DNA of 64,000 bases, from assembly GCF_007994075.1 (NCBI RefSeq), contig NZ_VIWU01000001.1, positions 5,642,001 to 5,706,000 of the forward strand. Reading direction: 5' to 3'. The stretch's first letter is position 1; every line of letters begins with the position of its first letter. The notes beneath the pieces are model-generated. The model was not told where the DNA came from, did not search any database, and worked only from the letters and a program-made list of their open reading frames with translations. The stretch is from Pseudonocardia hierapolitana. GTDB taxonomy: Bacteria; Actinomycetota; Actinomycetes; Mycobacteriales; Pseudonocardiaceae. Below, in pieces: positions 1-64,000 of this stretch. A program made the translations under genes and the position numbers.

Positions 1-888
1 GTGCCGGTGCCGCGGCCGGCGCCCACCGAGGTCCTCGTGCGGGTCGTCGCGGCCGGCGTGAACCCGGTGGACGTGTACACGCGCAGGGGCCTGGCCTACA
101 ACCGCGTGCTGAGCCTGCCGTTCGTCAACGGCTGGGACGTGGCCGGTGTCGTGGAGGACGTCGGCTACGGGGTCACGCGCTTCCGGCCCGGCGACCGGGT
201 CTTCGGGATGCCGTGGTTCCCGCGGGAGGCGGGCGGCTACGCCGAGTACCTCGTCGCGCCGTCCCGGCACTTCGCGTCGATCCCGGACGGGATGGGCTTC
301 GCCGAGGCCGCCGCGCTCCCGCTCGCCGGGTTGACGGCGTGGCAGATGCTGGTGGACGCCGCACAGGTCGCGCCGGGGCACCGGGTGCTCGTCTCCGCCG
401 CCGCGGGCGGGGTGGGGCACCTCGCCGTGCAGGTCGCGAAGGCGCACGGCGCGCACGTCATCGGCACGGCGAGCGCGGCCAAGCACGGCTTCGTGCGCGG
501 ACTGGGGGCCGACGAGGTGGTCGACTACACGGCCGTCGACGTCGCGGACGCCGTTAGCGACGTGGACGTGGTGATCCAGATGTTCGGTGGCGACCACGCG
601 CTCCGGGCCCTCGGGTGCCTGCGCCCGGGCGGGATCATGGTCAACGCGCAGGGGGCGTGGACGGAGGGCATGGCCGAACGGGCCGCGGAGCTCGGGGTGC
701 GCGCCACCGCGTTCCTCGTGGAGCCGGACGCCGACGGGCTCGATGCGCTCGCCCGCCTCGTGGTGGAGGGCCGGCTCACCGTCCACGTCTCGGCGCGGTT
801 CCCGCTGGCGGACGTCGCGGCGGCCCATGCGCTGGTGGCCGAGGGACGCACCACCGGGAAGGTCGTGCTCACCGTCAGCGACGCCTGA
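1..888 (+). CDS. NAD(P)H:quinone reductase-like medium-chain dehydrogenase (5' partial)
   Basis: A zinc-independent medium-chain dehydrogenase/reductase of the quinone oxidoreductase type, which uses NADPH to reduce quinones or enoyl substrates in the cytoplasm. The GroES-like N-terminal fold is followed by a Rossmann domain with the nucleotide-binding motif AAAGGVGHLAVQVAK near residues 133-147, and a C-terminal piece ending in GRTTGKVVLTV, which is typical of the family. The frame is open at base 1 and the protein starts at VPVPRPAPTEVLVRV, where full-length homologues have about 20 further residues, so the gene almost certainly begins upstream of the window. The zinc-ligand cysteines of alcohol dehydrogenases are not seen. 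The substrate cannot be told. Confidence 0.85.
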   Translation: MPVPRPAPTEVLVRVVAAGVNPVDVYTRRGLAYNRVLSLPFVNGWDVAGVVEDVGYGVTRFRPGDRVFGMPWFPREAGGYAEYLVAPSRHFASIPDGMGFAEAAALPLAGLTAWQMLVDAAQVAPGHRVLVSAAAGGVGHLAVQVAKAHGAHVIGTASAAKHGFVRGLGADEVVDYTAVDVADAVSDVDVVIQMFGGDHALRALGCLRPGGIMVNAQGAWTEGMAERAAELGVRATAFLVEPDADGLDALARLVVEGRLTVHVSARFPLADVAAAHALVAEGRTTGKVVLTVSDA

Positions 889-950
889 ACTCGCACGCGG
901 CGCGGTTTGATCCCCGTCACAGCTCTACCCTGGGCAGACGTGACTGCTGC

Positions 951-1877
951 GTGAACGGCGTGATCGACGCTTTCGTCGTGATCGGGGTCGTCGTCGCGGT
1001 CGGCTATCTGGTCGGGCGGGCCGGGGTGCTCGGGCCTGCTGCCACCCAGGTGCTCTCGCGGGCGGCGTTCTTCGTCGCGTCCCCTGCGCTGCTGTTCAGC
1101 ACGCTCGCCCGTACGGACGTGGGCGCGGTGTTCTCCGACGGCCTCGTCGTCACGGCGGTGACGAGTGTGCTGGCGTGCCTGCTCTACGTCCCGGTCGGGC
1201 TGCTGCGCAGGCGGCCGGCGGGGGAGACCGCCGTGGGCGCGATGGCGAGCGGTTACGTCAACGCGGGGAACCTCGGGCTTCCGATCGCCACCTACGCGCT
1301 GGGGAACGTGACCGAGGCCGTCCCGGTGCTGGTGTTCCAGCTCGCGGTGCTCACCCCGGTCTTCACCACGGTGCTCGGCGTGCTGTCGGAGCGGGCGAGC
1401 GACGGCCGTCAGCCGCTGTGGCGGATGGTGACGGCGCCGCTGCGCAACCCGATCGCACTGGCCACGGGGGCGGGGATCGTGGTGTCGGCCACGGGGCTGG
1501 TCCCGCCCGAGCCGGTGATCGCGCCGATCGAGCTGATCTCCGACCTCGCGGTGCCGGGGATGCTCCTCGCGTTCGGGATCTCGCTCTGCGGGGCGAAGCG
1601 GCCCGGCGCGGGCGAGACAGCGCCGCTCCTGGCGACCGTGCTGCTGCTCAAGTGCGTCGTGCATCCGGTGCTTGCGCTGCTCGTCGGCCTGCTTCTCGGG
1701 CTGGAAGGGCACGGGCTGCTCGCGGTCGTGGTCTGCGCGGCCCTGCCGACGGCGCAGAACGTGTTCGGCTACGCGGTGCGGTTCGAGCAGGGCGTCGTGC
1801 TGGGCCGGGACGCGGCGCTGAGCACCACCGTGGTCAGCGTCCCGGTCCTCTTCGCCGTCGTCGCGGTGCTGGCATGA
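951..1877 (+). CDS. AEC-family permease (auxin efflux carrier-like)
   Basis: An integral membrane transporter of about 308 residues with roughly ten hydrophobic segments. The family (AEC/membrane transport protein, PF03547) includes malate, malonate and other organic-acid carriers in bacteria. The sequence starts with a long hydrophobic helix (VIDAFVVIGVVVAVGYLVGR) and has the conserved NAGNLGLPI segment near residue 104, which is characteristic of the family. I chose the GTG at 951 because it places the first membrane helix directly at the N-terminus. The open frame extends further upstream, but that part overlaps the preceding gene. It lies 63 bases behind the quinone reductase and meets the Lrp gene tail to tail. 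The substrate is unknown. Confidence 0.85.
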   Translation: MNGVIDAFVVIGVVVAVGYLVGRAGVLGPAATQVLSRAAFFVASPALLFSTLARTDVGAVFSDGLVVTAVTSVLACLLYVPVGLLRRRPAGETAVGAMASGYVNAGNLGLPIATYALGNVTEAVPVLVFQLAVLTPVFTTVLGVLSERASDGRQPLWRMVTAPLRNPIALATGAGIVVSATGLVPPEPVIAPIELISDLAVPGMLLAFGISLCGAKRPGAGETAPLLATVLLLKCVVHPVLALLVGLLLGLEGHGLLAVVVCAALPTAQNVFGYAVRFEQGVVLGRDAALSTTVVSVPVLFAVVAVLA

Positions 1878-1883
1878 CCGGCC

Positions 1884-2471
1884 TCACAGCGACTCGAGCC
1901 CCGCGTGCCCGTCGCCTGCGCGGATGAAGCGGGTCATGCCGATCTGCTGGGTGGTGGCCGTCGCGGCGGGGACGTCCTCCGGAAGCAGGAACGCCCGGCT
2001 CACCACCTCGTCCATGACGAGCACCGACTCCACCGCCTTGATCTCCGGCAGCACCGACAGCCCTTCGGTGACGAACTCGTGCACCTCGGCGACGTCGCGC
2101 CCGCGGACGAGCAGCATCGCGTCGTGCTGGCCCGTGGTGACGGCGCAGTACTCGACCTGCGGCATCTCCACGACCCGGCGCCGGAAGCTCTTCCACGCCT
2201 GCGGCCGGACCGTGACGAACACCAGCGCGCAGATCCCGAAGCCGACCTTGCGCGGATCGACCCGTGCGCTGAACCCGGTGATCACACCGCGGGCGACCAT
2301 GTTCTCGACGCGGGTGTAGACCGTGGCCCGCGAGACCCCGACCTGCTCGGCCAGCGCGGACATCGAGACCCGGCCGTTGTCCCGCAGCCCCGCCAGGATG
2401 CGCTGGTCCGTCTCGTCCAGATCGACGATTCGTCCAGCCGGAGGCCCGCTCGGCTCCTGGGTTCTGGACAC
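1884..2471 (-). CDS. Lrp/AsnC family transcriptional regulator
   Basis: A feast/famine-type DNA-binding protein. The N-terminal winged helix-turn-helix (about residues 17-75, LDETDQRILAGLRDNGRVSM, then LAEQVGVSRATVYTRVENM) is followed by an AsnC/RAM ligand-binding domain (about residues 85-165), which usually binds amino acids and drives octamer formation. The start is a GTG at 2471. The gene is divergent from the peptide ABC operon, and an inverted repeat ACTGGACGA/TCGTCCAGT in the shared 181-base gap is the natural candidate operator. The inferred role is control of that operon, probably in response to an amino acid. Confidence 0.9.
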   Translation of the reverse strand: MSRTQEPSGPPAGRIVDLDETDQRILAGLRDNGRVSMSALAEQVGVSRATVYTRVENMVARGVITGFSARVDPRKVGFGICALVFVTVRPQAWKSFRRRVVEMPQVEYCAVTTGQHDAMLLVRGRDVAEVHEFVTEGLSVLPEIKAVESVLVMDEVVSRAFLLPEDVPAATATTQQIGMTRFIRAGDGHAGLESL

Positions 2472-2524
2472 TCGGGGACCCCTTCATCCGTAGGATGCGG
2501 TTTCGTCTGAGCGCCAGCGTCGCT

Positions 2525-2574
2525 ACTGGACGAACTGTAAAGCAATGTCGCATGATACCGCCGAATCGTCCAGT
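2525..2574. promoter_or_regulatory. Inverted repeat between lrp-like gene and peptide ABC operon
   Basis: ACTGGACGA (2525-2533) and its exact reverse complement TCGTCCAGT (2566-2574) have centres 41 bases apart, about four helical turns. This is the geometry expected for dimers of an Lrp octamer that wraps DNA. A further partial half-site, TCTGGACAC, overlaps the start of the regulator gene (2463-2471). The interval holds the AT-richest run of the gap (GTAAAGCAATGTCGCATGATA), which probably includes promoter elements. Its role as an operator is inferred from position and symmetry. Confidence 0.5.
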
Positions 2575-2652
2575 GGACGCGAGTTCGTGCGAACCCCCGA
2601 AGCGCGCCGACCGCGAGCTGGTACCGAGTCGGTTCTCTGCGTGGAGGTGCAC

Positions 2653-4242
2653 ATGTTCGGTGCGAGGCGGTCCGCCGCGCTCGCCGCCGCGGCGGCGGTC
2701 GTGCTCGCGGTGGCGGCATGCGGGTCCGGAGGGTCCGGCGGCGGGTCCGGGTCAGGTCCGACGCTCGTGATCGACTCGACGTTCGACCTCAAGACCGTCG
2801 ACCCCGGCCGCGAGTACGAGCTCACCGGCCAGATGCTCACCCACGGCATGTACGAGACGCTGCTGACGTTCGCAGGCGACGACCTCACCACGCCCGCGCC
2901 GGGCCTCGCGTCCTCCTACGAGCTGTCGCCCGACGCGAAGACGCTCACCCTGACGCTCGCGCAGGGCCGGGTGTTCTCCGACGGCAGCCCCGTCACGGCG
3001 GACGACGTCGTGTTCTCGCTGCAGCGGGTGATCGGCATGAAGGGCAACCCGTCCTTCCTGCTCGACGGCGTGACGGTCGCGAAGAAGGACGACACGACGG
3101 TCGTGCTGACCAGCGCAGAGCCGAACGCGGCGCTGCCGTTCATCCTGCCCAACCCGGCGCTGTCGGTCGTCAACTCGAAGGTCGTGACCGCGAACGGTGG
3201 CACCACCGACGACACGGACGGCGCGGAGGCGTTCCTGAACTCGACGTCCGCGGGGTCCGGCCCGTACATGCTCAAGTCGCTCGACGTCGCCAGCCAGGCG
3301 GTGCTCACGAAGAACCCGGCGTACAACGGGTCCGCGAAGCCGGCGTACGAGAACATCGTGATCCGCAACGTGCAGGCCGCGACGCAGGCGCTGAACGTCC
3401 AGAAGGGCGACTCGCAGATCGCGCTCGACCTCTCGGGCGACCAGGTGAGCGGCCTCGACCAGGGCGAGCTGACCGTCACCAGCGGGCCGTCCGCCTACAC
3501 GATCTTCCTGTTCCTCAACCAGGGCGCGGACATCTCCACCGCCACCAGCAACCCGCAGTACGTCTCGGCTGTGAAGAAGGCCATCGACTACCCGGGCCTG
3601 CTGCAGGTCGCAGGCACGGGTTCGGTGCAGCCGGCCAGCATGATCCCGACCATGATCGCGGGCTCGCTCCCGGCCGCCGAGGCGCCGAAGCAGGACCTGG
3701 CGGGGGCCGCCGCGGCACTGGCCGCGAGCGGCGTCAGCGGCCAGACCCCGAAGCTCGCCTACCCGAGCGACTTCACCCTCCTCGGGCTGAGCTTCCAGAC
3801 CATCGCCGAGCGGCTGCAGTCGCAGCTGGCCGCGGCCGGGATCACGGTCGACCTGGCCCCGGCGCCGGTGGCCACCGAGCTGGACAACTACCGCAACGGC
3901 AAGGAGGAGATCGGGCTCTGGTACTGGGGACCCGACTTCCCGGACCCGTCCAACTACCTGGCGTTCGGCCCCGACGGGCTGATCGGCAAGCGCGCGAACT
4001 GGCCGGCGAGCGCGGCACCGGACATCGACGCGGCAGCCAAGGCCGCCGCGGCCGCCGTCGAGCCCGCGGAGCGCGCGAGCCGGTACCAGGATTTCCAGCG
4101 CAGCCTGAACGCCGGCGGGCCGTTCATCCCGCTCGTGCAGCCCGCCACCAACATCGTCACGGCGAAGTCGGTGACCGGGGCCGCCTACAACCCGATCTGG
4201 ACGCTGGACCTGGGTTCCGTCGGTGTGGCCGGTGAGCAGTAG
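2653..4242 (+). CDS. Peptide/solute-binding lipoprotein of an ABC transporter (SBP family 5)
   Basis: The extracytoplasmic receptor of a dipeptide/oligopeptide/nickel-type ABC importer, 529 residues. The N-terminus is a lipoprotein signal peptide (MFGARRS, hydrophobic alanine-rich core, lipobox LAVAAC with Cys23), followed by a Gly/Ser linker. The mature part has the family 5 fold, with TFDLKTVDPGREYELTGQML early and PNYLAFGPDG late. The start at 2653 is preferred over an upstream in-frame ATG at 2545 because GGAGGT lies 5-10 bases before it and the signal peptide then sits at the N-terminus. It is the first gene of a five-gene operon with overlapping coding ends. The ligand may be a peptide or another small solute. 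Confidence 0.93.
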   Translation: MFGARRSAALAAAAAVVLAVAACGSGGSGGGSGSGPTLVIDSTFDLKTVDPGREYELTGQMLTHGMYETLLTFAGDDLTTPAPGLASSYELSPDAKTLTLTLAQGRVFSDGSPVTADDVVFSLQRVIGMKGNPSFLLDGVTVAKKDDTTVVLTSAEPNAALPFILPNPALSVVNSKVVTANGGTTDDTDGAEAFLNSTSAGSGPYMLKSLDVASQAVLTKNPAYNGSAKPAYENIVIRNVQAATQALNVQKGDSQIALDLSGDQVSGLDQGELTVTSGPSAYTIFLFLNQGADISTATSNPQYVSAVKKAIDYPGLLQVAGTGSVQPASMIPTMIAGSLPAAEAPKQDLAGAAAALAASGVSGQTPKLAYPSDFTLLGLSFQTIAERLQSQLAAAGITVDLAPAPVATELDNYRNGKEEIGLWYWGPDFPDPSNYLAFGPDGLIGKRANWPASAAPDIDAAAKAAAAAVEPAERASRYQDFQRSLNAGGPFIPLVQPATNIVTAKSVTGAAYNPIWTLDLGSVGVAGEQ

Positions 4243-5260
4243 TCCGTTCGCCCGGTACCTGCTGCGCCGGCTCGGGGTGTCGGCCCTGCTGATCGTCGGC
4301 GTCACGCTCGTGACGTTCGTGCTGACGAACCTGGTGCCCGGCGACCCGGTCGCGGCCAACCTGGGTCAGCGCGCGGCGGAGAACCCGGCCACCGTGGCGG
4401 CGTACCGGGCGCACTACGGGCTCGACCGGCCCCTGCCCGTCCAGTACGCGACGTACCTGGGCAACCTGCTCCAGGGTGACCTCGGCGAGTCCCAGCAGAC
4501 GCACCGGCCGGTGCTGACCGACCTGCAGTCGGCCGTGCCGGCCACGCTGGAGATCGCGATCGGCGCGATCGTGCTGTCGGTGCTGATCGGCGTCGGCTTC
4601 GGTGTCGTCGCGGCCGTCAGGCGCGGGCAGCTCGCCGACAGCGCGCTGCGGCTGGTGTCCCTGGTCGGGATCTCGGTGCCGACGTTCTGGCTGGCGCTGG
4701 TGGCGTTCTACGTCTTCTCCTTCCAGCTGGACCTGGCGCCCGGCTCGGGGCGCCTCGCCCCTGCGACTACCCCGCCTCCGCACGTCACCGGCCTCTACAC
4801 CGCGGACGCGCTGCTGGCTGGGGAGTGGGAGACGTTCGGCGACGCGCTGGCCCACCTGATGCTGCCGACGTTGGTGCTGACGCTCTACACCGTCGGCCTG
4901 CTCACCCGGTTCACCCGCTCGGCCGTGCTCGAGGTGCTGGAGCAGGACTACGTCCGATCCGCCCGGGCCAAGGGCCTGCCGGGCCGGACCGTGCTCATCC
5001 GGTACGTGCTGCGTGCGGCGATGGTGCCGATCCTGACGGTGGTCGGCCTCGCGTTCGGCGCGTTGCTCTCGGGCACCGTGCTGGTGGAGGAGATCTTCGC
5101 CTGGCCCGGCGTCGGGTCCTACGCCTACCAGGCTGCCTCGCACCTCGACCTGCCGGCCGTGATGGGCGTCGGCCTGCTCGTGGGCATCATCTACCTGGTG
5201 ATCAACCTGGTCGTCGACCTGCTCTACGGGGTCATCGACCCGCGGGTGCGGATCTCATGA
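4232..5260 (+). CDS. ABC transporter permease, DppB/OppB type
   Basis: The first permease subunit of the peptide-type importer, about 342 residues with six hydrophobic segments. The N-terminal helix RYLLRRLGVSALLIVGVTLVTF and the conserved NLVPGDPV loop are typical of DppB-type proteins. The coupling loop YVRSARAKGLPGRTVLIRYV (EAA motif) contacts the ATPases. The start may be GTG 4232 (MSSSPFARYLL, used here) or GTG 4223. Either overlaps the stop of the binding-protein gene, indicating translational coupling. The next gene starts at an ATGA overlap. Confidence 0.92.
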   Translation: MSSSPFARYLLRRLGVSALLIVGVTLVTFVLTNLVPGDPVAANLGQRAAENPATVAAYRAHYGLDRPLPVQYATYLGNLLQGDLGESQQTHRPVLTDLQSAVPATLEIAIGAIVLSVLIGVGFGVVAAVRRGQLADSALRLVSLVGISVPTFWLALVAFYVFSFQLDLAPGSGRLAPATTPPPHVTGLYTADALLAGEWETFGDALAHLMLPTLVLTLYTVGLLTRFTRSAVLEVLEQDYVRSARAKGLPGRTVLIRYVLRAAMVPILTVVGLAFGALLSGTVLVEEIFAWPGVGSYAYQAASHLDLPAVMGVGLLVGIIYLVINLVVDLLYGVIDPRVRIS

Positions 5261-6141
5261 GCACGGTCGTCGAAGGGCCGCTGCGCGCCCGGTTCCGCAC
5301 GCGGATCCCGCAGGCCTGGCGAACGCCGCTCGGCATCACCGGCGCGGCGGTCGCGCTGGTGTGGATCCTGATCGCCGTGCTGGGCCCTGCGCTCTGGCCG
5401 CACGACCCGCTCGCGCAGGACTTCGCGCGGCTGGAGGCGCCGAGCGCGGCCCACTGGTTCGGCACCGACGAGCTCGGCCGGGACGTGTTCACCCGCGTGC
5501 TGGCCGGTGCCCGGGTCACGATGCCGCTCGCGATCCTGCTCGTCGGGCTGTCGGTGGTGATCGGCGGCGTCCTCGGGCTCGCCGCCGGGTTCTTCGGGCG
5601 CTGGGTCGACGAGACCGTGATGCGCCTGACCGACCTCGTGATGGCGTTCCCGACCGTCATCCTCGCGATGGTGGTCGCGGCGTCGCTGGGCGCCAGCCTG
5701 CTGAACGCGGTGCTGGCCGCGCTGGTCGTCTCGTGGCCCGCCTACGCGCGCGTCGCGCGCGGGCTGGTGGTCGGCATCCGGCAGGCCGACTACGTGCTCG
5801 CCGACCGGCTGCTCGGCTTCTCGCCGCTGCGGTCGCTCGGCACCGACATCGTCCCGATGGTCACCGGGCCGGTGCTGATCCTCGCCAGCCTCGACATCGG
5901 CACGGCCACGCTGCTGCTATCCGGCCTGTCGTTCCTCGGGCTGGGCGCGAAGCCGCCCACGGCGGAGTGGGGCTCGATGGTCGCCACCGCGATCCAGAAC
6001 TTCGACTCGTGGTGGCTGGGCGTCTTCCCGGGCCTCGCGATCCTGACCGTGGTGATGGCGTTCAACTTCCTGGGCGACGCGCTGCGCGACGCCCTCGACC
6101 CGCGCACGGCGGGCGTCCTGGGCAAGGCGGAGACCCGATGA
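5257..6141 (+). CDS. ABC transporter permease, DppC/OppC type
   Basis: The second permease subunit, 294 residues. It has a cytoplasmic N-terminus, then a membrane helix, then the typical DppC segment HWFGTDELGRDVFTRVLAGAR before the BPD_transp_1 domain (DPxAQDF and the GTDELGRD motif are family hallmarks). The EAA-like loop appears near DYVLADRLLGFSPLRSL. The ATG at 5257 overlaps the preceding TGA by four bases, and the gene itself ends in another ATGA overlap with the next ATPase gene, so the operon is tightly coupled. Confidence 0.92.
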   Translation: MSTVVEGPLRARFRTRIPQAWRTPLGITGAAVALVWILIAVLGPALWPHDPLAQDFARLEAPSAAHWFGTDELGRDVFTRVLAGARVTMPLAILLVGLSVVIGGVLGLAAGFFGRWVDETVMRLTDLVMAFPTVILAMVVAASLGASLLNAVLAALVVSWPAYARVARGLVVGIRQADYVLADRLLGFSPLRSLGTDIVPMVTGPVLILASLDIGTATLLLSGLSFLGLGAKPPTAEWGSMVATAIQNFDSWWLGVFPGLAILTVVMAFNFLGDALRDALDPRTAGVLGKAETR

Positions 6142-6953
6142 CCGCCCTGGAGATCAGCGGGCTCACGCTGGGCATCGGCGACGCGGAGATCCTGCGCGGC
6201 GTCGACCTCGACCTGGAGAAGGGCCGGATCCAGGGCCTCGCGGGCGAGTCCGGCTCGGGCAAGACGATGACGGGGCTCGCCGTGATGGGCCTCCTGCCGG
6301 CCAGGGCGCGGGTCGGGGGAACGATCGCCTTCGGCGGCCGCGACCTGCTCGCGCTCACGCCGCGGGCGCACAACGACCTGCGCGGCACGGAGATCGCGAT
6401 GGTCTTCCAGGACCCGTCGACGAGCCTGCACCCGATGCTGGCGGTCGGCGCGCAGCTCACCGACCACCTCCGCCACCACCTGCGGCTCGACAAGGCCGCA
6501 GCGCGCGCCCGCGCCGTCGAGCTGCTCGAACGCGTGCGGATCCCGGACCCGGCGAGCGCCCTGCGCCGCTTCCCGCACCAGTTCTCCGGCGGGCAGCGCC
6601 AGCGCATCGCGATCGCCATCGCGCTGGCCTGCTCCCCGTCCGTCCTGATCGCCGACGAGCCGACCACCGCCCTCGACGTCACGGTCCAGGCCGGCGTGCT
6701 GCACCTGCTGCGCGACCTGGCCCGCGAGATGGGCCTGGCCGTGCTGCTGGTGACCCACGACCTCGGGGTGATGAGCGCCGTCGCCGACCGGGTCGCGGTG
6801 ATGCGCGACGGCGAGGTCGTGGAGAACGGGGAGTGCCACCAGGTGTTCACCGCACCCGCGCACCCCTACACCGCGTCGCTGCTCGCGAGCCTGCCCGGCG
6901 CGGCGGGCGGCGTCCGGTCCCTCGACGACGTGCGCGCCCTGGAGGAGCTGTGA
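6138..6953 (+). CDS. ABC transporter ATP-binding protein, DppD/OppD type
   Basis: One of two ATPases energising the importer, 271 residues. The Walker A motif GESGSGKT lies near residue 34, the signature FSGGQRQRIAIA near 150, Walker B VLIADEPTTALD near 172, and the switch histidine is in LLVTHDLG. The C-terminal extension with the oligopeptide-transporter motif (TAPAHPYTASLLASLP) marks the Dpp/Opp subfamily. The start is the ATG at 6138 in an ATGA overlap. The longer open frame that begins inside the permease gene is not used. Confidence 0.93.
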   Translation: MTALEISGLTLGIGDAEILRGVDLDLEKGRIQGLAGESGSGKTMTGLAVMGLLPARARVGGTIAFGGRDLLALTPRAHNDLRGTEIAMVFQDPSTSLHPMLAVGAQLTDHLRHHLRLDKAAARARAVELLERVRIPDPASALRRFPHQFSGGQRQRIAIAIALACSPSVLIADEPTTALDVTVQAGVLHLLRDLAREMGLAVLLVTHDLGVMSAVADRVAVMRDGEVVENGECHQVFTAPAHPYTASLLASLPGAAGGVRSLDDVRALEEL

Positions 6954-7771
6954 GTCTGCTCGAGGTCGCCGGCCTGGAGGTCGTCTACCGCGGGCGTCCG
7001 CCCGTGCGGGCCGTCGACGGCATCGACCTCTCGGTCGGCGCGGGCGAGGTCCTGGGCCTGGTCGGCGAGTCCGGCTGCGGCAAGTCCACGGTGGCGCGCG
7101 CGGTCTGCGGGCTCGTCGCGCCTGCCGCGGGCACTGTGACCTTCGACGGCAGCCCGGTCGCGCCGCTCGGCCTGCGCCGCCGTCCCGCGGAGCTGACGCG
7201 GATCCAGATGGTGTTCCAGGACCCGTACGGCTCGCTGCACCCGCGTCGCCCGGTCGGGGCGCAGATCGGCGACGGCGTGCGGGCGGCCGTGCAGCGCGGC
7301 GCCGAGGCGTCCGAGCCGGGGTGGTGGCTGGAGCGCGTCGGGCTGGACCGCGCCGCCGCGCGCCGCTACCCGCACGAGTTCTCCGGCGGGCAGCGCCAGC
7401 GGATCGCGATCGCCAGGGCGCTGGCCGCCCGCCCCGACCTGCTGATCGGTGACGAACCGATCTCCGCGCTGGACGCCTCCACCCAGGCGATCGTCGCGGC
7501 GCTCATGCGGGACCTGGCCGTGGAGAGCGGCGCGGGCCTGCTGTTCATCTCGCACGACCTCACCGTGGTGCGGCTGATCGCCGACCGGCTGGCCGTGATG
7601 TACCGGGGCCGGATCGTCGAGTCCGGCCCGGCGCACACGATCTGGGAGGACCCGCAGCACCCCTACACCCGGGCCCTCCTCGCGGCCGTGCCGCTGCCCG
7701 ACGGCTCAGGGACGATGCCGGAGCCGCCGGTGGACGGGGTGGAGTTCCCGCTGGAGCCGGTGCTGCGCTGA
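6950..7771 (+). CDS. ABC transporter ATP-binding protein, DppF/OppF type
   Basis: The second ATPase of the importer, 273 residues. Walker A is GESGCGKST, the signature FSGGQRQRIAIARA, Walker B LLIGDEPISALD and the H-loop FISHDLTV. The C-terminal EDPQHPYTRALLAAVP motif is typical of DppF. The GTG start at 6950 overlaps the TGA of the preceding gene (GTGA). It is the last gene of the operon and is followed after five bases by a convergent PPOX-like gene, with no clear terminator hairpin between them. Confidence 0.93.
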   Translation: MSLLEVAGLEVVYRGRPPVRAVDGIDLSVGAGEVLGLVGESGCGKSTVARAVCGLVAPAAGTVTFDGSPVAPLGLRRRPAELTRIQMVFQDPYGSLHPRRPVGAQIGDGVRAAVQRGAEASEPGWWLERVGLDRAAARRYPHEFSGGQRQRIAIARALAARPDLLIGDEPISALDASTQAIVAALMRDLAVESGAGLLFISHDLTVVRLIADRLAVMYRGRIVESGPAHTIWEDPQHPYTRALLAAVPLPDGSGTMPEPPVDGVEFPLEPVLR

Positions 7772-7776
7772 GCCCG

Positions 7777-8334
7777 TCACGCAAAGGTCCACTTGGTGGC
7801 GCCGCCCGGTTCGGCGCCGGCCACCCCGACGGCCGTGTGGATCGTGAAGCGGTAGAGGTGCCACGGCGGTGGCCCGGCGCTGGGCGCGCTGAACGGGGCG
7901 GTGAGGCCGCCCTCCCCGTCAGGCTCGGCGGGCCACCCTTCGGCGGCGTAGTGCGCGGCGAGCTGCTCGATGGCCTCCGGGTCGGTGACCCGTTGCGCCT
8001 CGCCTTCGAGGACCAGGTCCATGCCCGGGAGCCGGACGGAGATCGTGCAGGCCGCGTTGGCGGCCAGGTTGCGGGACTTGCGGGTGCCCGGCCCGCTGAC
8101 GAAGTAGATCTCGCCGTCGTGCCACGCGGCTCCGATACCGGCGGAGTGGGGGCGGCCGTCAGGGCTCGCGGTGCCGAGGAAGACCGGGGTCTCCATCTTG
8201 GTCAGGCTCTCGGGCAGGAGGTCCCGCGGCCTGCTCCACGGCAGGGGCTCGGAGCCGTAGATGTCGAGATTGGTGACGGCGGTGGGCTCGTGTTCGCTCA
8301 TGGGGAGGTGACTCGCGTCGCGCGCGGAACTCAT
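7777..8334 (-). CDS. Pyridoxamine-5'-phosphate-oxidase-fold flavin/F420-binding protein
   Basis: A split-barrel protein of the PPOX family. The N-terminal half (KMETPVFLGTASPDGRPHSA, then AAWHDGEIYFVSGPGTRKSRNLAAN) contains the usual strand and the RKxRNL phosphate-binding segment. Members bind FMN, haem or F420 and act as oxidases or reductases on varied substrates. The C-terminal part (PPWHLYRFTIHTAVGV) fits the family. The start may be 8334 or the internal ATG at 8301 (MSEHEPTAV); neither has a convincing ribosome-binding site. It is 22 bases downstream of the alginate-lyase-like gene on the same strand. The precise substrate is unknown. Confidence 0.75.
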   Translation of the reverse strand: MSSARDASHLPMSEHEPTAVTNLDIYGSEPLPWSRPRDLLPESLTKMETPVFLGTASPDGRPHSAGIGAAWHDGEIYFVSGPGTRKSRNLAANAACTISVRLPGMDLVLEGEAQRVTDPEAIEQLAAHYAAEGWPAEPDGEGGLTAPFSAPSAGPPPWHLYRFTIHTAVGVAGAEPGGATKWTFA

Positions 8335-8356
8335 CGCGGCGCCCGCGGTCGTTCGA

Positions 8357-9142
8357 TCAGCTCTGCTCGATCGTGTAGAAGGTGACGCGGCCGCCGTCGT
8401 CGTCGCCCTGGGCGGACTCGGCCTGCTGGTAGTCGCCGACCTGGAAGCGCACCGGCTCGCCGCGGAACGCCTCGGGCACCTGGGAGGTGGCCTGCTGGGT
8501 GTTGCCGCCGTAGCTCGCGCTGAACGTCATCGAGCCGTCGCCGGTGTCGGTGATCGTGAAGTCGAAGCGCTCGTTCAGCGGCACCCCGGACAGCAGCGGG
8601 ACGGTCTGCTTCTCGTCGCCCTTCTGCTTCTGCTTGACCTCCGCCTCGATGTTCCCGTCCTTGTAGTGGAGCATCACGTACGGCACCGACTTGATGTCGC
8701 CGGAGCCGTGGATCTGGCCGATGATGATCTCCTCGGAGTCGGCCGGTACCTGGGACACCGCGAGCGACGCGGAGAGGGTGTGCTCACCGTCGGTGCCGGC
8801 GGAGAAGTCGTTCAGGCTGATGAGCTCGGTGCGCGGGCTCTTGGAGTTCTTGGTGGTGGCACCGGCGGCCGGTGCCCAGAACGTGAGGCTGCCGTCGGGC
8901 CCCGCGGTCAGCCAGGGATCCGTGACGGCGGCCGGCTCGACCTCCTCGGCGTTGCCGCTCTCACCCTCCTCGGGGAGCGTGAGCTTCCAGCCCGACAGGT
9001 CGATCGCGCTCGGGGTGGTCGGTGGCTCAGGTCGGAGAACGGCCAGGAAGAGCCACAACAGCCCACCGCCGAGGATGATCACTCCCGCGACGACGGCCAG
9101 TACGCGGCGGTTCACCGTGCGGTGATCTGCTCGAATGGCCAT
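8357..9142 (-). CDS. Membrane-anchored polysaccharide lyase family 7 (alginate lyase-like) protein
   Basis: A 261-residue protein with a short basic N-terminus, one hydrophobic helix (RRVLAVVAGVIILGGGLLWLFLAV, about residues 12-36) and an extracellular beta-jelly-roll domain. The three PL7 signature elements are present: PRTELI near residue 103, QIHG near 142, and RFQVGDYQQ near the C-terminus (the position of YFKAGxYNQ). These hold the catalytic Arg, Gln, His and Tyr of alginate/glucuronan lyases, which cleave uronic-acid polymers by beta-elimination. The domain may be a true lyase or a glycan-binding relative. Lys/Gln-rich stretch KQKQKGDEKQ is an insertion. Confidence 0.75.
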   Translation of the reverse strand: MAIRADHRTVNRRVLAVVAGVIILGGGLLWLFLAVLRPEPPTTPSAIDLSGWKLTLPEEGESGNAEEVEPAAVTDPWLTAGPDGSLTFWAPAAGATTKNSKSPRTELISLNDFSAGTDGEHTLSASLAVSQVPADSEEIIIGQIHGSGDIKSVPYVMLHYKDGNIEAEVKQKQKGDEKQTVPLLSGVPLNERFDFTITDTGDGSMTFSASYGGNTQQATSQVPEAFRGEPVRFQVGDYQQAESAQGDDDGGRVTFYTIEQS

Positions 9143-9168
9143 GTGGGCGATGCTAGGTGGAGGAAACT

Positions 9169-9954
9169 TTGAGCGCGCTGAAGAACAAGGTCTGCCTGGT
9201 CACGGGGGCCGGCAGCGGAATCGGGACGGCCACGGCGGTCGCGCTGGCCGCCGAGGGCGCGGTGACGGTCCTCGTCGGGCGGCGCCGCGGGTTGCTCGAG
9301 GAGGTCGCGGCGACGATCGCCGAGGCGGGCGGCTCCGCGCACGTCGAGCCCGCCTCGGTCGACGACCCGGCGCAGGTGGCCGCGCTCGTCGCCGGGGTGC
9401 GCGAGCGCGTCGGCCCGGTGGACGTGCTCGTCAACGTGGCAGGGGTGTCGTCGAGGGCGCGCAACGCCCGCTGGCTGTCCGACGAGGACTGGGACCACGT
9501 GGTGCGGGTCAACCTGAGCGGCGTGTTCGCCCTGACCCGGGCGGTGCTGCCGGACATGCTCGACCGCGGCGCCGGCACCGTGATCACCGTGTCGTCGATC
9601 GCGGCCGTGCGGCCCGGCCTGCTCAGCGGCCCGGCCTACGGCGCCGCGAAGGCGGGCGTCGTGAACTTCATGCACTACCTGAACGCCACCTACCGGGGCG
9701 AGGGCATCCGGGCCACCGCGATCCTGCCGGGAGAGGTCGACACCCCGATCCTGGACAACCGTCCGAAGCCGCCGTCGGCGCAGGAGCGTGCCACGATGCT
9801 CCTCCCCGAGGACGTCGCCGCCACGGTGCTGCTCGCCGCGTCGCTGCCGCAGCGCGCGGTCGTCGAGGAGCTGCTGATCAACCCCACGCACCAGCGCGAC
9901 CTCTCCGGCGACCTCGAGGCCGCGCGGTGGGCGGGCGCGCCGGAGGAGCAGTAG
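9169..9954 (+). CDS. Short-chain dehydrogenase/reductase
   Basis: A classical SDR of 261 residues. The NAD(P)-binding motif TGAGSGIG lies near residue 13, the structural NVAG near 88, and the catalytic set is Ser in VSSIAA, with Tyr and Lys in PAYGAAKAG (YxxxK). The TTG at 9169 is preferred to the in-frame GTG at 9157 because GGAGGA lies immediately upstream of the TTG at a normal distance and the protein then begins SALKNKVCLVTG as in homologues. It is divergent from the lyase-like gene and has no adjacent pathway partner, so the substrate is unknown. Confidence 0.88.
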   Translation: MSALKNKVCLVTGAGSGIGTATAVALAAEGAVTVLVGRRRGLLEEVAATIAEAGGSAHVEPASVDDPAQVAALVAGVRERVGPVDVLVNVAGVSSRARNARWLSDEDWDHVVRVNLSGVFALTRAVLPDMLDRGAGTVITVSSIAAVRPGLLSGPAYGAAKAGVVNFMHYLNATYRGEGIRATAILPGEVDTPILDNRPKPPSAQERATMLLPEDVAATVLLAASLPQRAVVEELLINPTHQRDLSGDLEAARWAGAPEEQ

Positions 9955-10048
9955 TCGCCGTTCGCCCGGGTGGGCGTACGGCTCCGGCTGCCGTTGGGCA
10001 CCGTTTGCTCTAACCTTGTCGCCCCGGGTCTTCCGAGGGGGGCCAGCC

Positions 10049-10696
10049 ATGCGACACGTCGTCACGATCTCCGCGAGCTACGGTGCCGGGGGTGCGCTCG
10101 TCGGCCCGGCGGTCGCCGAGAGGCTCGGCGTGCCCTTCCTGGACCGGGCGATACCGGTGGCCGTGGCGAACGATCTGCGCATCCCGCTCGAGGACGCCCT
10201 GAGCCGTGACGAGCAGGTGCAGGGGTGGCTGACGCGGGTGCTGTCCGCCGCGGCGCCCGCCTCGGCGGACTGGATGATCGGTGTGACGCCCCCGCCCGGC
10301 GCGCTGCTGCCCGACTCGCACGTCAACGCCTGCACCGAGCGGGTCATCCGGGCGGGCATCCGCGAGCACGGCGGGGTGATCCTCGGTCGCGCCGCCGCGA
10401 TCGTGCTGCGCGATCACGCGACCGCGCTGCACGTGCGGCTGGACGGCGACCCGGAACGCAGGGTCCGGCAGGCGATGACCATGCTCGGGGTGAGCGAGCG
10501 GGACGCGCGGGACGCGATGGCCGGCAACGACAACGCCCGCACCGCTTACGTGAAGCACTTCTACCGCACCGATCCCGCCGCCCCCGAGCACTACCACCTG
10601 GTGCTGGACAGCACCCGGATCCCGCTCGAGGACTGCACGGAGCTCATCGTCAAGGCAGCGGTCGCCCGCACCCGGGTCCGCGCCGAGCCCGCGTAG
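10049..10696 (+). CDS. Cytidylate kinase-like family protein
   Basis: A P-loop kinase-like protein of 215 residues of the cytidylate kinase-like group (PF13189). The N-terminal motif VVTISASYGAGGALVGPAVAERL replaces the classical GxxGxGKS of Cmk with a YGAGG variant, followed by GVPFLDRAI. Later parts include RDARDAMAGNDNARTAYVKHFY, which is characteristic of this group. The start at 10049 is preceded by GAGGGGGG. The physiological substrate of this group is not established; CMP kinase activity should not be assumed because the true Cmk is normally encoded elsewhere with other housekeeping genes. Confidence 0.75.
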   Translation: MRHVVTISASYGAGGALVGPAVAERLGVPFLDRAIPVAVANDLRIPLEDALSRDEQVQGWLTRVLSAAAPASADWMIGVTPPPGALLPDSHVNACTERVIRAGIREHGGVILGRAAAIVLRDHATALHVRLDGDPERRVRQAMTMLGVSERDARDAMAGNDNARTAYVKHFYRTDPAAPEHYHLVLDSTRIPLEDCTELIVKAAVARTRVRAEPA

Positions 10697-10704
10697 CCCC
10701 GGCC

Positions 10705-11853
10705 TCAGGTCACCGGCCGGCCCGGGTGCAGTCCGAGCCGGCCTGGGCTCGGGTCGCCCTGGACCTCACCGAAGTACAGCGCGAAGGTCTGCCTCCAGCG
10801 TTCTACCTCGGCGCGGTCGGACATGAACTGCTCGAACTCGTCGACGTGGGCCTTCGGGTACTCCCAGATCGGTTCGAGCCCGCCGGCGGGGGCGACGTCG
10901 GTGCGCACCGGCCAGCCGCTGGACGAGGCCCGTTGCACGTCGGTGGAGACCTGCCAGTTCAGGTAGAGCTTCGCGGCGGCGGGGTGCGCGGCTCCGGCGA
11001 GGATCGCCGCCCGCTGGCCCCATGCCAGGAACGGGGTGTCGTCGGTGGCGACCCAGCGGGTGGTGGAGCCCGGTGCCGGGTTCGGCGATCCCGGACCGCC
11101 GATGCCGATGGCCTTGTGCCTCGCGCCGACCGCGGCGACGGGGGTGTTGGTGCCGCGGGCGAACTGGACGCCCTGCGCGGCGAGCTTCGCCACGAAGTCC
11201 CAGCCGTACTCGTGCACGTACTGCCGGTACAGGAACAGGACGGCGTCGTCGTCGTGCGGGTACGCGGACGCGATCTTCCCCTTCCATCGTGGATCGACCA
11301 GGTCGGGCGGGGTGCGGGGAGCGGCGGTGCCGACGCTCGTGCTGTCGTACAGGAAGCTGTGGGCGATCACCGCGATCGCGACCCACGTCCCGTCCGGGTC
11401 CTTGAAGCGTTCGTGCACCCCGGAGAATCCGGCCGGCTTGTACGGCAGCAGCAGGCCTTCCTCCTTCCAGCTGGGGAAGACCTGCAGCGACTGCAGCTGC
11501 ACCACGTCCGGGACCAGCGTGCCGGTCCCGATCTGGTTGTCGACGCGGACGTCGTGGAACTTGCTGTAGTCGACCACCATCGTCAGCGTCATGCCGGGGA
11601 AGCGGGACAGGAACGCCTGCCTGGTGCCGTCCTGCTGGGTGGCCGTGTCCCCGCCGGCGTAGACGACGAGCTCGCCGCCCTCCGCCATGGCGTCGGCGTG
11701 CAGCTGGTCCAGCGTCTTCGTCTCCTCCATGACGTCCGGGGCGGCCTGGAAGGCGGACGCGCCGGTGATGGGCCGACCGCACGCGGCGAGCGCGGCCGCG
11801 CCGACGGCCGCGGCGCTCGCGCCGAGCACCCGCCGCCTGCTGAACCTGGTCAT
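10705..11853 (-). CDS. Tat-exported ABC solute-binding lipoprotein (iron/phosphonate-type, SBP family 1/8-like)
   Basis: An extracellular solute receptor of 382 residues. The N-terminus MTRFSRRRVLGASAAAVG is a twin-arginine signal followed by a lipobox LAAC, so it is a Tat-exported lipoprotein. The mature region (ELVVYAGGDT, FPGMTLTMVVDYS, VDPRWKGKIASAYP) resembles Fe(III)/thiamine/2-aminoethylphosphonate-type binding proteins. The ATG at 11853 follows GGAGGG; the longer open frame upstream is spurious. No permease or ATPase lies next to it, so it is an orphan receptor here. It is on the same strand as, and 128 bases downstream of, the shikimate dehydrogenase, and might be transcribed with it. 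Confidence 0.8.
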   Translation of the reverse strand: MTRFSRRRVLGASAAAVGAAALAACGRPITGASAFQAAPDVMEETKTLDQLHADAMAEGGELVVYAGGDTATQQDGTRQAFLSRFPGMTLTMVVDYSKFHDVRVDNQIGTGTLVPDVVQLQSLQVFPSWKEEGLLLPYKPAGFSGVHERFKDPDGTWVAIAVIAHSFLYDSTSVGTAAPRTPPDLVDPRWKGKIASAYPHDDDAVLFLYRQYVHEYGWDFVAKLAAQGVQFARGTNTPVAAVGARHKAIGIGGPGSPNPAPGSTTRWVATDDTPFLAWGQRAAILAGAAHPAAAKLYLNWQVSTDVQRASSSGWPVRTDVAPAGGLEPIWEYPKAHVDEFEQFMSDRAEVERWRQTFALYFGEVQGDPSPGRLGLHPGRPVT

Positions 11854-11981
11854 CGCCGATCCCTCCGCCGCCGACCGTGTCCGCGGGCGGACGCTACGTC
11901 GGCCACGGGCAGGCACGCCGGACCGGGCACCCGGTCGGGTCGGGGATTCAGCCGATCGGGCACACCGTCGCGGCCGGGCGC

Positions 11982-12905
11982 TCAGGCGACGCGGTGTCCG
12001 CCCGCCCCGCTCTCGCCGCGCACCAGCTCGGTGAGGTGGCGTCGCATCCGGCCCGCGTCGGCATCGAGGCCGGTGAACAGCCGGAACGCCTCGGCGGCCT
12101 GGTGCACCGCCATGCGGCCGCCGTCCAGCGTCGCGCAGCCGACGGCACGTGCGGCGCGGAGCAGCTCGGTGTCGAGCGGCCGGTAGACGATCTCGGCGAC
12201 CCACAGCCCGGAACGCAACGACGTGGGCGGCACCGGGAGCCCCGGATGTTCGGACATGCCCATCGGCGTCGCGTGCACCACCCCGTCGGCCGCCTGCACC
12301 CGGTCCGCGAGCTCGCTGATGCCGTGGCCCGTGGCCCGCCCCACCCCGAACCGGTCGGCCAGTGCGGCGGCGAGGCCGACGGCCCGCGAGGCGTCCACGT
12401 CGAGGACGTCGACCGTGCCTGCGCCGATCGACAGCAGGGCGTGGCTCGCGGCCGCACCGGCGCCGCCCGCGCCGATCAGCACGACGCGGCCGAGCCGCGC
12501 GTCCGGCAGCCCGTCGAGGAGCCCGTCGCGGAACCCCGTCCAGTCCGTGTTGTGGCCGATCGCGCGGTCGCCGTCGAAGACGACGGTGTTGACCGCTCCG
12601 ATCGCCTCCGCGGCGGGATCGAGCGCGTCGAGGTGCGGGATGACCAGCTGCTTGCACGGGTGGGTCACGTTCAGTCCGCGGAAGCCGGCGGCCCGCGCCT
12701 GTCGCAGCAGATCGCCGATCGCCTCCGGCGGGAGCCGCAGGGCGTCGAGATCCAGCCGTACGTAGTGGTAGGGCAGGCCGAGCTCGCGCGCCTCACGCAT
12801 GTGCAGTGCCGGCGACAGGGACGGCCCGATCCCGGACCCGACCAGCCCCACGAGGAGGCCGTCGTCGGGGCGTCGGAGGTCGGCGATGGCGGCGTCGATG
12901 CTCAC
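11982..12905 (-). CDS. aroE: Shikimate/quinate dehydrogenase
   Basis: An NAD(P)-dependent dehydrogenase interconverting shikimate and 3-dehydroshikimate (or quinate and 3-dehydroquinate). The substrate domain has GSGIGPSLSPALH near residue 23 (the SxSP motif) and LNVTHPCKQLV with the catalytic Lys near 85. The nucleotide domain has GAGGAGAAASHALL near 143. The GTG start at 12905 has GGGAG upstream. The gene is divergent from a TetR gene and near an MHS-family transporter that shares its operator-like repeat, so it probably serves catabolism of external shikimate or quinate, not aromatic amino acid synthesis. The aroE symbol reflects family, not proven role. Confidence 0.85.
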   Translation of the reverse strand: MSIDAAIADLRRPDDGLLVGLVGSGIGPSLSPALHMREARELGLPYHYVRLDLDALRLPPEAIGDLLRQARAAGFRGLNVTHPCKQLVIPHLDALDPAAEAIGAVNTVVFDGDRAIGHNTDWTGFRDGLLDGLPDARLGRVVLIGAGGAGAAASHALLSIGAGTVDVLDVDASRAVGLAAALADRFGVGRATGHGISELADRVQAADGVVHATPMGMSEHPGLPVPPTSLRSGLWVAEIVYRPLDTELLRAARAVGCATLDGGRMAVHQAAEAFRLFTGLDADAGRMRRHLTELVRGESGAGGHRVA

Positions 12906-12921
12906 GAGACTCCCAAAGGAC

Positions 12922-12943
12922 GTACCAGATGGTTAGTTGTACC
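12922..12943. promoter_or_regulatory. Candidate TetR operator A
   Basis: GTACCAGATGGTTAG (12922-12936), whose complement reads CTAACCATCTGGTAC, matches two tandem copies upstream of the MFS transporter gene (13719-13748). It carries an inner imperfect palindrome ACCANNTGGT. It lies 17 bases before the dehydrogenase start, between that gene and the TetR gene, where binding could control both. Confidence 0.55.
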
Positions 12944-13028
12944 CCGGATCGGTGGCCGCGAGAAGGAGTTCGGGCGAGCCGACGGGCGTCTGGCCTAGTG
13001 TCGGACCGGGAAGCCGGAGGAGGCGGGC

Positions 13029-13688
13029 GTGGCAACGCAGGTGGACGGCATGCGGGAGCGGCAACGGGACGCCGACCGCACCCGTGCCGAGATCCTCGAC
13101 GTCGCCACCGAGGAGTTCGCCACGCGCGGCTTCGCCGGGGCGAGGGTCGACGAGATCGCCGCCAAGACCCGCACGACCAAGCGGATGATCTACTACTACT
13201 TCGGCAGCAAGCAGGGCGTGTACGTCGCCGTGCTGGAGCGCGCCTACGCGCAGATCCGGGCGCTGGAGCAGCGGCTCGACGTCGAGCACCTCGACCCGGC
13301 CCGCGCCATGCGGGCGCTCGCGGAGCTGACCCTCGACCACCACGCGTCGCACCCGGACTTCATCCGCCTGGTGAGCATCGAGAACATCCACCACGCCGAG
13401 CACCTGCGGACGTCGCCGGTGCTGTCCAGCCTCGCGGCCCCCGCGGTCGGCGTGCTCGGTCGGATCCTCGAACGCGGCCGGGCGGCGGGGCTCTTCCGCG
13501 ACGACGTCGACGCGCTCGACGTCCACATGATCATCAGCTCGTTCTGCGTCTTCCGCATCGCCAACCGGCACACGTTCCAGGCGATCTTCGGCCGCGACAT
13601 GCTCGATCCCCAGTTCAGCGACCACCACCGGCGCATGATCGGCGACCTCGTGCTCGAATACCTGACCGCTCACGTCGGGCGCGCCTGA
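13029..13688 (+). CDS. TetR/AcrR family transcriptional regulator
   Basis: A 219-residue regulator. The N-terminal helix-turn-helix domain (about residues 18-64, RAEILDVATEEFATRGFAGA, then KTRTTKRMIYYYFGSKQGVY) is followed by a helical ligand domain. The GTG start at 13029 has GGAGGAGGCGGGC upstream. It lies between a divergent shikimate dehydrogenase and a codirectional MHS-type transporter, and both flanking promoters carry the same 15-base repeat, making it the probable repressor of a shikimate/quinate utilisation module. The ligand is inferred to be shikimate, quinate or a derivative. Confidence 0.88.
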   Translation: MATQVDGMRERQRDADRTRAEILDVATEEFATRGFAGARVDEIAAKTRTTKRMIYYYFGSKQGVYVAVLERAYAQIRALEQRLDVEHLDPARAMRALAELTLDHHASHPDFIRLVSIENIHHAEHLRTSPVLSSLAAPAVGVLGRILERGRAAGLFRDDVDALDVHMIISSFCVFRIANRHTFQAIFGRDMLDPQFSDHHRRMIGDLVLEYLTAHVGRA

Positions 13689-13718
13689 CCGATCCCCTTG
13701 ACACGGTCCGGGGCCTAA

Positions 13719-13748
13719 CTCACCATTTGGTACCTCACCGTTCAGTAC
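13719..13748. promoter_or_regulatory. Candidate tandem TetR operators B and C upstream of the MFS gene
   Basis: Two abutting direct copies, CTCACCATTTGGTAC (13719-13733) and CTCACCGTTCAGTAC (13734-13748), match operator A upstream of the dehydrogenase. A TTGACA hexamer at 13698-13703 lies 15 bases before the first copy, so bound repressor would cover the -10 region of a promoter using it. The three-copy consensus is CTMACCRTYYRGTAC. Confidence 0.6.
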
Positions 13749-13785
13749 ATTAGGTCGGCGGGCCGACGTCATCAGAGGGGATGAC

Positions 13786-15108
13786 ATGGACGACTCCCTG
13801 CATCGCGTGAAGACGCCCAGGAAGGCCGCGGTCAGCTCCTGGATCGGCAGCGCCCTCGAGTACTACGACTTCTTCATCTACGGGACGGCCGCGGCGCTGG
13901 TCTTCCCGAAGATCTTCTTCCCTTCGGGCAACCCGGCAGCGGCCACGATCGCGTCGCTGGCCACGTTCGGCGTGGCCTACGTCGCGCGGCCGGTCGGCTC
14001 GTTCATCCTCGGGCACCTCGGCGACACCATCGGGCGCAAGAACGTCCTGGTGATCACGCTCGTCGGGATGGGCCTGGCGACCTTCCTGATCGGGGTCCTG
14101 CCGACCTACGAACAGATCGGCATCGCCGCGCCGACCCTGCTGCTGGTCCTGCGCGTGGCGCAGGGCCTCGCGGTGGCGGGCGAGCAGTCGAGCGCGAGCT
14201 CGGCGACCCTGGAGCACGCTCCGGCCGGCCGGCGCGCCTACTACACCAGCTTCACCCTCGCCGGCACGCAGTTCGGCAACATCCTGGCCACGGTGGTGTT
14301 CATCCCCGTCGGCGCGCTGCCGGAGGAGGCCCTGCTGAGCTGGGGTTGGCGGGTCCCGTTCCTGCTCAGCGCCATCGTGATGGTCGCCGGCCTGTGGATC
14401 CGGCGCAGCTTGGGCGAGAGCCCCGTCTTCGTCGAGGAGAAGCAGCGCCAGGAGACGCCCCGTGCGCCGCTGCCGGTGCTGTTCCGCAGCTACACACCCG
14501 ACGTGCTCAAGGTGCTCTTCGCCGCGCTCGTCTCCGTGATCAGCACGCTCTTCTCGATCTACGCCCTGACCTACGGCGTCAACACCATGGGGCTGTCCCG
14601 CACGAGCATGCTGTGGATGGTCGCCCTCGCCAACGTCGTGGCGCTCGGCGCGATCCCGCTCTGGGGGATGCTGGCCGACCGGATCGGGCGCAAGCCGGTC
14701 TACGTCGCCGGTGCGCTCGGCCCCGCGATCCTGATCTGGCCCTTCATCTGGTCGATCAGCCAGCAGAACATCGTGCTCGTTTTCGTCTTCGGCATCCTGC
14801 AGTCGGGGATCATCTACAGCGCGTACAGCGGAGCCGCGTTCGCGCTGTGGAACGAGCAGTTCGACACCCGGGTCCGGATGTCGGGTGTGGCGGTGGGGAC
14901 GCAGTTCGGGTTCGCCCTCGGCGGCTTCGCGCCGACGATCGCCGCCGCCCTCGCCGGGCCGAAGCTGGAGAACTGGGTGCCGGTGGCGATGCTCGGCTCC
15001 GGCGCCGCCCTCGTCGCGATGATCGCCGCCCTCACCATGCGGGAGACCTACCGGGTGCCCCTCGAGAAGCTGGGGAGGCCGGCGCCGGAGACGGCTGCCC
15101 CGGCGTGA
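13786..15108 (+). CDS. MFS transporter, metabolite:H+ symporter (shikimate permease-like)
   Basis: A 12-helix major facilitator of 440 residues in the metabolite:proton symporter group (ShiA, KgtP and ProP relatives). Group hallmarks are the N-terminal SSWIGSALEYYDFFIYGTAA, the loop 2-3 motif GHLGDTIGRKNVLV, and the loop 8-9 copy GMLADRIGRKPVYV. The ATG at 13786 follows GAGGGG. Together with the nearby shikimate dehydrogenase and TetR it probably imports shikimate or quinate. Its 3' end overlaps the convergent DMT gene by 77 bases. Confidence 0.9.
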   Translation: MDDSLHRVKTPRKAAVSSWIGSALEYYDFFIYGTAAALVFPKIFFPSGNPAAATIASLATFGVAYVARPVGSFILGHLGDTIGRKNVLVITLVGMGLATFLIGVLPTYEQIGIAAPTLLLVLRVAQGLAVAGEQSSASSATLEHAPAGRRAYYTSFTLAGTQFGNILATVVFIPVGALPEEALLSWGWRVPFLLSAIVMVAGLWIRRSLGESPVFVEEKQRQETPRAPLPVLFRSYTPDVLKVLFAALVSVISTLFSIYALTYGVNTMGLSRTSMLWMVALANVVALGAIPLWGMLADRIGRKPVYVAGALGPAILIWPFIWSISQQNIVLVFVFGILQSGIIYSAYSGAAFALWNEQFDTRVRMSGVAVGTQFGFALGGFAPTIAAALAGPKLENWVPVAMLGSGAALVAMIAALTMRETYRVPLEKLGRPAPETAAPA

Positions 15109-15979
15109 TCGCGAGCGCTTCCCCGGGAGGCGTACCGGGGGGCCGTGCGTCGGGGCGGGCGGACAGCAGCACGACCCCGACCGACGTGACGAGCCCGCCC
15201 GCCACCCCGAGCACCAGGGTGACGGGCGTGGTGCCGAAGGGCTCGCCGAGCACGAGCATGCCCACCGCCCCCGCGGTGAACGGGTCGAGGAGCGTGAGCA
15301 CCGCGAGCGGTGCCCCGAGCCCGCCGTCGCGGTAGGCGTGCTGCGCGAGCACCGTGCCGAGGCAGACCACGACGAGGCCGACCGCGACCCGCTGCACGTC
15401 GACCTGGCCGAGCCAGATCGTCTTCGCCGTGGCGGAGGTGAAGCCGAAGCAGACGGCTGCGGACGCTGCGTAGGCGATGGCCGCACCGCGCGGGTGGTGG
15501 CGGGTGCCGAGCAGCAGCGCGGTGGCCAGCGTCGCCGCGACGATCGCCGCCAGCACCGCCGCGATCGGCCAGTACCCCGCGGCGCCCCCGATCCGGATCG
15601 CGGGCCGCACGGCGTCGTGCGGGACCGCGGCGAGCACCGCGGGCAACCCGCTCACGACGCATGCGGCCCCCGCCCACGACCGGGCCGGAACGGGCTCCCG
15701 CCCGAGCCGCGAACCCATCAGCAGCGCGATGACCAGCGTCGACACGCCGATCGGCTGCACCACGACCAGCGGTCCGGCGCCGACCGCGCCGAGGTGGAAC
15801 AGCGCCCCGACGATCGTCGCCGTGAGGGCGGCCCACCAGCCGCGGCGCCGGACGAGGCGCGCGACGAGGGCCAGCCCGCCGGCCTGCTGCCGGGACGCCT
15901 CCCGTTCCTGCAGCACGGCCGACAGCGCGTAGCAGATCGCCGAGGCCACGGCGAGCACGACGGCGATCTGCGGGTACAT
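15032..15979 (-). CDS. DMT-superfamily membrane transporter
   Basis: A membrane protein of 315 residues with nine or ten hydrophobic segments arranged as two EamA-like halves. It begins directly with a membrane helix (MYPQIAVVLAVASAICYALS) and contains GPLVVVQPIGVSTLVIAL and AVLTLLDPFTAGAVGMLVLGE, typical of the actinobacterial drug/metabolite transporter group. The C-terminal tail (RPDARPPGTPPGEALAITPG onward) is low-complexity and is the part that overlaps the convergent MFS gene. The substrate is unknown. Confidence 0.85.
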   Translation of the reverse strand: MYPQIAVVLAVASAICYALSAVLQEREASRQQAGGLALVARLVRRRGWWAALTATIVGALFHLGAVGAGPLVVVQPIGVSTLVIALLMGSRLGREPVPARSWAGAACVVSGLPAVLAAVPHDAVRPAIRIGGAAGYWPIAAVLAAIVAATLATALLLGTRHHPRGAAIAYAASAAVCFGFTSATAKTIWLGQVDVQRVAVGLVVVCLGTVLAQHAYRDGGLGAPLAVLTLLDPFTAGAVGMLVLGEPFGTTPVTLVLGVAGGLVTSVGVVLLSARPDARPPGTPPGEALAITPGQPSPAPASPASRGAPGRSPAW

Positions 15980-16037
15980 GCCGTCACACTACGAGCCGTG
16001 TTCGGCGGCTAGCCCGACCAGGTGAACGCCGCACCGA

Positions 16038-17123
16038 TCAGAGGTCGAGGACGAGCCGGCCGCACCTGGCCCGGGACACGCAGATCATCATCGTCTCTCC
16101 TGCGTCGCGCTCCTCGTCGGTGAGCACCACGTCGCGGTGGTCGACCTCGCCCTCCAGCACGGTGGTCTCGCAGGTCCCGCAGGTCCCCTCCGTGCAGGAC
16201 GACAGCACCGGGACCCCCGCGTTCTCCACGGCCTCGAGGATCGACAGGTGCGCGGGAACGGTCACCGTGACCCCCGAGCCGCGGAGCTCGACCTCGAACT
16301 CGGCGTCGTCCCCCGAGGGGGTGATGACGTTGGTGAACCGCTCGACGTGCAGGGCGCCCGGGGGCCAGGTCCGGCACCGCTCCTCGACGGCGTCGATCAG
16401 GCCGGCCGGCCCGCAGCAGTAGACGAGTGTGGACCGGTCCGGCCCGGCGAGGACGGTTGCGAGATCGAGCATCCCGAGCTGGTCCTCCGGCCGGATCGTC
16501 ACGTGGTCGCCGTAGCCCTCCAGCTCGTCGAGGAACGCCATCGAGGCGCGTTCGCGCCCGCCGTAGTGCAGCTCCCAGCCCGCCCCGGACGCGTGCACCT
16601 GGCTGATCATCGGCAGCAACGGCGTGATGCCGATGCCGCCGGCGATGAAGAGGTAGCGCGGCGATCCCAGGAGTGGGAAGTGGTTGCGCGGCCCGCGCGC
16701 CGTGAGCGTGCAGCCCTCGTGGGCGTGGTCGTGGACCCACCGGGAGCCGCCGCGGCCGTCGGGCTCGCGGAGGACCGCGACCCGCCACGACTTGTCGTTC
16801 TCGACCGGCCCGCACAGGGAGTACTGGCGGGTGAGGCCGCCGGGCAGCACGAGGTCGATGTGGGCGCCCGGTTCCCACGACGGGACGGGATCACCCGACG
16901 GCAGCCCCAGCTCCAGCGACACCACCCCGTCGGACTCGGCCCGCCGGGACACGACCACGACCTCGCCCTCGAACGGATCCGCCACGTCGATCCTCTCCTC
17001 CCGGCCGTCCTCCCCGACGGTAAGGAGCGCGGGGGGACGAGGTAATTCGCGAACGACGGGTCCGCGGCGGGCCGGGAGTCCATGGTCGGCTACGCCATAC
17101 GTCCCGAACCCGGTCGGACGCAC
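16038..17123 (-). CDS. Phthalate-dioxygenase-reductase/VanB-type oxidoreductase (FMN, NAD, 2Fe-2S)
   Basis: An electron-transfer protein that passes electrons from NAD(P)H through flavin and a plant-type 2Fe-2S centre to an oxygenase. Domains in order are a flavin domain (RQYSLCG near residue 116), a nucleotide domain (AGGIGITPLLPM near 160 and YCCGPAGL near 238), and a C-terminal ferredoxin with cysteines in CTEGTCGTC and a fourth in MICVSRA. No Rieske oxygenase alpha subunit lies next to it, so its partner must be elsewhere. The true start may lie some 20-45 residues inside this frame because the first part is poorly conserved. It could serve the iac-like operon at 25-27.6 kb. Confidence 0.88.
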   Translation of the reverse strand: MRPTGFGTYGVADHGLPARRGPVVRELPRPPALLTVGEDGREERIDVADPFEGEVVVVSRRAESDGVVSLELGLPSGDPVPSWEPGAHIDLVLPGGLTRQYSLCGPVENDKSWRVAVLREPDGRGGSRWVHDHAHEGCTLTARGPRNHFPLLGSPRYLFIAGGIGITPLLPMISQVHASGAGWELHYGGRERASMAFLDELEGYGDHVTIRPEDQLGMLDLATVLAGPDRSTLVYCCGPAGLIDAVEERCRTWPPGALHVERFTNVITPSGDDAEFEVELRGSGVTVTVPAHLSILEAVENAGVPVLSSCTEGTCGTCETTVLEGEVDHRDVVLTDEERDAGETMMICVSRARCGRLVLDL

Positions 17124-17249
17124 GGGAATGCGGTGATCGCGCTAGCGGCGGGAAGCATTCGGCGTGGATGTAGGTTCCCGCCGATTCCTGCCGGGACACA
17201 GGGCGCAGAGAGGGAGTAACACCATCCGATCCTCCGACGCAGACACATC

Positions 17250-17594
17250 GTGATCCGTGACTTCGTGGCCCAGCCGTACCCGCTGTTCGCGATCGTCGTC
17301 GTGACCGGACGCATGGAGCCCCACATCGGACGGGTCGTCGGGTGGGAACGTGCCGACGGCGGGCGCGTCCTCGCCCCGGTCCTCACCCTGGGCGCGCGGA
17401 CCTTCGTGCCGGGCGTGGCGGACCACGTCGCTTACGAGGAATCCCGCGAGGAGGCCGAGCGGCGCGCCTCCGTGTTCGTAGCGGCCGCACTCCAGGCCGA
17501 CGAGCAGCTCCGCGACGAGGTACCGCTGCAGCGCGCGCACGCGGGCGAACGCGATGCGTCGAAACCTGCGATCATGCCGCCCGAGGGCCGATGA
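17250..17594 (+). CDS. Hypothetical protein
   Basis: A 114-residue protein that I do not recognise. The first half (VAQPYPLFAIVVVTGRMEPHIGRVVGW, then VLAPVLTLGARTFVPG) looks like a small beta-rich fold, and the second half (ESREEAERRASVFVAAALQADEQL) is a probable helix. No signal peptide or membrane helix is seen. The GTG at 17250 lacks a strong ribosome-binding site. The gene ends 15 bases before the LLM monooxygenase gene on the same strand and may be cotranscribed. It has codon bias like its neighbours, which supports it being real. Confidence 0.5.
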   Translation: MIRDFVAQPYPLFAIVVVTGRMEPHIGRVVGWERADGGRVLAPVLTLGARTFVPGVADHVAYEESREEAERRASVFVAAALQADEQLRDEVPLQRAHAGERDASKPAIMPPEGR

Positions 17595-17609
17595 CGCTGG
17601 AGCGTGACG

Positions 17610-18710
17610 ATGCCGAGGACCATCACCGACGGGAAGGCGTTCAAGCTCGGGCTGTTCTCCGCGAACTGCTCGTCGGGGCTGGCGGTGACCCGCATCCCCG
17701 AGCGCTGGTCGGGCAGCTGGGAGGACAACCTGCGGCTCGCGCGGCTCGCCGACGAGGTCGGCATCGACTTCCTGCTACCCATCGCCCGGTGGATCGGCTA
17801 CGGCGGGGAGACCAACTTCCACGAGGGCGTGCTCGACCCCGTCGCTTCTGCCGCGGCGCTGCTCGCGCACACGCGGCGGATCACCGTGTTCTCGACGATC
17901 CACACCGCGTTCAACCACCCCGTCGTGGCGGCGAAGCAGCTCGCCACGGTGGACCAGATCGGGGAGGGCCGGGCCGGGATCAACATCGTGGCCGGCTGGA
18001 ACGAGCCGGAGTACCGGGCGTTCGGCGTGGAACTGCCGTCCGACCACGATGACCGCTACGCGCTGGCCCAGGAGTGGTGGGAGGTGATCCGGGCGATCTG
18101 GAGCGAACCCGGCTCCTTCGACCACGAGGGCCGGTTCTTCACCCTCCGCGGGGTGGAGGGCATGCCGAAGCCGTTCGACGGCGCGCTGCCCGTTCTCAAT
18201 GCAGGCTCGTCGGCCCAGGGGCGCGGGTTCGCCGCCCGCAACGCCGACTTCGCGTTCACGATCGTCGCAGGTCCGGACGACGGCGCCGAGGTCGTGCGGG
18301 GCATCCGGGAGCGGGCGGAGCGGGAGTACGGCCGCTCGGTGGGCGTCTTCACCCTCGGACACGTGGTGTGCCGGCCCACCCGGCGGGAGGCCGAGGAATA
18401 CCTGCACCACTACGCCGTGGAGAACGCCGACTGGGCGGCCGTGGACAACCTCATGCGGCTGCAGGGCCTGCACGCGCAGTCGTTCACGCCGGAGATGCTC
18501 GCGACGTTCCGGGCCCGGTTCGCGGCCGGCCACGGCAGCTGCCCCCTGATCGGCACGCCCGACGAGGTGGCCGACGAGATCGAGCGGTTCCACCGGGCCG
18601 GGTTCGGTGGCATGACCCTGTCGTTCGTCGACTACGTCGGCGAGCTCGAGTACTTCGCCCAGGAGGTGCTGCCGAGGCTCGAGGCGAAGGGCATCCGCCT
18701 CCCGACGTGA
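17610..18710 (+). CDS. LLM-class flavin-dependent monooxygenase (SfnG/RutA/SsuD-like)
   Basis: A reduced-flavin-dependent monooxygenase of about 366 residues with a TIM-barrel bacterial luciferase fold. Landmarks shared with dimethylsulfone (SfnG) and pyrimidine (RutA) monooxygenases include SWEDNLRLARLADEVGIDF, WIGYGGETNFHEGVLDP, GINIVAGWNEPEYRAFG and the C-terminal PDEVADEIERFHRAGFGG. Such enzymes oxidise C-S, C-N or ring bonds and need a separate flavin reductase. The ATG at 17610 is chosen because GGAG sits eight bases upstream; a GTG at 17604 is too close to it. Substrate is unknown. Confidence 0.85.
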   Translation: MPRTITDGKAFKLGLFSANCSSGLAVTRIPERWSGSWEDNLRLARLADEVGIDFLLPIARWIGYGGETNFHEGVLDPVASAAALLAHTRRITVFSTIHTAFNHPVVAAKQLATVDQIGEGRAGINIVAGWNEPEYRAFGVELPSDHDDRYALAQEWWEVIRAIWSEPGSFDHEGRFFTLRGVEGMPKPFDGALPVLNAGSSAQGRGFAARNADFAFTIVAGPDDGAEVVRGIRERAEREYGRSVGVFTLGHVVCRPTRREAEEYLHHYAVENADWAAVDNLMRLQGLHAQSFTPEMLATFRARFAAGHGSCPLIGTPDEVADEIERFHRAGFGGMTLSFVDYVGELEYFAQEVLPRLEAKGIRLPT

Positions 18711-18711
18711 A

Positions 18712-19113
18712 TCAGCGGCGGTCGACGCCCGCGTCGAGCTGCTCGCGGATGGCGTCCATGTCGATCAGGGACCACATCTGGGCGATCCTGCCGTCCTCGT
18801 AGCGGTAGAACACGTGCTCGACGAACGAGATCCGCCGCCCCGTCGGCGGAATGCCCCTGAAGCTCGCAGCGGGGGTGCAGTCGAACCGGATGCGGCACGC
18901 CACCTGGTCGCCCTGCACCAGGAGCCGTTCGATCGCATAGTGCAGGTCCGGGATCTCCGTCGCGTCGCGACGCAGCAGGTCCTGGAACTCGGCGACGGTC
19001 AGCGTCCGGTCGTTGTGCACGACCGGGTCGTGCACGAACTCGGCGAGGTCACCGAACCGTCGTTCGTCGAGGCATGTGAGGTAGGCGCGATAACGGGCCT
19101 CGAGATCAGCCAC
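18712..19113 (-). CDS. SnoaL-like / NTF2-fold protein (ester cyclase family)
   Basis: A small protein of 133 residues with the NTF2-like alpha+beta barrel. Recognisable elements are YRAYLTCLDERRFGDLAEFV, then HYAIERLLVQGDQVACRIRF, then GRRISFVEHVFYRYEDGRI, typical of the SnoaL/ester cyclase group that includes polyketide cyclases and many proteins of unknown role. The GTG at 19113 follows GAAGGGA. It meets the LLM monooxygenase gene tail to tail, one base apart. Function cannot be told. Confidence 0.75.
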   Translation of the reverse strand: MADLEARYRAYLTCLDERRFGDLAEFVHDPVVHNDRTLTVAEFQDLLRRDATEIPDLHYAIERLLVQGDQVACRIRFDCTPAASFRGIPPTGRRISFVEHVFYRYEDGRIAQMWSLIDMDAIREQLDAGVDRR

Positions 19114-19196
19114 AGACGGGTTCCCTTCACGGCTCTTCCCCGGAGGAGTGTGCACCGCGCGTTCCGAAGTGAACGCGGCAGGGGCGCGCCTCGGCG

Positions 19197-19838
19197 TCAG
19201 GCGGGCGTGAGCGCCTCCAGGACATCGGCGGGAACGACCACGTCGGCCCGCGGCCGCGTCGACTCCACCAGCCGCGCGTTCGGCTCGTCCACCGCGGCCA
19301 CCCATGCCCTGGCCCGGTCCGGTTCCTTGCCGAACGTGATGTGCCGGGCGACGAGCTGGGTGAGGCGCACGTCCGGGCGCGGGTCGCAGAACCACGTCTC
19401 GTCGAGCTGCGCCGCCACCTCGGGCCAGCGTCCCGACTCCACGAGGAGGTAGTTGCCCTCGGTGAGGACGAGCCGGGCGGCGCGGGGCACGGCGATCGCG
19501 CCTGCGAGCGGCTGCTCCAGGTCCCGTTCGAAGGCCGGCGCGTAGATCACGTCCTCGGCGTCGGCGTGGATCCGGCGCAGCAGGGCGACGTAGCCGCCGA
19601 CGTCGAACGTGTCGGGTGCACCCTTCGCGTCGAGGCGCCCGAGCGCGCGCAGGGCGACGTCGGCGAGGTGGAACCCGTCCATCGGCACGTGCGCCACCCG
19701 CTCGGGGTCCAGCTCGCGCAGGAGCGCCTCGACGAGCGTCGACTTGCCGGCGCCGGGGCTGCCGGTGATCCCGAGGACGGCCCGGCCCGGGCCGGCCGCC
19801 AGGGCGGCGGCCCGGGCGACGAGGTCGGCGAGCGTCAC
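19197..19838 (-). CDS. Uridine kinase/FrcK-like P-loop sugar or nucleoside kinase
   Basis: A P-loop kinase of 213 residues in the phosphoribulokinase/uridine kinase superfamily. Walker A is GITGSPGAGKSTLVE near residue 23, followed by MDGFHLAD near 53, KGAPDTFDVGGY near 71, and LTEGNYLLV near 125, the pattern seen in FrcK-like kinases linked to sugar uptake. It starts with GTG at 19838 in a four-base overlap with the upstream isomerase gene, so the two are coupled. It probably phosphorylates a sugar handled by that isomerase. Confidence 0.82.
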   Translation of the reverse strand: MTLADLVARAAALAAGPGRAVLGITGSPGAGKSTLVEALLRELDPERVAHVPMDGFHLADVALRALGRLDAKGAPDTFDVGGYVALLRRIHADAEDVIYAPAFERDLEQPLAGAIAVPRAARLVLTEGNYLLVESGRWPEVAAQLDETWFCDPRPDVRLTQLVARHITFGKEPDRARAWVAAVDEPNARLVESTRPRADVVVPADVLEALTPA

Positions 19839-20701
19839 CGGGGGCGGCTGGCCGCGAGCTGCCCCGCGATGAACGACCGGGCGTGCGCGGCGAGGTCGGC
19901 GCCGTCGGACCACAGGTTGCGCCACACGGCCAGGTCGCTCGACAACCCCGGGGAGACGACGGCCGACGAGAACGACTCGAACGTGATCGGGCCGGTGTAG
20001 CGGATGTCGGCCAGCGCGTGGAAGAACGCGCCGAAGTCGAGGTGCCCCGAGCCGAGGTAGCCGCGGTGGTTCTCGCCGATGTGCACGTAGCCGAGCCGGT
20101 CGCCCACCTCGTACACCGGGCGGACGAGGTCGTCCTCCTCGATGTTCATGTGATAGGTGTCCAGGTGGATCACGACGTTGTCGGCGCCGATGTCGTCGGC
20201 GAGGCGCAGGGCGTCGTGCGCCGTGTTGATCACGTGGGTCTCGTAGCGGTTGCAGATCTCCAGCCCGAGCGTCATGCCTTGCCCGGCGGCCTCGGCGGCC
20301 AGCTCGCGCAGCACCCGCACCACGTTGGCCCGCCCGGCGTCGGACAGGGGTGCCGAGTACTTGCCGAGCGCGCTGTAGAGCGCCCCGGTGAGGATGGTGG
20401 CGCCGAGCTCGCGGGTGGTGGTCAGCGAGTCGACGAGCAGCTGCGCCCCGCGGTCGACGACGGCGGGGTCGGTGCTCGAGACGTCGGCGTCGAACGCGAG
20501 CCCGCGCGAGCACGCCACGCCGATGCCCGCGGCCTGCAGCTCCGCTCGCGCGGCCGCGGTGTCGAGCTGCTTCGCGTCGTGGAGCGACAGCTCCAGCAGG
20601 TCGTAGCCGGCCGTCTTGGTGCGGGCCACCGCCTCGCTCAGAGCGGACGGGCTGGTGTCGCCCACCCACACGAGTGCGTGGACGCCGATCGGGTTGGTCA
20701 C
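19835..20701 (-). CDS. Sugar phosphate isomerase/epimerase (xylose-isomerase-like TIM barrel)
   Basis: A 288-residue TIM-barrel protein of the AP-endonuclease-2/ketose 3-epimerase type. Metal and substrate ligands are visible in GLEICNRYETHVI (Glu near residue 148), VVIHLDTYHMNIEE (Asp and His near 180), YVHIGENHRGYLG (His near 209) and ITFESFSS (Glu near 241), the pattern of D-tagatose/D-psicose 3-epimerases. It probably interconverts ketoses or related sugar acids. It is the middle gene of a kinase-isomerase-aminotransferase run on the minus strand. Confidence 0.87.
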   Translation of the reverse strand: MTNPIGVHALVWVGDTSPSALSEAVARTKTAGYDLLELSLHDAKQLDTAAARAELQAAGIGVACSRGLAFDADVSSTDPAVVDRGAQLLVDSLTTTRELGATILTGALYSALGKYSAPLSDAGRANVVRVLRELAAEAAGQGMTLGLEICNRYETHVINTAHDALRLADDIGADNVVIHLDTYHMNIEEDDLVRPVYEVGDRLGYVHIGENHRGYLGSGHLDFGAFFHALADIRYTGPITFESFSSAVVSPGLSSDLAVWRNLWSDGADLAAHARSFIAGQLAASRPR

Positions 20702-20713
20702 GGATGGATCCTT

Positions 20714-21916
20714 TCAGCTCGGGGTGGCCGGTGTGCCGGTGCGGGACCGCTGGGAAGCGGCTCGCCCGGCGGAGGCGAGGCGGCCTGCGAAGTCGGTGAG
20801 CGCGTCGTGATCGGCGTTGCTGAGGCTGACGCGGAACGTTCCGCGGTCGTCCGGGAGGAAGGCGGTGCCCGGGATGACCAGCGTGTCGTGGTCGACGACG
20901 AGCTCGCTCACGACGTCCTCGGTGGGGCGCCCGGCGAACGGGTGGCGGACCCAGCCGAACAACCCGCCCGCGGAGAGCAGCTCGAAGCCGCCGGGCCGGT
21001 CGACCATCACGGTGGCGAACCGGTGGCGCCGCTCGGCGATCTCGCGGGCCCGCTCCCGCCGCCACTCCTGCGCCATGGTGAGCCCGGCCCATGCGGCCTC
21101 CTGGCCGATCCGCGGGGCGCAGATGGCGACGCAGTCGAGCAGCTTCGTGACCTCCCGGCCCAGATCGGGGGAGGCGACCAGCGCGCCGACGCGGTAGCCC
21201 GGGATGGCGAAGTCCTTGGAGAAGCTGTGCAGGCTGACGACGGTGCGGGCCCATTCCGGGTCGGCGAAGAGCGCGTGCGGCGGCTCATCGGTGTCGCGGA
21301 ACGACCGGTACGTCTCGTCGAGGACCAGTGCGACGTCGTGCCGGGCCGCCACCTCCGCCAGCGCGGCGATCCGCTCCGGCGGCGCGGTGGCGCCGCTCGG
21401 GTTGCCCGGCGTCACCACCACGATGGCCCGGGTCCGCGGGGTGATCAGGGCCTCCGCGGCCTCGGGGGTGGGAACCAGGTCGGGCCCCGGTTCGAGGTAC
21501 ACCGGCACGATCCCGGACATCCGCAGCCACATGTCGTGGTTGAAGTAGTACGGCAGCGTCAGCACCACCTCGTCGCCGGGCGCGGCGAGCGCCGACGCGA
21601 CGAGGCAGAACGCCTGGTTGCAGCCTGCGGTGACGATCACGTGCTCGGCCTGCACCTGCCCGCGGTACGCGGCCGAGAGCTCGGCGGCGAACGCCTCGCG
21701 CAGGTGCGGGAGGCCCGCGATCTCCACGTAGTCCCCGCCGCGCGGGTTCCGGGCGGTCGCGACGACGTGCTCCAGCACCTCGGGGGCGGCCGGGTACTGG
21801 GGCGCAGCCTGGGACAGGTCGAGCAGCTCGCGCTTCCTCGCGCGGCGCTCGACGAGCGCGTGTGCCGCCCCGATCGGGGAGTCCGTCGTCTCGACCGTCC
21901 AGTGGTTCAATCGCAC
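20714..21916 (-). CDS. PLP-dependent class I/II aminotransferase
   Basis: A fold type I aminotransferase of 400 residues. The PLP lysine is in SLHSFSKDFAIPGYRVG near residue 238, the cofactor aspartate/tyrosine region is DVALVLDETYRSF, the phosphate-binding TAGCNQAF loop is near 98, and the substrate carboxylate arginine is in GTFRVSLSN near the C-terminus. It is followed 12 bases later by the isomerase gene and likely forms an operon with it. The amino donor and acceptor are unknown; a role in amino-sugar or amino-acid breakdown fits the neighbours. Confidence 0.88.
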   Translation of the reverse strand: MRLNHWTVETTDSPIGAAHALVERRARKRELLDLSQAAPQYPAAPEVLEHVVATARNPRGGDYVEIAGLPHLREAFAAELSAAYRGQVQAEHVIVTAGCNQAFCLVASALAAPGDEVVLTLPYYFNHDMWLRMSGIVPVYLEPGPDLVPTPEAAEALITPRTRAIVVVTPGNPSGATAPPERIAALAEVAARHDVALVLDETYRSFRDTDEPPHALFADPEWARTVVSLHSFSKDFAIPGYRVGALVASPDLGREVTKLLDCVAICAPRIGQEAAWAGLTMAQEWRRERAREIAERRHRFATVMVDRPGGFELLSAGGLFGWVRHPFAGRPTEDVVSELVVDHDTLVIPGTAFLPDDRGTFRVSLSNADHDALTDFAGRLASAGRAASQRSRTGTPATPS

Positions 21917-22063
21917 GAGGCCATCCCAACAGATCGGCCCCGACAGATCGGCGGTGCCGGGTGCTCACCCCGTGAGCAACCTCAGCGCCCTCACAGGGTG
22001 GCTGTGTCACGGTCGCCTCGACACCGCCCGAGCAGGGCGTCGAACTTCTGGTCTGGAGGAACG

Positions 22064-22978
22064 TTGGCCGTCCGTCGTCGGTCTCACCGTCTTGCCGCGG
22101 TTCTGGCCGTGCTCACGGCGACCGCACTGGTCGCGGCATGCGGCACGCAGGCGCCCGAGGCCACGGACCGCTGTTCGGTGTACAAGCCCGGCTCCGAGGA
22201 GTGCGCGGACGGCCTCGGAGGATCTCCCCAGGACGGCCAGGGCGGCGGGGCGCCCACGCTCGACCGCGAGGTCGGGCGCATCGCCATGTCGGCCGACGGC
22301 AACCAGCACGACAACGACGACTGGGCGTCCGCGCCCATGGCGCTGGCGATCCTCGCGCACGGCAACCTGCAGCCCAACCTCGTGCACTACGACTACAACA
22401 ACCACATCTGGGACTCCTCCGACGAGCACCTGAAGAACATGACCGAGAGCGTGCAGGAGGGCGGCAAGCGCTTCGGCTTCGACATGTCCCGGTTCTTCGA
22501 CGACACCGACCCCGCGCAGCTGGACGCGGGCACGAAGAACCTGGTGGCCGAGATCAACGCCTCGACCCCGGACGACCAGCTCTCGATCGTCCTCGCCGGC
22601 CCCGTCGAGACGGTCTGGATGGCGCTCGACGCAGCCGACCCGGATGCCCGCAAGAACGTCGAATGCATCACCCACGGCGAGGACAGCTTCAACCAGACCC
22701 ACGCGAAGGAAGAGCACGGCGGCCACGACTACGAGGACCTGGTCGACCTCGGCTGCGAGCGCGTCGAGATCCCCGACCAGAACTCCGGCCTCGGCCCGGT
22801 CGACATGGACTTCTGGGACTTCCTCACCGACAGCGGCGACGACAACTGGGAGTGGCTGCACTCCCGCCTCGACGTGGTCGGCAACGGCGACGTCTCCGAC
22901 GCGGGCATGGTCTTCTACGTGATCACCGACGAGAAGGACGCCGACCGCTCCGACGTGAAGGACTACCTCGAGAAGTAG
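22064..22978 (+). CDS. Secreted lipoprotein with a nucleoside-hydrolase-like domain
   Basis: A 304-residue lipoprotein. The N-terminus (LAVRRRSHRLAAVLAVLTAT, then LVAACG with Cys26) is a signal peptide and lipobox. After a short linker the mature domain begins RIAMSADGNQHDNDDWASAP; the Asp cluster NxxDNDDW resembles the calcium-binding DxDxDD motif of inosine-uridine nucleoside hydrolases, and NASTPDDQLSIVLAGPVETV resembles their second conserved block. It is strikingly acidic. The TTG at 22064 follows GGAGGA by three bases, which is short but the best available. A role in releasing sugars from external nucleosides is possible but not shown. Confidence 0.65.
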   Translation: MAVRRRSHRLAAVLAVLTATALVAACGTQAPEATDRCSVYKPGSEECADGLGGSPQDGQGGGAPTLDREVGRIAMSADGNQHDNDDWASAPMALAILAHGNLQPNLVHYDYNNHIWDSSDEHLKNMTESVQEGGKRFGFDMSRFFDDTDPAQLDAGTKNLVAEINASTPDDQLSIVLAGPVETVWMALDAADPDARKNVECITHGEDSFNQTHAKEEHGGHDYEDLVDLGCERVEIPDQNSGLGPVDMDFWDFLTDSGDDNWEWLHSRLDVVGNGDVSDAGMVFYVITDEKDADRSDVKDYLEK

Positions 22979-23061
22979 TCCCCCGAGGGGCTCTCGGCGG
23001 GGGCTCGGCCGCGGTCCTCGCGCTCATATGAGCACGACCGCGCACAGTTTGCCGACTTTCC

Positions 23062-23090
23062 TTGACCGGGCACGGCTGGGCGCCAACAAT
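23062..23090 (+). promoter_or_regulatory. Candidate housekeeping promoter for the polyol dehydrogenase gene
   Basis: TTGACC (23062-23067) and AACAAT (23085-23090) are separated by 17 bases in an unusually AT-rich patch of the gap, fitting a vegetative sigma promoter. It points toward the short leader frame and the dehydrogenase gene. Confidence 0.4.
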
Positions 23091-23115
23091 CCGAGCCGAG
23101 CTAGCCGAGGTGCCG

Positions 23116-23187
23116 ATGGAGATCCTGGAGTTCATGTTCGTCGCCGGGTTCGGACGAGTGCGCGGCCCGCTGGGGGCGGTCACGTGA
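23116..23187 (+). CDS. Possible leader peptide coupled to the polyol dehydrogenase gene
   Basis: A 23-codon frame, ATG at 23116 preceded by GAGGTG, whose TGA overlaps the GTG start of the dehydrogenase gene (GTGA, 23184-23187). The encoded peptide begins MEILEFMFVAGFGRVRG. The close coupling and the start context suggest it may be translated to feed ribosomes to the next gene. It may equally be a chance frame. Confidence 0.3.
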   Translation: MEILEFMFVAGFGRVRGPLGAVT

Positions 23188-24653
23188 CCGCGCTGGGGGC
23201 TGCGGCCCTGTCGTCGCTCGGTCCCGAGGTCGTGGTCCCCTCGTACGACCGCACGGCCGTCCGCGCCGGGATCGTGCACTTCGGCGTGGGCGCGTTCCAC
23301 CGCGCCCACCAGGCGATGTACCTCGATCGCCTCATGAACGAGGGCAAGGCGCTCGACTGGGGCATCTGCGGTGTCGGCGTGCTGCCCGGCGACCGGAGGA
23401 TGCGGGACGCGCTGGCGGCGCAGGACCACCTGTACACGCTGGTGATCAAGCACGCCGACGGCACGTTCGAGCCGCGGGTCGTCGGATCGATCGTGGACTA
23501 CCTCTTCGCGCCGGACGACCCGGATGCGGTGATCGAGAAGCTGGCCGACGAGGCCACGCGCATCGTCTCGCTGACCGTCACCGAGGGCGGCTACAACTTC
23601 AACGCCGTGACCGGCGAGTTCGACCCGACCAACCCGGACGTGGTGCACGACCTGCAGCCCGGTGCGGCGCCCCGGACCACGTTCGGGCTCATCGTCGAGG
23701 GGCTCGTCCGGCGCCGGGAGCGGGGCCTGCCGCCGTTCACCGTGCTGTCCTGCGACAACATCCAGGGCAACGGGGACGCGGCGCGCAAGAGCTTCGGCGC
23801 GTTCGCGGCACTGCGCGATCCCGGGCTCGGCAGGTGGGTGCAGGAGAACGTCGCGTTCCCCAACTGCATGGTCGACCGCATCACGCCGGTGACCACCGAC
23901 GACGACCGGGCCGAGATCGCGCGCCGGTTCGGCGTCGAGGATCGCTGGCCGGTGGTCTGCGAGCCCTTCACGCAGTGGGTGCTGGAGGACTCGTTCCCGC
24001 TGGGGCGCCCGCGGTTCGAGGACGTGGGCGTGCAGCTCGTCGCGGACGTCGAGCCGTACGAGCTGATGAAGCTGCGCCTGCTCAACGCCAGCCACCAGGC
24101 GCTGTGCTACTTCGGCTACCTCGCGGGCCACCGGCTCGTGCACGACGTGTGCCAGGACCCCCTGTTCGCGAACTTCCTGCTCGCGTACATGGACCGCGAG
24201 GCGACGCCGACCCTGGAGCCGGTCCCCGGTGTCGACCTCGGGGAGTACAAGCCCAACCTGATCGCCCGGTTCTCCAACCCGCACGTCCGCGACACCGTCG
24301 CACGGCTGTGCGCGGAGAGCTCCGACCGCATCCCGAAGTGGCTGCTACCGGTCATCCGGCACAACCTGGCCCACGACGGCGAGATCAGCCGCTCCGCGGC
24401 CGTGGTGGCGAGCTGGGCCCGCTACGCCGAGGGCGTCGACGAGGAGGGGCGGCCCATCGAGGTCGTCGACCGGCTCGCCGACCGGCTCACCGCGTCCGCC
24501 CGCCGCCAGCGGGCCGACCGGCTCGCCTTCCTCGCCGACCGCGAGGTGTTCGGCGACCTGGTCGACGACGAGCGCTTCACCAGCGTCTACCGCCAGCACC
24601 TCGACTCGCTGTACGAGATCGGTGCCCGGGCGACGCTGGAGAAGCTGGTCTGA
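23184..24653 (+). CDS. Mannitol dehydrogenase family protein (mannitol/fructuronate-type polyol dehydrogenase)
   Basis: A long-chain polyol dehydrogenase of 489 residues that oxidises mannitol, arabinitol, sorbitol or reduces fructuronate with NAD(H). The N-terminal Rossmann part carries IVHFGVGAFHRAHQ near residue 29, and the catalytic domain has MKLRLLNASHQALCYFGYLAGH near 295 with the essential Lys, Asn and His. Length matches the family. The GTG at 23184 is preceded by GGGGGCGG; an upstream in-frame ATG at 23028 would add 52 non-conserved residues. Neighbouring kinase and isomerase genes suggest a sugar-polyol route. Confidence 0.9.
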   Translation: MTALGAAALSSLGPEVVVPSYDRTAVRAGIVHFGVGAFHRAHQAMYLDRLMNEGKALDWGICGVGVLPGDRRMRDALAAQDHLYTLVIKHADGTFEPRVVGSIVDYLFAPDDPDAVIEKLADEATRIVSLTVTEGGYNFNAVTGEFDPTNPDVVHDLQPGAAPRTTFGLIVEGLVRRRERGLPPFTVLSCDNIQGNGDAARKSFGAFAALRDPGLGRWVQENVAFPNCMVDRITPVTTDDDRAEIARRFGVEDRWPVVCEPFTQWVLEDSFPLGRPRFEDVGVQLVADVEPYELMKLRLLNASHQALCYFGYLAGHRLVHDVCQDPLFANFLLAYMDREATPTLEPVPGVDLGEYKPNLIARFSNPHVRDTVARLCAESSDRIPKWLLPVIRHNLAHDGEISRSAAVVASWARYAEGVDEEGRPIEVVDRLADRLTASARRQRADRLAFLADREVFGDLVDDERFTSVYRQHLDSLYEIGARATLEKLV

Positions 24654-24672
24654 CCCGGCGGCCTTCGGGAGG

Positions 24673-25191
24673 TCAACTCTGCCCGGAGGCGGCCGCCCGC
24701 CGCGGGAGCACCCAGCCCGGCCGCACCCAGTGGCAGGTGTAGCCGTAGGGGTGCTTCTGGAGGTAGTCCTGGTGCTCCTCCTCGGCCTCCCAGAAGTCGC
24801 CCGCAGGCTCCACCTCCGTCACGACCTTCCCGGGCCACAGGCCTGAGGCCTCGACGTCCGCGATCGTGTCCCGGGCGACCCGCTCCTGCTCGTCGTTCGT
24901 GTAGTAGATCGCCGACCGGTAGCTGCGCCCGACGTCGTTGCCCTGGCGGTCCTTCGTGGTCGGGTCGTGGATCTGGAAGAAGAACTCCAGCAGCTCGCGG
25001 TAGGTGAAGACGTCGGGGTCGAAGACGACCTCGACCGCCTCGGCGTGGTCACCGTGGTTGCGGTAGGTCGCGTTCGGCGTGTCCCCACCGGAGTAGCCGA
25101 CCCGGGTGGAGACGACGCCGGGCCGTGCGCGCAGGAGTTCCTGCGCTCCCCAGAAGCAGCCGCCCGCCAGGATCGCGCGCTCGGTCGCCAT
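24673..25191 (-). CDS. msrA: Peptide-methionine (S)-S-oxide reductase
   Basis: MsrA reduces methionine sulfoxide (S form) in proteins, repairing oxidative damage. The active-site [17 protein letters not shown] motif holds the catalytic Cys near residue 12. Other family blocks are [38 protein letters not shown] and YRSAIYY. At 172 residues it is the common single-domain form. The ATG at 25191 is well placed. It is an isolated gene between the polyol dehydrogenase gene and the iac-like operon. Confidence 0.95.
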
Positions 25192-25256
25192 CGTGATCGC
25201 CTCCTCGTTTCGAATCCTGCCCCTGCTCCAACCGATGTGCGCCTACCACTGTTCCA

Positions 25257-25913
25257 CTACCTCATGAAGACACCGCCGTTGATGTCGAAGGTGGCCCCGG
25301 TGATGAACCCGGTGTCCTCGCCGCAGAGGTAGCCGACGAGCCCGGCCACCTCCTCCGCCCGGCCGAACCGGCCAACGGGTATCGCGGCCTCGGCGGCGCG
25401 CAGCTGCTCGGGGTCCATCCCGTCCATCACCGGGGTGCGGGTCGCGGCGGGGGCGATCGCGTTCACCGTGACCCCGGACGGCGCCAGCTCCTTCGCGAAG
25501 ATCTTGGTCAGCACGAGGATCCCGGCCTTGGACGAGGCGTAGTGCGCGCCCGCGACGAGGCCGCCCTGCTGCCCCGCGAGGGACGCGGTGTTCACGATCC
25601 GGCCCCAGCCGCGCTCGCGCATCGCGGGCGCCAGCTCGCGGGTCAGCACGAACACGCTGCGGAGATTGGTGGCGAGCACGTCGTCCCACTCGTCGAGCTC
25701 GATCTCCCAGATCGGGCCGACCATGGACTCGTCGTCGTCCATCGTGCCCAGGACGCGCACGCCGAAGCGGCCGCCGAGGTCGTCGAACGCGCGCCGGGAC
25801 TCGTCGAACACGGCCTTGCGCTCGTCGGGGCCCGCGGCGAAGAACGTGTCCCGGACGCCGATGCAGAACAGCGTGCGCAGGTACTCGCGCGAACCCTCGC
25901 GGTGGTCGGTCAT
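25257..25913 (-). CDS. Chimeric protein: IacB-like N-terminus joined to the C-terminal two thirds of an SDR
   Basis: Residues 1-67 (EYLRTLFCIGVRDTFFAAGP, then DLGGRFGVRVLGTMDDDESM) resemble small proteins like IacB of indole-acetate catabolism. From residue 68 (IWEIELDEWDDVLATNLRSV) the protein becomes a short-chain dehydrogenase with Asn84, the Ser of NTASLAG, and Tyr/Lys of HYASSKAG, ending INGGVFMR. The TGxxxGxG cofactor motif and first Rossmann units are absent. The join is in frame with no stop. ATG 25913 overlaps the stop of the preceding acyl-CoA-dehydrogenase-like gene (ATGA), so it is third in the operon. Likely the scar of a deletion between iacB-like and iacE-like genes; whether the product works is unknown. 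Confidence 0.75.
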   Translation of the reverse strand: MTDHREGSREYLRTLFCIGVRDTFFAAGPDERKAVFDESRRAFDDLGGRFGVRVLGTMDDDESMVGPIWEIELDEWDDVLATNLRSVFVLTRELAPAMRERGWGRIVNTASLAGQQGGLVAGAHYASSKAGILVLTKIFAKELAPSGVTVNAIAPAATRTPVMDGMDPEQLRAAEAAIPVGRFGRAEEVAGLVGYLCGEDTGFITGATFDINGGVFMR

Positions 25914-27106
25914 CCTCGGGCTCCCCCGGTCGTCGGCGCGAGCTCGACGCCGACCGACGTCGCGCCGATGAGCTCCCGCGCGGCGTGGTTGGCGAACGGC
26001 ATGAACGGGCCGGCCTGAGCATCCCGCCACATGCGCTCGAACGGCAGCTTCCGTACGTACGACGCGCCACCGACCACCTCGACCAGCGTGGTGAGCGCCT
26101 CGACCGCGTTGTTGGTGCACACGTACTTCACGAAGGCGCACCGGGCGAGGCCCTCCTGGACTCCGAGCTGCTCGCGCAGCATGCCGGACCCGACCTCCTC
26201 GGCGTGCCGGTACAGCACCGCGCGGGACTGCTCGACGAGGATCTCCACCCGCGCGATCGTGTCCAGGATGAGCGTGTCTGCTGCGATGCCGCGGCGGACG
26301 GCCTGGCGCTTGGTCCACTCAAGCGCGCCGACGGCGATCCCGTTGTAGACGGCGCCGAAGGCGGGCATCGCCCAGGCGAACACGGTCTCCAGCACGCGGG
26401 CGTCCAGGTGGCCGACGGGCAGCGAGTGCACGACGTTCTCGCTCGGGACGAACAGATCGGTGAACTCGACGTCGTTGCTCTGCGTGCCGCGCATCCCCAG
26501 CATGTCCCAGTTCTGGTGGATGGTGACGGCCGGATCGGACAGGTCGGCGCGGAGCAACAGCAGCAACGGCCCGCGCTCGGGGTCCTCGTACCGGGCGGTG
26601 GTGGAGCAGTGCGTGGCGACGGAGGTGTTGGTGCCGAAGTTCTTGCGCCCGTTGACGAGGAACCCGCCCTCGACGGCCGTCGCGGTCGTGCGGGCGTCGG
26701 TCATGAGGTTCGGGCTCCCGATCTCGCTGGTCACGGCCGCCCACACGAGCTCGTCGCGGGCGGCCGCGCGCAGGAAGCCCTCCAGCCGCGGGTCCCGCGT
26801 ACGCCGCCACACCGCCGACCACTGCCCCAGCGGTGAGATGTGCATGTTCACCGCGAGCGCCGTCGCGGCATCGCCCTGGGCGAGCCGCTCGAAGGCCGGG
26901 ATGGCCTCGGCAGGGCTCGCGCCGAGACCGCCGAGCTCCTCGGGGAGCGTGAGCCGGAGGAAACCGGTGGACCGCATGTCCTCGTAGTTCTCGAACGGGA
27001 AGGTGTTGTCGCGGTCGTGCTCGTCGGCCCGTTCGGCGAACGTGTCGGCCAGTTTGGCCGCCAGTTCGACGAACTGCTGCTGGCGCTCGGTCAGGCACTG
27101 CTTCAT
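25910..27106 (-). CDS. Acyl-CoA-dehydrogenase-fold flavin monooxygenase (IacA-like)
   Basis: A 398-residue protein with the acyl-CoA dehydrogenase fold. Blocks include GFLRLTLPEELGGLGASPAE near residue 50, WAAVTSEIGSPNL near 122, GFLVNGRKNFGTNTSVATH near 148 and AVEALTTLVEVVGGASYVRK near the C-terminus. The FAD-domain motif is modified and the gene is followed upstream by a flavin reductase, which suggests a two-component, reduced-flavin monooxygenase like IacA, HpaH or DszC and not a beta-oxidation enzyme. The ATG at 27106 follows GAGGAGCTGAGGGC. Possible substrates are indoles, amines or other aromatics. Confidence 0.82.
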   Translation of the reverse strand: MKQCLTERQQQFVELAAKLADTFAERADEHDRDNTFPFENYEDMRSTGFLRLTLPEELGGLGASPAEAIPAFERLAQGDAATALAVNMHISPLGQWSAVWRRTRDPRLEGFLRAAARDELVWAAVTSEIGSPNLMTDARTTATAVEGGFLVNGRKNFGTNTSVATHCSTTARYEDPERGPLLLLLRADLSDPAVTIHQNWDMLGMRGTQSNDVEFTDLFVPSENVVHSLPVGHLDARVLETVFAWAMPAFGAVYNGIAVGALEWTKRQAVRRGIAADTLILDTIARVEILVEQSRAVLYRHAEEVGSGMLREQLGVQEGLARCAFVKYVCTNNAVEALTTLVEVVGGASYVRKLPFERMWRDAQAGPFMPFANHAARELIGATSVGVELAPTTGGARG

Positions 27107-27110
27107 GCCC

Positions 27111-27644
27111 TCAGCTCCTCGGTTCGGGAAGGTGGCGGCCGTAGCCGCGGTCGCGGTAGGTCAGTCCCTCCACCGCGGAGGAGGTGGCGGCGACGACGCG
27201 CCCCACGCACACCACGTGGGTACCGACGATCAGCGGGTGGCTCAGGACGCAGTCGAAGGCCGCCGGGACGTCCGGGAGGACCGGCGAGCCGGTGCGGGCC
27301 GTCCGCCAGGAGCCGTCGAACGCGTACCGCTCTCCGACCGCGCCCCGCCCGGCGAACACGTCGGAGACCGCGCGGTGCGCCGGGCCGAGCACGTTGACGG
27401 CGAAACACCCGTTCGCCAGCAGCGCCTCCGCGGCCGCCGTCGCCCGGTAGAGGCAGACCAGCAGCGTCGGCGGGTCGGCGGTCACCGAGGTCGCCGCGCT
27501 GACCGTCTGGCCGAACCGGCCGGCCGCCCCGTCGGTGGTGACGACGGTGACCGCCGCGGCGGTCCGGGCCATCGCGGTGACGTAGGCCTGCCGGAGGGCG
27601 GGGTCGCAGTCGCCCGGGAGATCGACGCGAGAGGTCGTCGGCAT
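27111..27644 (-). CDS. Flavin reductase-like protein (two-component monooxygenase partner)
   Basis: A 177-residue split-barrel flavin reductase. Motifs include RTAAAVTVVTTDGAAGRFGQ, VSAATSVTADPPTLLVCLYR, FAVNVLGPAHRAVSDVFAGR and SHPLIVGTHVVCVGRV, typical of the HpaC/IacG group that supplies FMNH2 or FADH2 to a monooxygenase. It starts at ATG 27644 and ends four bases before the monooxygenase gene, so it is the first gene of a three-gene operon facing away from the LysR gene. A longer frame upstream runs through the LysR promoter and is not used. Confidence 0.88.
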   Translation of the reverse strand: MPTTSRVDLPGDCDPALRQAYVTAMARTAAAVTVVTTDGAAGRFGQTVSAATSVTADPPTLLVCLYRATAAAEALLANGCFAVNVLGPAHRAVSDVFAGRGAVGERYAFDGSWRTARTGSPVLPDVPAAFDCVLSHPLIVGTHVVCVGRVVAATSSAVEGLTYRDRGYGRHLPEPRS

Positions 27645-27701
27645 GTCGCGAGTCTGGTGAGACCTGGCACACAACCTCAAACGGAACTTCTCGCTACGCT
27701 G

Positions 27702-27718
27702 CATCGACTCCTTCGATG
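27702..27718. promoter_or_regulatory. LysR-type binding site (ATC-N9-GAT)
   Basis: CATCGA, five bases, TCGATG form a perfect inverted repeat. It contains ATC-N9-GAT and T-N11-A, the classic LysR-type regulator recognition pattern. It sits between the flavin reductase start (27644) and the LysR start (27733), 15 bases from the latter, where it could serve autorepression and activation of the operon. Confidence 0.6.
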
Positions 27719-27732
27719 TACGGAGGTCAGCG

Positions 27733-28665
27733 GTGTCGCGTCGGCCTCGGTTCACGCTCGTCCAGCTGCAGTACTTCGTGGAGGCGGCCGAGACCGGCAG
27801 CATCACCGTGGCCGCCGAGCGGCTGCACGCGTCGCAGTCCACGCTGTCGTCGGCGATCCAGCGGCTCGAGCACGAGCTGCGGTGCCCGCTGTTCGTCCGG
27901 CACCAGGCCCGCGGCGTGAGCCTCACGCCGGGCGGTCGCGAGCTGCTCGCCCGCGCCCGTGACCTGCTGGACCGGGCCGCCGAGCTCGCCGAGGTGGGAC
28001 GGGCACTGCAGGACGAGCCGGCCGGGACGCTGCGCGCGGGGTTCTTCGTGACGCTCGCGCCGTTCTACCTGCCCGAGGTGCTGACCCGCCTGCAGCGCAG
28101 CCACCCGCGGATCGAGCTCGACGTGCTGGAGGCGGATGGCACCGGCCTGCACGCGGCGCTGCGGTCGGGGGACTGCGAGGTGGCCGTGACCTACGGGCTC
28201 GACATCGGCGAGGACATGCGGTTCCGGACCCTCGTGGAGGTGCGTCCGTACGCGCTGGTGTCGGCCCGGCACCCAGTGGCCGGCCGGGAGGTCGCGACGC
28301 TCGCCGAGCTCGTGCAGCGGCCCATTGTGATGCTGGATCTGCCCGAGACCAGCCGCTTCATGCTCGGCATGCTCGAACGGGCCGGCGCCCGGCCCAGCCG
28401 GATCCTGCGCACCACCAACTTCGAGACCATGCGCGGGCTCGTGGCGGCCGGTGACGGGTTCGCGATCCTCAACCAGCGCCCGCAGGTGATCTCGCCCCGC
28501 CCGGGCGCCGCCTTCGCCGTCACGATCGCCGACGCCGAGCCGGTCGGCATCGGGATCCTGCACGTGGCGGGAATCCCGCTGCACCGGCGCACGACGGCGT
28601 TCGTCGACGCGTGCCGCGGCGCGGCCGAGGCGATCATCGGCAGCGGGGACGCCCGCCGGTCATGA
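27733..28665 (+). CDS. LysR family transcriptional regulator
   Basis: A 310-residue LysR-type regulator. The winged helix-turn-helix (about residues 8-66, FTLVQLQYFVEAAETGSITV, AAERLHASQSTLSSAIQRLE) is followed by a two-lobed co-inducer domain (GTLRAGFFVTLAPFYLPEVL onward, residues 97-300). It is divergent from the flavin reductase/monooxygenase operon with an ATC-N9-GAT inverted repeat between, so it very likely controls that operon. The GTG at 27733 is used; the inducer is probably the monooxygenase substrate or a product. Confidence 0.9.
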   Translation: MSRRPRFTLVQLQYFVEAAETGSITVAAERLHASQSTLSSAIQRLEHELRCPLFVRHQARGVSLTPGGRELLARARDLLDRAAELAEVGRALQDEPAGTLRAGFFVTLAPFYLPEVLTRLQRSHPRIELDVLEADGTGLHAALRSGDCEVAVTYGLDIGEDMRFRTLVEVRPYALVSARHPVAGREVATLAELVQRPIVMLDLPETSRFMLGMLERAGARPSRILRTTNFETMRGLVAAGDGFAILNQRPQVISPRPGAAFAVTIADAEPVGIGILHVAGIPLHRRTTAFVDACRGAAEAIIGSGDARRS

Positions 28666-28696
28666 CGCCGGCGCGCCCGGTCGGCGTCCGCGGACG

Positions 28697-29761
28697 TCAC
28701 ACCGTCGCGATCGGGGTCACGGGCGACCCGACCGCGCCGGGCAGGCGGAGCGGGGGAGCGGTGAGCAGGAAGCGGGAGCGGCCCGCCGCCCGCAGGTGGG
28801 CGGCGAGCTCGCAGATCCACCACAGCTCGCCGAGGTGCACCCCGAGGCGGAACAGGCACAGCTCGTGGAGCGGCAGCGCCGGCTCGTCCCGCAGCTCGTG
28901 GTCGGGCGGGAAGGCCTCGACCGCGTAGTTGTCGGCGGCGATCGCGGCGATGCCGCTGTCTCGGATCCAGTCCCGCAGGTCCGGGTCGGCGCCGTCGAGG
29001 ACGGCGCACACGTCGAGGGAGTCGGGGTCGGGGCGACCGTGCTGGTCGGCCAGCAGCCGCGTGAACCCGGTGTGCAGCACCAGGATGTCGCCGGGTTCGA
29101 CGACGACGCCGTCGGCGTCGAGCACCCGCGAGAGCGCCTCGAACCCGACGACGGTGCGCTCCGTGCCGAAGTGGGCCTCGAGGTCGACGAGGACGGCCCG
29201 GCCCTGGACGCCGTGGCGCGCCATGTGGCTGATGTCGACCGGGCCGGCGTACGAGGTCGAGGCGGTGCCCTCGGTGGCGCCATCGAGGCGGCCGAGGCTG
29301 CGGATGCCGGCCATCGCGAGATCGTCCGGGCCCTTCACGTCGGTCCCGGCGCGCCAGCCGTTGTAGAAGACGCGCTCGGCGGTCCCGTCGCCGTCGGCGT
29401 CGAAGTGGGAGCCCGCATGGCCGAAGGCGTCCCATTGCGTGGAGTACTGGGTGTGCAGCACGACGAGGTCGTCGCACATGACGTCGGTGGCACCGGGGAA
29501 GGCGACGGTCATGTCGCAGTTGAAGCCGACCACGCCGGACCGCAGCGTGGGCCGCAGGACGGGTGGGAGCCGGTTCGGGTTGAGCACCGCGCCACCGGGG
29601 AGGTCCAGCGGCAGCGACAGGCAGAAGGTGATGCCGTCGCGCACCTCGGCGACGCCCTTTCGGACCTGATCGGGCCCGACCAGGTTGAGCCGTCCGAGAC
29701 GGTCGTCCGGGCCGAAGTCGCCCCAGGTCGAACCCTCGGGCCGGTTGCGCCAGCGCGCCAT
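28697..29761 (-). CDS. Cyclase family protein (kynurenine formamidase/isatin hydrolase superfamily)
   Basis: A 354-residue metal-dependent hydrolase of the cyclase family (PF04199), whose members include kynurenine formamidase and isatin hydrolase. The metal-site segment is LHTQYSTQWDAFGHAGSHFD near residue 97, followed by VFYNGWRAG and the later DILVLHTGFTR and IAADNYAVEAFPPD blocks. Most members open an amide or lactam ring. The ATG at 29761 follows GGAGG by seven bases; upstream ATGs lack a site. It converges with the LysR gene and could act downstream of an indole-type monooxygenase, which is inference from neighbours. Confidence 0.83.
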   Translation of the reverse strand: MARWRNRPEGSTWGDFGPDDRLGRLNLVGPDQVRKGVAEVRDGITFCLSLPLDLPGGAVLNPNRLPPVLRPTLRSGVVGFNCDMTVAFPGATDVMCDDLVVLHTQYSTQWDAFGHAGSHFDADGDGTAERVFYNGWRAGTDVKGPDDLAMAGIRSLGRLDGATEGTASTSYAGPVDISHMARHGVQGRAVLVDLEAHFGTERTVVGFEALSRVLDADGVVVEPGDILVLHTGFTRLLADQHGRPDPDSLDVCAVLDGADPDLRDWIRDSGIAAIAADNYAVEAFPPDHELRDEPALPLHELCLFRLGVHLGELWWICELAAHLRAAGRSRFLLTAPPLRLPGAVGSPVTPIATV

Positions 29762-29831
29762 CACGCCACCTCCGTCGTCCATGGTCTGACCCACACAGAA
29801 GATCACGGACGGTGCTGAGGTGGGTAGCAGG

Positions 29832-30803
29832 TCATCCGCGACGGCGGGGCGTGATCCGGGCGTTGGGCAGGGCGGGGGCGGGCAGCCGCTGTAGCACTCC
29901 GGTGTAGCCCTCGACGCCGCCGAACTGGTCGGACTCGTGTTCCCACGCCTCGCGGAACGCCACGATCTCGTCGTGGCTGCGGGCCACGAAGTTCCACCAC
30001 ATCACGACGTCCTCGTCGAACGGGGCGCCTCCGAGGAGCAGCACTCGGGCCCGTTCCCCGGTGGGGTTGGCCAGCTCCAGGCTCTGCGGGCCGGGCGCGA
30101 GGTGGCCGAGCTCGGCGCGGGCCAGCTCGGTGCCGGCGAGCAGGACCGTTCCGGTGTCGACGAGGACGCCGTGTTCGTGGGTGGGTTCGACGTCGAGCGT
30201 GACGCGGGCGCGCGGATCGAGCACGATCTCGGCGCCGAGCAGCGGGGTGAAGGTCGGCACGGGGGAGGTCTCGCCGGCGAGGCTGCCGAGGAAGACACGT
30301 GCTGTCGCGCCGCCCAGGTCGATCGGGCCAGGCGCGTGGTGGTGGAAGGCGCGTGCGGTGTGGCGGTGCGCGTCGGGCAGAGCGACCCACAGCTGCACCC
30401 CTTGCAGGATCGTGGCGCCCTCGGTGGCGACCTCGGAGTGGCAGATGCCGCGCCCGCCCGTCATCAGGTTCAGCTCGCCGGGCCGCACGATCGCGTGCGT
30501 GCCGAGGCTGTCGCGGTGCTCGACCTCGCCGGCGAACAACCACGTCACCGTCTGCAAGCCGGTGTGCGGGTGTGGCGGCACGTCCATGCTCGCGCCGGCG
30601 GCGACGTCGTCGGGGCCGTAGTGGTCGGCGAAGCACCACGCGCCGATCAGGGACCGCTTCCGCTGCGGGAGGGTGCGCCGGACCGTCATCGCCCGCGGGC
30701 CACCGAGCGGCACGTCACGGGCGGCCAGGACCTCGACGCCGCCGGTGCCCGGCTCGCCGCCGGGGCAGGTGAGTTCGACGGGAAACGCTTCGGTGTTGCT
30801 CAT
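29832..30803 (-). CDS. Pirin family bicupin protein
   Basis: A bicupin of 323 residues. The N-terminal pirin domain has SLIGAWCFADHYGPDDV and the metal-ligand motif DVPPHPHTGLQTVTWLFAGEVEHRDSLG (His-His-Glu) near residues 75-100, then GGRGICHSEV. Bacterial pirins can act as quercetinases or regulators of central metabolism. The C-terminal part keeps PFDEDVVMWWNFVARSHDEI, which is typical. The ATG at 30803 has GGAGGA seven bases upstream. It is a stand-alone gene divergent from an LLM flavoprotein gene. Confidence 0.9.
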   Translation of the reverse strand: MSNTEAFPVELTCPGGEPGTGGVEVLAARDVPLGGPRAMTVRRTLPQRKRSLIGAWCFADHYGPDDVAAGASMDVPPHPHTGLQTVTWLFAGEVEHRDSLGTHAIVRPGELNLMTGGRGICHSEVATEGATILQGVQLWVALPDAHRHTARAFHHHAPGPIDLGGATARVFLGSLAGETSPVPTFTPLLGAEIVLDPRARVTLDVEPTHEHGVLVDTGTVLLAGTELARAELGHLAPGPQSLELANPTGERARVLLLGGAPFDEDVVMWWNFVARSHDEIVAFREAWEHESDQFGGVEGYTGVLQRLPAPALPNARITPRRRG

Positions 30804-30910
30804 GCGAAGTCCTCCGGTGAGGTGCAGGCGCCGAACGATACGGCCGGAGCGGGGCGAGCGAGAAGTTCGACTCTTTGGTCGATCTGTCGTCCACGTGGTT
30901 GAATCGACGC

Positions 30911-31915
30911 ATGGAGATCGGGCTCGTGGTCATGGACGAGAACCCGGCCGACGCGCTGCGGGTCGTCCGGGCGGCCGATCGCGCCGGGGTGCACTCGCTC
31001 TGGAGCATCGACTACTACAACCGCAGCAGCCTCACCCGGGCGGCGGCGTTCGCGGCGGTGTCGGTGAACGCGATCGTCGGCACGAGCGTCACGCCGCTGT
31101 TCGCCCGCTCGGCGCTGGCGCTCGCGTCGGCCGCCGCGGACGTGCAGGCGATCGCGGATGGCCGTTTCGTGTTGGGCGTGGGCAGCAGCACGCGCAGGAT
31201 GAACCAGGACTGGTACGGCGCCGCGCTGCAGCGCCCGGCGCCGCAGGTGCGGGAGCGGGTCGAGCTGATCCGCCGGTTGCTCGCCCACCGCAGCGGGCCG
31301 TTCCGGTTCGACGGCGAGTTCGACCGCATCTCGTTGGGGCACTACGACCGCACCGCGCTGCCCGACAGCGTGCCGATCCTGGCCGCGGGCGTGGGAGAGC
31401 ACATGGTCCGTGCGGCGGGGGAGTGCGCGGACGGGTTCGTCGGACACACGATCGCCTCCGCCGAGTACCTGCGCGACACCGCTCGCCCGTTGCTGGCGAA
31501 GGGGGCGGCCCGGGCGGGCCGGGACGTGACGGGGCTGCGGATGACCACGCAGATCGTCGCCGCGGCCGGGCCCGATGTGCGCGCCGCGCGCCGGGACGCC
31601 GCGGCGCAGGTCGGGTTCTACGCGACGCCGAAGGGGTACGACGCGCTCTTCCCGGACGGCCGGTTCGGCGCCGAGCGCGCTGCCGCTCGGGCGGCGGTCG
31701 CGAGCGGTGACGTGGCCGGTGTGGTCGCGGCGGGTGGGGCGATGGTCGAGGAGCGGGCCGTGTTCGGGACACCGGAGGACGTGGCCGAGCAGCTGCGCCG
31801 CTACGCCGACGTCGTCGACTGGGCGCTGCTCTACCCACCCCACTTCGGGGTCGACCAGGAGCGCGTCCACGCGAACGAGCTGGCCCTGATCGAGGTGGCG
31901 TCCGCGTGGGCGTGA
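30911..31915 (+). CDS. LLM-class F420/flavin-dependent oxidoreductase
   Basis: A luciferase-like TIM-barrel protein of 334 residues, more similar in layout to F420-dependent actinobacterial oxidoreductases than to SsuD. Landmarks are HSLWSIDYYNRSSLTRAAAF, VLGVGSSTRRMNQDWYG, VPILAAGVGEHMVRAAGE and GTPEDVAEQLRRYADVVDW at the C-terminus. The ATG at 30911 gives the standard N-terminus MEIGLVVMDENPADALRVVR. It abuts the convergent enoyl-CoA-hydratase-like gene with no spacing. The substrate is unknown; its position suggests fatty or cyclic acid catabolism. Confidence 0.85.
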   Translation: MEIGLVVMDENPADALRVVRAADRAGVHSLWSIDYYNRSSLTRAAAFAAVSVNAIVGTSVTPLFARSALALASAAADVQAIADGRFVLGVGSSTRRMNQDWYGAALQRPAPQVRERVELIRRLLAHRSGPFRFDGEFDRISLGHYDRTALPDSVPILAAGVGEHMVRAAGECADGFVGHTIASAEYLRDTARPLLAKGAARAGRDVTGLRMTTQIVAAAGPDVRAARRDAAAQVGFYATPKGYDALFPDGRFGAERAAARAAVASGDVAGVVAAGGAMVEERAVFGTPEDVAEQLRRYADVVDWALLYPPHFGVDQERVHANELALIEVASAWA

Positions 31916-32716
31916 TCAGGGCTGGGCGGAGGGGAAGCGCGGAGGGCGCTTCTCGCGGAGCGCCGCGGCGCCCTCGACGACGTCGGGGCCGAGGAAGGTC
32001 AGCATCTCGTATGCCGCGGACTGGTCGAACGTGGGACCTGCCGCGCGCAGCCAGTTGTTGAGCGCCTTCTTGGTGAGCCGGATCGCGGGCTGGGAACCCG
32101 TGGCCAGCACGTCGGCCACCCGCAGCGCCTCGTCGAGGACCTGGTCACGGGGCACGGCCTTGGCGACCATGCCGAGCCGCTCCGCCTCAGCGCCGGTGAT
32201 CATCTCGCCGGTGAGCAGGTAGTAGCGGGCCTTGGCCATGCCGGCGAGCAGCGGCCAGATGATCGCGGCGTGGTCGCCGGCGGCGACACCGAGCTTGACG
32301 TGCCCGTCGCCGATCCGTGCGTCCTCCGCGGCGATGGCGACATCGGCCAAGAGGGCGGCGACGGTGCCTGCACCGACGGCGACCCCGTTGATGGCCGACA
32401 CGATCGGCTTGTCGCAGTTGATGATGTTGTAGACCAGGTCGCTCATCTCGCGGAGCATGTGCGAGACGCGGTCGTAGTCGCCTGCCATCCGCTCGACCAT
32501 GGCCAGGTCGCCGCCCGCGGAGAACGCCTTGCCGGCACCCGTGACGACCGCGACCCGGGTTTCGGGGTCGGCGGCGACGTCCACCCAGACGCGGGCGAGC
32601 TCGCTGTGCATCTGCTCGTCGGCGGCGTTGTACTTCTCCGGCCGGTCGAGCGTGATGAGCAGGACCCCGTTCGCGCGCCGGGAGAACCTCAGCTGCGTGT
32701 AGTCGTCGAAACCCAC
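31916..32716 (-). CDS. Enoyl-CoA hydratase/isomerase superfamily protein
   Basis: A crotonase-fold protein of 266 residues. Fold marks are [20 protein letters not shown], the oxyanion loop [12 protein letters not shown] near residue 61, and [20 protein letters not shown] near 107. The two catalytic glutamates of classical hydratases are absent: the GGGCEL position reads GAGTVA, and the PEI position reads GHV. It may therefore be a hydrolase, decarboxylase or ring-opening enzyme (BadI-like). GTG 32716 follows GGAGGAG by five bases. It is divergent from a BadH-like SDR. Confidence 0.85.
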
Positions 32717-32830
32717 GTGGCTCCTCCGTTCGTCGCGCCGAGTCAACCACACCTACGATTTCTCGACCAGCGCGACTGAAAGTCGACCGGACGGTTGAAG
32801 AAGCGGGTGCCTGGCCGATACGGTTCGGTG

Positions 32831-33571
32831 GTGGAGCTCGGGAACAAGGTGGCAGTCGTGACCGGCGCGGCGTCCGGGATCGGCCGGGCGACGGCGGTCG
32901 CGATGGCGGCGGCGGGCGCCACGGTCGCCGCCGCGGACCGCGACGCAGACGGCCTCGCCGCCACGGTGCGGACGATCGGCACCGGGGCGACCGCGCACCG
33001 GGTCGACCTGGCCGACAAGCAGGCGATCCTGGCGCTGCGCGACGAGGTGCTCGCCGCACACGGCCTGCCGGACGTGATCGTCAACGCCGCGGGGTTCGAC
33101 CGGGCCGAGCCGTTCATGGACAACGACGACGCGCTGTGGGAACAGCTGGCCGCGGTGAACTTCCTCGGCCCCGTCCGGCTCACCCGCGCGTTCCTCGAGC
33201 CGATCCTCGCGGCGCAGCACCCGGTCAAGATCGTCAACATCGCCAGCGACGCGGGCCGGGTCGGCAGCCTGGGCGAGACCGTCTACGCGGGCACCAAGGG
33301 CGGGCTGATCGCGTTCACCAAGTCGCTGGCCCGGGAGATGGCCCGCTACCAGATCAACGTCAACTGCGTGTGCCCCGGCCCGACCGACACCCCGCTGTTC
33401 GCCACCCTGCCCGAGAAGGTGCGGGAGGGGCTGATCCGCGCCATCCCGTTCCGCAGGCTCGCCACCCCCGACGAGGTGGCCGACGCCGTGTTGTTCTTCG
33501 CCTCCGGCCATTCGAACTTCGTCACCGGCCAGGTCCTCAGCGTCAGCGGCGGACTGACCATGGCCGGCTGA
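32831..33571 (+). CDS. Short-chain dehydrogenase (2-hydroxycyclohexanecarboxyl-CoA dehydrogenase-like)
   Basis: A classical SDR of about 246 residues. It has VVTGAASGIGRA near residue 8, VNAAGFDRAEP near 82, the catalytic Ser in VNIASDAG and the YxxxK pair in VYAGTKGGLIAFTKSLARE. The segment QINVNCVCPGPTDTPLF resembles BadH and other hydroxyacyl-CoA dehydrogenases. The exact start is uncertain: GTG 32831 gives VELGNKVAVVTG, and the frame opens at 32795. It is divergent from a crotonase-fold gene and abuts a convergent TetR gene, suggesting a small acyl-CoA ring or chain degradation module. Confidence 0.85.
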   Translation: MELGNKVAVVTGAASGIGRATAVAMAAAGATVAAADRDADGLAATVRTIGTGATAHRVDLADKQAILALRDEVLAAHGLPDVIVNAAGFDRAEPFMDNDDALWEQLAAVNFLGPVRLTRAFLEPILAAQHPVKIVNIASDAGRVGSLGETVYAGTKGGLIAFTKSLAREMARYQINVNCVCPGPTDTPLFATLPEKVREGLIRAIPFRRLATPDEVADAVLFFASGHSNFVTGQVLSVSGGLTMAG

Positions 33572-34213
33572 TCACGACCGGGCGCCGTCGAGGCTGAACA
33601 TCCGGGCCGCGGCCTCGACGACCGCCTCCCACAGCTCGGCCTTCCTCTCCAGCGGCAGCGACGGGCGGATCCACAACGCCGACTGGTTGAGCACGCCGTG
33701 CAGGCACTGCAGCGCCACGTCCGGGTTCGGGCAGTCGAACTCACCCGTGGCGATCCCGGCCTCGACCACGCGCCGGAAGATCGCGTCGTGACGGCGCCGG
33801 CTCTCCTTGATGATCTCCTGGAACGATGCAGGCCAGGTCGTCGGCCACGAGAACACGGTGGCCACCTCCGGGGCCGTGTCGGTGAGGATGCGGACCTGCT
33901 CCCGGATCAGGGTGCGGATCTGTTCCAGGTGGCTGCGGTCGCGGACCCGGTCCAGCTCCTGCTCCAGGCGCCGGTTGACCTCGACCGTCAGGCCCTCGAT
34001 CACCGCGGCGACCAGCTCGTCCTTGCCGGAGAAGTAGTGGTAGAGCGTGGCCTTGGCGATGTCGGTCCGCTCGGCGACGTCCTCCAGGTTCATCCCCTGG
34101 TACCCGTGCTCGGACAGCAGCGCCGTCGCGGTGCGCACGATCTCGGCCTTGCGCCGGTCCCGGCGGCGCTCCACCCGGCTGCTCGCGCGGGCAGTCGTCG
34201 CTGGCTCAGCCAC
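33572..34213 (-). CDS. TetR/AcrR family transcriptional regulator
   Basis: A 213-residue regulator. The DNA-binding domain (about residues 20-66, KAEIVRTATALLSEHGYQGM, DIAKATLYHYFSGKDELV) is followed by a helical effector domain with the TetR_C-type region EQVRILTDTAPEVATVFSWP. The GTG at 34213 has GGGAG eleven bases upstream; longer in-frame extensions are poorly conserved. It abuts the SDR gene tail to tail and probably controls the SDR/crotonase pair. Effector ligands of such KstR-like proteins are often acyl-CoAs; that is inference. Confidence 0.87.
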   Translation of the reverse strand: MAEPATTARASSRVERRRDRRKAEIVRTATALLSEHGYQGMNLEDVAERTDIAKATLYHYFSGKDELVAAVIEGLTVEVNRRLEQELDRVRDRSHLEQIRTLIREQVRILTDTAPEVATVFSWPTTWPASFQEIIKESRRRHDAIFRRVVEAGIATGEFDCPNPDVALQCLHGVLNQSALWIRPSLPLERKAELWEAVVEAAARMFSLDGARS

Positions 34214-34254
34214 TGATCGTCGCTCCCGTCGAAGTACCCGGTCCGCGACGGAGT

Positions 34255-34665
34255 CTAGGTGAGCCGACCAGCGGGACCGTTCTTCGACCCGGCGATCGGT
34301 CCACGCCGGTGGATGCGCCGGGAGCGGGCGAGCGCCAGCCCGGCGAGGACCACGCCGACCAGCCCGAGTACCACGGCGATGACGGCCCCGGCCAGCCCGT
34401 TGCCGGTACCGAGACCGCCTGCGGCGTTGGCCCCGTGCACGCCGCCGACGACCACGCCGATCAGGCCCATGACCAGCGCGGTGATCGGCACGGCTCGGCG
34501 GTCGCCGGGGCGGGCCAGTGCCCATCCGCCGACGACCACGCCGGCCAACGCCAGCACGGCGGCCGAGGTGGGCACGGTTCGCCCGACGCCGAGTACGTAA
34601 CCGCCTGCGGCGACGGTGGCGTGCGCGGTCTCGGGTGCGGAGAGGAGGAGGTGCACGGACGACAT
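34255..34665 (-). CDS. Small multi-span membrane protein of unknown function
   Basis: A 136-residue protein with four hydrophobic segments: VHLLLSAPETAHATVAAGGY (partly), VLALAGVVVGGWALA, VPITALVMGLIGVVVGGVHG and LAGAVIAVVLGLVGVVLAGL. A basic C-terminal tail follows (RSRRIHRRGPIAGSKNG). It looks like the DUF6223-type family, but I am not certain. The ATG at 34665 has AAGGAA upstream. It is divergent from the sensor kinase gene and may be a target or partner of that system. Confidence 0.65.
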   Translation of the reverse strand: MSSVHLLLSAPETAHATVAAGGYVLGVGRTVPTSAAVLALAGVVVGGWALARPGDRRAVPITALVMGLIGVVVGGVHGANAAGGLGTGNGLAGAVIAVVLGLVGVVLAGLALARSRRIHRRGPIAGSKNGPAGRLT

Positions 34666-34865
34666 CGGCGGTTCCTTCCGTCGAGGCGGGTGTCGGCGTC
34701 GATGCTGACCGCCGGGCGGGGGCCCGCGCGTCGGACGACGGATGTGTTTCCCGGCTGATCCGCTGGGCGTACGGTCAGCCGCCGGTGGTAGTCCGAAGAC
34801 ACCACACCGCGTGGATGCGCGCTCGCGGCAGGCCACGCACCATGGGCCCGGCCGAGGGCGGGAGG

Positions 34866-36029
34866 ATGGTCGACAGCATGCCTGTGGTGGTGGATCGCGG
34901 TGCGCCGACGCCGTTCGTGGTCGACGCGATACTCGGCGGCTGCGTGGCGCTCGGGCTCGTCGCCGCCACCCTCGTCGAGGGCCGCCCGGTGGACGCCGGC
35001 GCGATCGCGCTGCTCGTGGCCGTCGCCGCCGCGCTCGCCCTGCGCCGCCGCTTTCCGGTCGCGGTGCTCGTCGTGCTGAACGCGATCACCATCGTCTGGT
35101 ACCTCGGTGCCCGTCCCGGCCTGCTGATCACGCTCGCGCCGATGATCGGCTGCTACACCCTCGCGGCCGACCGGGGGTGGCGGTGGGGCCTCGCAGGCGC
35201 CGTCGTCACGGCGCTGATCCAGATCCTCGCGATCCGCGTGGTGCTCGGCGACACCGAGACCGCGGGCGTTGTCCCCATCGCGGTGCTGCTGGCGGCCACC
35301 GCGGCCAGCGCAGGCACGGCCGTGGGCTACTACCGGGCGCTCCTCTCGGCCACCCGCGCCGAGCTCGCCCGGGAGACCCGGACCCGAGAGGAGCGGGCAC
35401 GCCGGCTCGCGGCCGAGGAACGGCTGCGCATCGCACGCGAGCTGCACGACGTCTTCGGGCACGCCATGGCCGCCATCAGCGTGCAGGCCGGAGTCGGTCT
35501 GCACGTCATCGACCGACGCCCCGGGCAGGCGCGCGAGGCCCTCGCCGCGATCAAGGAGGTCTGCGACGACGGCCTCACCGACGTCAAGACCATCCTCGGC
35601 ATCCTGCGCTCCGACACCGCGGGCGAGGAACCGCGTGCGCCGCGAGGCGGGCTCGACCGGGTCGGCGAGCTGGTCGGCACGGCGGAGGCCGCGGGCCTGC
35701 GGGTGGAGCTGCGCGTCGACGGCGATCCGCGGCCGCTGCCGGCCCCGGTCGACATGGCCGCCTACCGGATCATCCAGGAGTCGCTGACCAACGTGTTGCG
35801 CCATGCCGAGGCGCGAACCGTCCGGCTCACGCTGGAGCACGAGCCGTCCCGGCTGTCGGTCCGGATCCGCGACGACGGGGTCGGCGCCGGCGCGGACACC
35901 TCCCGCGGGCACGGCATCGACGGGATGCGCGAACGCGCACGCGCCCTGTCCGGGCACCTCACCGCGGCCCCGCATCCCGACGGCGGCTTCGAGGTGCACG
36001 CCGAGCTGCCCATCGCGAACCCGCGATGA
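34866..36029 (+). CDS. Sensor histidine kinase (NarL-system type, HisKA_3)
   Basis: A membrane histidine kinase of about 387 residues. The first 165 residues hold five or six hydrophobic helices (AILGGCVALGLVAATLVEG, AIALLVAVAAALAL and others), so sensing is probably in or at the membrane. A HisKA_3 dimerisation box follows, RIARELHDVFGHAMAAISVQ, with the phospho-accepting His near residue 194, and a HATPase_c domain with RIIQESLTNVLRHA (N box) and DDGVGAG, GHGIDGMRERARAL. The ATG at 34866 or 34878 may be the start. It overlaps the response regulator gene by four bases. Confidence 0.9.
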   Translation: MVDSMPVVVDRGAPTPFVVDAILGGCVALGLVAATLVEGRPVDAGAIALLVAVAAALALRRRFPVAVLVVLNAITIVWYLGARPGLLITLAPMIGCYTLAADRGWRWGLAGAVVTALIQILAIRVVLGDTETAGVVPIAVLLAATAASAGTAVGYYRALLSATRAELARETRTREERARRLAAEERLRIARELHDVFGHAMAAISVQAGVGLHVIDRRPGQAREALAAIKEVCDDGLTDVKTILGILRSDTAGEEPRAPRGGLDRVGELVGTAEAAGLRVELRVDGDPRPLPAPVDMAAYRIIQESLTNVLRHAEARTVRLTLEHEPSRLSVRIRDDGVGAGADTSRGHGIDGMRERARALSGHLTAAPHPDGGFEVHAELPIANPR

Positions 36030-36718
36030 TGGCCGGTGTGAGCGAACCGATCCGCGTGCTCATCGCGGACGACGAGGCCCTGGTCCGAGGCGGCTTCCGG
36101 GTGCTCATCGAGACCGAGCCCGGCATGGTCGTGGTCGGCGAGGCCGCCGACGGGGCCACCGCGGTGGCCCTGACCCGCCAGACCCGCCCCGACGTCGTGC
36201 TGATGGACATCAGGATGCCAGGGGTCGACGGACTGCGGGCCACCCACGAGATCGCAGCGGACCCCGACCTCGCCGGTGTCCACGTGCTCATCCTCACCAC
36301 CTTCGACCACGACGAGTACGTCGTCGAAGCGCTCGGTGCCGGAGCCGCCGGCTTCCTGATCAAGAACACCGAGCCGGTCCAGCTGCTGCGCGGCATCCGC
36401 GTGGTCGCAGGCGGCGAGGCACTCCTGTCGCCCGGGCTGACCCGCCGGTTGATCGCCCGGCTCGCCGAGGCGAGCACGACCCCGCGCCTGAATGCCGACG
36501 CTCTTGCCCAGCTGACCGCCCGGGAGAAGGAGATCGTGGGACTCGTCGCCCACGGGCTGAGCAACGCCGACATCGCCGCCGCGCTCACGATCAGCCACGC
36601 CACCGCGAAGACCCACGTCAGCCGCGCGATGGCCAAACTCGGCGCCCGCGACCGCGCACAGCTGGTCGCCATGGCCTACCGGTTCCGCCTCGTCGAACCA
36701 CCGGACCCGGGCCCCTGA
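36026..36718 (+). CDS. NarL/FixJ-type response regulator with LuxR HTH
   Basis: The cognate regulator of the upstream kinase, 230 residues. The receiver domain has acidic residues near 15-17, phospho-acceptor Asp61 in VVLMDIRMPG, Thr in ILTTFDHDEYV and Lys in FLIKN. The C-terminal GerE/LuxR helix-turn-helix (LTAREKEIVGLVAHGLSNAD, TISHATAKTHVSRAMAKLGA) spans about residues 160-220. It starts at ATG 36026 in an ATGA overlap. The last 43 bases overlap the convergent DUF3040 gene. Targets may include the small membrane protein gene upstream of the kinase. Confidence 0.92.
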   Translation: MMAGVSEPIRVLIADDEALVRGGFRVLIETEPGMVVVGEAADGATAVALTRQTRPDVVLMDIRMPGVDGLRATHEIAADPDLAGVHVLILTTFDHDEYVVEALGAGAAGFLIKNTEPVQLLRGIRVVAGGEALLSPGLTRRLIARLAEASTTPRLNADALAQLTAREKEIVGLVAHGLSNADIAAALTISHATAKTHVSRAMAKLGARDRAQLVAMAYRFRLVEPPDPGP

Positions 36719-36960
36719 CCGGGCCGCAGGGCCCACCCGAGAACGGCGCCGCTCACCAGGAGCGCAGCGGTCAGCAGGAGCAGGCCGTCTCCCAGTACGA
36801 ATCCCAGCAGCGTGAACGGGACGGCGATCCATCCGGCGTAGTGGCCGATCCGGCTCCAACGGCTCTTCCCGTACGTGCGGAGCAGTTCGGCCAGTCTCGG
36901 GTCCTCGACGGCCAGGTTCCTCTCGATGGCGCGCAGCGCGCGGTGCTCCTGGCGGTTCAT
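36676..36960 (-). CDS. DUF3040-type two-helix membrane protein
   Basis: A 94-residue protein with the N-terminal signature RQEHRALRAIERNLAVEDPRLAELL seen in actinobacterial DUF3040 proteins, followed by two membrane helices (YAGWIAVPFTLLGFVLGDGL and LLLTAALLVSGAVLGWAL). The ATG at 36960 defines the start; longer in-frame extensions are not conserved. The function of the family is unknown. It converges with, and overlaps, the response regulator gene by 43 bases, and lies just after the sigma factor gene on the same strand. Confidence 0.75.
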   Translation of the reverse strand: MNRQEHRALRAIERNLAVEDPRLAELLRTYGKSRWSRIGHYAGWIAVPFTLLGFVLGDGLLLLTAALLVSGAVLGWALRPGQGPGSGGSTRRNR

Positions 36961-37097
36961 GGTCCGGCGTTCCTCTCGGGATCGTTCCTGGGTCCGTTCT
37001 CGCGGCCGTGGGCGGCATCGACCAGACGTGCCTCGTCGTCGAGAAGACCCCACGGTGCCGTACTCGGGGATTCCTGCATGACGTTCTCGTCGGTCGG

Positions 37098-37745
37098 TCA
37101 CGCCACTGCACGGCCGCGCCCGGACGGAGGCAGGGCGTCAGCGGCGAGCAGTTGTTCCAGGCGCGCCACGGCGCCGGCCTGAGCGGCGTCGAGGAAGGCC
37201 CGCAGCAACCGGTCACGAGCCACCTGGTGAACGGGCGCATGCCGGGCCTCGGTGAGGTGCATCCGGGCCCGTCGCCCGAGCTGTCGCGCGTTGGCCTCGC
37301 TGATCCCGAGCGCCTCCGCGATGTCGCGGAACGGGTAGTCGAACGCCTCCCGGAGTACGAAGACGGCACGTTCGATCGGTGACAGCCGCTCGAGCAGGAG
37401 CAGGACCCCCTGCTCCAGGTCGGCCGACCGCTCGGCAGCCACCGTCGGGTCCTCGGCGGTCAAGGCTCGCGCCGGGAACCAGCTGTCGACGGAGACCTCG
37501 CGGCGCGCGCGTGCGGAGACGGCGACGTTGAGCGCGAGCCGCGTCGTGATCTTCACGAGGAACGCGACCCGGTCGTGCACCTGTGCTCGGTCTGCGCCCT
37601 GCCAACGCACCCAGACGTCCTGGACGACGTCCTCGGCGTCGGCCACCCGGCCGAGCAGCCGGTACGCGATCCCGAACAGACGTGGACGGACGCTCTGGAA
37701 GTCCGCTGCTTCCTCGGCCGTTGCGGACGCGATGTCGATGGGCAT
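37098..37745 (-). CDS. ECF sigma factor, SigJ/ECF41-like, with truncated SnoaL extension
   Basis: An RNA polymerase sigma factor of 215 residues. Region 2 (SVRPRLFGIAYRLLGRVADA, EDVVQDVWVRWQGAD) spans about residues 16-80, a linker holds VDSWFPARAL (compare the WLPEP hallmark of ECF41), and region 4 (LLLLERLSPIERAVFVLREA, DIAEALGISEANARQLGRRA) spans about 110-175. ECF41 proteins are normally near 290-300 residues with an NTF2/SnoaL C-terminal domain that tunes activity. Here only its first 30 or so residues remain (LRAFLDAAQAGAVARLEQLL) before the frame ends. No anti-sigma gene is adjacent. It is the best candidate to read the seven repeated promoters at 44-63 kb. Confidence 0.87.
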   Translation of the reverse strand: MPIDIASATAEEAADFQSVRPRLFGIAYRLLGRVADAEDVVQDVWVRWQGADRAQVHDRVAFLVKITTRLALNVAVSARARREVSVDSWFPARALTAEDPTVAAERSADLEQGVLLLLERLSPIERAVFVLREAFDYPFRDIAEALGISEANARQLGRRARMHLTEARHAPVHQVARDRLLRAFLDAAQAGAVARLEQLLAADALPPSGRGRAVA

Positions 37746-37927
37746 GGGACCACCGTCGTCCGGCCCGGGGCCCGGTCGCGCCCTTGGTAACCCCGGGTGT
37801 GCCCCTGGGGGCGGGGCCAGGGTCCCCGGGTCAGGTGTGCCCGTCGCCGGGCCTGCTGTGGCGGGAGGTAGCCCGGACGGGCTCGGCGGCCGCAACGAGC
37901 CCCTCGGGGACGTGGACGTCCCGGGTG

Positions 37928-40666
37928 CTACGGCGTCGGGAGGGCCTCGGACAGCTCCTTGCGGGAGCTGACGCCGAGCTTGGTGAACACCTTCCGCAGG
38001 TGCCACTCGACGGTGCGGGGGCTGATGAACAGCTGGGCGCCGATCTCCGAGTTCGTGTGCCGGTGCGCGGCGAGCCGGGCGATCTGCGCCTCCTGCGCGG
38101 TGAGCTCGTCACGGGTGTGGGCAGTGCGTCTGCGTGCCGTCTCGCCGGTGGCGAGCAGCTCGCGGCGGGCCCGGTCGGCGAACCCCTCGGCGCCCATCGC
38201 GATGAAGAGCTCGTGAGCAGCCCGCAGCTGCTCGCGTGCGTCGAGGCGTCGGCCTTCTCGGCGGAGCCATTCGCCGTGGAGCAGCCTGGCCCGGGCGAGC
38301 TCGCCCCGGACCCGGGTTCGGCTCAGCCGCTCGATCGCCTCCTGGTAGAGCCGCCCGGCGGCTTCGCCATCGCTCAGCAGCGCGCGTGAGCGCGCCTCCA
38401 CACCGAGCGCCCAGTCGCTGCCGCTGGCCCGGGTCATCGCGGAGAGCTGCTCGAGGGCCTCGGCCGCATCCTCGACGGCGCCGGTACGGGCCGCCGACTC
38501 CACCAGCTCGGCCAACCCCCAGTTCGCCGCGCACAGCTCGGTGGGGAACAAGCCGGCCTGGCGAGCCGCGTCCAGGGCGTCCTCATACCGGCCCAGCCCG
38601 TTGAGGAGCAACGCGCTCGTCCAGTGCCCGATGGTCACCGCGATCCCCTCACCGCGGGCCACGGCCTCGTTCATGCTGGTTTCGATCAGGGCGCGCGCCT
38701 GCTCTTCGCGCCCGCGCCACGCGGCGAGCGCCATGGCTCCGCATGGAGCCAGACTGCTTCCGGTCGCCTCCCCCACCGCGTTCGCCTCGTCGATGAGGGG
38801 TGCGGCCTCCGTCAGCTCGCCGGCGAAGACCTGCGCCATGACGCGCGAGTTGAGCGCGAGGAGGAGCTCGCCGAGGGCACCGGCCTCCCGAGCGAGACTC
38901 ACGTGGCGGGCGGAGAGAACCTGCCAGCACTCGTCGTCCCAGACGTCCACCGAGATGATCGACGCGAGCCAGAGCCAGCGGAGTCCCTCCGACACCGAGA
39001 GGTCCTCGGCGGAGAACGCCTGCAGCGCTCGCCGGGCCAGCGGCATCGCCGCCGAGTAGCCATCGGTGAACAGCGAGGCCAGTCCTTCCAGCAGCACGTC
39101 GCCCTTGCGCGTTCCGTCCGCATGGGTGCGCGGAACCGCTCGCGCCACGTGGACGGTGTTGGCCGTGCCCGCGAGGCGGCCGGCGAACATCGCAGCGGAG
39201 AAGGCGTCCAGGTACGTGTCGCGGGCCAGTTCGGCGTCCAGCGACTCGAGCCGCTCGGCTGCGGCGAGCAGCAGGGGAGGGGCTTCGTTGCCGCGGTTCG
39301 ATGCGAATGCGACCTGGGCGCGCAGCCGATCGGCCCGTGCCCGCCCGAGCTCGTCGAGCGGGCCCGCCTCGGCGACTGCGAGCAGGTTCCGAGCCACGTC
39401 GAACTCGCCGGCGTGCAGCTTGGCCTGCGCCGCGGCCAGGATGCGGCCCGTCCGCCGCGCCTCGTCAGGGGTGAGCTCGGCCGCCCGATCGAGGAAGGCT
39501 GCAGCCGCCGCGAACCCGCCGCGCGAACGGGCACGGTCGGCCGAGCGCTCGAGCTCGGCGGCGACCTCCTCGTCCGGCTCGGCGCTCGCCTGGGCGCGGT
39601 GCCACGCCCGGCGGTCGGGATCGAGCTCGGTCACCTCCGCGAGCGCGCCGTGCACATCCTGCAGGTCGTGCACCTCGGCTGCACGCCATGCGGCCGAGCG
39701 CACGAGCGGATGGTGGAACCGTACGCGCGTGCCGAGATCGATCAGGCCGTCCGTCTCCGCCGGAACCGCCGCGTCAGGCTTGATCCCGAGCAGTTCGACC
39801 GCGCGCCAGAGCACGATGACGTCCCCGACCGGCTCCACCGCAGCCGCGAGGAGGAGCTTCCTGGTGTCTGCGGGAAGCGGCCGGAGCCTCCGGACGAACT
39901 CCTCTTCCACGCGGCTGGCCAGCGGCATCGTGTGCGCGAGCCCGAACCCGAACGCGAGCTCTGCAGGTGTGCGCCCGCGCGGCAGCTCCAGGAGCGCCAG
40001 CGGGTTGCCCCGCGCCTCGGCGACGATCTCGTCGAGTACCGCGGCATCGAGCGGGCCGCGCAGTGCCGTCCTGAGCACCGCGCGGGAGTCGGCGTCGTTC
40101 AGGCCGGTGACCTGCATCTCCGGGACCTGCCGGAACGTCTGGTCCTCGCCGACCGTCCGGGTGGCGAACACCAGCGCGACCGGCTCCGCCAGCAGACGCC
40201 GGGCCACGAAGGTGAGAGTGTGTGCCGAGGCCTGGTCGAGCCACTGGGCGTCGTCGACGAGGCAGACCAGGGGTTGCTCCTCCGCGACGTCCGACAGCAG
40301 GCTCAGGGTCGCCAGGCTGATCAGGAAGCGGTCCGGGGGGTTGCCGCTGCGCAAGCCGAACGCGGTGCCGAGCGCGTCACGCTGAGGGCCGGGAAGCCGC
40401 TCGAGCCGGTCGAGGAACGGTGCGCAGAGCTGGTGGAGCCCGGCGAAAGGGAGCTCCATCTCGAGTTCCACGCCCGCGGCGCGCGCGATGCGGCACCCCT
40501 CGGCGCGGCTCGCGAGGTGTTCCAGCAACGCGGTCTTGCCGATCCCGGCTTCGCCGCGCAGGACGAGCACGCGACTCCGTCCCTCGCGGGCACCCGCCAG
40601 TAGCTGATCCAGCTCGCGGCATTCACGGCGGCGCCCGCGCAGACCCTGCGGACCGCTGCTCGACAT
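37928..40666 (-). CDS. LAL-type LuxR transcriptional regulator (AAA ATPase), copy 1
   Basis: A large regulator of 912 residues. The N-terminal AAA/STAND ATPase has Walker A LRGEAGIGKTALLEHL near residue 38 and a Walker B-like PLVCLVDDAQWLDQ near 133. A long helical repeat region (tetratricopeptide-like, about 370-830) follows, then a C-terminal LuxR helix-turn-helix (ELTAQEAQIARLAAHRHTNS, SPRTVEWHLRKVFTKLGVSS). It is paralogous along its whole length to the protein at 60470-63232 but oriented oppositely, and the two flank the stress block. Such regulators respond to small ligands or protein partners; its targets are unknown. Confidence 0.9.
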   Translation of the reverse strand: MSSSGPQGLRGRRRECRELDQLLAGAREGRSRVLVLRGEAGIGKTALLEHLASRAEGCRIARAAGVELEMELPFAGLHQLCAPFLDRLERLPGPQRDALGTAFGLRSGNPPDRFLISLATLSLLSDVAEEQPLVCLVDDAQWLDQASAHTLTFVARRLLAEPVALVFATRTVGEDQTFRQVPEMQVTGLNDADSRAVLRTALRGPLDAAVLDEIVAEARGNPLALLELPRGRTPAELAFGFGLAHTMPLASRVEEEFVRRLRPLPADTRKLLLAAAVEPVGDVIVLWRAVELLGIKPDAAVPAETDGLIDLGTRVRFHHPLVRSAAWRAAEVHDLQDVHGALAEVTELDPDRRAWHRAQASAEPDEEVAAELERSADRARSRGGFAAAAAFLDRAAELTPDEARRTGRILAAAQAKLHAGEFDVARNLLAVAEAGPLDELGRARADRLRAQVAFASNRGNEAPPLLLAAAERLESLDAELARDTYLDAFSAAMFAGRLAGTANTVHVARAVPRTHADGTRKGDVLLEGLASLFTDGYSAAMPLARRALQAFSAEDLSVSEGLRWLWLASIISVDVWDDECWQVLSARHVSLAREAGALGELLLALNSRVMAQVFAGELTEAAPLIDEANAVGEATGSSLAPCGAMALAAWRGREEQARALIETSMNEAVARGEGIAVTIGHWTSALLLNGLGRYEDALDAARQAGLFPTELCAANWGLAELVESAARTGAVEDAAEALEQLSAMTRASGSDWALGVEARSRALLSDGEAAGRLYQEAIERLSRTRVRGELARARLLHGEWLRREGRRLDAREQLRAAHELFIAMGAEGFADRARRELLATGETARRRTAHTRDELTAQEAQIARLAAHRHTNSEIGAQLFISPRTVEWHLRKVFTKLGVSSRKELSEALPTP

Positions 40667-40774
40667 CCCCCACCGCCGCTGCTCGAAAGGGCTTTCAGTC
40701 TATCGACCAGGCCATCCGGGGCGGCCAGACGCCGATCGGGCCAAGGATCATGGGCGTTCGTCGTAGAACGATGG

Positions 40775-42505
40775 TCACTCGACGAGCTTGCCGATGCTCG
40801 AGACCTCCCTGATGAGCGCGGCGATCTCGACCGGTGTCTCCGCCACCGGCTCCCTGACGACTTGCCCCGGCCCCGACCAGACCAGGTTGACTCGCAGCGA
40901 CTCGTCCACGTCCGGGAAGTCGGAGCGGTTGTGGCAACCGCGGGTCTCGCGGCGCTCGAGTGCCGCTTCCACCGTCGCGCGCGCGGCGACGAGCGAGGAG
41001 CGCAGATCGAACGCGTGAGCCAGGTCCTGGAAGCCGGCCAGGTCGGGATGCACCCCGATGCTCTTCTCGGCGGTCTCGATGTCCCCCAGGCGTGCGAGGC
41101 CCTCCCGCAGTCCGGTCTCGTCGCGCACCACGCCCGCGTGCTCGGTCATGATGTCGCGGAGCGCGCGCTGCAGGGAGCGCACGTTCTCCGGCCCGTCTGC
41201 GGCGAGCACCTGGTCCACCTCGTCACGCGCCTGCGCCACGGCGGCGGCGCTGCGCGGTTGCGCATCGAGGTCGGCGGAGTAGTCCGCGGCGGCGTCGCCG
41301 ACGATCCGACCGTAGACGAGCAGCTCGATCAGGGAGTTGCCGCCGAGGCGGTTGGCCCCGTGCAGCCCGCTGGCGGCCTCGCCGACGGCGTACAGGCCGG
41401 CGATCCCGGTGCCGTGGTCCTCCGGCCGCACCCAGACCCCGCCCATCGAGTAATGGGCGGTGGGCGCGATCTCGATCGGCGTGGTGGTGATGTCGAGCAT
41501 CTGCAGCTCGATCAGGGTCTGGTAGACGCGGGGGAGCCGCTGCATGATCGTGTCCCGGGGCAGGTGGGAGACGTCGAGCCACACGCCGCCGTCCGGGGTG
41601 CCCCGGCCCTCCTTGATCTCGGTGTAGGCCGCGAGGGCGACCCGGTCCCGGGTGGAGAGCTCCATCCGGACGGGGTCGTAGCGCACCATGAACCGCTCGC
41701 CGAGCCGGTTGCGCAGCACGCCGCCCTCGCCGCGGGCCGCCTCCGACACGAGCGTGCCGGCGGCGTTCTCGGGCCCGAGCAGGCCCGACGGGTGGAACTG
41801 CACGAGCTCGGGATCCCGGATGCGCGCTCCCGCGGTGACGGCGAGCCGGAACGCGTCGCCCGTGTTCTCGTCGCGTCGCGAGGAGGTGCGCCGCCAGATC
41901 CGGGTGTGGCCGCCCGCGGCCAGGATCACCGCGTCGGCGTGGACCACGTACCGGGTGCCGTCTCCGATGTCGAACCCGTAGGCGCCGAACACCACGCCGT
42001 GCCGCGTCAGGATCCGCGTGACGTACATCGTGTCGATGATCGCAACGTCGAGCTGCCGGGCGCGGTTCACCAGGGTGCGCTGGATCTCCAGGCCGGTGTA
42101 GTCCCCCGCGAAGGCGGTCCGCCGGAACGTGTGCGCGCCGAAGTACCGCTGCGAGATGCGGCCGTCCGCCTCGCGCGCGAACGGCATGCCCCAGCGGTCC
42201 AGGTCGGCGATGCTGCGGGCCGCGCCCTCGGTGACGATCCGAACGGTGGTCGGGTCCGCGAGGAAGTAGCTCTCCTTGAGCGTGTCCGCCGCGTGCTGCT
42301 GCCAGGAGTCCCCGGGATCCATGGTGCCGAGGGCGGCGTTGATGCCTCCCGCGGCGAGGGTGGTGTGCGCGTCGGCACTCGGCCGCTTGCCCACCACGAG
42401 GACGTCGGTGCCCCGCTCGGCCAGTTGGATGGCGGCCCGTAGGCCGGAGCCACCGGTCCCGATGATCAGGACGGAGGTCGCGAGCCGCCGCTCCGGCGCG
42501 CTCAT
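40775..42505 (-). CDS. FAD-binding fumarate reductase/L-aspartate oxidase-like flavoprotein
   Basis: A 576-residue flavoprotein of the SdhA/FrdA/NadB superfamily. The FAD motif LIIGTGGSGLRAAIQLAERG is near residue 14, the FAD-linked HTTLAAGGINAALG near 48, the active-site LVQFHPSGLLGPE near 240, and LHGANRLGGNSLIELLVYGR near 390; the helical C-terminal domain ends the protein. There is no iron-sulfur partner gene here, so it may use a soluble donor or act as an oxidase. ATG 42505 overlaps the LtrA stop by four bases, making it the third gene of a cupin-LtrA-flavoprotein operon under candidate promoter 1. Confidence 0.87.
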   Translation of the reverse strand: MSAPERRLATSVLIIGTGGSGLRAAIQLAERGTDVLVVGKRPSADAHTTLAAGGINAALGTMDPGDSWQQHAADTLKESYFLADPTTVRIVTEGAARSIADLDRWGMPFAREADGRISQRYFGAHTFRRTAFAGDYTGLEIQRTLVNRARQLDVAIIDTMYVTRILTRHGVVFGAYGFDIGDGTRYVVHADAVILAAGGHTRIWRRTSSRRDENTGDAFRLAVTAGARIRDPELVQFHPSGLLGPENAAGTLVSEAARGEGGVLRNRLGERFMVRYDPVRMELSTRDRVALAAYTEIKEGRGTPDGGVWLDVSHLPRDTIMQRLPRVYQTLIELQMLDITTTPIEIAPTAHYSMGGVWVRPEDHGTGIAGLYAVGEAASGLHGANRLGGNSLIELLVYGRIVGDAAADYSADLDAQPRSAAAVAQARDEVDQVLAADGPENVRSLQRALRDIMTEHAGVVRDETGLREGLARLGDIETAEKSIGVHPDLAGFQDLAHAFDLRSSLVAARATVEAALERRETRGCHNRSDFPDVDESLRVNLVWSGPGQVVREPVAETPVEIAALIREVSSIGKLVE

Positions 42506-43719
42506 CGGAGGGACCGGACCGTGGTGAGCGGGTGTGCGGATCCCGGTGTCGTCGTGCGCAGGATCGTCACGAGGACGGCCGCGGCTGCGGCCAGCGCGAC
42601 GAGGGCGACGACCGCGCCCACCCCGGCTCCGGCGCCCACCGCCGGGGCCAGGAGCACGAGGGCGGCCGCTCCGAACAGGACGGACGGCCGGACGCGCGAC
42701 CTCGGCACGATCGGGGAGTGGCTCGCCCACAGCAGCGCCAGGAACAGCGCGGTGGGGATCGCCACCGCGTACCCCGCGCCGCGCGGATCCAGCGCGCCGT
42801 GCGCCCCGGTCTGCCGCACGGCGACCTCGAGGCCCGCCCCGAGCGCCGCGAGGGAGGCGAAGATCCCGTAGTGGCCGTAGCCCCACAGGAACGAGCGGCT
42901 CCGGCGGTTCGACAGCCCGTCTCCGCTCGGCTCCAGCTCGTAGAGCCACCACAGCGCGAACAGCAGCACCAGCCCGGAGCCGGCGACGACCACGAGCGAC
43001 CAGTGCAGGCCCTCCGAGACGACGTCGGCGATCCCGATCGACGCCGCGAGGACGCTCTCGCCCAGCAGGATGATCGTGAAGAGTGCGTACCGCTCGGCGA
43101 TGTGGCGCGGATGCCAGCTCGTGCCCCGGCTGCGTTCGGCCCACATCGGCACGGCCAGCTCCGCCCCGGCGAGGGCCACGAACGCCACCACGAGCGCCAC
43201 GCCGGTGAGCACCCCGAGCTCGGCCAGCAGGAGGCGGACGAGCCAGAGGACCTCGGCGATGCCGATGCCCGCGGCGTACCGGAGGGCGGTGCGCCTGCCC
43301 TCCGGGTGCTCCCGCGCGGCCCGCAGCCACAGCACGAGCAGGCCCACCCGCATCACCAGGTAGCCGAGGGTGATCGCGCGGTAGTCGCCCGTCGCGAACG
43401 CGGCCGGCACCCCGGCGGCCAGGACGAGAACCCCGCCCATCTGCAGCAAGGTGAGCAGCCGGTACGGCACGTCGTCGGTGTCGTAGGACGAAGCGAACCA
43501 GGTGAAGTTCATCCAGGCCCACCAGATGGCGAAGAACACCTGCAGGAACGGGCTCACGGCCTGCGCCGCATGCCCGTCGGCCACCGCGTGGCCGAGCTGC
43601 GCCACCACCGCGGCCACGGCGACCACGAACGTCAGGTCGAACAGGAGCTCGAGCTGCGTCGCCGCTCGGTGCGGCTCGTCGACGCTGCGCGCCGTCATCG
43701 GGATCCGGAGCTGCGGCAT
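42502..43719 (-). CDS. ltrA: Low temperature requirement protein A (LtrA) family membrane protein
   Basis: A polytopic membrane protein of about 405 residues with at least ten hydrophobic helices. The conserved N-terminal block RAATQLELLFDLTFVVAVAA near residue 20, the mid-protein HIAERYALFTIILLGESVLA near 205 and the late FLWGYGHYGIFASLAALGAG are LtrA hallmarks. The family was named for growth of Listeria at low temperature, but its biochemical role is not known. The ATG at 43719 is preferred; a GTG at 43743 is possible. It lies two bases after the cupin stop and overlaps the flavoprotein start. Confidence 0.9.
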   Translation of the reverse strand: MPQLRIPMTARSVDEPHRAATQLELLFDLTFVVAVAAVVAQLGHAVADGHAAQAVSPFLQVFFAIWWAWMNFTWFASSYDTDDVPYRLLTLLQMGGVLVLAAGVPAAFATGDYRAITLGYLVMRVGLLVLWLRAAREHPEGRRTALRYAAGIGIAEVLWLVRLLLAELGVLTGVALVVAFVALAGAELAVPMWAERSRGTSWHPRHIAERYALFTIILLGESVLAASIGIADVVSEGLHWSLVVVAGSGLVLLFALWWLYELEPSGDGLSNRRSRSFLWGYGHYGIFASLAALGAGLEVAVRQTGAHGALDPRGAGYAVAIPTALFLALLWASHSPIVPRSRVRPSVLFGAAALVLLAPAVGAGAGVGAVVALVALAAAAAVLVTILRTTTPGSAHPLTTVRSLR

Positions 43720-43721
43720 GG

Positions 43722-44117
43722 CTACGCCCAGTCCTCCTGCCACGAGTAGGCCGGGCCGGCGTTACTCACCACGGCGACGGTGTCGAGCGCACCGAGGGCG
43801 ACGGTGAGCAGCAGCGCGGAGTCCTCGACGGCATCGAGGGTGTGGGCCTCGGTGGGCACCGTGACGAGGGCGCCCGTCACGGCCTCCACCACCTGCGTGC
43901 CGGTGGTCAGCCGGACGCGGCCCGCGAGCACCTGCAACGTCGCCTCCCGCACGTTGTGGTGCTCGTGCAGCGTGGTGCCGGCTCTCAGGGCGACCACGGC
44001 CTGCCGGAGCGCGCGGTCGTGGCCGCCGTGCACGGTGTGCGTGCTGCGGCCGTGAGCCGCCGCCCGCGCCCGCTCGACGTGCGCCCGCGCGGTTTCGATC
44101 AGGGGCGTCGGATCCAT
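43722..44117 (-). CDS. Small cupin-domain protein
   Basis: A single cupin of 131 residues. The N-terminal helix (LIETARAHVERARAAAHGRS) leads to a beta-barrel with LRAGTTLHEHHNVREATLQV, where HEHHNxxEAT gives the His/Glu metal ligands, and then LAGRVRLTTG. The ATG at 44117 follows GAGGAG. It is first in a cupin-LtrA-flavoprotein operon, 34 bases downstream of candidate ECF-type promoter 1. It may bind metal and sense or detoxify small molecules; no substrate is evident. Confidence 0.83.
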   Translation of the reverse strand: MDPTPLIETARAHVERARAAAHGRSTHTVHGGHDRALRQAVVALRAGTTLHEHHNVREATLQVLAGRVRLTTGTQVVEAVTGALVTVPTEAHTLDAVEDSALLLTVALGALDTVAVVSNAGPAYSWQEDWA

Positions 44118-44150
44118 GTGTCCTCCTCGGGTGCGGGTGTGCCGCCAGTA

Positions 44151-44178
44151 GGACCGGACGGACGCCCTGGCCGTGACA
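44151..44178 (-). promoter_or_regulatory. ECF-type promoter 1 (cupin-LtrA-flavoprotein operon)
   Basis: On the minus strand TGTCACG (44178-44172), 16 bases, then GGTCC (44155-44151), 34 bases before the cupin start. It is one of seven sites with identical spacing; the strong -35-like element and a GTCC -10-like element resemble ECF41-group promoters. It is divergent from promoter 2. Confidence 0.65.
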
Positions 44179-44211
44179 CGAGGACCGGCACCGTGACGTG
44201 GCGGACCCGGC

Positions 44212-44240
44212 CGTCACGAATCCACCGGCCGTCCTGTCCT
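44212..44240 (+). promoter_or_regulatory. ECF-type promoter 2 (NmrA-like copy 1 operon)
   Basis: CGTCACG (44212-44218), 16 bases, TGTCCT (44235-44240), 51 bases before the GTG of the shortened NmrA-like gene. It forms a divergent pair with promoter 1 and is closely similar to promoter 6, its duplicate 10.5 kb away. Confidence 0.65.
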
Positions 44241-44251
44241 CGCTTCCGGCG

Positions 44252-44270
44252 CCGCTCCGCACGAGAGCGG
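44252..44270 (+). repeat. 5'-UTR hairpin conserved between the two NmrA-like gene copies
   Basis: CCGCTC, seven-base loop CGCACGA, GAGCGG: a perfect six-pair stem just downstream of promoter 2. The same stem with loop CGTACGA lies at 54740-54758 before the second copy. It could be an RNA stem at the transcript 5' end or a dyad operator. Confidence 0.5.
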
Positions 44271-44291
44271 GCTCGGACGAAGGGATGCGTC

Positions 44292-44585
44292 GTGAAGGTC
44301 GTTGTGATCGGTGGTACCGGGCTGATCGGGTCGAAGCTGGTGACCAAGCTGGGCGAACACGGCCACGAGGCGGTGCCGGCGGCCCCGAACACCGGCGTGA
44401 ACACGTTGACGGGTGAAGGGCTCGCGGAGGCGCTCGACGGCGCGGCGGTCGTGGTTGACGTGTCGAACTCGCCGTCGTTCGCCAGCTACTCCGGCGCGCG
44501 GATCAGCGAGCGGACGCTGCTTCCGGGCCCGGACGCCCAGCTCGGGGAGATCACCCTCGGCACGTGGCTCGCCCAGCGGCAGTAG
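44292..44585 (+). CDS. Internally deleted NmrA-like NAD(P)-binding protein, copy 1
   Basis: A 97-residue derivative of the full protein at 54785-55531. Residues 1-64 (VIGGTGLIGSKLVTKLGEHG onward) are nearly identical to the N-terminal Rossmann part of copy 2. The chain then jumps from SNSPSFA to SYSGARISERTLLPGPDAQ, which matches the last 32 residues of copy 2. 151 codons are missing, in frame, with no stop. GTG 44292 and the GAAGGGA upstream match copy 2. It may be a pseudogene kept as first gene of an operon or a small dinucleotide-binding protein. Four further genes follow on the same strand. Confidence 0.75.
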   Translation: MKVVVIGGTGLIGSKLVTKLGEHGHEAVPAAPNTGVNTLTGEGLAEALDGAAVVVDVSNSPSFASYSGARISERTLLPGPDAQLGEITLGTWLAQRQ

Positions 44586-44639
44586 TCCGCGGGGCGAACA
44601 CACCGATCACGCACACCGTCGCAGTCGAAGGAGACACCC

Positions 44640-45170
44640 ATGGAGCAACCGAAGGTCTCGGTCATCCACCTCGGAACGGCGGACGGCATCCAGGCCCTGG
44701 CGAAGGAGGTGGCGACCGGCGCCGAGGAGGTGGGCGCGGTCGTCCGGATCCGGCGCGTGCCGGACCACGCCGCCGCGGCGCAGGCGGGTGTCGGGAACCT
44801 CGCCACCCCGGACGACGTCCGCTGGGCGGACGCGGTCGTCCTCGGCTCGCCGAGCCGCTACGGCAGCCTCGCATCTCCGCTCAGATCGTTCCTGGAGACG
44901 CTGGAGCCCCTCGGCGGCGGCAGGCAGCGGGAGATCGTCTGGTCCGGCTTCGCCTCCGACGACGGCGTGCTGCACGGTGGGCACGAGGCCACGCTGATGA
45001 CCTTGTTCCGCGCGCTGCTCCGCCTGGACGGCGTCCTCGTCCCCGCACCCCGCGCCCAGGACCTGGACGGGCGCGCCGTCGCTCGGCAGACCGGGCGGGA
45101 CGTCGCCCGTGTCGCAGGCCGGCTGCTGGCCGGTGCGGCCGCCGAGGGCGGACCGGTCCCGGTCGCGTGA
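44640..45170 (+). CDS. Flavodoxin-fold NAD(P)H:quinone reductase (WrbA-like)
   Basis: A 176-residue flavodoxin-like protein. FMN-phosphate binding is suggested by IHLGTADGIQALAKEVATGA at the N-terminus, and the isoalloxazine loop by VVLGSPSRYGSLASPLRSFL near residue 68, the pattern of WrbA proteins, which reduce quinones by two electrons and protect from oxidative stress. The C-terminal part WSGFASDDGVLHGGHEATLM is also family-like. The ATG at 44640 has AGGAG upstream. It follows the shortened NmrA-like gene by 54 bases and is probably read from promoter 2. Confidence 0.82.
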   Translation: MEQPKVSVIHLGTADGIQALAKEVATGAEEVGAVVRIRRVPDHAAAAQAGVGNLATPDDVRWADAVVLGSPSRYGSLASPLRSFLETLEPLGGGRQREIVWSGFASDDGVLHGGHEATLMTLFRALLRLDGVLVPAPRAQDLDGRAVARQTGRDVARVAGRLLAGAAAEGGPVPVA

Positions 45171-45188
45171 TGACGGCCGGTGGCCCGG

Positions 45189-45668
45189 ATGATCAGGAGC
45201 GTTGATCCCCGCCTTCCGCGCGACGTGCTGTTCCTGTTGTGGGCGATGGGGCACGGCGACGAGGTCGCCGTGGTGGATTCGTGCTACCTCGTCGGCCAGG
45301 ACGGACAGCTGCGCGGCATGGTGGTGCAGATGGGCGGCGCCGACATCCTCCAGGCGATGCGTGCCGTCCTGTCGGCAGTGCAGATCGACACCACCTTCGT
45401 CGCTGCTCCGGTCAGGCAGATCGAGCACGCCGATTCGGGACCGTTGTGCGAGGTGCGACGTGCGGTGCAGGTCGAGGTCGATGACGCACTGGGGTTCCGG
45501 TGCTCGATCGCCGCAGTCGCACACCGGGAATTCCACGAGCAGGTCAGGAACTGCTATGGATTGATCATCACCGGAGATGCCAGGAAGCAGGGGAACTTCA
45601 TCCTGCGGAAGGGGCTGGACGTGACACCGGCCAGCGTCCTCTCCCCGAACGGGCAGCAAAGCCCGTGA
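45189..45668 (+). CDS. RbsD/FucU (sugar mutarotase) family protein
   Basis: A 159-residue protein. Family marks are DPRLPRDVLFLLWAMGHGDE near residue 5, where the catalytic His of MGHGDE is conserved, and REFHEQVRNCYGLIITGDAR then GNFILRKG near the C-terminus. RbsD and FucU interconvert anomers and ring forms of ribose or fucose. The ATG at 45189 gives the usual N-terminus; a GTG at 45180 would add three residues. Its presence in a stress-type operon is unusual. The middle part (about residues 55-115) is longer than in RbsD. Confidence 0.78.
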   Translation: MIRSVDPRLPRDVLFLLWAMGHGDEVAVVDSCYLVGQDGQLRGMVVQMGGADILQAMRAVLSAVQIDTTFVAAPVRQIEHADSGPLCEVRRAVQVEVDDALGFRCSIAAVAHREFHEQVRNCYGLIITGDARKQGNFILRKGLDVTPASVLSPNGQQSP

Positions 45669-46270
45669 TGGCACCCGGGGGGAAGCACGATCTGATCGTC
45701 GACGGGGAGCGCATCCGCACGGCCCGGCTCCTCCTGCGGCCGTGGATCCTCGACGACGCCGAGGCCGCGCTCGCCATCTACGGTGCCGACGACGTGTCCA
45801 GATGGCTCGCGCCGGCGGTGGAGCGGGTGCCCGACATCGCGACGATGCGGGCGCACCTCGGTAGCTGGATGACCGAATGCGCGTCGGTGGACTCCTGCCA
45901 GGGCCGTTGGGCCGTCGAGCTGCAGGAGACCGGCGAGGTGGTCGGCGGCGTGACCTTGTTGCCGCTGCCTCCGTACGAACTGGACCTCCAGGTCGGATGG
46001 CAGATCGTTCCGAAGGCCTGGGGCAACGGATTTGCGACCGAGGCCGGCCATGCCGTCGCCCACTACGCCTTCGAAGCCGGCCTGGACGAGATCTTCGCCG
46101 TGGTGCGCCCGAAGAACGTGAAGGGTGCGGCCACCGCGCGTCGCGTCGGAATGGAGTGGGTCGGCGTGACGGACAAGTACTACGACCTCACGCTCGAGGT
46201 GTACCGCCTCCGTCGAGGCGATCTGGACGTGCCGACACCCAACGTCGAGAACCAGGACGAATCATCATGA
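45668..46270 (+). CDS. GNAT family N-acetyltransferase (RimJ/RimL type)
   Basis: A 200-residue acetyltransferase of the Acetyltransf_3 group. It begins IRTARLLLRPWILDDAEAAL, typical of RimJ/RimL-like enzymes. The acetyl-CoA loop is in VGWQIVPKAWGNGFATEAGH near residue 120 (WGxGxAxE), followed by FAVVRPKNVKGAATARRVGM. These enzymes acetylate protein N-termini, antibiotics or small amines. The ATG at 45668 overlaps the TGA of the preceding gene, and its own stop overlaps the ATG of the CBS gene, so it is in the middle of a coupled operon. Confidence 0.87.
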   Translation: MAPGGKHDLIVDGERIRTARLLLRPWILDDAEAALAIYGADDVSRWLAPAVERVPDIATMRAHLGSWMTECASVDSCQGRWAVELQETGEVVGGVTLLPLPPYELDLQVGWQIVPKAWGNGFATEAGHAVAHYAFEAGLDEIFAVVRPKNVKGAATARRVGMEWVGVTDKYYDLTLEVYRLRRGDLDVPTPNVENQDESS

Positions 46271-46698
46271 GCACTCATTCCCCGTCACCGGTGAAAACCG
46301 CAGCGGCCGACCTGTCACGCCGGCAGACCGTCGGGCAGGTCATGAGGCCGCCGGCGACGATCGAACCGGACGCGCACCTCGCCGCGGCCGCCTACCTGAT
46401 CGAGCACCTCCACGACCCGGCGCTCGTGGTGGTGGACGAGGACACCCACGAACCCGTCGCGATGATCACCGCCGCCGAGATCACCAGGGCGGTCGCCCAC
46501 GGTCGAAGCCTCGAGGACACGCGCGTCAGCCAGGTCGTCACGGCGAAGCCGGTGACGGTCCGAGCCGATGCCTTCGCCGAGGACGCGGCCCGGCTGATGC
46601 TGTCCCACGGCATCCGGCACTTGCCGGTCGTCGAGGGCCGGCGGCTCGTCGGGATGGTCGAGCTCGCCGATCTGTGCCGGGCGAGCTTCGCGCCCTGA
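46267..46698 (+). CDS. CBS-domain pair protein
   Basis: A 143-residue protein with two CBS domains. The first is about residues 20-80 (TVGQVMRPPATIEPDAHLAA, HDPALVVVDEDTHEPVAMIT) and the second about 85-143 (RVSQVVTAKPVTVRADAFAE, LMLSHGIRHLPVVEGRRLVG). Stand-alone pairs such as Hrp1 of mycobacterial dormancy bind AMP, ATP or other adenosyl ligands. It is last of five genes probably read from promoter 2. A strong hairpin follows at 46720-46738. Confidence 0.9.
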   Translation: MSTHSPSPVKTAAADLSRRQTVGQVMRPPATIEPDAHLAAAAYLIEHLHDPALVVVDEDTHEPVAMITAAEITRAVAHGRSLEDTRVSQVVTAKPVTVRADAFAEDAARLMLSHGIRHLPVVEGRRLVGMVELADLCRASFAP

Positions 46699-46719
46699 CC
46701 GCTGCCGGCGGCGGCGTAG

Positions 46720-46738
46720 CGCACCCGGGGCGGGTGCG
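46720..46738 (+). terminator. GC-rich hairpin after the CBS gene
   Basis: CGCACCC, loop GGGGC, GGGTGCG: a perfect seven-pair stem 22 bases after the CBS stop, with no U-run. Such hairpins can end transcription in actinobacteria. It lies in the 258-base gap between two convergent operons, in which I saw no gene. Confidence 0.5.
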
Positions 46739-46956
46739 GGTGCCGCGGACAGGGCGGAGCCACGGCGGATCGCACACCATCGCTGTCGCCACCACCGTCG
46801 TGTGCTGACCGGATCGGTCACCCACGCCGGGTCGGCACGAGCAGCACGCCACCGCGACCGTCGCGGCAGTGGGGTACTGCTGATCCGCGCGTTCTGCGGA
46901 ACGCACCCGCGCTCCGGCCGCGATCAGCGGTTCGCCGCGGAACCGGTCGGATCTTG

Positions 46957-47910
46957 TCAATGGCCTTGGTGCTGCTCGTCCTCCGTCGCCGCTGTGGCGC
47001 TGCGCCCCGCCCGGACGAGCGAGATGACGGTGTCGGCGGTGCGGTCGAGGTGGCTGCGGCCGTCCGGCAGCTGGGCCTCGGGGCTGATGTAGCTGCGGGG
47101 CCCGACGTGGGTGGCCGGGTCGAGCCGGTGCACGGTGACCCTTCCGGCGCGTCGGGCCCGGTTCCACCCGCTGCGCCGGAACAACCGCCAGCGCTGCGGG
47201 AAGATCCAGGTGCCGACCCGCTCGATCCGGTCGTTGGCGCTGGTGAGCAGGTGCAGGTGCAGAGCGTGCGTGAGGTCGTTGGCGCCGTTGTGGAACCCGC
47301 CGAGGGTGATCAGCAGGAGCGGGGAGCGCAGCTGCGCGTGCAGCTCGTCGACCGCGCCGGTGGCGACCTGGGCGCCGCCGCTGTAGCTGAGCAGCACCAC
47401 GGGAATGCCGCTGCCGGGCCGGTAGCCGGCGAGCCGGAGCTGGGTGGCGATCTGGGTGCCGACGGCGCGGTTGTAGAGGGGGCGGTACCGGCGGTCGGCG
47501 GCGACGAAGATCTGCATGACGTTGTGCAGGAACAGCAGCAGACCGACGTGCCGGCGTAGCCACGCCCACACCGGCCGGTCGGCGAGCGGGTCGGCCAGCG
47601 GGGAGTAGGGCAGCACCTGACCCAGCACCCGCAGCTCCGGCGCCCCGGCGATCAGCGCCTTGACCAGCCGGCCGCCGTCGCGGCTGTCGCGGAAGCGGCG
47701 CTTCCCGATGCCGTCGAGGTACACCAGGTAGGCGTCCGGGGGACGGTCGGCGGCCGCGCCGAGGGCATAGGGCATGCCCGCCGGGAGCTCGGTGGTGGGA
47801 GCCCGCCAGCCGGCCGTGTACGCCAGCACCTCGTACCGGGCGAGGAGCGCTTCGGCGAGCAGGACCGGCCCGACCCCGCCGGCCATGAGCAGGAACAGGA
47901 GCTCGCTCAT
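46957..47910 (-). CDS. Alpha/beta-hydrolase-like protein with N-terminal membrane helix
   Basis: A 317-residue protein. It begins with a hydrophobic helix (SELLFLLMAGGVGPVLLAEA). A nucleophile-elbow-like motif, PVVLLSYSGGAQVATGAVDE (GxSxG variant SYSGG) near residue 190, and a late His in LPDGRSHLDRTADTV suggest a lipase/esterase-like fold. A second hydrophobic patch is near HVGLLLFLHNVMQIFVAADR. ATG 47910 overlaps the stop of the membrane-protein gene upstream by four bases. It is the last gene of a four-gene operon beginning with patatin. The substrate may be a lipid or glycolipid. Confidence 0.68.
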   Translation of the reverse strand: MSELLFLLMAGGVGPVLLAEALLARYEVLAYTAGWRAPTTELPAGMPYALGAAADRPPDAYLVYLDGIGKRRFRDSRDGGRLVKALIAGAPELRVLGQVLPYSPLADPLADRPVWAWLRRHVGLLLFLHNVMQIFVAADRRYRPLYNRAVGTQIATQLRLAGYRPGSGIPVVLLSYSGGAQVATGAVDELHAQLRSPLLLITLGGFHNGANDLTHALHLHLLTSANDRIERVGTWIFPQRWRLFRRSGWNRARRAGRVTVHRLDPATHVGPRSYISPEAQLPDGRSHLDRTADTVISLVRAGRSATAATEDEQHQGH

Positions 47911-48398
47911 GGCTGGGGCTCCGCCGCCCCGGTGGCGCCGATCGTCCCGACCATGCGCCGAACCGCCTCGACGGCGAGGGCCAGCCCGAGTCCGGCGACG
48001 GCCACGCAGCCGGCGGCGGCCCACCAGCCCAGCCCGGTCGCCGCGCCGAGGGGCCCGGCGAGGCCCGCCCCGACCGCCACCAGGAGCAGCAGGTGCAGCA
48101 GCGGCCCGAGCAGCGGGAACGCGAGGACGGCGGCGAGCACCAGTGGGGCGAGCTGGCCCGGTGTCCAGGCCGGCACGACTACGTCCGGAGGTGGAGCGGG
48201 CTGCACCAGCTGGGCGAGGGACCACGCTGTGAGCGGCCAGAGCGCGAACACGGTGCCCTCGACCACGGCACCGGTCAACAGCAGCCCGGCCACGACGCTC
48301 CGCGACGTGCCGGACCGGCGGGCGATCACGGGCAGCAGGCGCCCGAGTGCCTCGGACAGCCCGGCGATCAGCAGCAGGACGACGACGGCAGGCGACAT
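47907..48398 (-). CDS. Small polytopic membrane protein of unknown function
   Basis: A 163-residue protein with about four hydrophobic helices (SPAVVVLLLIAGLSEALGRL, SVVAGLLLTGAVVEGTVFAL, LAPLVLAAVLAFPLLGPLLH and WWAAAGCVAVAGLGLALAVE). I do not recognise a family. It starts three bases after the glycosyltransferase stop and its end overlaps the hydrolase gene, so it is likely made together with both, perhaps as their membrane platform. Confidence 0.7.
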   Translation of the reverse strand: MSPAVVVLLLIAGLSEALGRLLPVIARRSGTSRSVVAGLLLTGAVVEGTVFALWPLTAWSLAQLVQPAPPPDVVVPAWTPGQLAPLVLAAVLAFPLLGPLLHLLLLVAVGAGLAGPLGAATGLGWWAAAGCVAVAGLGLALAVEAVRRMVGTIGATGAAEPQP

Positions 48399-48401
48399 CG
48401 G

Positions 48402-49625
48402 TCAGCGCTGTCGTAGCGGATCGGCAGGGGTCGTCCGGCCGACCGGACCGGCCGGGTGCAGGTAGCGCTCGATCTCGTCGGCGGCGCGCCGGTAGCCGCC
48501 CGCCCGGCGCTGGGCGACCTGCAGGTCGGCTGCGCCCGCCCGGTAGCGGGGGTCGTCGAGCAGGCGCCGCGCGAGGGCGTGCACGCTGTCCACGGCCGCA
48601 TCACGGGTGCCGATCGACAGGCCGGCGCCGAGCTCGACCACCCGACGGGCCACCAGCGGCTGGTCAGCGCCCTGCGGGACCACCAGCATCGGAACGCCGG
48701 CGTACGTGGCCTCGTTGACGCTGTTCATCCCGCCGTGGGTGACGAACAGCGCCGCGCGGGCCAGCACCTCCGGTTGCGGCACGGAGCGGCGGGCGAGCAC
48801 GCGCGCGGGCAACGGCCCCAGCGCGGCGGGATCGGTCTGCCCGGTGGAGACGACCACGGTGCCGCCCAGCGGGGCGAGCGCGGCGGCGAAGCCGCGCAAC
48901 AGCTGCGGGTCGGCGTTGAAGACCGTGCCCAGCGAGGCGTACAGCACGGGGTCCCGCAGCCGATCGAGCGGGAACGACGGGTCGGCCGGGCGGGAGCCGA
49001 TGCTCGGGCCGACGAACCGGTAGGACTGGTCGAAGTACTCGACGGCGGGCTGCAAGGCCCGTGAGGTGTAGACCAGGTTGAGCGGCTGGCGGATGTTCCC
49101 GAGGTCGATCAGCGGCAACCCGCGCGTGTCGAAGCGGCGGCGCAGCTCCCAGCGCGACCGCAGGTAGCCGAGGAGGCTGCGGCGGCGAGCCGCCGCCTCG
49201 ACGAGCAGGTCCCGCGAGGCGCGGGTGGGGCTGGGCACGTGCCGGTCGAACGCGAACGTGGTGAACGACGACGCCGCCGGCACCCCGAGCTCGCGGGCGG
49301 CGACCGCGCCCCACGGGCATGCGTTGTCGTGGACGATCAGGTCGGGCCGGATGCGACGCAATTCGGAGAGCACGGTGGGCAGCACGCGGACCGTCGTGAG
49401 CGCGAGCCCCTCCACCAGCGTGACCGGCGTCGGCGGGTCGGGGAGCGGCTGGTCACCCCCGGGATAGAGGTGCACGGTCGCGCCGGTGGCCTCGATCTCC
49501 TCCCGGAAGGCGGGCGTGGTGTGGTAGGTGACGGAGTGGCCGCGCCGCACGAGCTCGGCCACGACCGGCAGCGTCGGGTTGACGCGCCCGTGCATGCCGA
49601 TGTTGAGGAACGCGATGGTGCTCAT
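48402..49625 (-). CDS. GT-B glycosyltransferase of the MGT/UGT family
   Basis: A 407-residue glycosyltransferase of family GT1. The N-terminal acceptor domain begins IAFLNIGMHGRVNPTLPVVA, with the conserved GHxNP-like HGRVNP motif. The C-terminal donor domain has VLYASLGTVFNADPQLLRGF near residue 230 and the signature FVTHGGMNSVNEATYAGVPM near 300. These enzymes move UDP-sugars onto macrolides, polyketides, sterols or lipids. ATG 49625 overlaps the patatin stop (ATGA). Linked to a phospholipase-like gene and membrane protein, it may act on lipids. Confidence 0.9.
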   Translation of the reverse strand: MSTIAFLNIGMHGRVNPTLPVVAELVRRGHSVTYHTTPAFREEIEATGATVHLYPGGDQPLPDPPTPVTLVEGLALTTVRVLPTVLSELRRIRPDLIVHDNACPWGAVAARELGVPAASSFTTFAFDRHVPSPTRASRDLLVEAAARRRSLLGYLRSRWELRRRFDTRGLPLIDLGNIRQPLNLVYTSRALQPAVEYFDQSYRFVGPSIGSRPADPSFPLDRLRDPVLYASLGTVFNADPQLLRGFAAALAPLGGTVVVSTGQTDPAALGPLPARVLARRSVPQPEVLARAALFVTHGGMNSVNEATYAGVPMLVVPQGADQPLVARRVVELGAGLSIGTRDAAVDSVHALARRLLDDPRYRAGAADLQVAQRRAGGYRRAADEIERYLHPAGPVGRTTPADPLRQR

Positions 49626-50632
49626 CGGTCCGCCCCCGACAGGGAGGGAGTCGCCGCCCCGGCCGGACCTGCCGATGCCGCCGGGGGGTGCTCCGCCCGG
49701 TACAGGCCGGGCCCGCTGATCCGCAACCGGTCGAGGAAGCGCGCAGCCGCGGCGGACGCGGTGCTGATCAACCGCCCGGAGTGGCCGAAGTCCCACGGGG
49801 AGGGCCAGGCCTCGATGCCGGTCGGCAGGACGACGGTCGGGATGTGCTCGGACACCTCGTGCAGGTCGCGCTCGATCTGGTGGTGCCACATCAGCAGCCC
49901 GGCCCGGGCGGCGATCGCACCGGCCCGCCTGCGCGGGATGGTCGGGCGCAGCGGCCAGCTCGCCGGCCCGGTCGGCAGCACCACGACGCTGGCCGCTCCG
50001 GCCTGGTGGGCTGCGCGCACCGGGACGAAGGCGATCACCCCGCCGTCGACGAGCATCCGGCCGGCGCGGAGCACCGGGGGCAGGACGCCGGGAATGGCGG
50101 CGCTGGCCAGCAGCGCCGACTCGAGATCACCGTGGTCGAGCAACACCTGAGCCCCGGTGACCAGGTCCATGGCGATCGCGCTGAACGGGATCGCAAGCTC
50201 CTCGATCCGCGACGGCAGCCCGGCACGGGCGATCAGCCGGCGCAGGCCGTGATCGGCGAAGACGCTGACGCGGGAGGACGGGTAGCCGAGCGGGAACACG
50301 TCACGTCGGCGCAGCCTGGTCCACACGTGGTCCAGCCATGACGCGGCGGTGCCGGGGTGCGCGGCCACGATCGCCCCGTTGAGGGCGCCGACCGAGGTGC
50401 CGAAGATCAGATCCGGGACGAATCCGCGCTGCTCCAGCGCGTATCCGGCGCCGACCTGCGCCGCGCCGAACACACCGCCGCCACCCACCACCGCCGCGAC
50501 GGGACGGGGAAGGGCGCCCAGGCCCGCCGGCTCCGGGCCCACGGCCGTCCGGCCCGACAACGGTGGGCTCGTCCCGTTGCCGCCCGTCGTGGTCGGGCGC
50601 GTCTCGCAGGACGGCCACTCGCCGAACCTCAT
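49622..50632 (-). CDS. Patatin-like phospholipase (RssA/YlbK-like)
   Basis: A 336-residue serine hydrolase with a Ser-Asp dyad. The oxyanion loop is VVGGGGVFGAAQVG near residue 47, the nucleophile motif LIFGTSVGALNGAI near 76, and the catalytic Asp is in MLVDGGVIAF near 195. Patatins hydrolyse phospholipid or neutral lipid acyl chains. The ATG at 50632 has GAGGAAGG upstream; the longer frame would start inside promoter 3, so it is rejected. First gene of an operon with a glycosyltransferase, a membrane protein and a hydrolase. Confidence 0.87.
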   Translation of the reverse strand: MRFGEWPSCETRPTTTGGNGTSPPLSGRTAVGPEPAGLGALPRPVAAVVGGGGVFGAAQVGAGYALEQRGFVPDLIFGTSVGALNGAIVAAHPGTAASWLDHVWTRLRRRDVFPLGYPSSRVSVFADHGLRRLIARAGLPSRIEELAIPFSAIAMDLVTGAQVLLDHGDLESALLASAAIPGVLPPVLRAGRMLVDGGVIAFVPVRAAHQAGAASVVVLPTGPASWPLRPTIPRRRAGAIAARAGLLMWHHQIERDLHEVSEHIPTVVLPTGIEAWPSPWDFGHSGRLISTASAAAARFLDRLRISGPGLYRAEHPPAASAGPAGAATPSLSGADR

Positions 50633-50675
50633 GGTCCACCTTCCTCGCCACGGCGCCGGGTGCGTTCCCCAACGA

Positions 50676-50703
50676 GGACCGGGCGGCGGCCCGATCCGTG
50701 ACA
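50676..50703 (-). promoter_or_regulatory. ECF-type promoter 3 (patatin-glycosyltransferase operon)
   Basis: On the minus strand TGTCACG (50703-50697), 16 bases, GGTCC (50680-50676), 44 bases before the patatin ATG. Its context, TGTCACGGATCG, is shared with promoters 4 and 5. It is divergent from promoter 4. Confidence 0.65.
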
Positions 50704-50759
50704 CCGCCGCCCGGTCCCGCGCTGCGCGTGGAAAAGGACCGAGGAATTGCCGGTACCGA

Positions 50760-50788
50760 TGTCACGGATCGAGCGGCCTCCCGGTCCT
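50760..50788 (+). promoter_or_regulatory. ECF-type promoter 4 (YceI gene)
   Basis: TGTCACG (50760-50766), 16 bases, GGTCC (50783-50787), 33 bases before the YceI ATG. Beyond the core it shares TGTCACGGATCG and GGTCCTC with promoters 3 and 5, although the spacer differs. Confidence 0.65.
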
Positions 50789-50819
50789 CGCTGAGACGTC
50801 CGAAACCCTGGGAGATCAG

Positions 50820-51380
50820 ATGACCACGGCCACGACCGCAATTCCCGGTTACCTCGCGGGTACCTGGGACATCGACCCCGTTCACTCCGACGTCTCCTTC
50901 ACGGTGCGCCACATGATGGTGAGCAAGGTGCGAGGCCGGTTCGGCACCTTCTCCGGGGAGATCGTCACCGGCGAGAACCTGACCGGCTCGTCCGTCACCG
51001 CGTCGATCGACGCGGCCTCGATCGACACCGGTAACGGCCAACGCGACCGGCACCTCCGCTCGGCCGACTTCTTCGACGTCGAGAGGTACCCCACCTGGAC
51101 GTTCCGCTCGACGGGCGTGCGCGCCGACGGCGACGACCTCGTGGTGGACGGGGAGCTCACGATCAAGGGAGTGACCCGGTCGGTGCCGCTGGCCGTGGAG
51201 GTGGGCGGCATCGGACCGGACGCAGGCGGCGGCACCCGCATCGGATTCTCCGCTTCGATCACGATCGATCGCAACGATTTCGGCGTTGACATCAAGATGC
51301 CGCTCGACGGCAGCGGCGTCGTCGTCAGCGACAAGGTGCAGATCGCCATCGAGATCGAGGCAGTGCTGCGCCAGGAATGA
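50820..51380 (+). CDS. YceI family lipocalin-like protein
   Basis: A 186-residue YceI-fold protein with no signal peptide. The family start GTWDIDPVHSDVSFTVRHMM near residue 14, the middle DRHLRSADFFDVERYPTWTF near 80, and the end FSASITIDRNDFGVDIKM are all typical. YceI proteins bind long isoprenoid chains in an extended barrel; several are stress or alkaline-inducible. The ATG at 50820 has GGGAG upstream. It is monocistronic under promoter 4 and is followed by remnants of arginine deiminase pathway genes. Confidence 0.93.
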   Translation: MTTATTAIPGYLAGTWDIDPVHSDVSFTVRHMMVSKVRGRFGTFSGEIVTGENLTGSSVTASIDAASIDTGNGQRDRHLRSADFFDVERYPTWTFRSTGVRADGDDLVVDGELTIKGVTRSVPLAVEVGGIGPDAGGGTRIGFSASITIDRNDFGVDIKMPLDGSGVVVSDKVQIAIEIEAVLRQE

Positions 51381-51514
51381 CCGCGACGATCGGCTGGCGG
51401 AACGCCGCGGGCTTTTCCTTCGAGCACAACACGACGAGGAAGACATGCAACCCACCGCAGAATCGCGCCGGACCGGAAAGAGTGCGGCGATCCACCTGAC
51501 CCGGGTTACCCCAC

Positions 51515-51670
51515 CCACTCGCCGCCGCGCTGGCTGAGGCGCTCGAGGTCGACGACGTGCGCATCCTCAAGGCCGTCGAGGGCAGGCGCGAAGCCGAGCG
51601 CGAGCAGTGGAACGACGCCGACAACTTCCTCGCGATCGCACCCGGTGTGGTCCTCGGATACGACCGCGGG
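51515..51670 (+). pseudogene. arcA: Arginine deiminase (arcA) C-terminal fragment
   Basis: The frame starting at 51515 reads [48 protein letters not shown], which matches the region of arginine deiminase before its final catalytic Cys loop (typically EQWDDGNNV and PGVVVAYDRN). A stop codon lies just before it in this frame, so the N-terminal 75 percent of the gene is gone, and the end with the active-site Cys is replaced by an arcB piece in another frame. Confidence 0.7.
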
Positions 51671-51954
51671 TGCTCGGCGCGCTGTTCGACGGGATCGAGT
51701 TCCGCGGGTTCGGCCAGAGCACCGTCGAGGAGCTGAGCCGCCATGCCGGCGTGCCGGTGTGGAACGGGCTCACCGACGAGTGGCACCCGACCCAGATGCT
51801 CGCCGACGTCCTCACGATGCGCGAGCACCAGCCCGGCGAGGTCGAGGCGATCAGCTACTGCTTCCTCGGCGACGGCCGGAGCAACGTGGCGCGGTCGCTC
51901 CTGGCCACCGGGGCCATGCTCGCCGGCACGGCCGGCACTGCGATCACGGCGTGA
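51670..51954 (+). pseudogene. arcB: Ornithine carbamoyltransferase (arcB/argF) middle fragment
   Basis: The frame reads [20 protein letters not shown], then [25 protein letters not shown], then [20 protein letters not shown]. This is the ornithine carbamoyltransferase segment that carries the RGF and HPTQ substrate motifs and YLGDGRNNV, but the carbamoyl-phosphate STRTR motif and the C-terminal half are missing. It joins the arcA fragment at about 51670 in a different frame, so the pair is the scar of a deletion across arcA-arcB. Its end overlaps the convergent ATPase gene by 11 bases. Confidence 0.75.
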
Positions 51955-54622
51955 GTGCCCTTCGCCGCCACCACTTCTCCACCGCGACCACGGGTACCAC
52001 CACCGCACCCGACGCTGCCGCGAGCGCCCACTGCGGGACCGTCAGGTCCTCGGTGTGGAAGACCGCCTGCAGGAACGGCAGGTGCACGACCGAGGCCTGG
52101 AGCACCAGCAGCGCCGCGATGCCGGCGAAGACGTACCGGTTCGAGGTCCAGCCGACGCTGCGCACCGGTGCGGTCAGGGTCCGGCACATGAGCAGGTAGA
52201 AGATCTGGAAGAAGGCCACCGACGTCACCGCGAGCGTCTGGGCCTGTGCGACCTCAGCACCCGGCCCGGCCACCAGGAACAGCGCGATCGCGACCGCCGC
52301 CATGAGCGCGCCGACGTAGACCGTGCGGACCACGACGAAGCGCGACAGCACCGGCTCGTTCCGATCGCGAGGTGGCTTGCGCATCGAGTCGGGCTCCTGC
52401 GCCTCGAATGCGATGGGAAGCGCGAGTGACACCGTCGCCACCAGGTTGATCCACAGGATCTGCACGGGCTCGATCGGCAGGACGGGGGAGCCTCCGACCA
52501 CCGGGAACGCCAGCACCGCCACCAGGATGATCAGCGCCTCGCCGACGTTGGTCGGCAGCACGAATGCCAGTGCCTTGACCAGGTTGTCGTAGACCCGGCG
52601 CCCCTCCTCGATGGCTGCCCGGATCGTCGCGAAGTTGTCGTCACCGAGGACGATGTCGGCGGCTTCCTTCGCCGCCGCGGTACCGGCGCGCCCCATCGCC
52701 ACCCCGATGTCGGCCTGACGCAGCGCAGGCGCGTCGTTGACGCCGTCACCGGTCATCGCCGTCACCGCGCCCCCTGCCTGGAGCGCCCGTACGAGCGCGA
52801 GCTTGTGCTCGGGTGCCACGCGCGCGAAGACGTCGGTGGTCCGGACCCGGTGCCGCAGCTCGTCCGCGGAGAGCTCCGCGATCTCGGCGCCGGTCATCGG
52901 CGAACCGTGCCCAATGCCGAGCTCACGGCCGATCGCAGCCGCGGTCGCGGCGTGGTCGCCAGTGATCATCTTGACGCTCACGCTTGCGCGATGGCACGCC
53001 TCCACAGCGTCCACCACCTCGGGCCGTAGCGGGTCGATCAACGCGACGAGGCCGAGCAGTTCGAGCCTGCGGCCGTCGAGAACCACCGCATCGCCCTCCG
53101 GGCCGTATCGGAGGCAGAGCGCGAGAACCCGCATGCCGTCGGCCGTGTAGGCATCGAGGACGGTGCGTGCCACGTCGGCCTCGACGGGGTCGACGTGTGC
53201 GAGCAGGACCTCCGGTGCGCCCTTGAAATAGGTGACCCCGTCGGCGCTCCATGCGGGGGCGCTGGCCATGTACTTGCGGCCGGAGTCGAACGGCAGCACC
53301 GCACGCGGCGGGTGGTTCCGGAACAGCTCGTCGAGTTCGACGCCGCCCCGTTCGGCGGCGACGAGCAGCGCGCCGTCGGTCGGGTCGCCCAGCACGGTCC
53401 GCCGATCGCCGGAACCGTCGAGCCGAGCCTCGTTCGCCAGCGCGGCCCCGATCAGCAGGTTCCGCAGTGGACCGGCGAGCCCGCCACCGGCCACGATCCG
53501 CCCGGTGGCCTCGTATCCGACGCCGTCGAACTCCGCCTCGCCGCCGTGGGGCGTCCACGCGCGGCGGACCGTCATCTCGTTGCGGGTCAGCGTGCCGGTC
53601 TTGTCCGTGCAGACCACGGACGTGGATCCCAAGGTCTCGACCGCGGGCAGCTCGCGGACCACCGCCCGCCTGCCGGCCATCCGCTGCACCCCGACGGCCA
53701 GTGCGATCGTCACGATGGCAGGCAGTCCTTCCGGGATCGCCGCGACGGCCAGCGTGATCGCGGCCATGGCGGCGTCGGCGGCCGGGAACCCCCGCAGCAG
53801 CGCGACTCCGAGCAGGACCACCGCCACCACGCCGATGATCTTGGTGATCGTCGATCCGAGCCGGGCGATGCCGAGGGTCAGCGGGGTCTGGGTCTGTTCG
53901 ATGCCACCGAGCAGGCCGGAGATCCGTCCCAGCTCCGTCCGATCCCCGGTCTCGACCACGGCGGCAACGGCCGAGCCGGTCGTCACAAGAGTGCCCCCGT
54001 GCAGCATCGACCGCCGTTCGGCGAGTTCCGCGGCCGGACCGACCGGGTCGGCCGACTTGTCCACCGGCACCGACTCGCCGGTGAGCGTGGACTCGTCGAC
54101 GCGAAGGCCGTTCGCCTGCAGGATCCTCAGGTCGGCCACGACCCGGCCACCCGCCTCGATCGACACGACGTCCCCGGGAACGAGGTCCGCGGCATCCACC
54201 TGCGTCCAGCGCTCGTCGCGCAGCACCGTCGCCGGCTCCGCCACCAACTGGGCGAGTGCCTGGATCGCCCTACCCGCCCGGTACTCCTGCACGAATCCGA
54301 TCAGCGCGTTCAGCACCACGACACCGAGCACCACGGCGCCGTCCGCCAGGTCCCCGAACGCGAAGGCCACGGCGGCCGAGATCAGCAGCGCGTAGATCAG
54401 CGGGCTGGCGAACTGCCGCGCCAGCACGGCCCAGGCCGAGGGGCCCTGCCGGCGGGTGAGCCGGTTCGGACCGTGTTCGCCCATCCGGCGCGCAGCCTCG
54501 TGGGCGCTCAGCCCTCGCCGATCGCTCGACAGGCGGGCGAGGACGTCCTCGCCGGACGAGGCGTGCCAGCCCGCGGACCGGCTCTCGCGCTCGTCCACTG
54601 CGTGCGGCTCTGAGAGCGCCAT
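51944..54622 (-). CDS. P2-type cation-transporting ATPase (CtpF/PacL-like)
   Basis: An 892-residue P-type ATPase. The N-terminal cation-ATPase domain is residues 20-85, the actuator motif LTGES near 170, PEGLP in membrane helix 4 ([20 protein letters not shown]), phosphorylated Asp340 in [18 protein letters not shown] in the nucleotide domain and [20 protein letters not shown] in the hinge; ten helices are expected. This set places it with calcium/manganese or Na/K-type P2 pumps such as mycobacterial CtpF, a dormancy-regulon pump. ATG 54622 has GAGGGA upstream. It is the only gene under promoter 5. Confidence 0.93.
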
Positions 54623-54663
54623 CTCGCCATCCCTCGAATCGTCCCGACGGCTCGCCTCAGTGA

Positions 54664-54691
54664 GGACCGGACGGAGGTCCGATCCGTGACA
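54664..54691 (-). promoter_or_regulatory. ECF-type promoter 5 (P-type ATPase gene)
   Basis: On the minus strand TGTCACG (54691-54685), 16 bases, GGTCC (54668-54664), 41 bases before the ATPase ATG. Divergent from promoter 6 with only eight bases between the two -35-like elements. Confidence 0.65.
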
Positions 54692-54699
54692 CCGCCTGC

Positions 54700-54728
54700 C
54701 GTCACGGATCGGTGGGCCGCCTTGTCCT
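54700..54728 (+). promoter_or_regulatory. ECF-type promoter 6 (NmrA-like copy 2 operon)
   Basis: CGTCACG (54700-54706), 16 bases, TGTCCT (54723-54728), 56 bases before the GTG of the intact NmrA-like gene. Sequence similarity with promoter 2 continues through the 5' untranslated region into the gene. Confidence 0.65.
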
Positions 54729-54739
54729 TGCTTCCGACC

Positions 54740-54758
54740 CCGCTCCGTACGAGAGCGG
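54740..54758 (+). repeat. 5'-UTR hairpin, second copy
   Basis: CCGCTC, loop CGTACGA, GAGCGG. The stem is identical to that at 44252-44270, and only one loop base differs, while flanking bases differ more. Confidence 0.5.
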
Positions 54759-54784
54759 GCGTTGGTCGAACGAAGGGACGCGTC

Positions 54785-55531
54785 GTGAAGGTTGTTGTGA
54801 TCGGTGGGACCGGGCTGATCGGGTCGAAGCTGGTGGCCAAGCTGGGCGAGCACGGGCACGAGGCGGTGCCGGCGGCCCCGAACACCGGCGTGAACACGCT
54901 GACGGGCGAGGGGCTCGCCGAGGTGCTCGACGGCGCGGCGGTCGTGGTGGACGTGTCGAACTCGCCGTCTTTCGCCGACGACGCGGTGATGGAGTTCTTC
55001 CGGACCTCGACCACGAACCTGCTGGGGTACTCGGCGAAGGCGGGGGTCGGGCACTACGTGGCGCTGTCGGTGGTCGGTACGGACCGGCTGTCGGAGTCGG
55101 GCTACTTCCGCGCGAAGATCGAGCAGGAGAGGCTGATCCGCGAGGCGGACCGGCCGTACTCGATCGTGCACGCCACGCAGTTCTTCGAGTTCGTCCGGGG
55201 TATTGCGGACCTGAGCACGGTCGACGGCAAGGTCCTCCTGCCGCCTGCCCTGTTCCAGCCGATGGCGTCCGACGACGTCGCCGCCGGGGTCGGCCGGGTC
55301 GCGGTGGGGGAGCCGCTGAACGGGATCCGCGAGATCGGCGGCCCCGAGCAGTTCCGGCTGGACGAGCTGGTGCGCAAGGCCCTCGCGGCGAGGAACGACC
55401 CGCGCGAGGTCGTCACCGACGAGAAGGCGCGTTACTCCGGCGCGCTGATCGGCGAGCGGACGCTGCTCCCCGGCCCGGACGCCCAGCTCGGGGAGATCAC
55501 CCTCGGCACCTGGCTCGCCCAGCAGAAGTGA
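54785..55531 (+). CDS. NmrA-like/SDR_a5 NAD(P)-binding protein, intact copy 2
   Basis: A 248-residue atypical SDR of the NmrA/NAD(P)H-binding group. The cofactor motif is VVIGGTGLIGSKLVAKLGEH near residue 5, followed by VSNSPSFADDAVMEFFRTST, GYSAKAGVGHYVALSVVGTD, and SGYFRAKIEQERLIREADRP with a YxxxK-like YFRAK. Close relatives are often neighbours of SigJ/ECF41 sigma genes, consistent with promoter 6. GTG 54785 follows GAAGGGA. It is first of a likely six-gene operon. A shortened duplicate lies at 44292. Confidence 0.88.
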   Translation: MKVVVIGGTGLIGSKLVAKLGEHGHEAVPAAPNTGVNTLTGEGLAEVLDGAAVVVDVSNSPSFADDAVMEFFRTSTTNLLGYSAKAGVGHYVALSVVGTDRLSESGYFRAKIEQERLIREADRPYSIVHATQFFEFVRGIADLSTVDGKVLLPPALFQPMASDDVAAGVGRVAVGEPLNGIREIGGPEQFRLDELVRKALAARNDPREVVTDEKARYSGALIGERTLLPGPDAQLGEITLGTWLAQQK

Positions 55532-55594
55532 CGGCACGCGCCGCGCGACCGAGCGGCCGCCTGGCACCCCACCTCGAATCCTCTTGGAGCAGTC

Positions 55595-56041
55595 ATGACC
55601 GTCGACCACTCGCACCACATCGACGACCCGAACCGGACGACGCCCCCGCCGCAGTTCACGGTCGCCGGCTCGGTGCCGACCCCGCCGATGCCGGATCAGT
55701 CCGAGGCGATGACCATCGTCGTCACCCTGCCGCCGGGGAGCACCGGCAGCCCGCCGCACCGGCACTCCGGTCCGGCCTTCGGGTACGTGCTCGAGGGCCA
55801 GATGATCTTCGAGTTGGAGGGTGATCCCGAGCGCGTGGTGCGCGCCGGGGAGACCTTCTGGGAGCCCGGCGGCGACCTCATCCACTACCAGGACGGCAAC
55901 AACCTCGCGGACGCGCAGACCCGGTTCGTCGTGACCATGTTCTGCGTCCCCGGCCAGCCGATGCTCGTCCCGGTGAGCGCCGAGGAGCTCGAGGAACGCC
56001 GCCCTCGTCGCGCTCCTCGCCCGTCCGGAAGCCGATCATGA
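55595..56041 (+). CDS. Cupin-domain protein
   Basis: A 148-residue single-cupin protein. The metal site is in PPGSTGSPPHRHSGPAFGYV near residue 50 (HRH, then a later E in YVLEGQM), followed by GETFWEPGGDLIHYQ near 90, where Trp-Glu-Pro-Gly and His complete the second motif. Relatives are often called quercetin-dioxygenase-like. ATG 55595 follows GGAGCA. Its end overlaps the next hydrolase gene by four bases (ATGA). Confidence 0.87.
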   Translation: MTVDHSHHIDDPNRTTPPPQFTVAGSVPTPPMPDQSEAMTIVVTLPPGSTGSPPHRHSGPAFGYVLEGQMIFELEGDPERVVRAGETFWEPGGDLIHYQDGNNLADAQTRFVVTMFCVPGQPMLVPVSAEELEERRPRRAPRPSGSRS

Positions 56042-56988
56042 GCGAACCCGTCCTCGAACCGGCGGCGCAGGAGATCGCGGACGCCACCGCCACGCCGCCG
56101 TTCCTGTACGAGCTCGACGTGGAGGGCGCCCGGAAGGTCCTCGACGACATCCAGGCCGCCCCTGTCGAGAAGCTCGACGTCGCCGAGAAGTGGATCGCCG
56201 TGCCGGCCGACGTCGGTCCGGTGACGGTCCGCATCGTCAAGCCGGTCGGGGCGACGGGGGTTCTGCCGACCGTCCTCTACATGCACGGTGGGGGGTGGGT
56301 CCTCGGCAACGCCGGCACCCACGATCGGCTCGTGCGCGAGCTCGCCGTGGGCGCGAACGCCGCGGTCGTGTTCGTCGAGTACGACCGCTCGCCGGAGGCC
56401 CGCTACCCGCTCGCCATCGAGCAGGGTTACGCGACCGCCCGGTGGATCACCGAGTACGGCCGGTCAGAGGGACTCGACGCGTCGCGGCTCGCCATCGCCG
56501 GTGACTCCGTCGGCGGGAACATGAGCGCGGCCCTCACGATCATGGCGAAGCAGCGGGGCGACGTCACGTTCGTGCACCAGTCGCTGTACTACCCGGTCAC
56601 CGACGCCGCGCAGGACACGGCGAGCTACCGGGAGTTCGCGGACGGCCCGTACCTGACCGCGAAGGGGATGGCCTGGTTCTGGGACGCCTACACGACCGAC
56701 CCCGCCCAGCGGGCGGAGATCACCGCGTCACCGCTGCGGGCGAGCCTCGAGGAGCTCGCGGGCCTGCCCCCAGCGTTCGTCGCGGTGGACGAGAACGACG
56801 TCCTCCGCGACGAGGGTGAGGCCTACGCCCGCCGCCTCACGCAGGCGGGCGTGCCCACGACGAGCGTCCGCTACAACGGCACGCTCCACGACTTCATGAT
56901 GCTCAACCCCGTGCACGGGACCCGCGCCGCGACGGCCGCCATCGAGCAGGCCATCCGCGTCCTGCGCGGGGCGCTCGGCACCGGCTGA
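56038..56988 (+). CDS. Alpha/beta hydrolase, hormone-sensitive lipase family
   Basis: A 316-residue esterase/lipase of family IV. The oxyanion HGGGWVLGNAGTHDRL motif is near residue 85, the nucleophile elbow GDSVGGNMSAALTIMAKQRG near 160 (GDSxG), the acid in AVDENDVLRDEGEAYARRL near 252, and the His in YNGTLHDFMMLNPV near 288. It hydrolyses short to medium acyl esters in the cytoplasm. It is coupled by an ATGA overlap to the cupin gene upstream. Confidence 0.92.
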   Translation: MSEPVLEPAAQEIADATATPPFLYELDVEGARKVLDDIQAAPVEKLDVAEKWIAVPADVGPVTVRIVKPVGATGVLPTVLYMHGGGWVLGNAGTHDRLVRELAVGANAAVVFVEYDRSPEARYPLAIEQGYATARWITEYGRSEGLDASRLAIAGDSVGGNMSAALTIMAKQRGDVTFVHQSLYYPVTDAAQDTASYREFADGPYLTAKGMAWFWDAYTTDPAQRAEITASPLRASLEELAGLPPAFVAVDENDVLRDEGEAYARRLTQAGVPTTSVRYNGTLHDFMMLNPVHGTRAATAAIEQAIRVLRGALGTG

Positions 56989-57015
56989 ACCGCAATCGAC
57001 CTCAGGGAGATGGAC

Positions 57016-57735
57016 ATGTCCGCACAGAACCTCACCGTGCTCCTGATCCACGGAGCCTTCGCCGAGTCCGCGAGCTGGAACCCGGTGATCGCCAGGCTCC
57101 GCGCGGAGTCGGTGGACGTCGTCGCGGTGGCCAACCCGCTGCGCAGCGTCTCCGGTGACGCCGCCTACCTGCGCGACGTCATCACCGGCATCGGCACGCC
57201 GGTCGTGCTCGCCGGTCACTCCTACGGCGGCATGGTGATCACCGAGGCGGCGGCGGGCAACGACGCCGTCAGGGCGCTCGTCTACGCCGCCGCGTTCGCC
57301 CCCGACCGCGGCGAGAGCGCGCTCCAGCTGGCGAGCCGGTTCCCCGGCAGCACGCTCGGCGAGGCCATCGTGCCCTCCCCGGTCGCGGGCGGGGGCAACG
57401 AGTTCCGGATCCGGCCGGACGCGTTCCACCATCAGTTCGTCGCCGACGGGACGGCGGAAGAGGCCGCGCTGATGGCGGTGACCCAGCGCCCGGTCACGGA
57501 GGCGGCGCTGGCCGAAGGCCTGCCCACGGACGTACCGGCGTGGCGGCAGCTGCCGTCGTGGTTCGTGTTCGGCGACCAGGACCGCAACATCCCCGCAGAG
57601 GCGCTGCGGTTCATGGCCGATCGCGCGGGGTCGAAGGGCACTCGCGAGGTCGCGGGCGCATCGCACGCCATCAGCGTCGGGGCACCCGACCAGGTGACGG
57701 CGACCATCCTCGACGCGGTCGGGGCGGCCGGGTGA
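57016..57735 (+). CDS. Alpha/beta fold hydrolase (esterase/salicylate-esterase-like)
   Basis: A 239-residue hydrolase. The N-terminal TVLLIHGAFAESASWNPVIA, the nucleophile elbow VLAGHSYGGMVITEAAAGND (GHSYGG, Ser near residue 72) and the terminal EVAGASHAISVGAPDQV (His near 218) match the group related to plant methyl-ester hydrolases and bacterial RsbQ-like proteins. ATG 57016 is preferred to ATG 57010 because GGGAG is then five to six bases upstream. Its stop overlaps the next gene start (GTGA). Confidence 0.88.
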   Translation: MSAQNLTVLLIHGAFAESASWNPVIARLRAESVDVVAVANPLRSVSGDAAYLRDVITGIGTPVVLAGHSYGGMVITEAAAGNDAVRALVYAAAFAPDRGESALQLASRFPGSTLGEAIVPSPVAGGGNEFRIRPDAFHHQFVADGTAEEAALMAVTQRPVTEAALAEGLPTDVPAWRQLPSWFVFGDQDRNIPAEALRFMADRAGSKGTREVAGASHAISVGAPDQVTATILDAVGAAG

Positions 57736-58688
57736 GCGCGGGGGACGGTCAGCGGCTCGAACCGGTGCGGCGCGTCCACGCCGGAGTGCTCGACGTGGCC
57801 TACCACGAGGATGGCCCTGCCGACGGGGAGGTCGTGCTCCTCCTGCATGGTTTCCCCTACGACATCCACAGCTACGTCGACGTCGCGCCCGCGCTCGCCG
57901 CCGAGGGTTTCCGCGTGATCGTCCCCCACCTCCGCGGGCACGGAGCCACCCGGTTCCTCGATCCCGCAACGCCACGAAGCGGCCAGCAGGCCGCGCTGGG
58001 CGCCGACGTCGTGGCCCTGCTGGACGCGCTCGGCATCCGCCGCGCCGTCCTCGCCGGCTACGACTGGGGAGCCCGCGCGGCCTGCGTGGTGGCCGCGCTC
58101 TGGCCCGAGCGCTGTACCGGGCTCGTGTCCGTCAACAGCTACCTGATCCAGGACATCGCCGCGGCGATGACGCCGATCCGGCCCGATCTGGAAGCCGGGT
58201 TCTGGTACTTCTACTACTTCCTCACCGAACGCGGCAGGGCCGGGCTCGCCGCCGACCCCCGCGGCGTCGCCGAGGTGATCTGGCGGCGCAACTCGCCCGC
58301 GTGGCCGTTCGACGACGCCACGCTCGACCGGGCTGCCGAGGCCTTCACCAACCCCGACTACGTCGATGTGGTCATCCACTCCTATCGCCACCGCCTCGGA
58401 TACGCCCCCGGCGCCCCGGCCTACGCCGAGATCGAACGACGACTCGCCGCTATGCCGGTGATCACGGTCCCGGCCGTCACCCTTGACGGCCTCGCCGACG
58501 GGAACTTCCCCGCCACCGACGGCAGCCCGTCAGCAGCGCATTTCACCGGCCCTCGACTGCACCTCCAGGTCACCGGGGCGGGGCACAACCTGCCCCAGGA
58601 AGCCCCGAAGGACTTCGCCGACGCCGTCCGAGAGGTGATCCACCTACGTCACGCATGGAGCGAAGATGAGCACCCCGACCGGCGATGA
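57732..58688 (+). CDS. Alpha/beta hydrolase, epoxide hydrolase/haloalkane dehalogenase-like
   Basis: A 318-residue hydrolase with an Asp nucleophile in AVLAGYDWGARAACVVAALW (GYDWG) near residue 110 and the oxyanion motif LLLHGFPYDIHSYVDV near 38 (HGFP). These features mark epoxide hydrolases and dehalogenases, not esterases. A cap region (WYFYYFLTERGRAGLAADPR) follows, and the final His lies in VTGAGHNLPQEAPKDFADAV. GTG 57732 overlaps the preceding TGA. The gene overlaps the peroxidase gene by 23 bases. Confidence 0.88.
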   Translation: MSAGDGQRLEPVRRVHAGVLDVAYHEDGPADGEVVLLLHGFPYDIHSYVDVAPALAAEGFRVIVPHLRGHGATRFLDPATPRSGQQAALGADVVALLDALGIRRAVLAGYDWGARAACVVAALWPERCTGLVSVNSYLIQDIAAAMTPIRPDLEAGFWYFYYFLTERGRAGLAADPRGVAEVIWRRNSPAWPFDDATLDRAAEAFTNPDYVDVVIHSYRHRLGYAPGAPAYAEIERRLAAMPVITVPAVTLDGLADGNFPATDGSPSAAHFTGPRLHLQVTGAGHNLPQEAPKDFADAVREVIHLRHAWSEDEHPDRR

Positions 58689-60285
58689 CGCCTTCCTGAA
58701 CTCGCTGGAGCAGGACGTCGCGGCAGAACTCCGCCGGGCGGAGGCCAGCGAGCCGGACGACGAGGCGGGCGGTCTCCCGATCGACGAGTGGATGTTCGAT
58801 CCGGCGGATGTCCAGCGCGAAGAGATCGGACTCCGCAGCCTTCTCGGCGCGGTGAAGGCCATGGAGAACGGCTCCCGGCCCAGCGCCGCCCCGGCATCCG
58901 CCCACGGCATCCACGTGGCCGCCCGTGGCCACTGCCTGAGCCTGGTACGGGCCGTGGACCGGCCCACCGGGGCTGCGCGCTACGGGCGGATGTTCCCGGA
59001 CCTGAACCCGCTGGGCACCGACCCACAGCTGCTGATGCGCGCGGGCGGCAACGGCGGGATCTGCGACGCCGCCGCGGTGCTGGGCGGGCTGGGTCCCGGC
59101 GACGACGACGCCTCCGAGGCCGCGGGGTGGCCGTTCTTCGGCCAGCTGATCGCCCACGACATCACCGCCGATCGCTCGCCCATCGAAGGCGACGTCGCGC
59201 CTGATGCGCTGCGCAACGCCCGCGCCCCGAAGCTCAACCTGGAGATGCTCTATTCCGACGGCCCGGTCGGGTCGCCGTACCTGTTCGACATCGCCGACCC
59301 GGCGAAGTTCCTGCTCGGACCGGATGGCGCCGACGCGCCGCGCAACCACCAGGGCGTCGCCCTGATCGGCGATCCCCGCAACGACGTGCACCTGTTCGCG
59401 CTGGCCCTGCACGTCGCCCTGCTGCAGGCGCACAACCGCACCGTCGACCTGCTGCGCGAGAACGGGGTGCCCGAGGCCGAGGTCTTCGAGCGGGCACGGA
59501 TCATCCTCACCTGGCACTACCAGTGGGTCGTGGTCCATGACTTCCTGCCCCGTCTCGTCGGGGCGAGCCTCGTCGAGCGCGTGCTCGCCGAGGGCAGCCG
59601 GTGGTTCACGCCCGCGCCCGGGCAGGCCTACATCCCGCTGGAGTTCGCCGACGCGGCTTTCCGCTACGGCCACGGCCAGATCCGGCACACCTACCGGCTC
59701 GTCAACGGCGGTCCGCTGGTGCCGCTCTTCCCCGACCTCGTCGGGTTCGGCCCGCAACCCGCCGATCGTCGCCTGGATCTCGCGCAGGTCTTCGATCTGC
59801 CGGGACGCCCGCCCGCGCAGCGCGCCAAACGTCTCGACGGCCGGCTCGCGACCAGCCTGATCGGCCTTCCGGAGCAGGTCACGGGCGCGGTCGACACCGC
59901 CGCCTACCGTTCACTCGCGGTCCGCGACCTGCTGCGCGGCGAGACCACCGCGCTGCCAAGCGGGGAGGCGGTCGCGCAGGTCATGAACGTCTCGCCGCTG
60001 ACGGCGGACGAGCTGGATCAGGCGTGGCCGCACGGCACCCCGCTGTGGTTCTACATCCTCAAGGAGGCCGAGCACCGCGGCGGCGGTGACCGGCTCGGCC
60101 CGGTGGGCGGCCGGATCGTGGCGGAGGTCCTGATCGGGCTGCTGCGCGCCGACCCGGCGAGCTACCTGAGCCTCGAACCGGACTGGGAGCCGATCCTCCC
60201 CGCCGACGGACCGGACTTCGGCCTGGCGGATCTGCTCACCCTCGGTGCCACGCGCGACCGAGCGGGCGGCGCCGCCGGCCCATGA
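58666..60285 (+). CDS. Animal-haem-type peroxidase family protein
   Basis: A 539-residue peroxidase of the cyclooxygenase/myeloperoxidase superfamily. The distal His is in GWPFFGQLIAHDITADRSPI near residue 165, and the proximal His region is in ADAAFRYGHGQIRHTYRLVN near 330, with the linking IILTWHYQWVVVHDFLPRLV near 285. No signal peptide is visible, so it is probably cytoplasmic. Such bacterial enzymes may oxidise lipids or halides with peroxide. It is the last gene of the NmrA-cupin-hydrolase operon. Confidence 0.9.
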   Translation: MSTPTGDDAFLNSLEQDVAAELRRAEASEPDDEAGGLPIDEWMFDPADVQREEIGLRSLLGAVKAMENGSRPSAAPASAHGIHVAARGHCLSLVRAVDRPTGAARYGRMFPDLNPLGTDPQLLMRAGGNGGICDAAAVLGGLGPGDDDASEAAGWPFFGQLIAHDITADRSPIEGDVAPDALRNARAPKLNLEMLYSDGPVGSPYLFDIADPAKFLLGPDGADAPRNHQGVALIGDPRNDVHLFALALHVALLQAHNRTVDLLRENGVPEAEVFERARIILTWHYQWVVVHDFLPRLVGASLVERVLAEGSRWFTPAPGQAYIPLEFADAAFRYGHGQIRHTYRLVNGGPLVPLFPDLVGFGPQPADRRLDLAQVFDLPGRPPAQRAKRLDGRLATSLIGLPEQVTGAVDTAAYRSLAVRDLLRGETTALPSGEAVAQVMNVSPLTADELDQAWPHGTPLWFYILKEAEHRGGGDRLGPVGGRIVAEVLIGLLRADPASYLSLEPDWEPILPADGPDFGLADLLTLGATRDRAGGAAGP

Positions 60286-60469
60286 TTGCCAGGCCGGTGC
60301 ATTCCCGGCCGAACACGGCCGTCCGCGCGCCGGAGGGGCGCTCATGTCCGAGCGATGGGTGCCGCGCACCACGTCACACCCCGACACTGGCTGCCGCGCT
60401 CGCGCGCAGGGCATCATGGGATCACCCGCGCTGATCGGAGCCGGGCCTCCTTGACCTGCGCGGTGGTGG

Positions 60470-63232
60470 TTGATGTCGAGCGGCGCTGTCCGGCGCAGGT
60501 TGCTTGGCAGGCGTAGCGAGTGCGAGGCGCTCGGTCGGCTCGTGGCGAACGTCAGGGCCGGTCGGAGCCGGGTACTGGTCCTGCGCGGTGAGGCGGGGGT
60601 CGGCAAGTCCGCGTTGGTGGACTACCTGGTGGGGAGCGCGGCGGGGTGCCGGATCGCGCGCGCCGTCGGCGTCGAGTCCGAGATGGAGCTGCCGTTCGCC
60701 GGGCTGCACCAGCTGTGCGTGCCGATGATGGCGCATCTCGATCGCCTTCCCGGCCCGCAACGGGACGCATTGTCCGTCGCGTTCGGGCTGAGCACGGGCA
60801 GCGCGCCGGACCGGTTCATGGTCGGGTTGGCGGTGCTGAGCCTGCTGGCCGAGGTGGCGGAGGAACAGCCCCTCGTCTGCGTGATCGACGACGCGCAGTG
60901 GCTCGATCAGGTCTCCGCGCAGACGCTGGCCTTCGTCGCGCGTCGGCTGCTCGCGGAGCGGGCGGCGCTGGTGTTCGCGGTGCGCGAGCCGGTGTTCGCC
61001 CCGGCCGACCCGTTGGTGGGGCTGCCGGAGCTCGTGGTCACGGGCCTGCGCGACGGTGACGCCCGTGCGCTTCTGGAGTCGGCGGTCCCCGGGCGGATCG
61101 ACGAGCGGGTCAGGGATCGGATCGTCGCCGAGACCCGCGGCAACCCGCTGGCCCTTCTGGAGCTGCCACGGGGGTTGACGGCGGCGGAGCTGGCCGGTGG
61201 GTTCGGGCGTCCCGACGCGCGGCCGCTCGCCGGCCAGATCGAGCAGAGTTTCCTGCGGCGTATCGAGGCGCTCCCGATCGCGACGCAACGGCTGCTGCTG
61301 TCCGCGGCCGCCGAGCCGCTGGGGGACGTGTCGTTGTTGCGGCGGGTGGCCGAGCGGCTCGGCATTGAGCCGGACGCAGCGGCCGCGGCCGAGGCGGCGG
61401 GGCTGATCGAGCTCGGGGTGCGGGTGCGGTTCCACCATCCGCTGGTGCGCTCGGCCGCGTACCGCGCGGCGAGCGCCGACGACCGCCAGGCCGTCCATCG
61501 CGCGTTGGCCGCCGCGACCGATCCCGAGTCCGATCCGGATCGCCGAGCATGGCATCGGGCACATGGGGTGGTGGAACCCGACGAGTCGGTGGCAGGCGAG
61601 CTGGAGCGCTCGGCCGACCGGGCGCAGGCCAGGGGCGGAATCGCCGCCGCGGCCGTGTTCCTGAAACGCTCGACCGAGCTGACGCCCGATCCGGTCAACC
61701 GCGTCGCACGTGCGCTGGCCGCAGCGCACGCCAGCTTCGAGGCAGGATCCTCCGACGCAGCCTCCGAGCTGCTCGCCGCAGCGGAGCTGGGTCCCGTCGG
61801 CGAGCTGCAGCGCGCGCGGCTGGCCCGACTCCGTGCCCGAATAGTGTTCACCCGCCGGCGCGGCCGCGACGCGGTGCCGTTCCTGGTCGATGCGGCCGAC
61901 CAACTCGAACGACTCGGCGACGGACAGGCCAGGGAGGCCTACCTCGAGTCGTTGGGTGCCGCGGTCTTCGCCGGTCGCCTGCTCGGTCAGAACGGGCTGC
62001 GGGAGGTGGCCGAGGCCGCCAGGGCAGCGCCGCCGGCCTCGCGGCCGCCACGGCCGATCGACGTGCTCCTGGACGGGCTGGTGGCGCGGTTCACCGAGGG
62101 CCACGTCGCGGGTGCGCCGCTTCTGAAGCGGGCGCTGCAGGCGTTCCGGCAGGATTCCCGACCCGACGAGGACGACTTCATACGCTGGTACTGGCTGGCG
62201 TGGTTCGTCGCGGGCGACATGTGGGACGACGAGACGTCGTACGAGCTGACCACGCGCGCGGTCCGGCTGGCTCGCGAGGCCGGGGCGCTCAACGTCCTCC
62301 CCCTGGCCCTGACCCACCGTGCTGCCGTGCACCTGCACGCCGGAGAGTTTGCTGCGGCCTCGGAGCTGATCGAGGAGTGCGACGCGCTCACGGAGGCCAC
62401 CGGCCACGCACCCATGGGGTACTCCAAGCTGTCGCTCGTCGCCTGGCGCGGCGAGGCATCGGCGGCTTCGGTGCCGTTCCAGTCCGATGCCCAGGACGGG
62501 ATCTCCTGGGGCGAGGGACGAGCCATCGGTGGGGTCGAGTACGTGCGGGCGGTGCTGTACAACGGTCTCGGTCGATACCAGGAGGCCCTGGCCAGCGCGA
62601 AACGGGGGTGCGAGTTCGAGGATCTGGGGGTCTCCGGGTTCACACTCGTCGAGCTCGTCGAGGCCGGTGTTCGAGGTGATGCCCCCGAGGTGGCCGGTGC
62701 TGCCATGCGACGACTCGAGGAGCGAACCGACGCCAGCGGAACGGACTGGGCCCTCGGCGTACGAGCCCGGTCGGCCGCGCTGCTGAGCGACGGCCGGTCC
62801 GCGGACTCGCTGTACCGCGAGGCGATCGAGCGCCTCGAACGCACCCGCGTCAACGTCCACCTCGCCCGTGCTCATCTGGTGTACGGCGAATGGCTGCGCC
62901 GGGAGAACCGGCGCGTCGACGCGCGTGCGCAACTCCGGACCGCCCACGAGATGTTGAGCGGTTTCGGCGCCGGGGCGTTCGCCGAGCGCGCTCGTCGTGA
63001 ACTCCAGGCCACCGGTGAGACGGTCCGTCGACGCTCGGCCGACGTGCGTGAGGTCCTCACCGCGCAGGAGGCCCAGATCGCCCGCCTCGCCGGCGAGGGG
63101 ATGACGAACTCCGAGATCGGCGCCGAACTGTTCATCAGCCCCCGCACCGTCGAATGGCACCTGCGCAAGGTGTTCACCAAGCTCGACGTCAGCTCGCGCA
63201 ACAAGCTACGCGGAGCGCTGACCCGCGCCTGA
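60470..63232 (+). CDS. LAL-type LuxR transcriptional regulator (AAA ATPase), copy 2
   Basis: A 920-residue regulator collinear with the protein at 37928-40666. Walker A is LRGEAGVGKSALVDYL near residue 39, a Walker B-like PLVCVIDDAQWLDQ near 135, then RIVAETRGNPLALLELPRGL near 222, a long helical repeat region, and a C-terminal LuxR domain (SADVREVLTAQEAQIARLAG, SPRTVEWHLRKVFTKLDVSS). ATG 60470 or 60473 starts it, after GCGGTGGTGG. The 184 bases upstream show no copy of the ECF-type motif. It ends eight bases before promoter 7. Confidence 0.9.
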   Translation: MMSSGAVRRRLLGRRSECEALGRLVANVRAGRSRVLVLRGEAGVGKSALVDYLVGSAAGCRIARAVGVESEMELPFAGLHQLCVPMMAHLDRLPGPQRDALSVAFGLSTGSAPDRFMVGLAVLSLLAEVAEEQPLVCVIDDAQWLDQVSAQTLAFVARRLLAERAALVFAVREPVFAPADPLVGLPELVVTGLRDGDARALLESAVPGRIDERVRDRIVAETRGNPLALLELPRGLTAAELAGGFGRPDARPLAGQIEQSFLRRIEALPIATQRLLLSAAAEPLGDVSLLRRVAERLGIEPDAAAAAEAAGLIELGVRVRFHHPLVRSAAYRAASADDRQAVHRALAAATDPESDPDRRAWHRAHGVVEPDESVAGELERSADRAQARGGIAAAAVFLKRSTELTPDPVNRVARALAAAHASFEAGSSDAASELLAAAELGPVGELQRARLARLRARIVFTRRRGRDAVPFLVDAADQLERLGDGQAREAYLESLGAAVFAGRLLGQNGLREVAEAARAAPPASRPPRPIDVLLDGLVARFTEGHVAGAPLLKRALQAFRQDSRPDEDDFIRWYWLAWFVAGDMWDDETSYELTTRAVRLAREAGALNVLPLALTHRAAVHLHAGEFAAASELIEECDALTEATGHAPMGYSKLSLVAWRGEASAASVPFQSDAQDGISWGEGRAIGGVEYVRAVLYNGLGRYQEALASAKRGCEFEDLGVSGFTLVELVEAGVRGDAPEVAGAAMRRLEERTDASGTDWALGVRARSAALLSDGRSADSLYREAIERLERTRVNVHLARAHLVYGEWLRRENRRVDARAQLRTAHEMLSGFGAGAFAERARRELQATGETVRRRSADVREVLTAQEAQIARLAGEGMTNSEIGAELFISPRTVEWHLRKVFTKLDVSSRNKLRGALTRA

Positions 63233-63240
63233 TCGTAGGT

Positions 63241-63268
63241 TGTCACGCAATGGCGCTCCGTCTTGTCC
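63241..63268 (+). promoter_or_regulatory. ECF-type promoter 7 (universal stress protein gene)
   Basis: TGTCACG (63241-63247), 16 bases, TGTCC (63264-63268), 49 bases before the ATG of the stress-protein gene. It is the only one of the seven not in a divergent pair. Outside the two boxes its sequence differs from the others, so the match is not due to recent duplication. Confidence 0.6.
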
Positions 63269-63317
63269 ACACTGGGGCGCCGAAACGAATCGGTCCCGGA
63301 GCGGACAGGAGCGTGCG

Positions 63318-64000
63318 ATGGAGGAAGCGCGAGAGCGAGGGCTGCCGGTCGTCGTCGGCATCGACGGGTCGCCTTCGGCGCTCGAGGCCGCCCGCTGGGC
63401 GGCGCGCGAAGCCGCGCGTCGCCGGACCGGCCTGCGCTTGATCAGCGCATTCGGCTGGCTCGAGACGAGGCACCTCCACAGCGGGGGACTCGGTGTTCGC
63501 TACCGCGAGACGATGTTGGAGCGCACCCGCGAGGAGGTCTCGGCGGCCGCAGCGGCCGCAGCGGAGGCCGCTCCCGGCGTCGAGATCTCCGAGCGTGTCG
63601 TCGACGGCTTCCCGGTGCCGCTGCTGCTCGCCGCGTCGCGCCGGGCGGGCCTGGTCGTCCTCGGTGATCGCGGGCTCGGCGGGTTCACGTCCCTGCTCGT
63701 CGGTTCGGTGGCCATCGGGCTGGCCGCGGGGGCGGCGTGCCCGGTCGTGGTCGTTCGTGGTGAACGGTCGTCCGAGGCGGGCCCGGTCGTGGTCGGCGTC
63801 GACGGCTCGGAGATCAGCGACATGGCGTTGGGCTTCGCCTTCGAGACGGCAGCGCGGCGCGAGGTGCCCCTTGTGGCGGTGCACGCCTGGACCGACAGCG
63901 TGCTCGAGGCCGCCGTGGCGCCGCTGCTGGATTGGGACGCCATCGAGGCGGACGAGCATCGCGTGCTCGCCGAGCGCTTGGCGGGGTGGGGAGGGAAGTA
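63318..64000 (+). CDS. Tandem universal stress protein (3' partial)
   Basis: A USP-family protein whose frame is open to the window end (at least 227 residues). The first UspA domain runs from VVVGIDGSPSALEAARWAAR near residue 10 to about 148, with the ATP-binding GDRGLGGFTSLLVGSVAIGL (G-2x-G-9x-G-S) near 118. A second begins VVVGVDGSEISDMALGFAFE near 158. ATP-binding tandem USPs of this form are typical of actinobacterial dormancy or hypoxia responses. ATG 63318 follows AGGAG. It is under candidate promoter 7. Confidence 0.9.
   Translation, partial: MEEARERGLPVVVGIDGSPSALEAARWAAREAARRRTGLRLISAFGWLETRHLHSGGLGVRYRETMLERTREEVSAAAAAAAEAAPGVEISERVVDGFPVPLLLAASRRAGLVVLGDRGLGGFTSLLVGSVAIGLAAGAACPVVVVRGERSSEAGPVVVGVDGSEISDMALGFAFETAARREVPLVAVHAWTDSVLEAAVAPLLDWDAIEADEHRVLAERLAGWGGK

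Follow-up and report, generated by a model that had tools for sequence, protein, structure and literature searches.

The window, by which we mean the whole 64,000-nucleotide stretch of Pseudonocardia hierapolitana DNA analyzed here, carries on its minus strand a gene for a 215-aa ECF41-derived sigma factor (37098..37745; Pfam Sigma70_r2 and Sigma70_r4_2, and tree placement), the proposed regulator. Just upstream of it, on the same strand, lies a gene for a LAL-type LuxR regulator (AAA and GerE by Pfam; 37928..40570). Next come minus-strand genes for an FAD_binding_2/Succ_DH_flav_C flavoprotein (Pfam; 40775..42505), an LtrA family membrane protein (Pfam; 42502..43719), and a small cupin-like protein under the Pfam cut-off (43722..44117), which is the first gene past predicted promoter site 1 (44151..44178, minus strand; TGTCACG-N16-GGTCC).

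Six further predicted promoters head the genes that follow. Site 2 (44212..44239, plus strand; CGTCACG-N16-TGTCC) precedes NmrA1 (44292..44585, plus strand), a 97-aa truncated NmrA/epimerase-like copy with a full-length relative at the equivalent place in the related genome G064, and a probable operon of WrbA-like, RbsD/FucU, GNAT, and CBS genes (44640..46698, plus strand). Site 3 (50676..50703, minus strand) heads a probable operon of patatin and glycosyltransferase genes and two ORFs without a Pfam match (46957-47910 and 47907-48398; whole unit 46957..50632, minus strand). A YceI family gene (50820..51380, plus strand) lies downstream of site 4 (50760..50787, plus strand), and the gene of site 5 (54664..54691, minus strand) encodes a P-type cation ATPase that is PMR1/SERCA-like, under equivalog cut-offs (51944..54622, minus strand). 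Downstream of site 6 (54700..54727, plus strand) are NmrA2, an NAD(P)-binding NmrA/epimerase-like protein and hallmark target (54785..55531, plus strand), and genes for a cupin, three alpha/beta hydrolases, and a heme peroxidase, the probable operon of this site (55595..60285, plus strand). A second LAL-type LuxR regulator (60542..63232, plus strand) is followed by site 7 (63241..63268, plus strand) and a universal stress protein gene that continues past the window end (63318..63998, plus strand). ECF41 factors are linked to carboxymuconolactone decarboxylase, oxidoreductase, or epimerase genes, and the window shows such linkage through its NmrA/epimerase-like and flavoprotein genes.

Seven predicted promoters share one motif and one spacing

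The first-pass annotation had claimed seven YGTCACG-N16-KGTCC sites. All are present, against a mean of 0.13 and a maximum of 2 in 100 dinucleotide shuffles. The starts and the spacing that it gave hold, and the ends of three plus-strand sites had been placed one base too far (true ends, 44239, 50787, and 54727). Every site (7/7) is intergenic and oriented in the sense direction toward a gene, as claimed, with 32 to 57 nt rather than 33 to 56 bases between the -10 box and the start codon (computed with the NmrA2 start at 54788; we place its GTG at 54785). When the pattern was relaxed to YGTCACR-N16-KGTC(C/T/A) and spacings of 8 to 29 were scanned, the window held 7 matches at spacing 16 and 0 to 2 at each other spacing. 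The shuffles, the spacing controls, and the intergenic positions rule out a chance origin. A position weight matrix (PWM) built from the seven sites found no additional convincing match in the window. In leave-one-out analysis every site ranked in the window's top 7 positions, site 1 scoring lowest.

How does this signal compare with the published one? The ECF41 promoter is TGTCACA-n16-CGTC (Wecke 2012, PMC3426412). The window sites have TGTCAC and N16; they differ from this consensus, as reported, in the seventh -35 base, which is G in 7/7 sites, and in a -10 box that starts G/TGTC instead of CGTC. The annotation had noted that the -10 box departs from published ECF41, which is correct. A new -10 box restricted to this genome is refuted, as the first -10 base is G or T in 397 of 414 spacing-16 sites from 80 loci.

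The motif clusters in the genome and in related loci

A search of the full 8.86-Mb genome, which the annotation had proposed, gave 25 matches to the loose pattern, 7 of them within the window, versus 5 for a reversed control pattern. A stricter 28-base pattern matched exactly only at the seven window sites; one mismatch added 10 places, and two gave 144 matches versus 62 for the control, a result that is partly circular because the pattern was derived from the same seven sites. One of the one-mismatch places, at 833689 (L041/L177), lies ahead of a paralogous hydrolase operon.

We then considered 80 loci retrieved with NmrA2 as the query. The relaxed pattern occurred 343 times at spacing 16; of the other spacings between 8 and 29, spacing 11 gave 59 matches and the rest gave 5 to 21 each. 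Eight stretches of four genomes of the genus gave 29 matches at spacing 16, 0 to 3 at others, and 7 at spacing 11. Across 89 stretches (80 of them fetched with NmrA2), 374 of 379 sites lay outside called genes; of the 107 matches at control spacings, 56 lay inside. An NmrA-family gene directly followed 60 sites, spread over 58 of the 89 stretches, a frequency to be read with the NmrA2-based sampling in mind. A sigma gene of the window type came first after 24 sites (20 stretches), and NmrA, CMD, and oxidoreductase genes were all site headed in 6/89 stretches. A hairpin upstream of NmrA genes turned up in 13 of 63 leaders, too few for a common feature.

Site clusters stand before the same gene families in four related genomes, one of which (G015) has a shuffled gene order. 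In G064 and G022 a site precedes all seven corresponding units. Pattern sites occupy the places equivalent to sites 1, 2, 5, and 7 in G064, G022, and G015 and those equivalent to sites 3 and 4 in G064 and G022; the counterpart of site 6 lies before NmrA2 in G022 and before the cupin gene in G064, where NmrA2 is missing. The site flanks have diverged to 45 to 72% identity between genomes while the sites themselves were kept, although the high core identity is largely built in, the pattern itself having been used to locate sites in the relatives. Could the sites be nonfunctional leftovers of duplicated upstream regions, such as those of the two NmrA leaders? Sites 2 and 6 do have leader sequence in common, and sites 3 to 6 share GGATCG after the -35 box. 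However, 333 of the 343 sites in the 80 loci are distinct in sequence, unrelated genes share these boxes and this spacing, and retention within diverged flanks also speaks against such an origin. Duplicated leaders are ruled out as the whole explanation by this variety of sites and genes, and the leftover reading is highly improbable.

Clustering extends to whole genomes. Of the 34 strict matches in the whole genome of Streptomyces sp. V4I2, 33 fall within 101 kb; this island holds four ECF41-type sigma genes, so that one sigma factor per regulon stays unproven. Sites were clustered genome-wide in most of nine relatives examined, which were picked from loci already collected.

A short ECF41-derived sigma factor accompanies the clusters

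Canonical ECF41 factors have a C-terminal extension of about 100 aa with a SnoaL-like domain and conserved motifs, and WLPEP in the linker between sigma2 and sigma4, as described (PMC3426412). The protein encoded at 37098-37745 has ECF-type sigma2 and sigma4 domains (Pfam) plus ∼40 to 50 residues, ending ∼50 aa past region 4. It has no SnoaL domain, we found neither DGxG nor NPxK in it, and SWFPARAL stands in place of WLPEP. No separate ECF41-like SnoaL protein is encoded among the called window genes. We dropped the idea of a misread SnoaL part behind the gene because the 137-bp gap to the DUF3040 gene (36676-36960) is too short and the closest relatives, in G064 and G022, likewise stop at 215 to 216 aa. 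The best NCBIfam matches, the SigX4 and SigJ families, are under whole-protein cut-offs and end at model positions 194/281 and 201/293, respectively. The best solved-structure match is SigJ (PDB 5xe7; residues 10 to 167; E 8e-33). SigJ of Mycobacterium tuberculosis is reported to have a fused SnoaL-like domain (PMC8999054), and the window protein stops before it. The ratio of dN (0.024) to dS (0.052) against the G064 ortholog, 0.46, is weak evidence; against G022, dN is 0.064 and dS is 0.292.

In a tree of related sequences, whose rows and counts are not independent, the window sigma factor falls inside an 82-row ECF41-like clade together with cluster-linked sigma factors (SH-aLRT 98). The tree excluded five partial or distant rows, among them L079, which the locus counts still treat as a clade sigma. 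The first-pass view of an ECF41-like factor is borne out by the tree and the two domains, with the amendment that this is a truncated relative, not a canonical ECF41. WLPEP is present in 55 of 59 extension-bearing clade rows and 6 of the 23 rows without DGxG/NPxK. These 23 rows count one protein two times, as L082 and L208, and include L215, whose open frame gives 275, as well as L213 and L210, which have long open frames but escaped the motif pattern.

Site counts averaged 5.9 in the 48 loci that carry a clade sigma and 1.8 in the 32 with none in reach, 5 of the latter having at least 5 sites. Within the genus, a sigma match of >190 bits occurs in 13 of 62 genomes, counting the window's own; the median number of genome-wide sites is 6 in these, versus 1 in the other 49 (Mann-Whitney, P = 5e-5); the 190-bit line was set after inspection of matches and tree, and the site counts were transferred by hand. 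Eleven further clade sigma factors of the genus have 0 to 2 sites nearby (15 to 20 kb), and scattered matches occur in genomes without a clade sigma (7 in G085, 6 in G070, and 5 each in G002, G026, and G079).

A proposed mechanism and its alternatives

Fixed spacing, intergenic positions, recurrence ahead of the same genes in relatives, association with the sigma clade, and genome-wide clustering together support the earlier proposal that one ECF41-like sigma factor runs a clustered program. We consider it likely that all seven sites serve as -35/-10 promoters for a single ECF41-derived sigma factor, whose gene (37098-37745) belongs to the same cluster. Region 4 would read TGTCAC(G/A) and region 2 (G/T)GTC; with both boxes read exactly 16 bases apart, RNA polymerase would start all units together. 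These would be cupin-LtrA-flavoprotein, NmrA1-WrbA, patatin, YceI, the P-type ATPase, NmrA2-hydrolase-peroxidase, and USP, with sigma binding, transcription starts, and operon extents all predicted. That seven promoters drive nearly all genes from 40.8 to 64 kb rests on assumed operon read-through. In G015, flavoprotein, peroxidase, and hydrolase genes, internal to units in the window, have their own sites.

Might another sigma factor read these promoters? The genome has 19 sigma-like matches at E <= 1e-5, of which 12 are strong, namely, the window sigma and 11 ECF41-type paralogs, so that cross-recognition by one full-length paralog or several together is possible. TGTCAC-type sites adjoin several paralog genes, and those at L031 and L034 and one of the pair at L033 have the G/TGTC ending seen in the cluster sites. 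However, the sites at L027, L029, L032, and L037 and the second at L033 end in CGTC, whereas the clusters use G/TGTC; all 11 strong paralogs are placed outside the cluster-linked clade, and orthologs of the window sigma (95, 88, and 62% identical) lie inside the clusters of G064, G022, and G015. We therefore regard paralogs as unlikely drivers.

Operators of the LAL-type LuxR regulators, rather than ECF promoters, are a much weaker candidate. The window has two LAL genes, and LAL relatives occur in the G064, G022, and G015 clusters and beside an off-cluster site in L177, but only 8 of 80 loci contain relatives of the window LAL proteins (E 1e-30, >60% coverage), and the mean is 5.95 sites in the 41 loci that have a clade sigma but lack LAL. 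By eye the motif lacks dyad symmetry; both the boxes and their spacing fit the mapped ECF41 promoters as reported (PMC3426412). Since LAL genes are in few loci and sites are abundant without them, LAL operators are ruled out as a general explanation and are very improbable here.

For the window sigma factor as driver, published truncations are informative: forms 204 and 206 are reported to be about 20- and 120-fold more active, and two ECF41 factors to be hyperactive when truncated (Wecke 2012, PMC3426412). The SnoaL domain restrains canonical ECF41 factors. The window protein, which resembles these artificial truncations (PMC3426412), lacks it and keeps ∼40 extension residues, a length near that of the hyperactive forms of two ECF41s; by analogy, it is therefore probably active whenever made, that is, naturally de-repressed. 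Control of a constantly active sigma would then come from how its gene is transcribed. The sigma gene is the last in the same-strand run cupin-LtrA-flavoprotein-LAL-sigma behind site 1, and positive feedback would arise from this position. The G064 sigma gene is itself preceded by a sense site; no such site stands before the window sigma gene.

Comparison with known sigma factors

ECF41 factors are distributed over ten phyla (Wecke 2012, PMC3426412). As reported, Ecf41Bli and Ecf41Rsp (PMC3426412) and RpoE9 of Sinorhizobium meliloti (PMC6180224) each control one gene or operon. The window shares with them the TGTCAC -35 box, the 16-base spacing, linkage to epimerase, oxidoreductase, or carboxymuconolactone decarboxylase genes, and, as far as those reports describe, no recognized adjoining anti-sigma gene (PMC3426412, PMC6180224). 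Unlike these single-target systems as reported, the window has seven predicted sites in 19 kb, and as many as 33 strict matches lie within 101 kb in a relative; the window sigma factor also lacks the SnoaL domain and WLPEP. Related bacteria have still larger islands of this build, whereas the best-studied ECF41s are reported with a single neighboring target.

The best reading of the sequence evidence is a clustered, multi-operon ECF41-type regulon that would be run by a naturally de-repressed sigma factor. One small sigma probably switches on a physical cluster of redox and stress genes via seven near-identical start signals, and the output, judging from the gene families, is likely defense against redox, quinone, or lipid-peroxide stress. 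Such a regulon of recurring redox genes would give ECF41 a readable function and many testable promoters, and natural SnoaL-less forms offer a ready test of fused-domain control of a sigma factor. More broadly, actinobacterial ECF41-type sigma factors may build regulon islands 10 to 100 kb long: redox and stress genes of unrelated kinds would each gain the same promoter, so that an entire stress program forms a single physical block, perhaps a transferable one, that includes its sigma. Several lineages may have shed the SnoaL brake and the linker motif to become always active and expression controlled, the -35 readout moving from TGTCACA to TGTCACG together with the gain of an arginine in the recognition helix. 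This wider proposal could equally well prove right or wrong; if true, islands would be a way to keep, and perhaps move, a regulatory program as one block.

Two other factors invite comparison. RpoE10 of Azospirillum brasilense is reportedly an ECF41 factor with effects beyond one neighbor gene (motility and lateral flagella), as a title implies; by title alone, such wider effects may be akin to the multi-operon reading here. AntA of antimycin is a cluster-situated ECF sigma factor of a biosynthetic gene cluster, its gene lying inside the cluster that it serves. It is listed under ECF282 (PMC8999054). The window sigma is like AntA in its cluster location and differs in its ECF group and in its surroundings, which are redox and stress enzymes instead of an antibiotic pathway.

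Seven promoter-like sites head the gene units of one cluster

The first-pass annotation had placed seven YGTCACG-N16-KGTCC sites, proposed as ECF41-type promoters (-35, YGTCACG; -10, KGTCC), between 44151 and 63268. All seven were found there, three ending one base earlier, and the sense orientation claimed for them held in 7/7 cases; each is intergenic, with a start codon 32 to 57 nt downstream (GTG 54785 being taken as the start of the NmrA/epimerase-like gene NmrA2, 54785-55531). Dinucleotide shuffles gave a mean of 0.13 such sites and never more than 2. Behind site 1 lie cupin, LtrA, and flavoprotein genes; behind site 2, a truncated NmrA1, WrbA-like, RbsD, GNAT, and CBS genes; and behind site 3, genes for a patatin, a glycosyltransferase, and two proteins without a Pfam match. 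Sites 4, 5, and 7 precede YceI, a P-type cation ATPase, and a universal stress protein, respectively, and site 6 precedes NmrA2, a cupin, three alpha/beta hydrolases, and a haem peroxidase. The same stretch carries two LAL-type LuxR regulator genes (37928-40570 and 60542-63232) and, at its left end, the sigma gene. NmrA1 (44292-44585) is a truncated copy of 97 amino acids (aa); in the related genome G064, the corresponding position holds a full-length relative. Both NmrA leaders (44239-44291 and 54727-54784) contain a hairpin of 6 to 7 bp after the promoter, a feature of only 13/63 leaders examined.

Across the whole 8.86-Mb genome, a loose form of the pattern gave 25 matches versus 5 for the reversed control, and 16 of the 18 matches outside the window had the CGTCACG form. 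When further conserved bases preceding the -10 element were required, exact matches were confined to the seven window sites, a partly circular result since this stricter pattern was built from them. Allowing one mismatch added ten places, including 833689 (L041/L177), which heads a paralogous hydrolase operon whose proteins are 81, 68, and 76% identical to the three window hydrolases. This off-cluster site has a canonical TGTCACA -35 element, and the LAL gene beside it shares 76% identity with LAL2.

Both ECF41 promoters and the association of such promoters with epimerase-type genes have been described before. In the available text on three studied ECF41 members, one target is reported for each (PMC3426412, PMC6180224), whereas here seven site-headed units lie in one cluster. 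Azospirillum RpoE10 affects motility, according to a paper title cited in PMC8999054, and broader ECF41 effects are therefore not unheard of. In the open-access literature searched, outside which the key ECF classification lies, we recognized neither a clustered multi-operon ECF41 regulon nor natural SnoaL-less ECF41 forms.

Site clusters in related Pseudonocardia genomes

Clusters of 8, 8, 9, and 4 sites occur in the Pseudonocardia genomes G064, G022, G015, and G008; pooled, they hold 29 matches at spacing 16 versus 0 to 3 at other spacings, with 7 at spacing 11. All seven corresponding units are site headed in both G064 and G022; NmrA2 is absent from G064 and no NmrA1 was seen at its place in G022, and there the site precedes the next gene. 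Core bases matched the window at 83/84 positions in G064, 83/84 in G022, and 46/48 in G015 (4 comparable sites), an identity that mostly follows from the search itself, which used the same pattern to find these sites. Spacers were 79, 74, and 61% identical and flanks 72, 61, and 45%. Gene order is shuffled in G015, where separate sites precede flavoprotein, peroxidase, and hydrolase genes whose window counterparts are internal to their units; between these two clusters, predicted regulon membership is kept while arrangement changes.

The promoter class in other bacteria

We fetched 80 loci with the NmrA2 protein (the best 80 of 559 relatives, from named genomes), spanning Pseudonocardia, Streptomyces, Amycolatopsis, Nonomuraea, Actinoplanes, Acidobacteria, and others. 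YGTCACR-N16-KGTC(C/T/A) occurred 343 times, and other spacings from 8 to 29 gave 5 to 21 matches each, except for 59 at spacing 11, a peak consistent with another GTC located 5 bases before the -10 box. At least one site was present in 66/80 loci, none in 14, and at least five in 34. When any first -10 base was allowed, 414 sites had G in 321, T in 76, C in 11, and A in 6, so that G/TGTC is the rule for this promoter class, whereas the ECF41 consensus in the accessible part of Wecke 2012 (PMC3426412) is CGTC. The difference from published ECF41 noted in the first-pass annotation thus stands, but not as a window-specific variant, G/TGTC being common across the 80 loci.

In 89 stretches (the 80 loci, the window, and 8 genus stretches), 374/379 sites lay outside called genes, versus 51/107 control-spacing matches, and a called gene started within 250 nt of 306 sites. 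The first gene after a site (families named by Pfam on one example each) was NmrA in 58 stretches, cupin in 22, a sigma of the window type in 20, OsmC in 17 and 9, ferredoxin reductase-like in 15, ferredoxin in 14, flavoprotein and Abhydrolase_3 in 12 each, a Pyr_redox_2 protein, carboxymuconolactone decarboxylase, and an AMP-binding-like protein in 10 each, and cytochrome b in 5. Known ECF41 companions fall into three classes (epimerase/NmrA, decarboxylase, and oxidoreductase); all three were site headed within one stretch in 6 loci.

The strict form TGTCACA-N16-KGTCH was counted in nine genomes picked from the loci rather than at random (reversed control, 0 to 3 per genome). In Streptomyces sp. 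V4I2, 33/34 sites fell inside 101 kb near the end of a 10.66-Mb contig, and in S. canus V4I20, 15/16 fell inside 46 kb. Single contigs held 20/27 sites in G090 and 9/18 in G092; elsewhere, 11/17 lay inside 26 kb (G091), 5/6 inside 10 kb (G094), 6/10 inside 19 kb (G089), and 5/8 inside 9 kb (G086). Nonomuraea dietziae (G093) had 6 strict sites genome-wide and no cluster of more than 2. The V4I2 island contains four ECF41-type sigma genes and, with a looser pattern, 34 sites, 0 inside called genes; the simple gene caller misses genes there, so that next-gene distances cover only part of the sites.

The sigma factor associated with the sites

The P. hierapolitana genome has 12 strong ECF41-type matches, including the window sigma (37098-37745, minus strand). 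In a quick-method tree of 107 cores (five rows dropped; SH-aLRT support only), an 82-row clade (98) united the window sigma with the cluster-linked sigmas and left its 11 paralogs outside. Loci with a clade sigma averaged 5.9 sites (48 loci) versus 1.8 without (32 loci). Among 62 genus genomes, the median genome-wide count was 6 sites in the 13 that gave a >190-bit match and 1 in the other 49 (P = 5e-5), a few of which still had 5 to 7. For 11 other clade sigmas from the genus, the surrounding 15 to 20 kb yielded only 0 to 2 sites, which argues against a simple sigma-cluster rule. Relatives of the window LAL regulators occurred in only 8/80 loci. Sigma relatives were also present on 33 plasmid records, the best (68% identical) on a 1.6-Mb Streptomyces replicon.

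A shortened ECF41-derived sigma factor

The window sigma has 215 aa, and its SigX4 and SigJ model matches stop at 194/281 and 201/293. The G064, G022, and G015 proteins measure 215 to 220 aa, whereas most of the clade members from Streptomyces run to about 297 aa and carry DGGG-like and NPxK motifs. The subclade containing the window sigma (97) has ten rows: nine are short, representing eight different proteins, and the other, L215, is likewise without the motifs. Streptomyces has a separate short clade of its own (98), and other parts of the tree also contain short rows; extension loss therefore seems to have been repeated. WLPEP, a linker motif given as characteristic of ECF41 in the text available (PMC3426412), was present in 55/59 related clade rows with an extension motif versus 6/23 without, the latter including long-frame L213, L210, and L215 (275) and one protein twice (L082, L208). 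The short sigma appears to be maintained, given dN/dS values of 0.46 against G064 (few changes) and 0.22 against G022. As far as the accessible part of Wecke 2012 (PMC3426412) goes, truncation of ECF41 to 204 and 206 residues raised activity about 20- and 120-fold, and loss of the whole extension gave an inactive protein. Because the natural short sigmas end in the same region as those hyperactive truncations, the window sigma may be a de-repressed form.

Called proteins that are SnoaL-like, bear DGGG/NPxK-like motifs, and have no sigma part were seen at L122:13471-13836, L136:5412-5768, L116:12342-12698, and L102:12946-13407 (the last possibly part of a longer open frame). The first three directly adjoin full-length ECF41-type sigma genes. 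Such stand-alone proteins are possible separate regulators.

The -35 element and candidate feedback

The seventh -35 base is G in 31/32 sites of the four short-sigma Pseudonocardia clusters (window, G064, G022, and G015) versus 8% of the 343 sites from the 80 loci, where the pattern admitted only A or G. The recognition helix reads (G/A)RRAR in 8/10 subclade rows (7/9 different proteins) and mostly VSRAR in the rest of the clade, with the arginine in 0/70 readable of 77 rows. Against a link, the same arginine occurs in 2 of the 17 outgroup rows (from 25) that could be read and is missing from L065 and L216 within the subclade; the L065 sites are mixed (4 G, 3 A). A tie between this arginine and G at the seventh base is a lead, not proof.

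The LAL-sigma interval of G064 (L172:11180-11700) contains about 270 bp missing from the window (37746-37927), and an extra sense promoter-like site ahead of the sigma gene lies in this segment. Behind site 1, a minus-strand run comprises cupin, LtrA, flavoprotein, LAL, and sigma genes, with gaps of about 205 nt before LAL and about 183 nt before sigma; given this same-strand run, transcription from site 1 could extend into the sigma gene, a candidate feedback.
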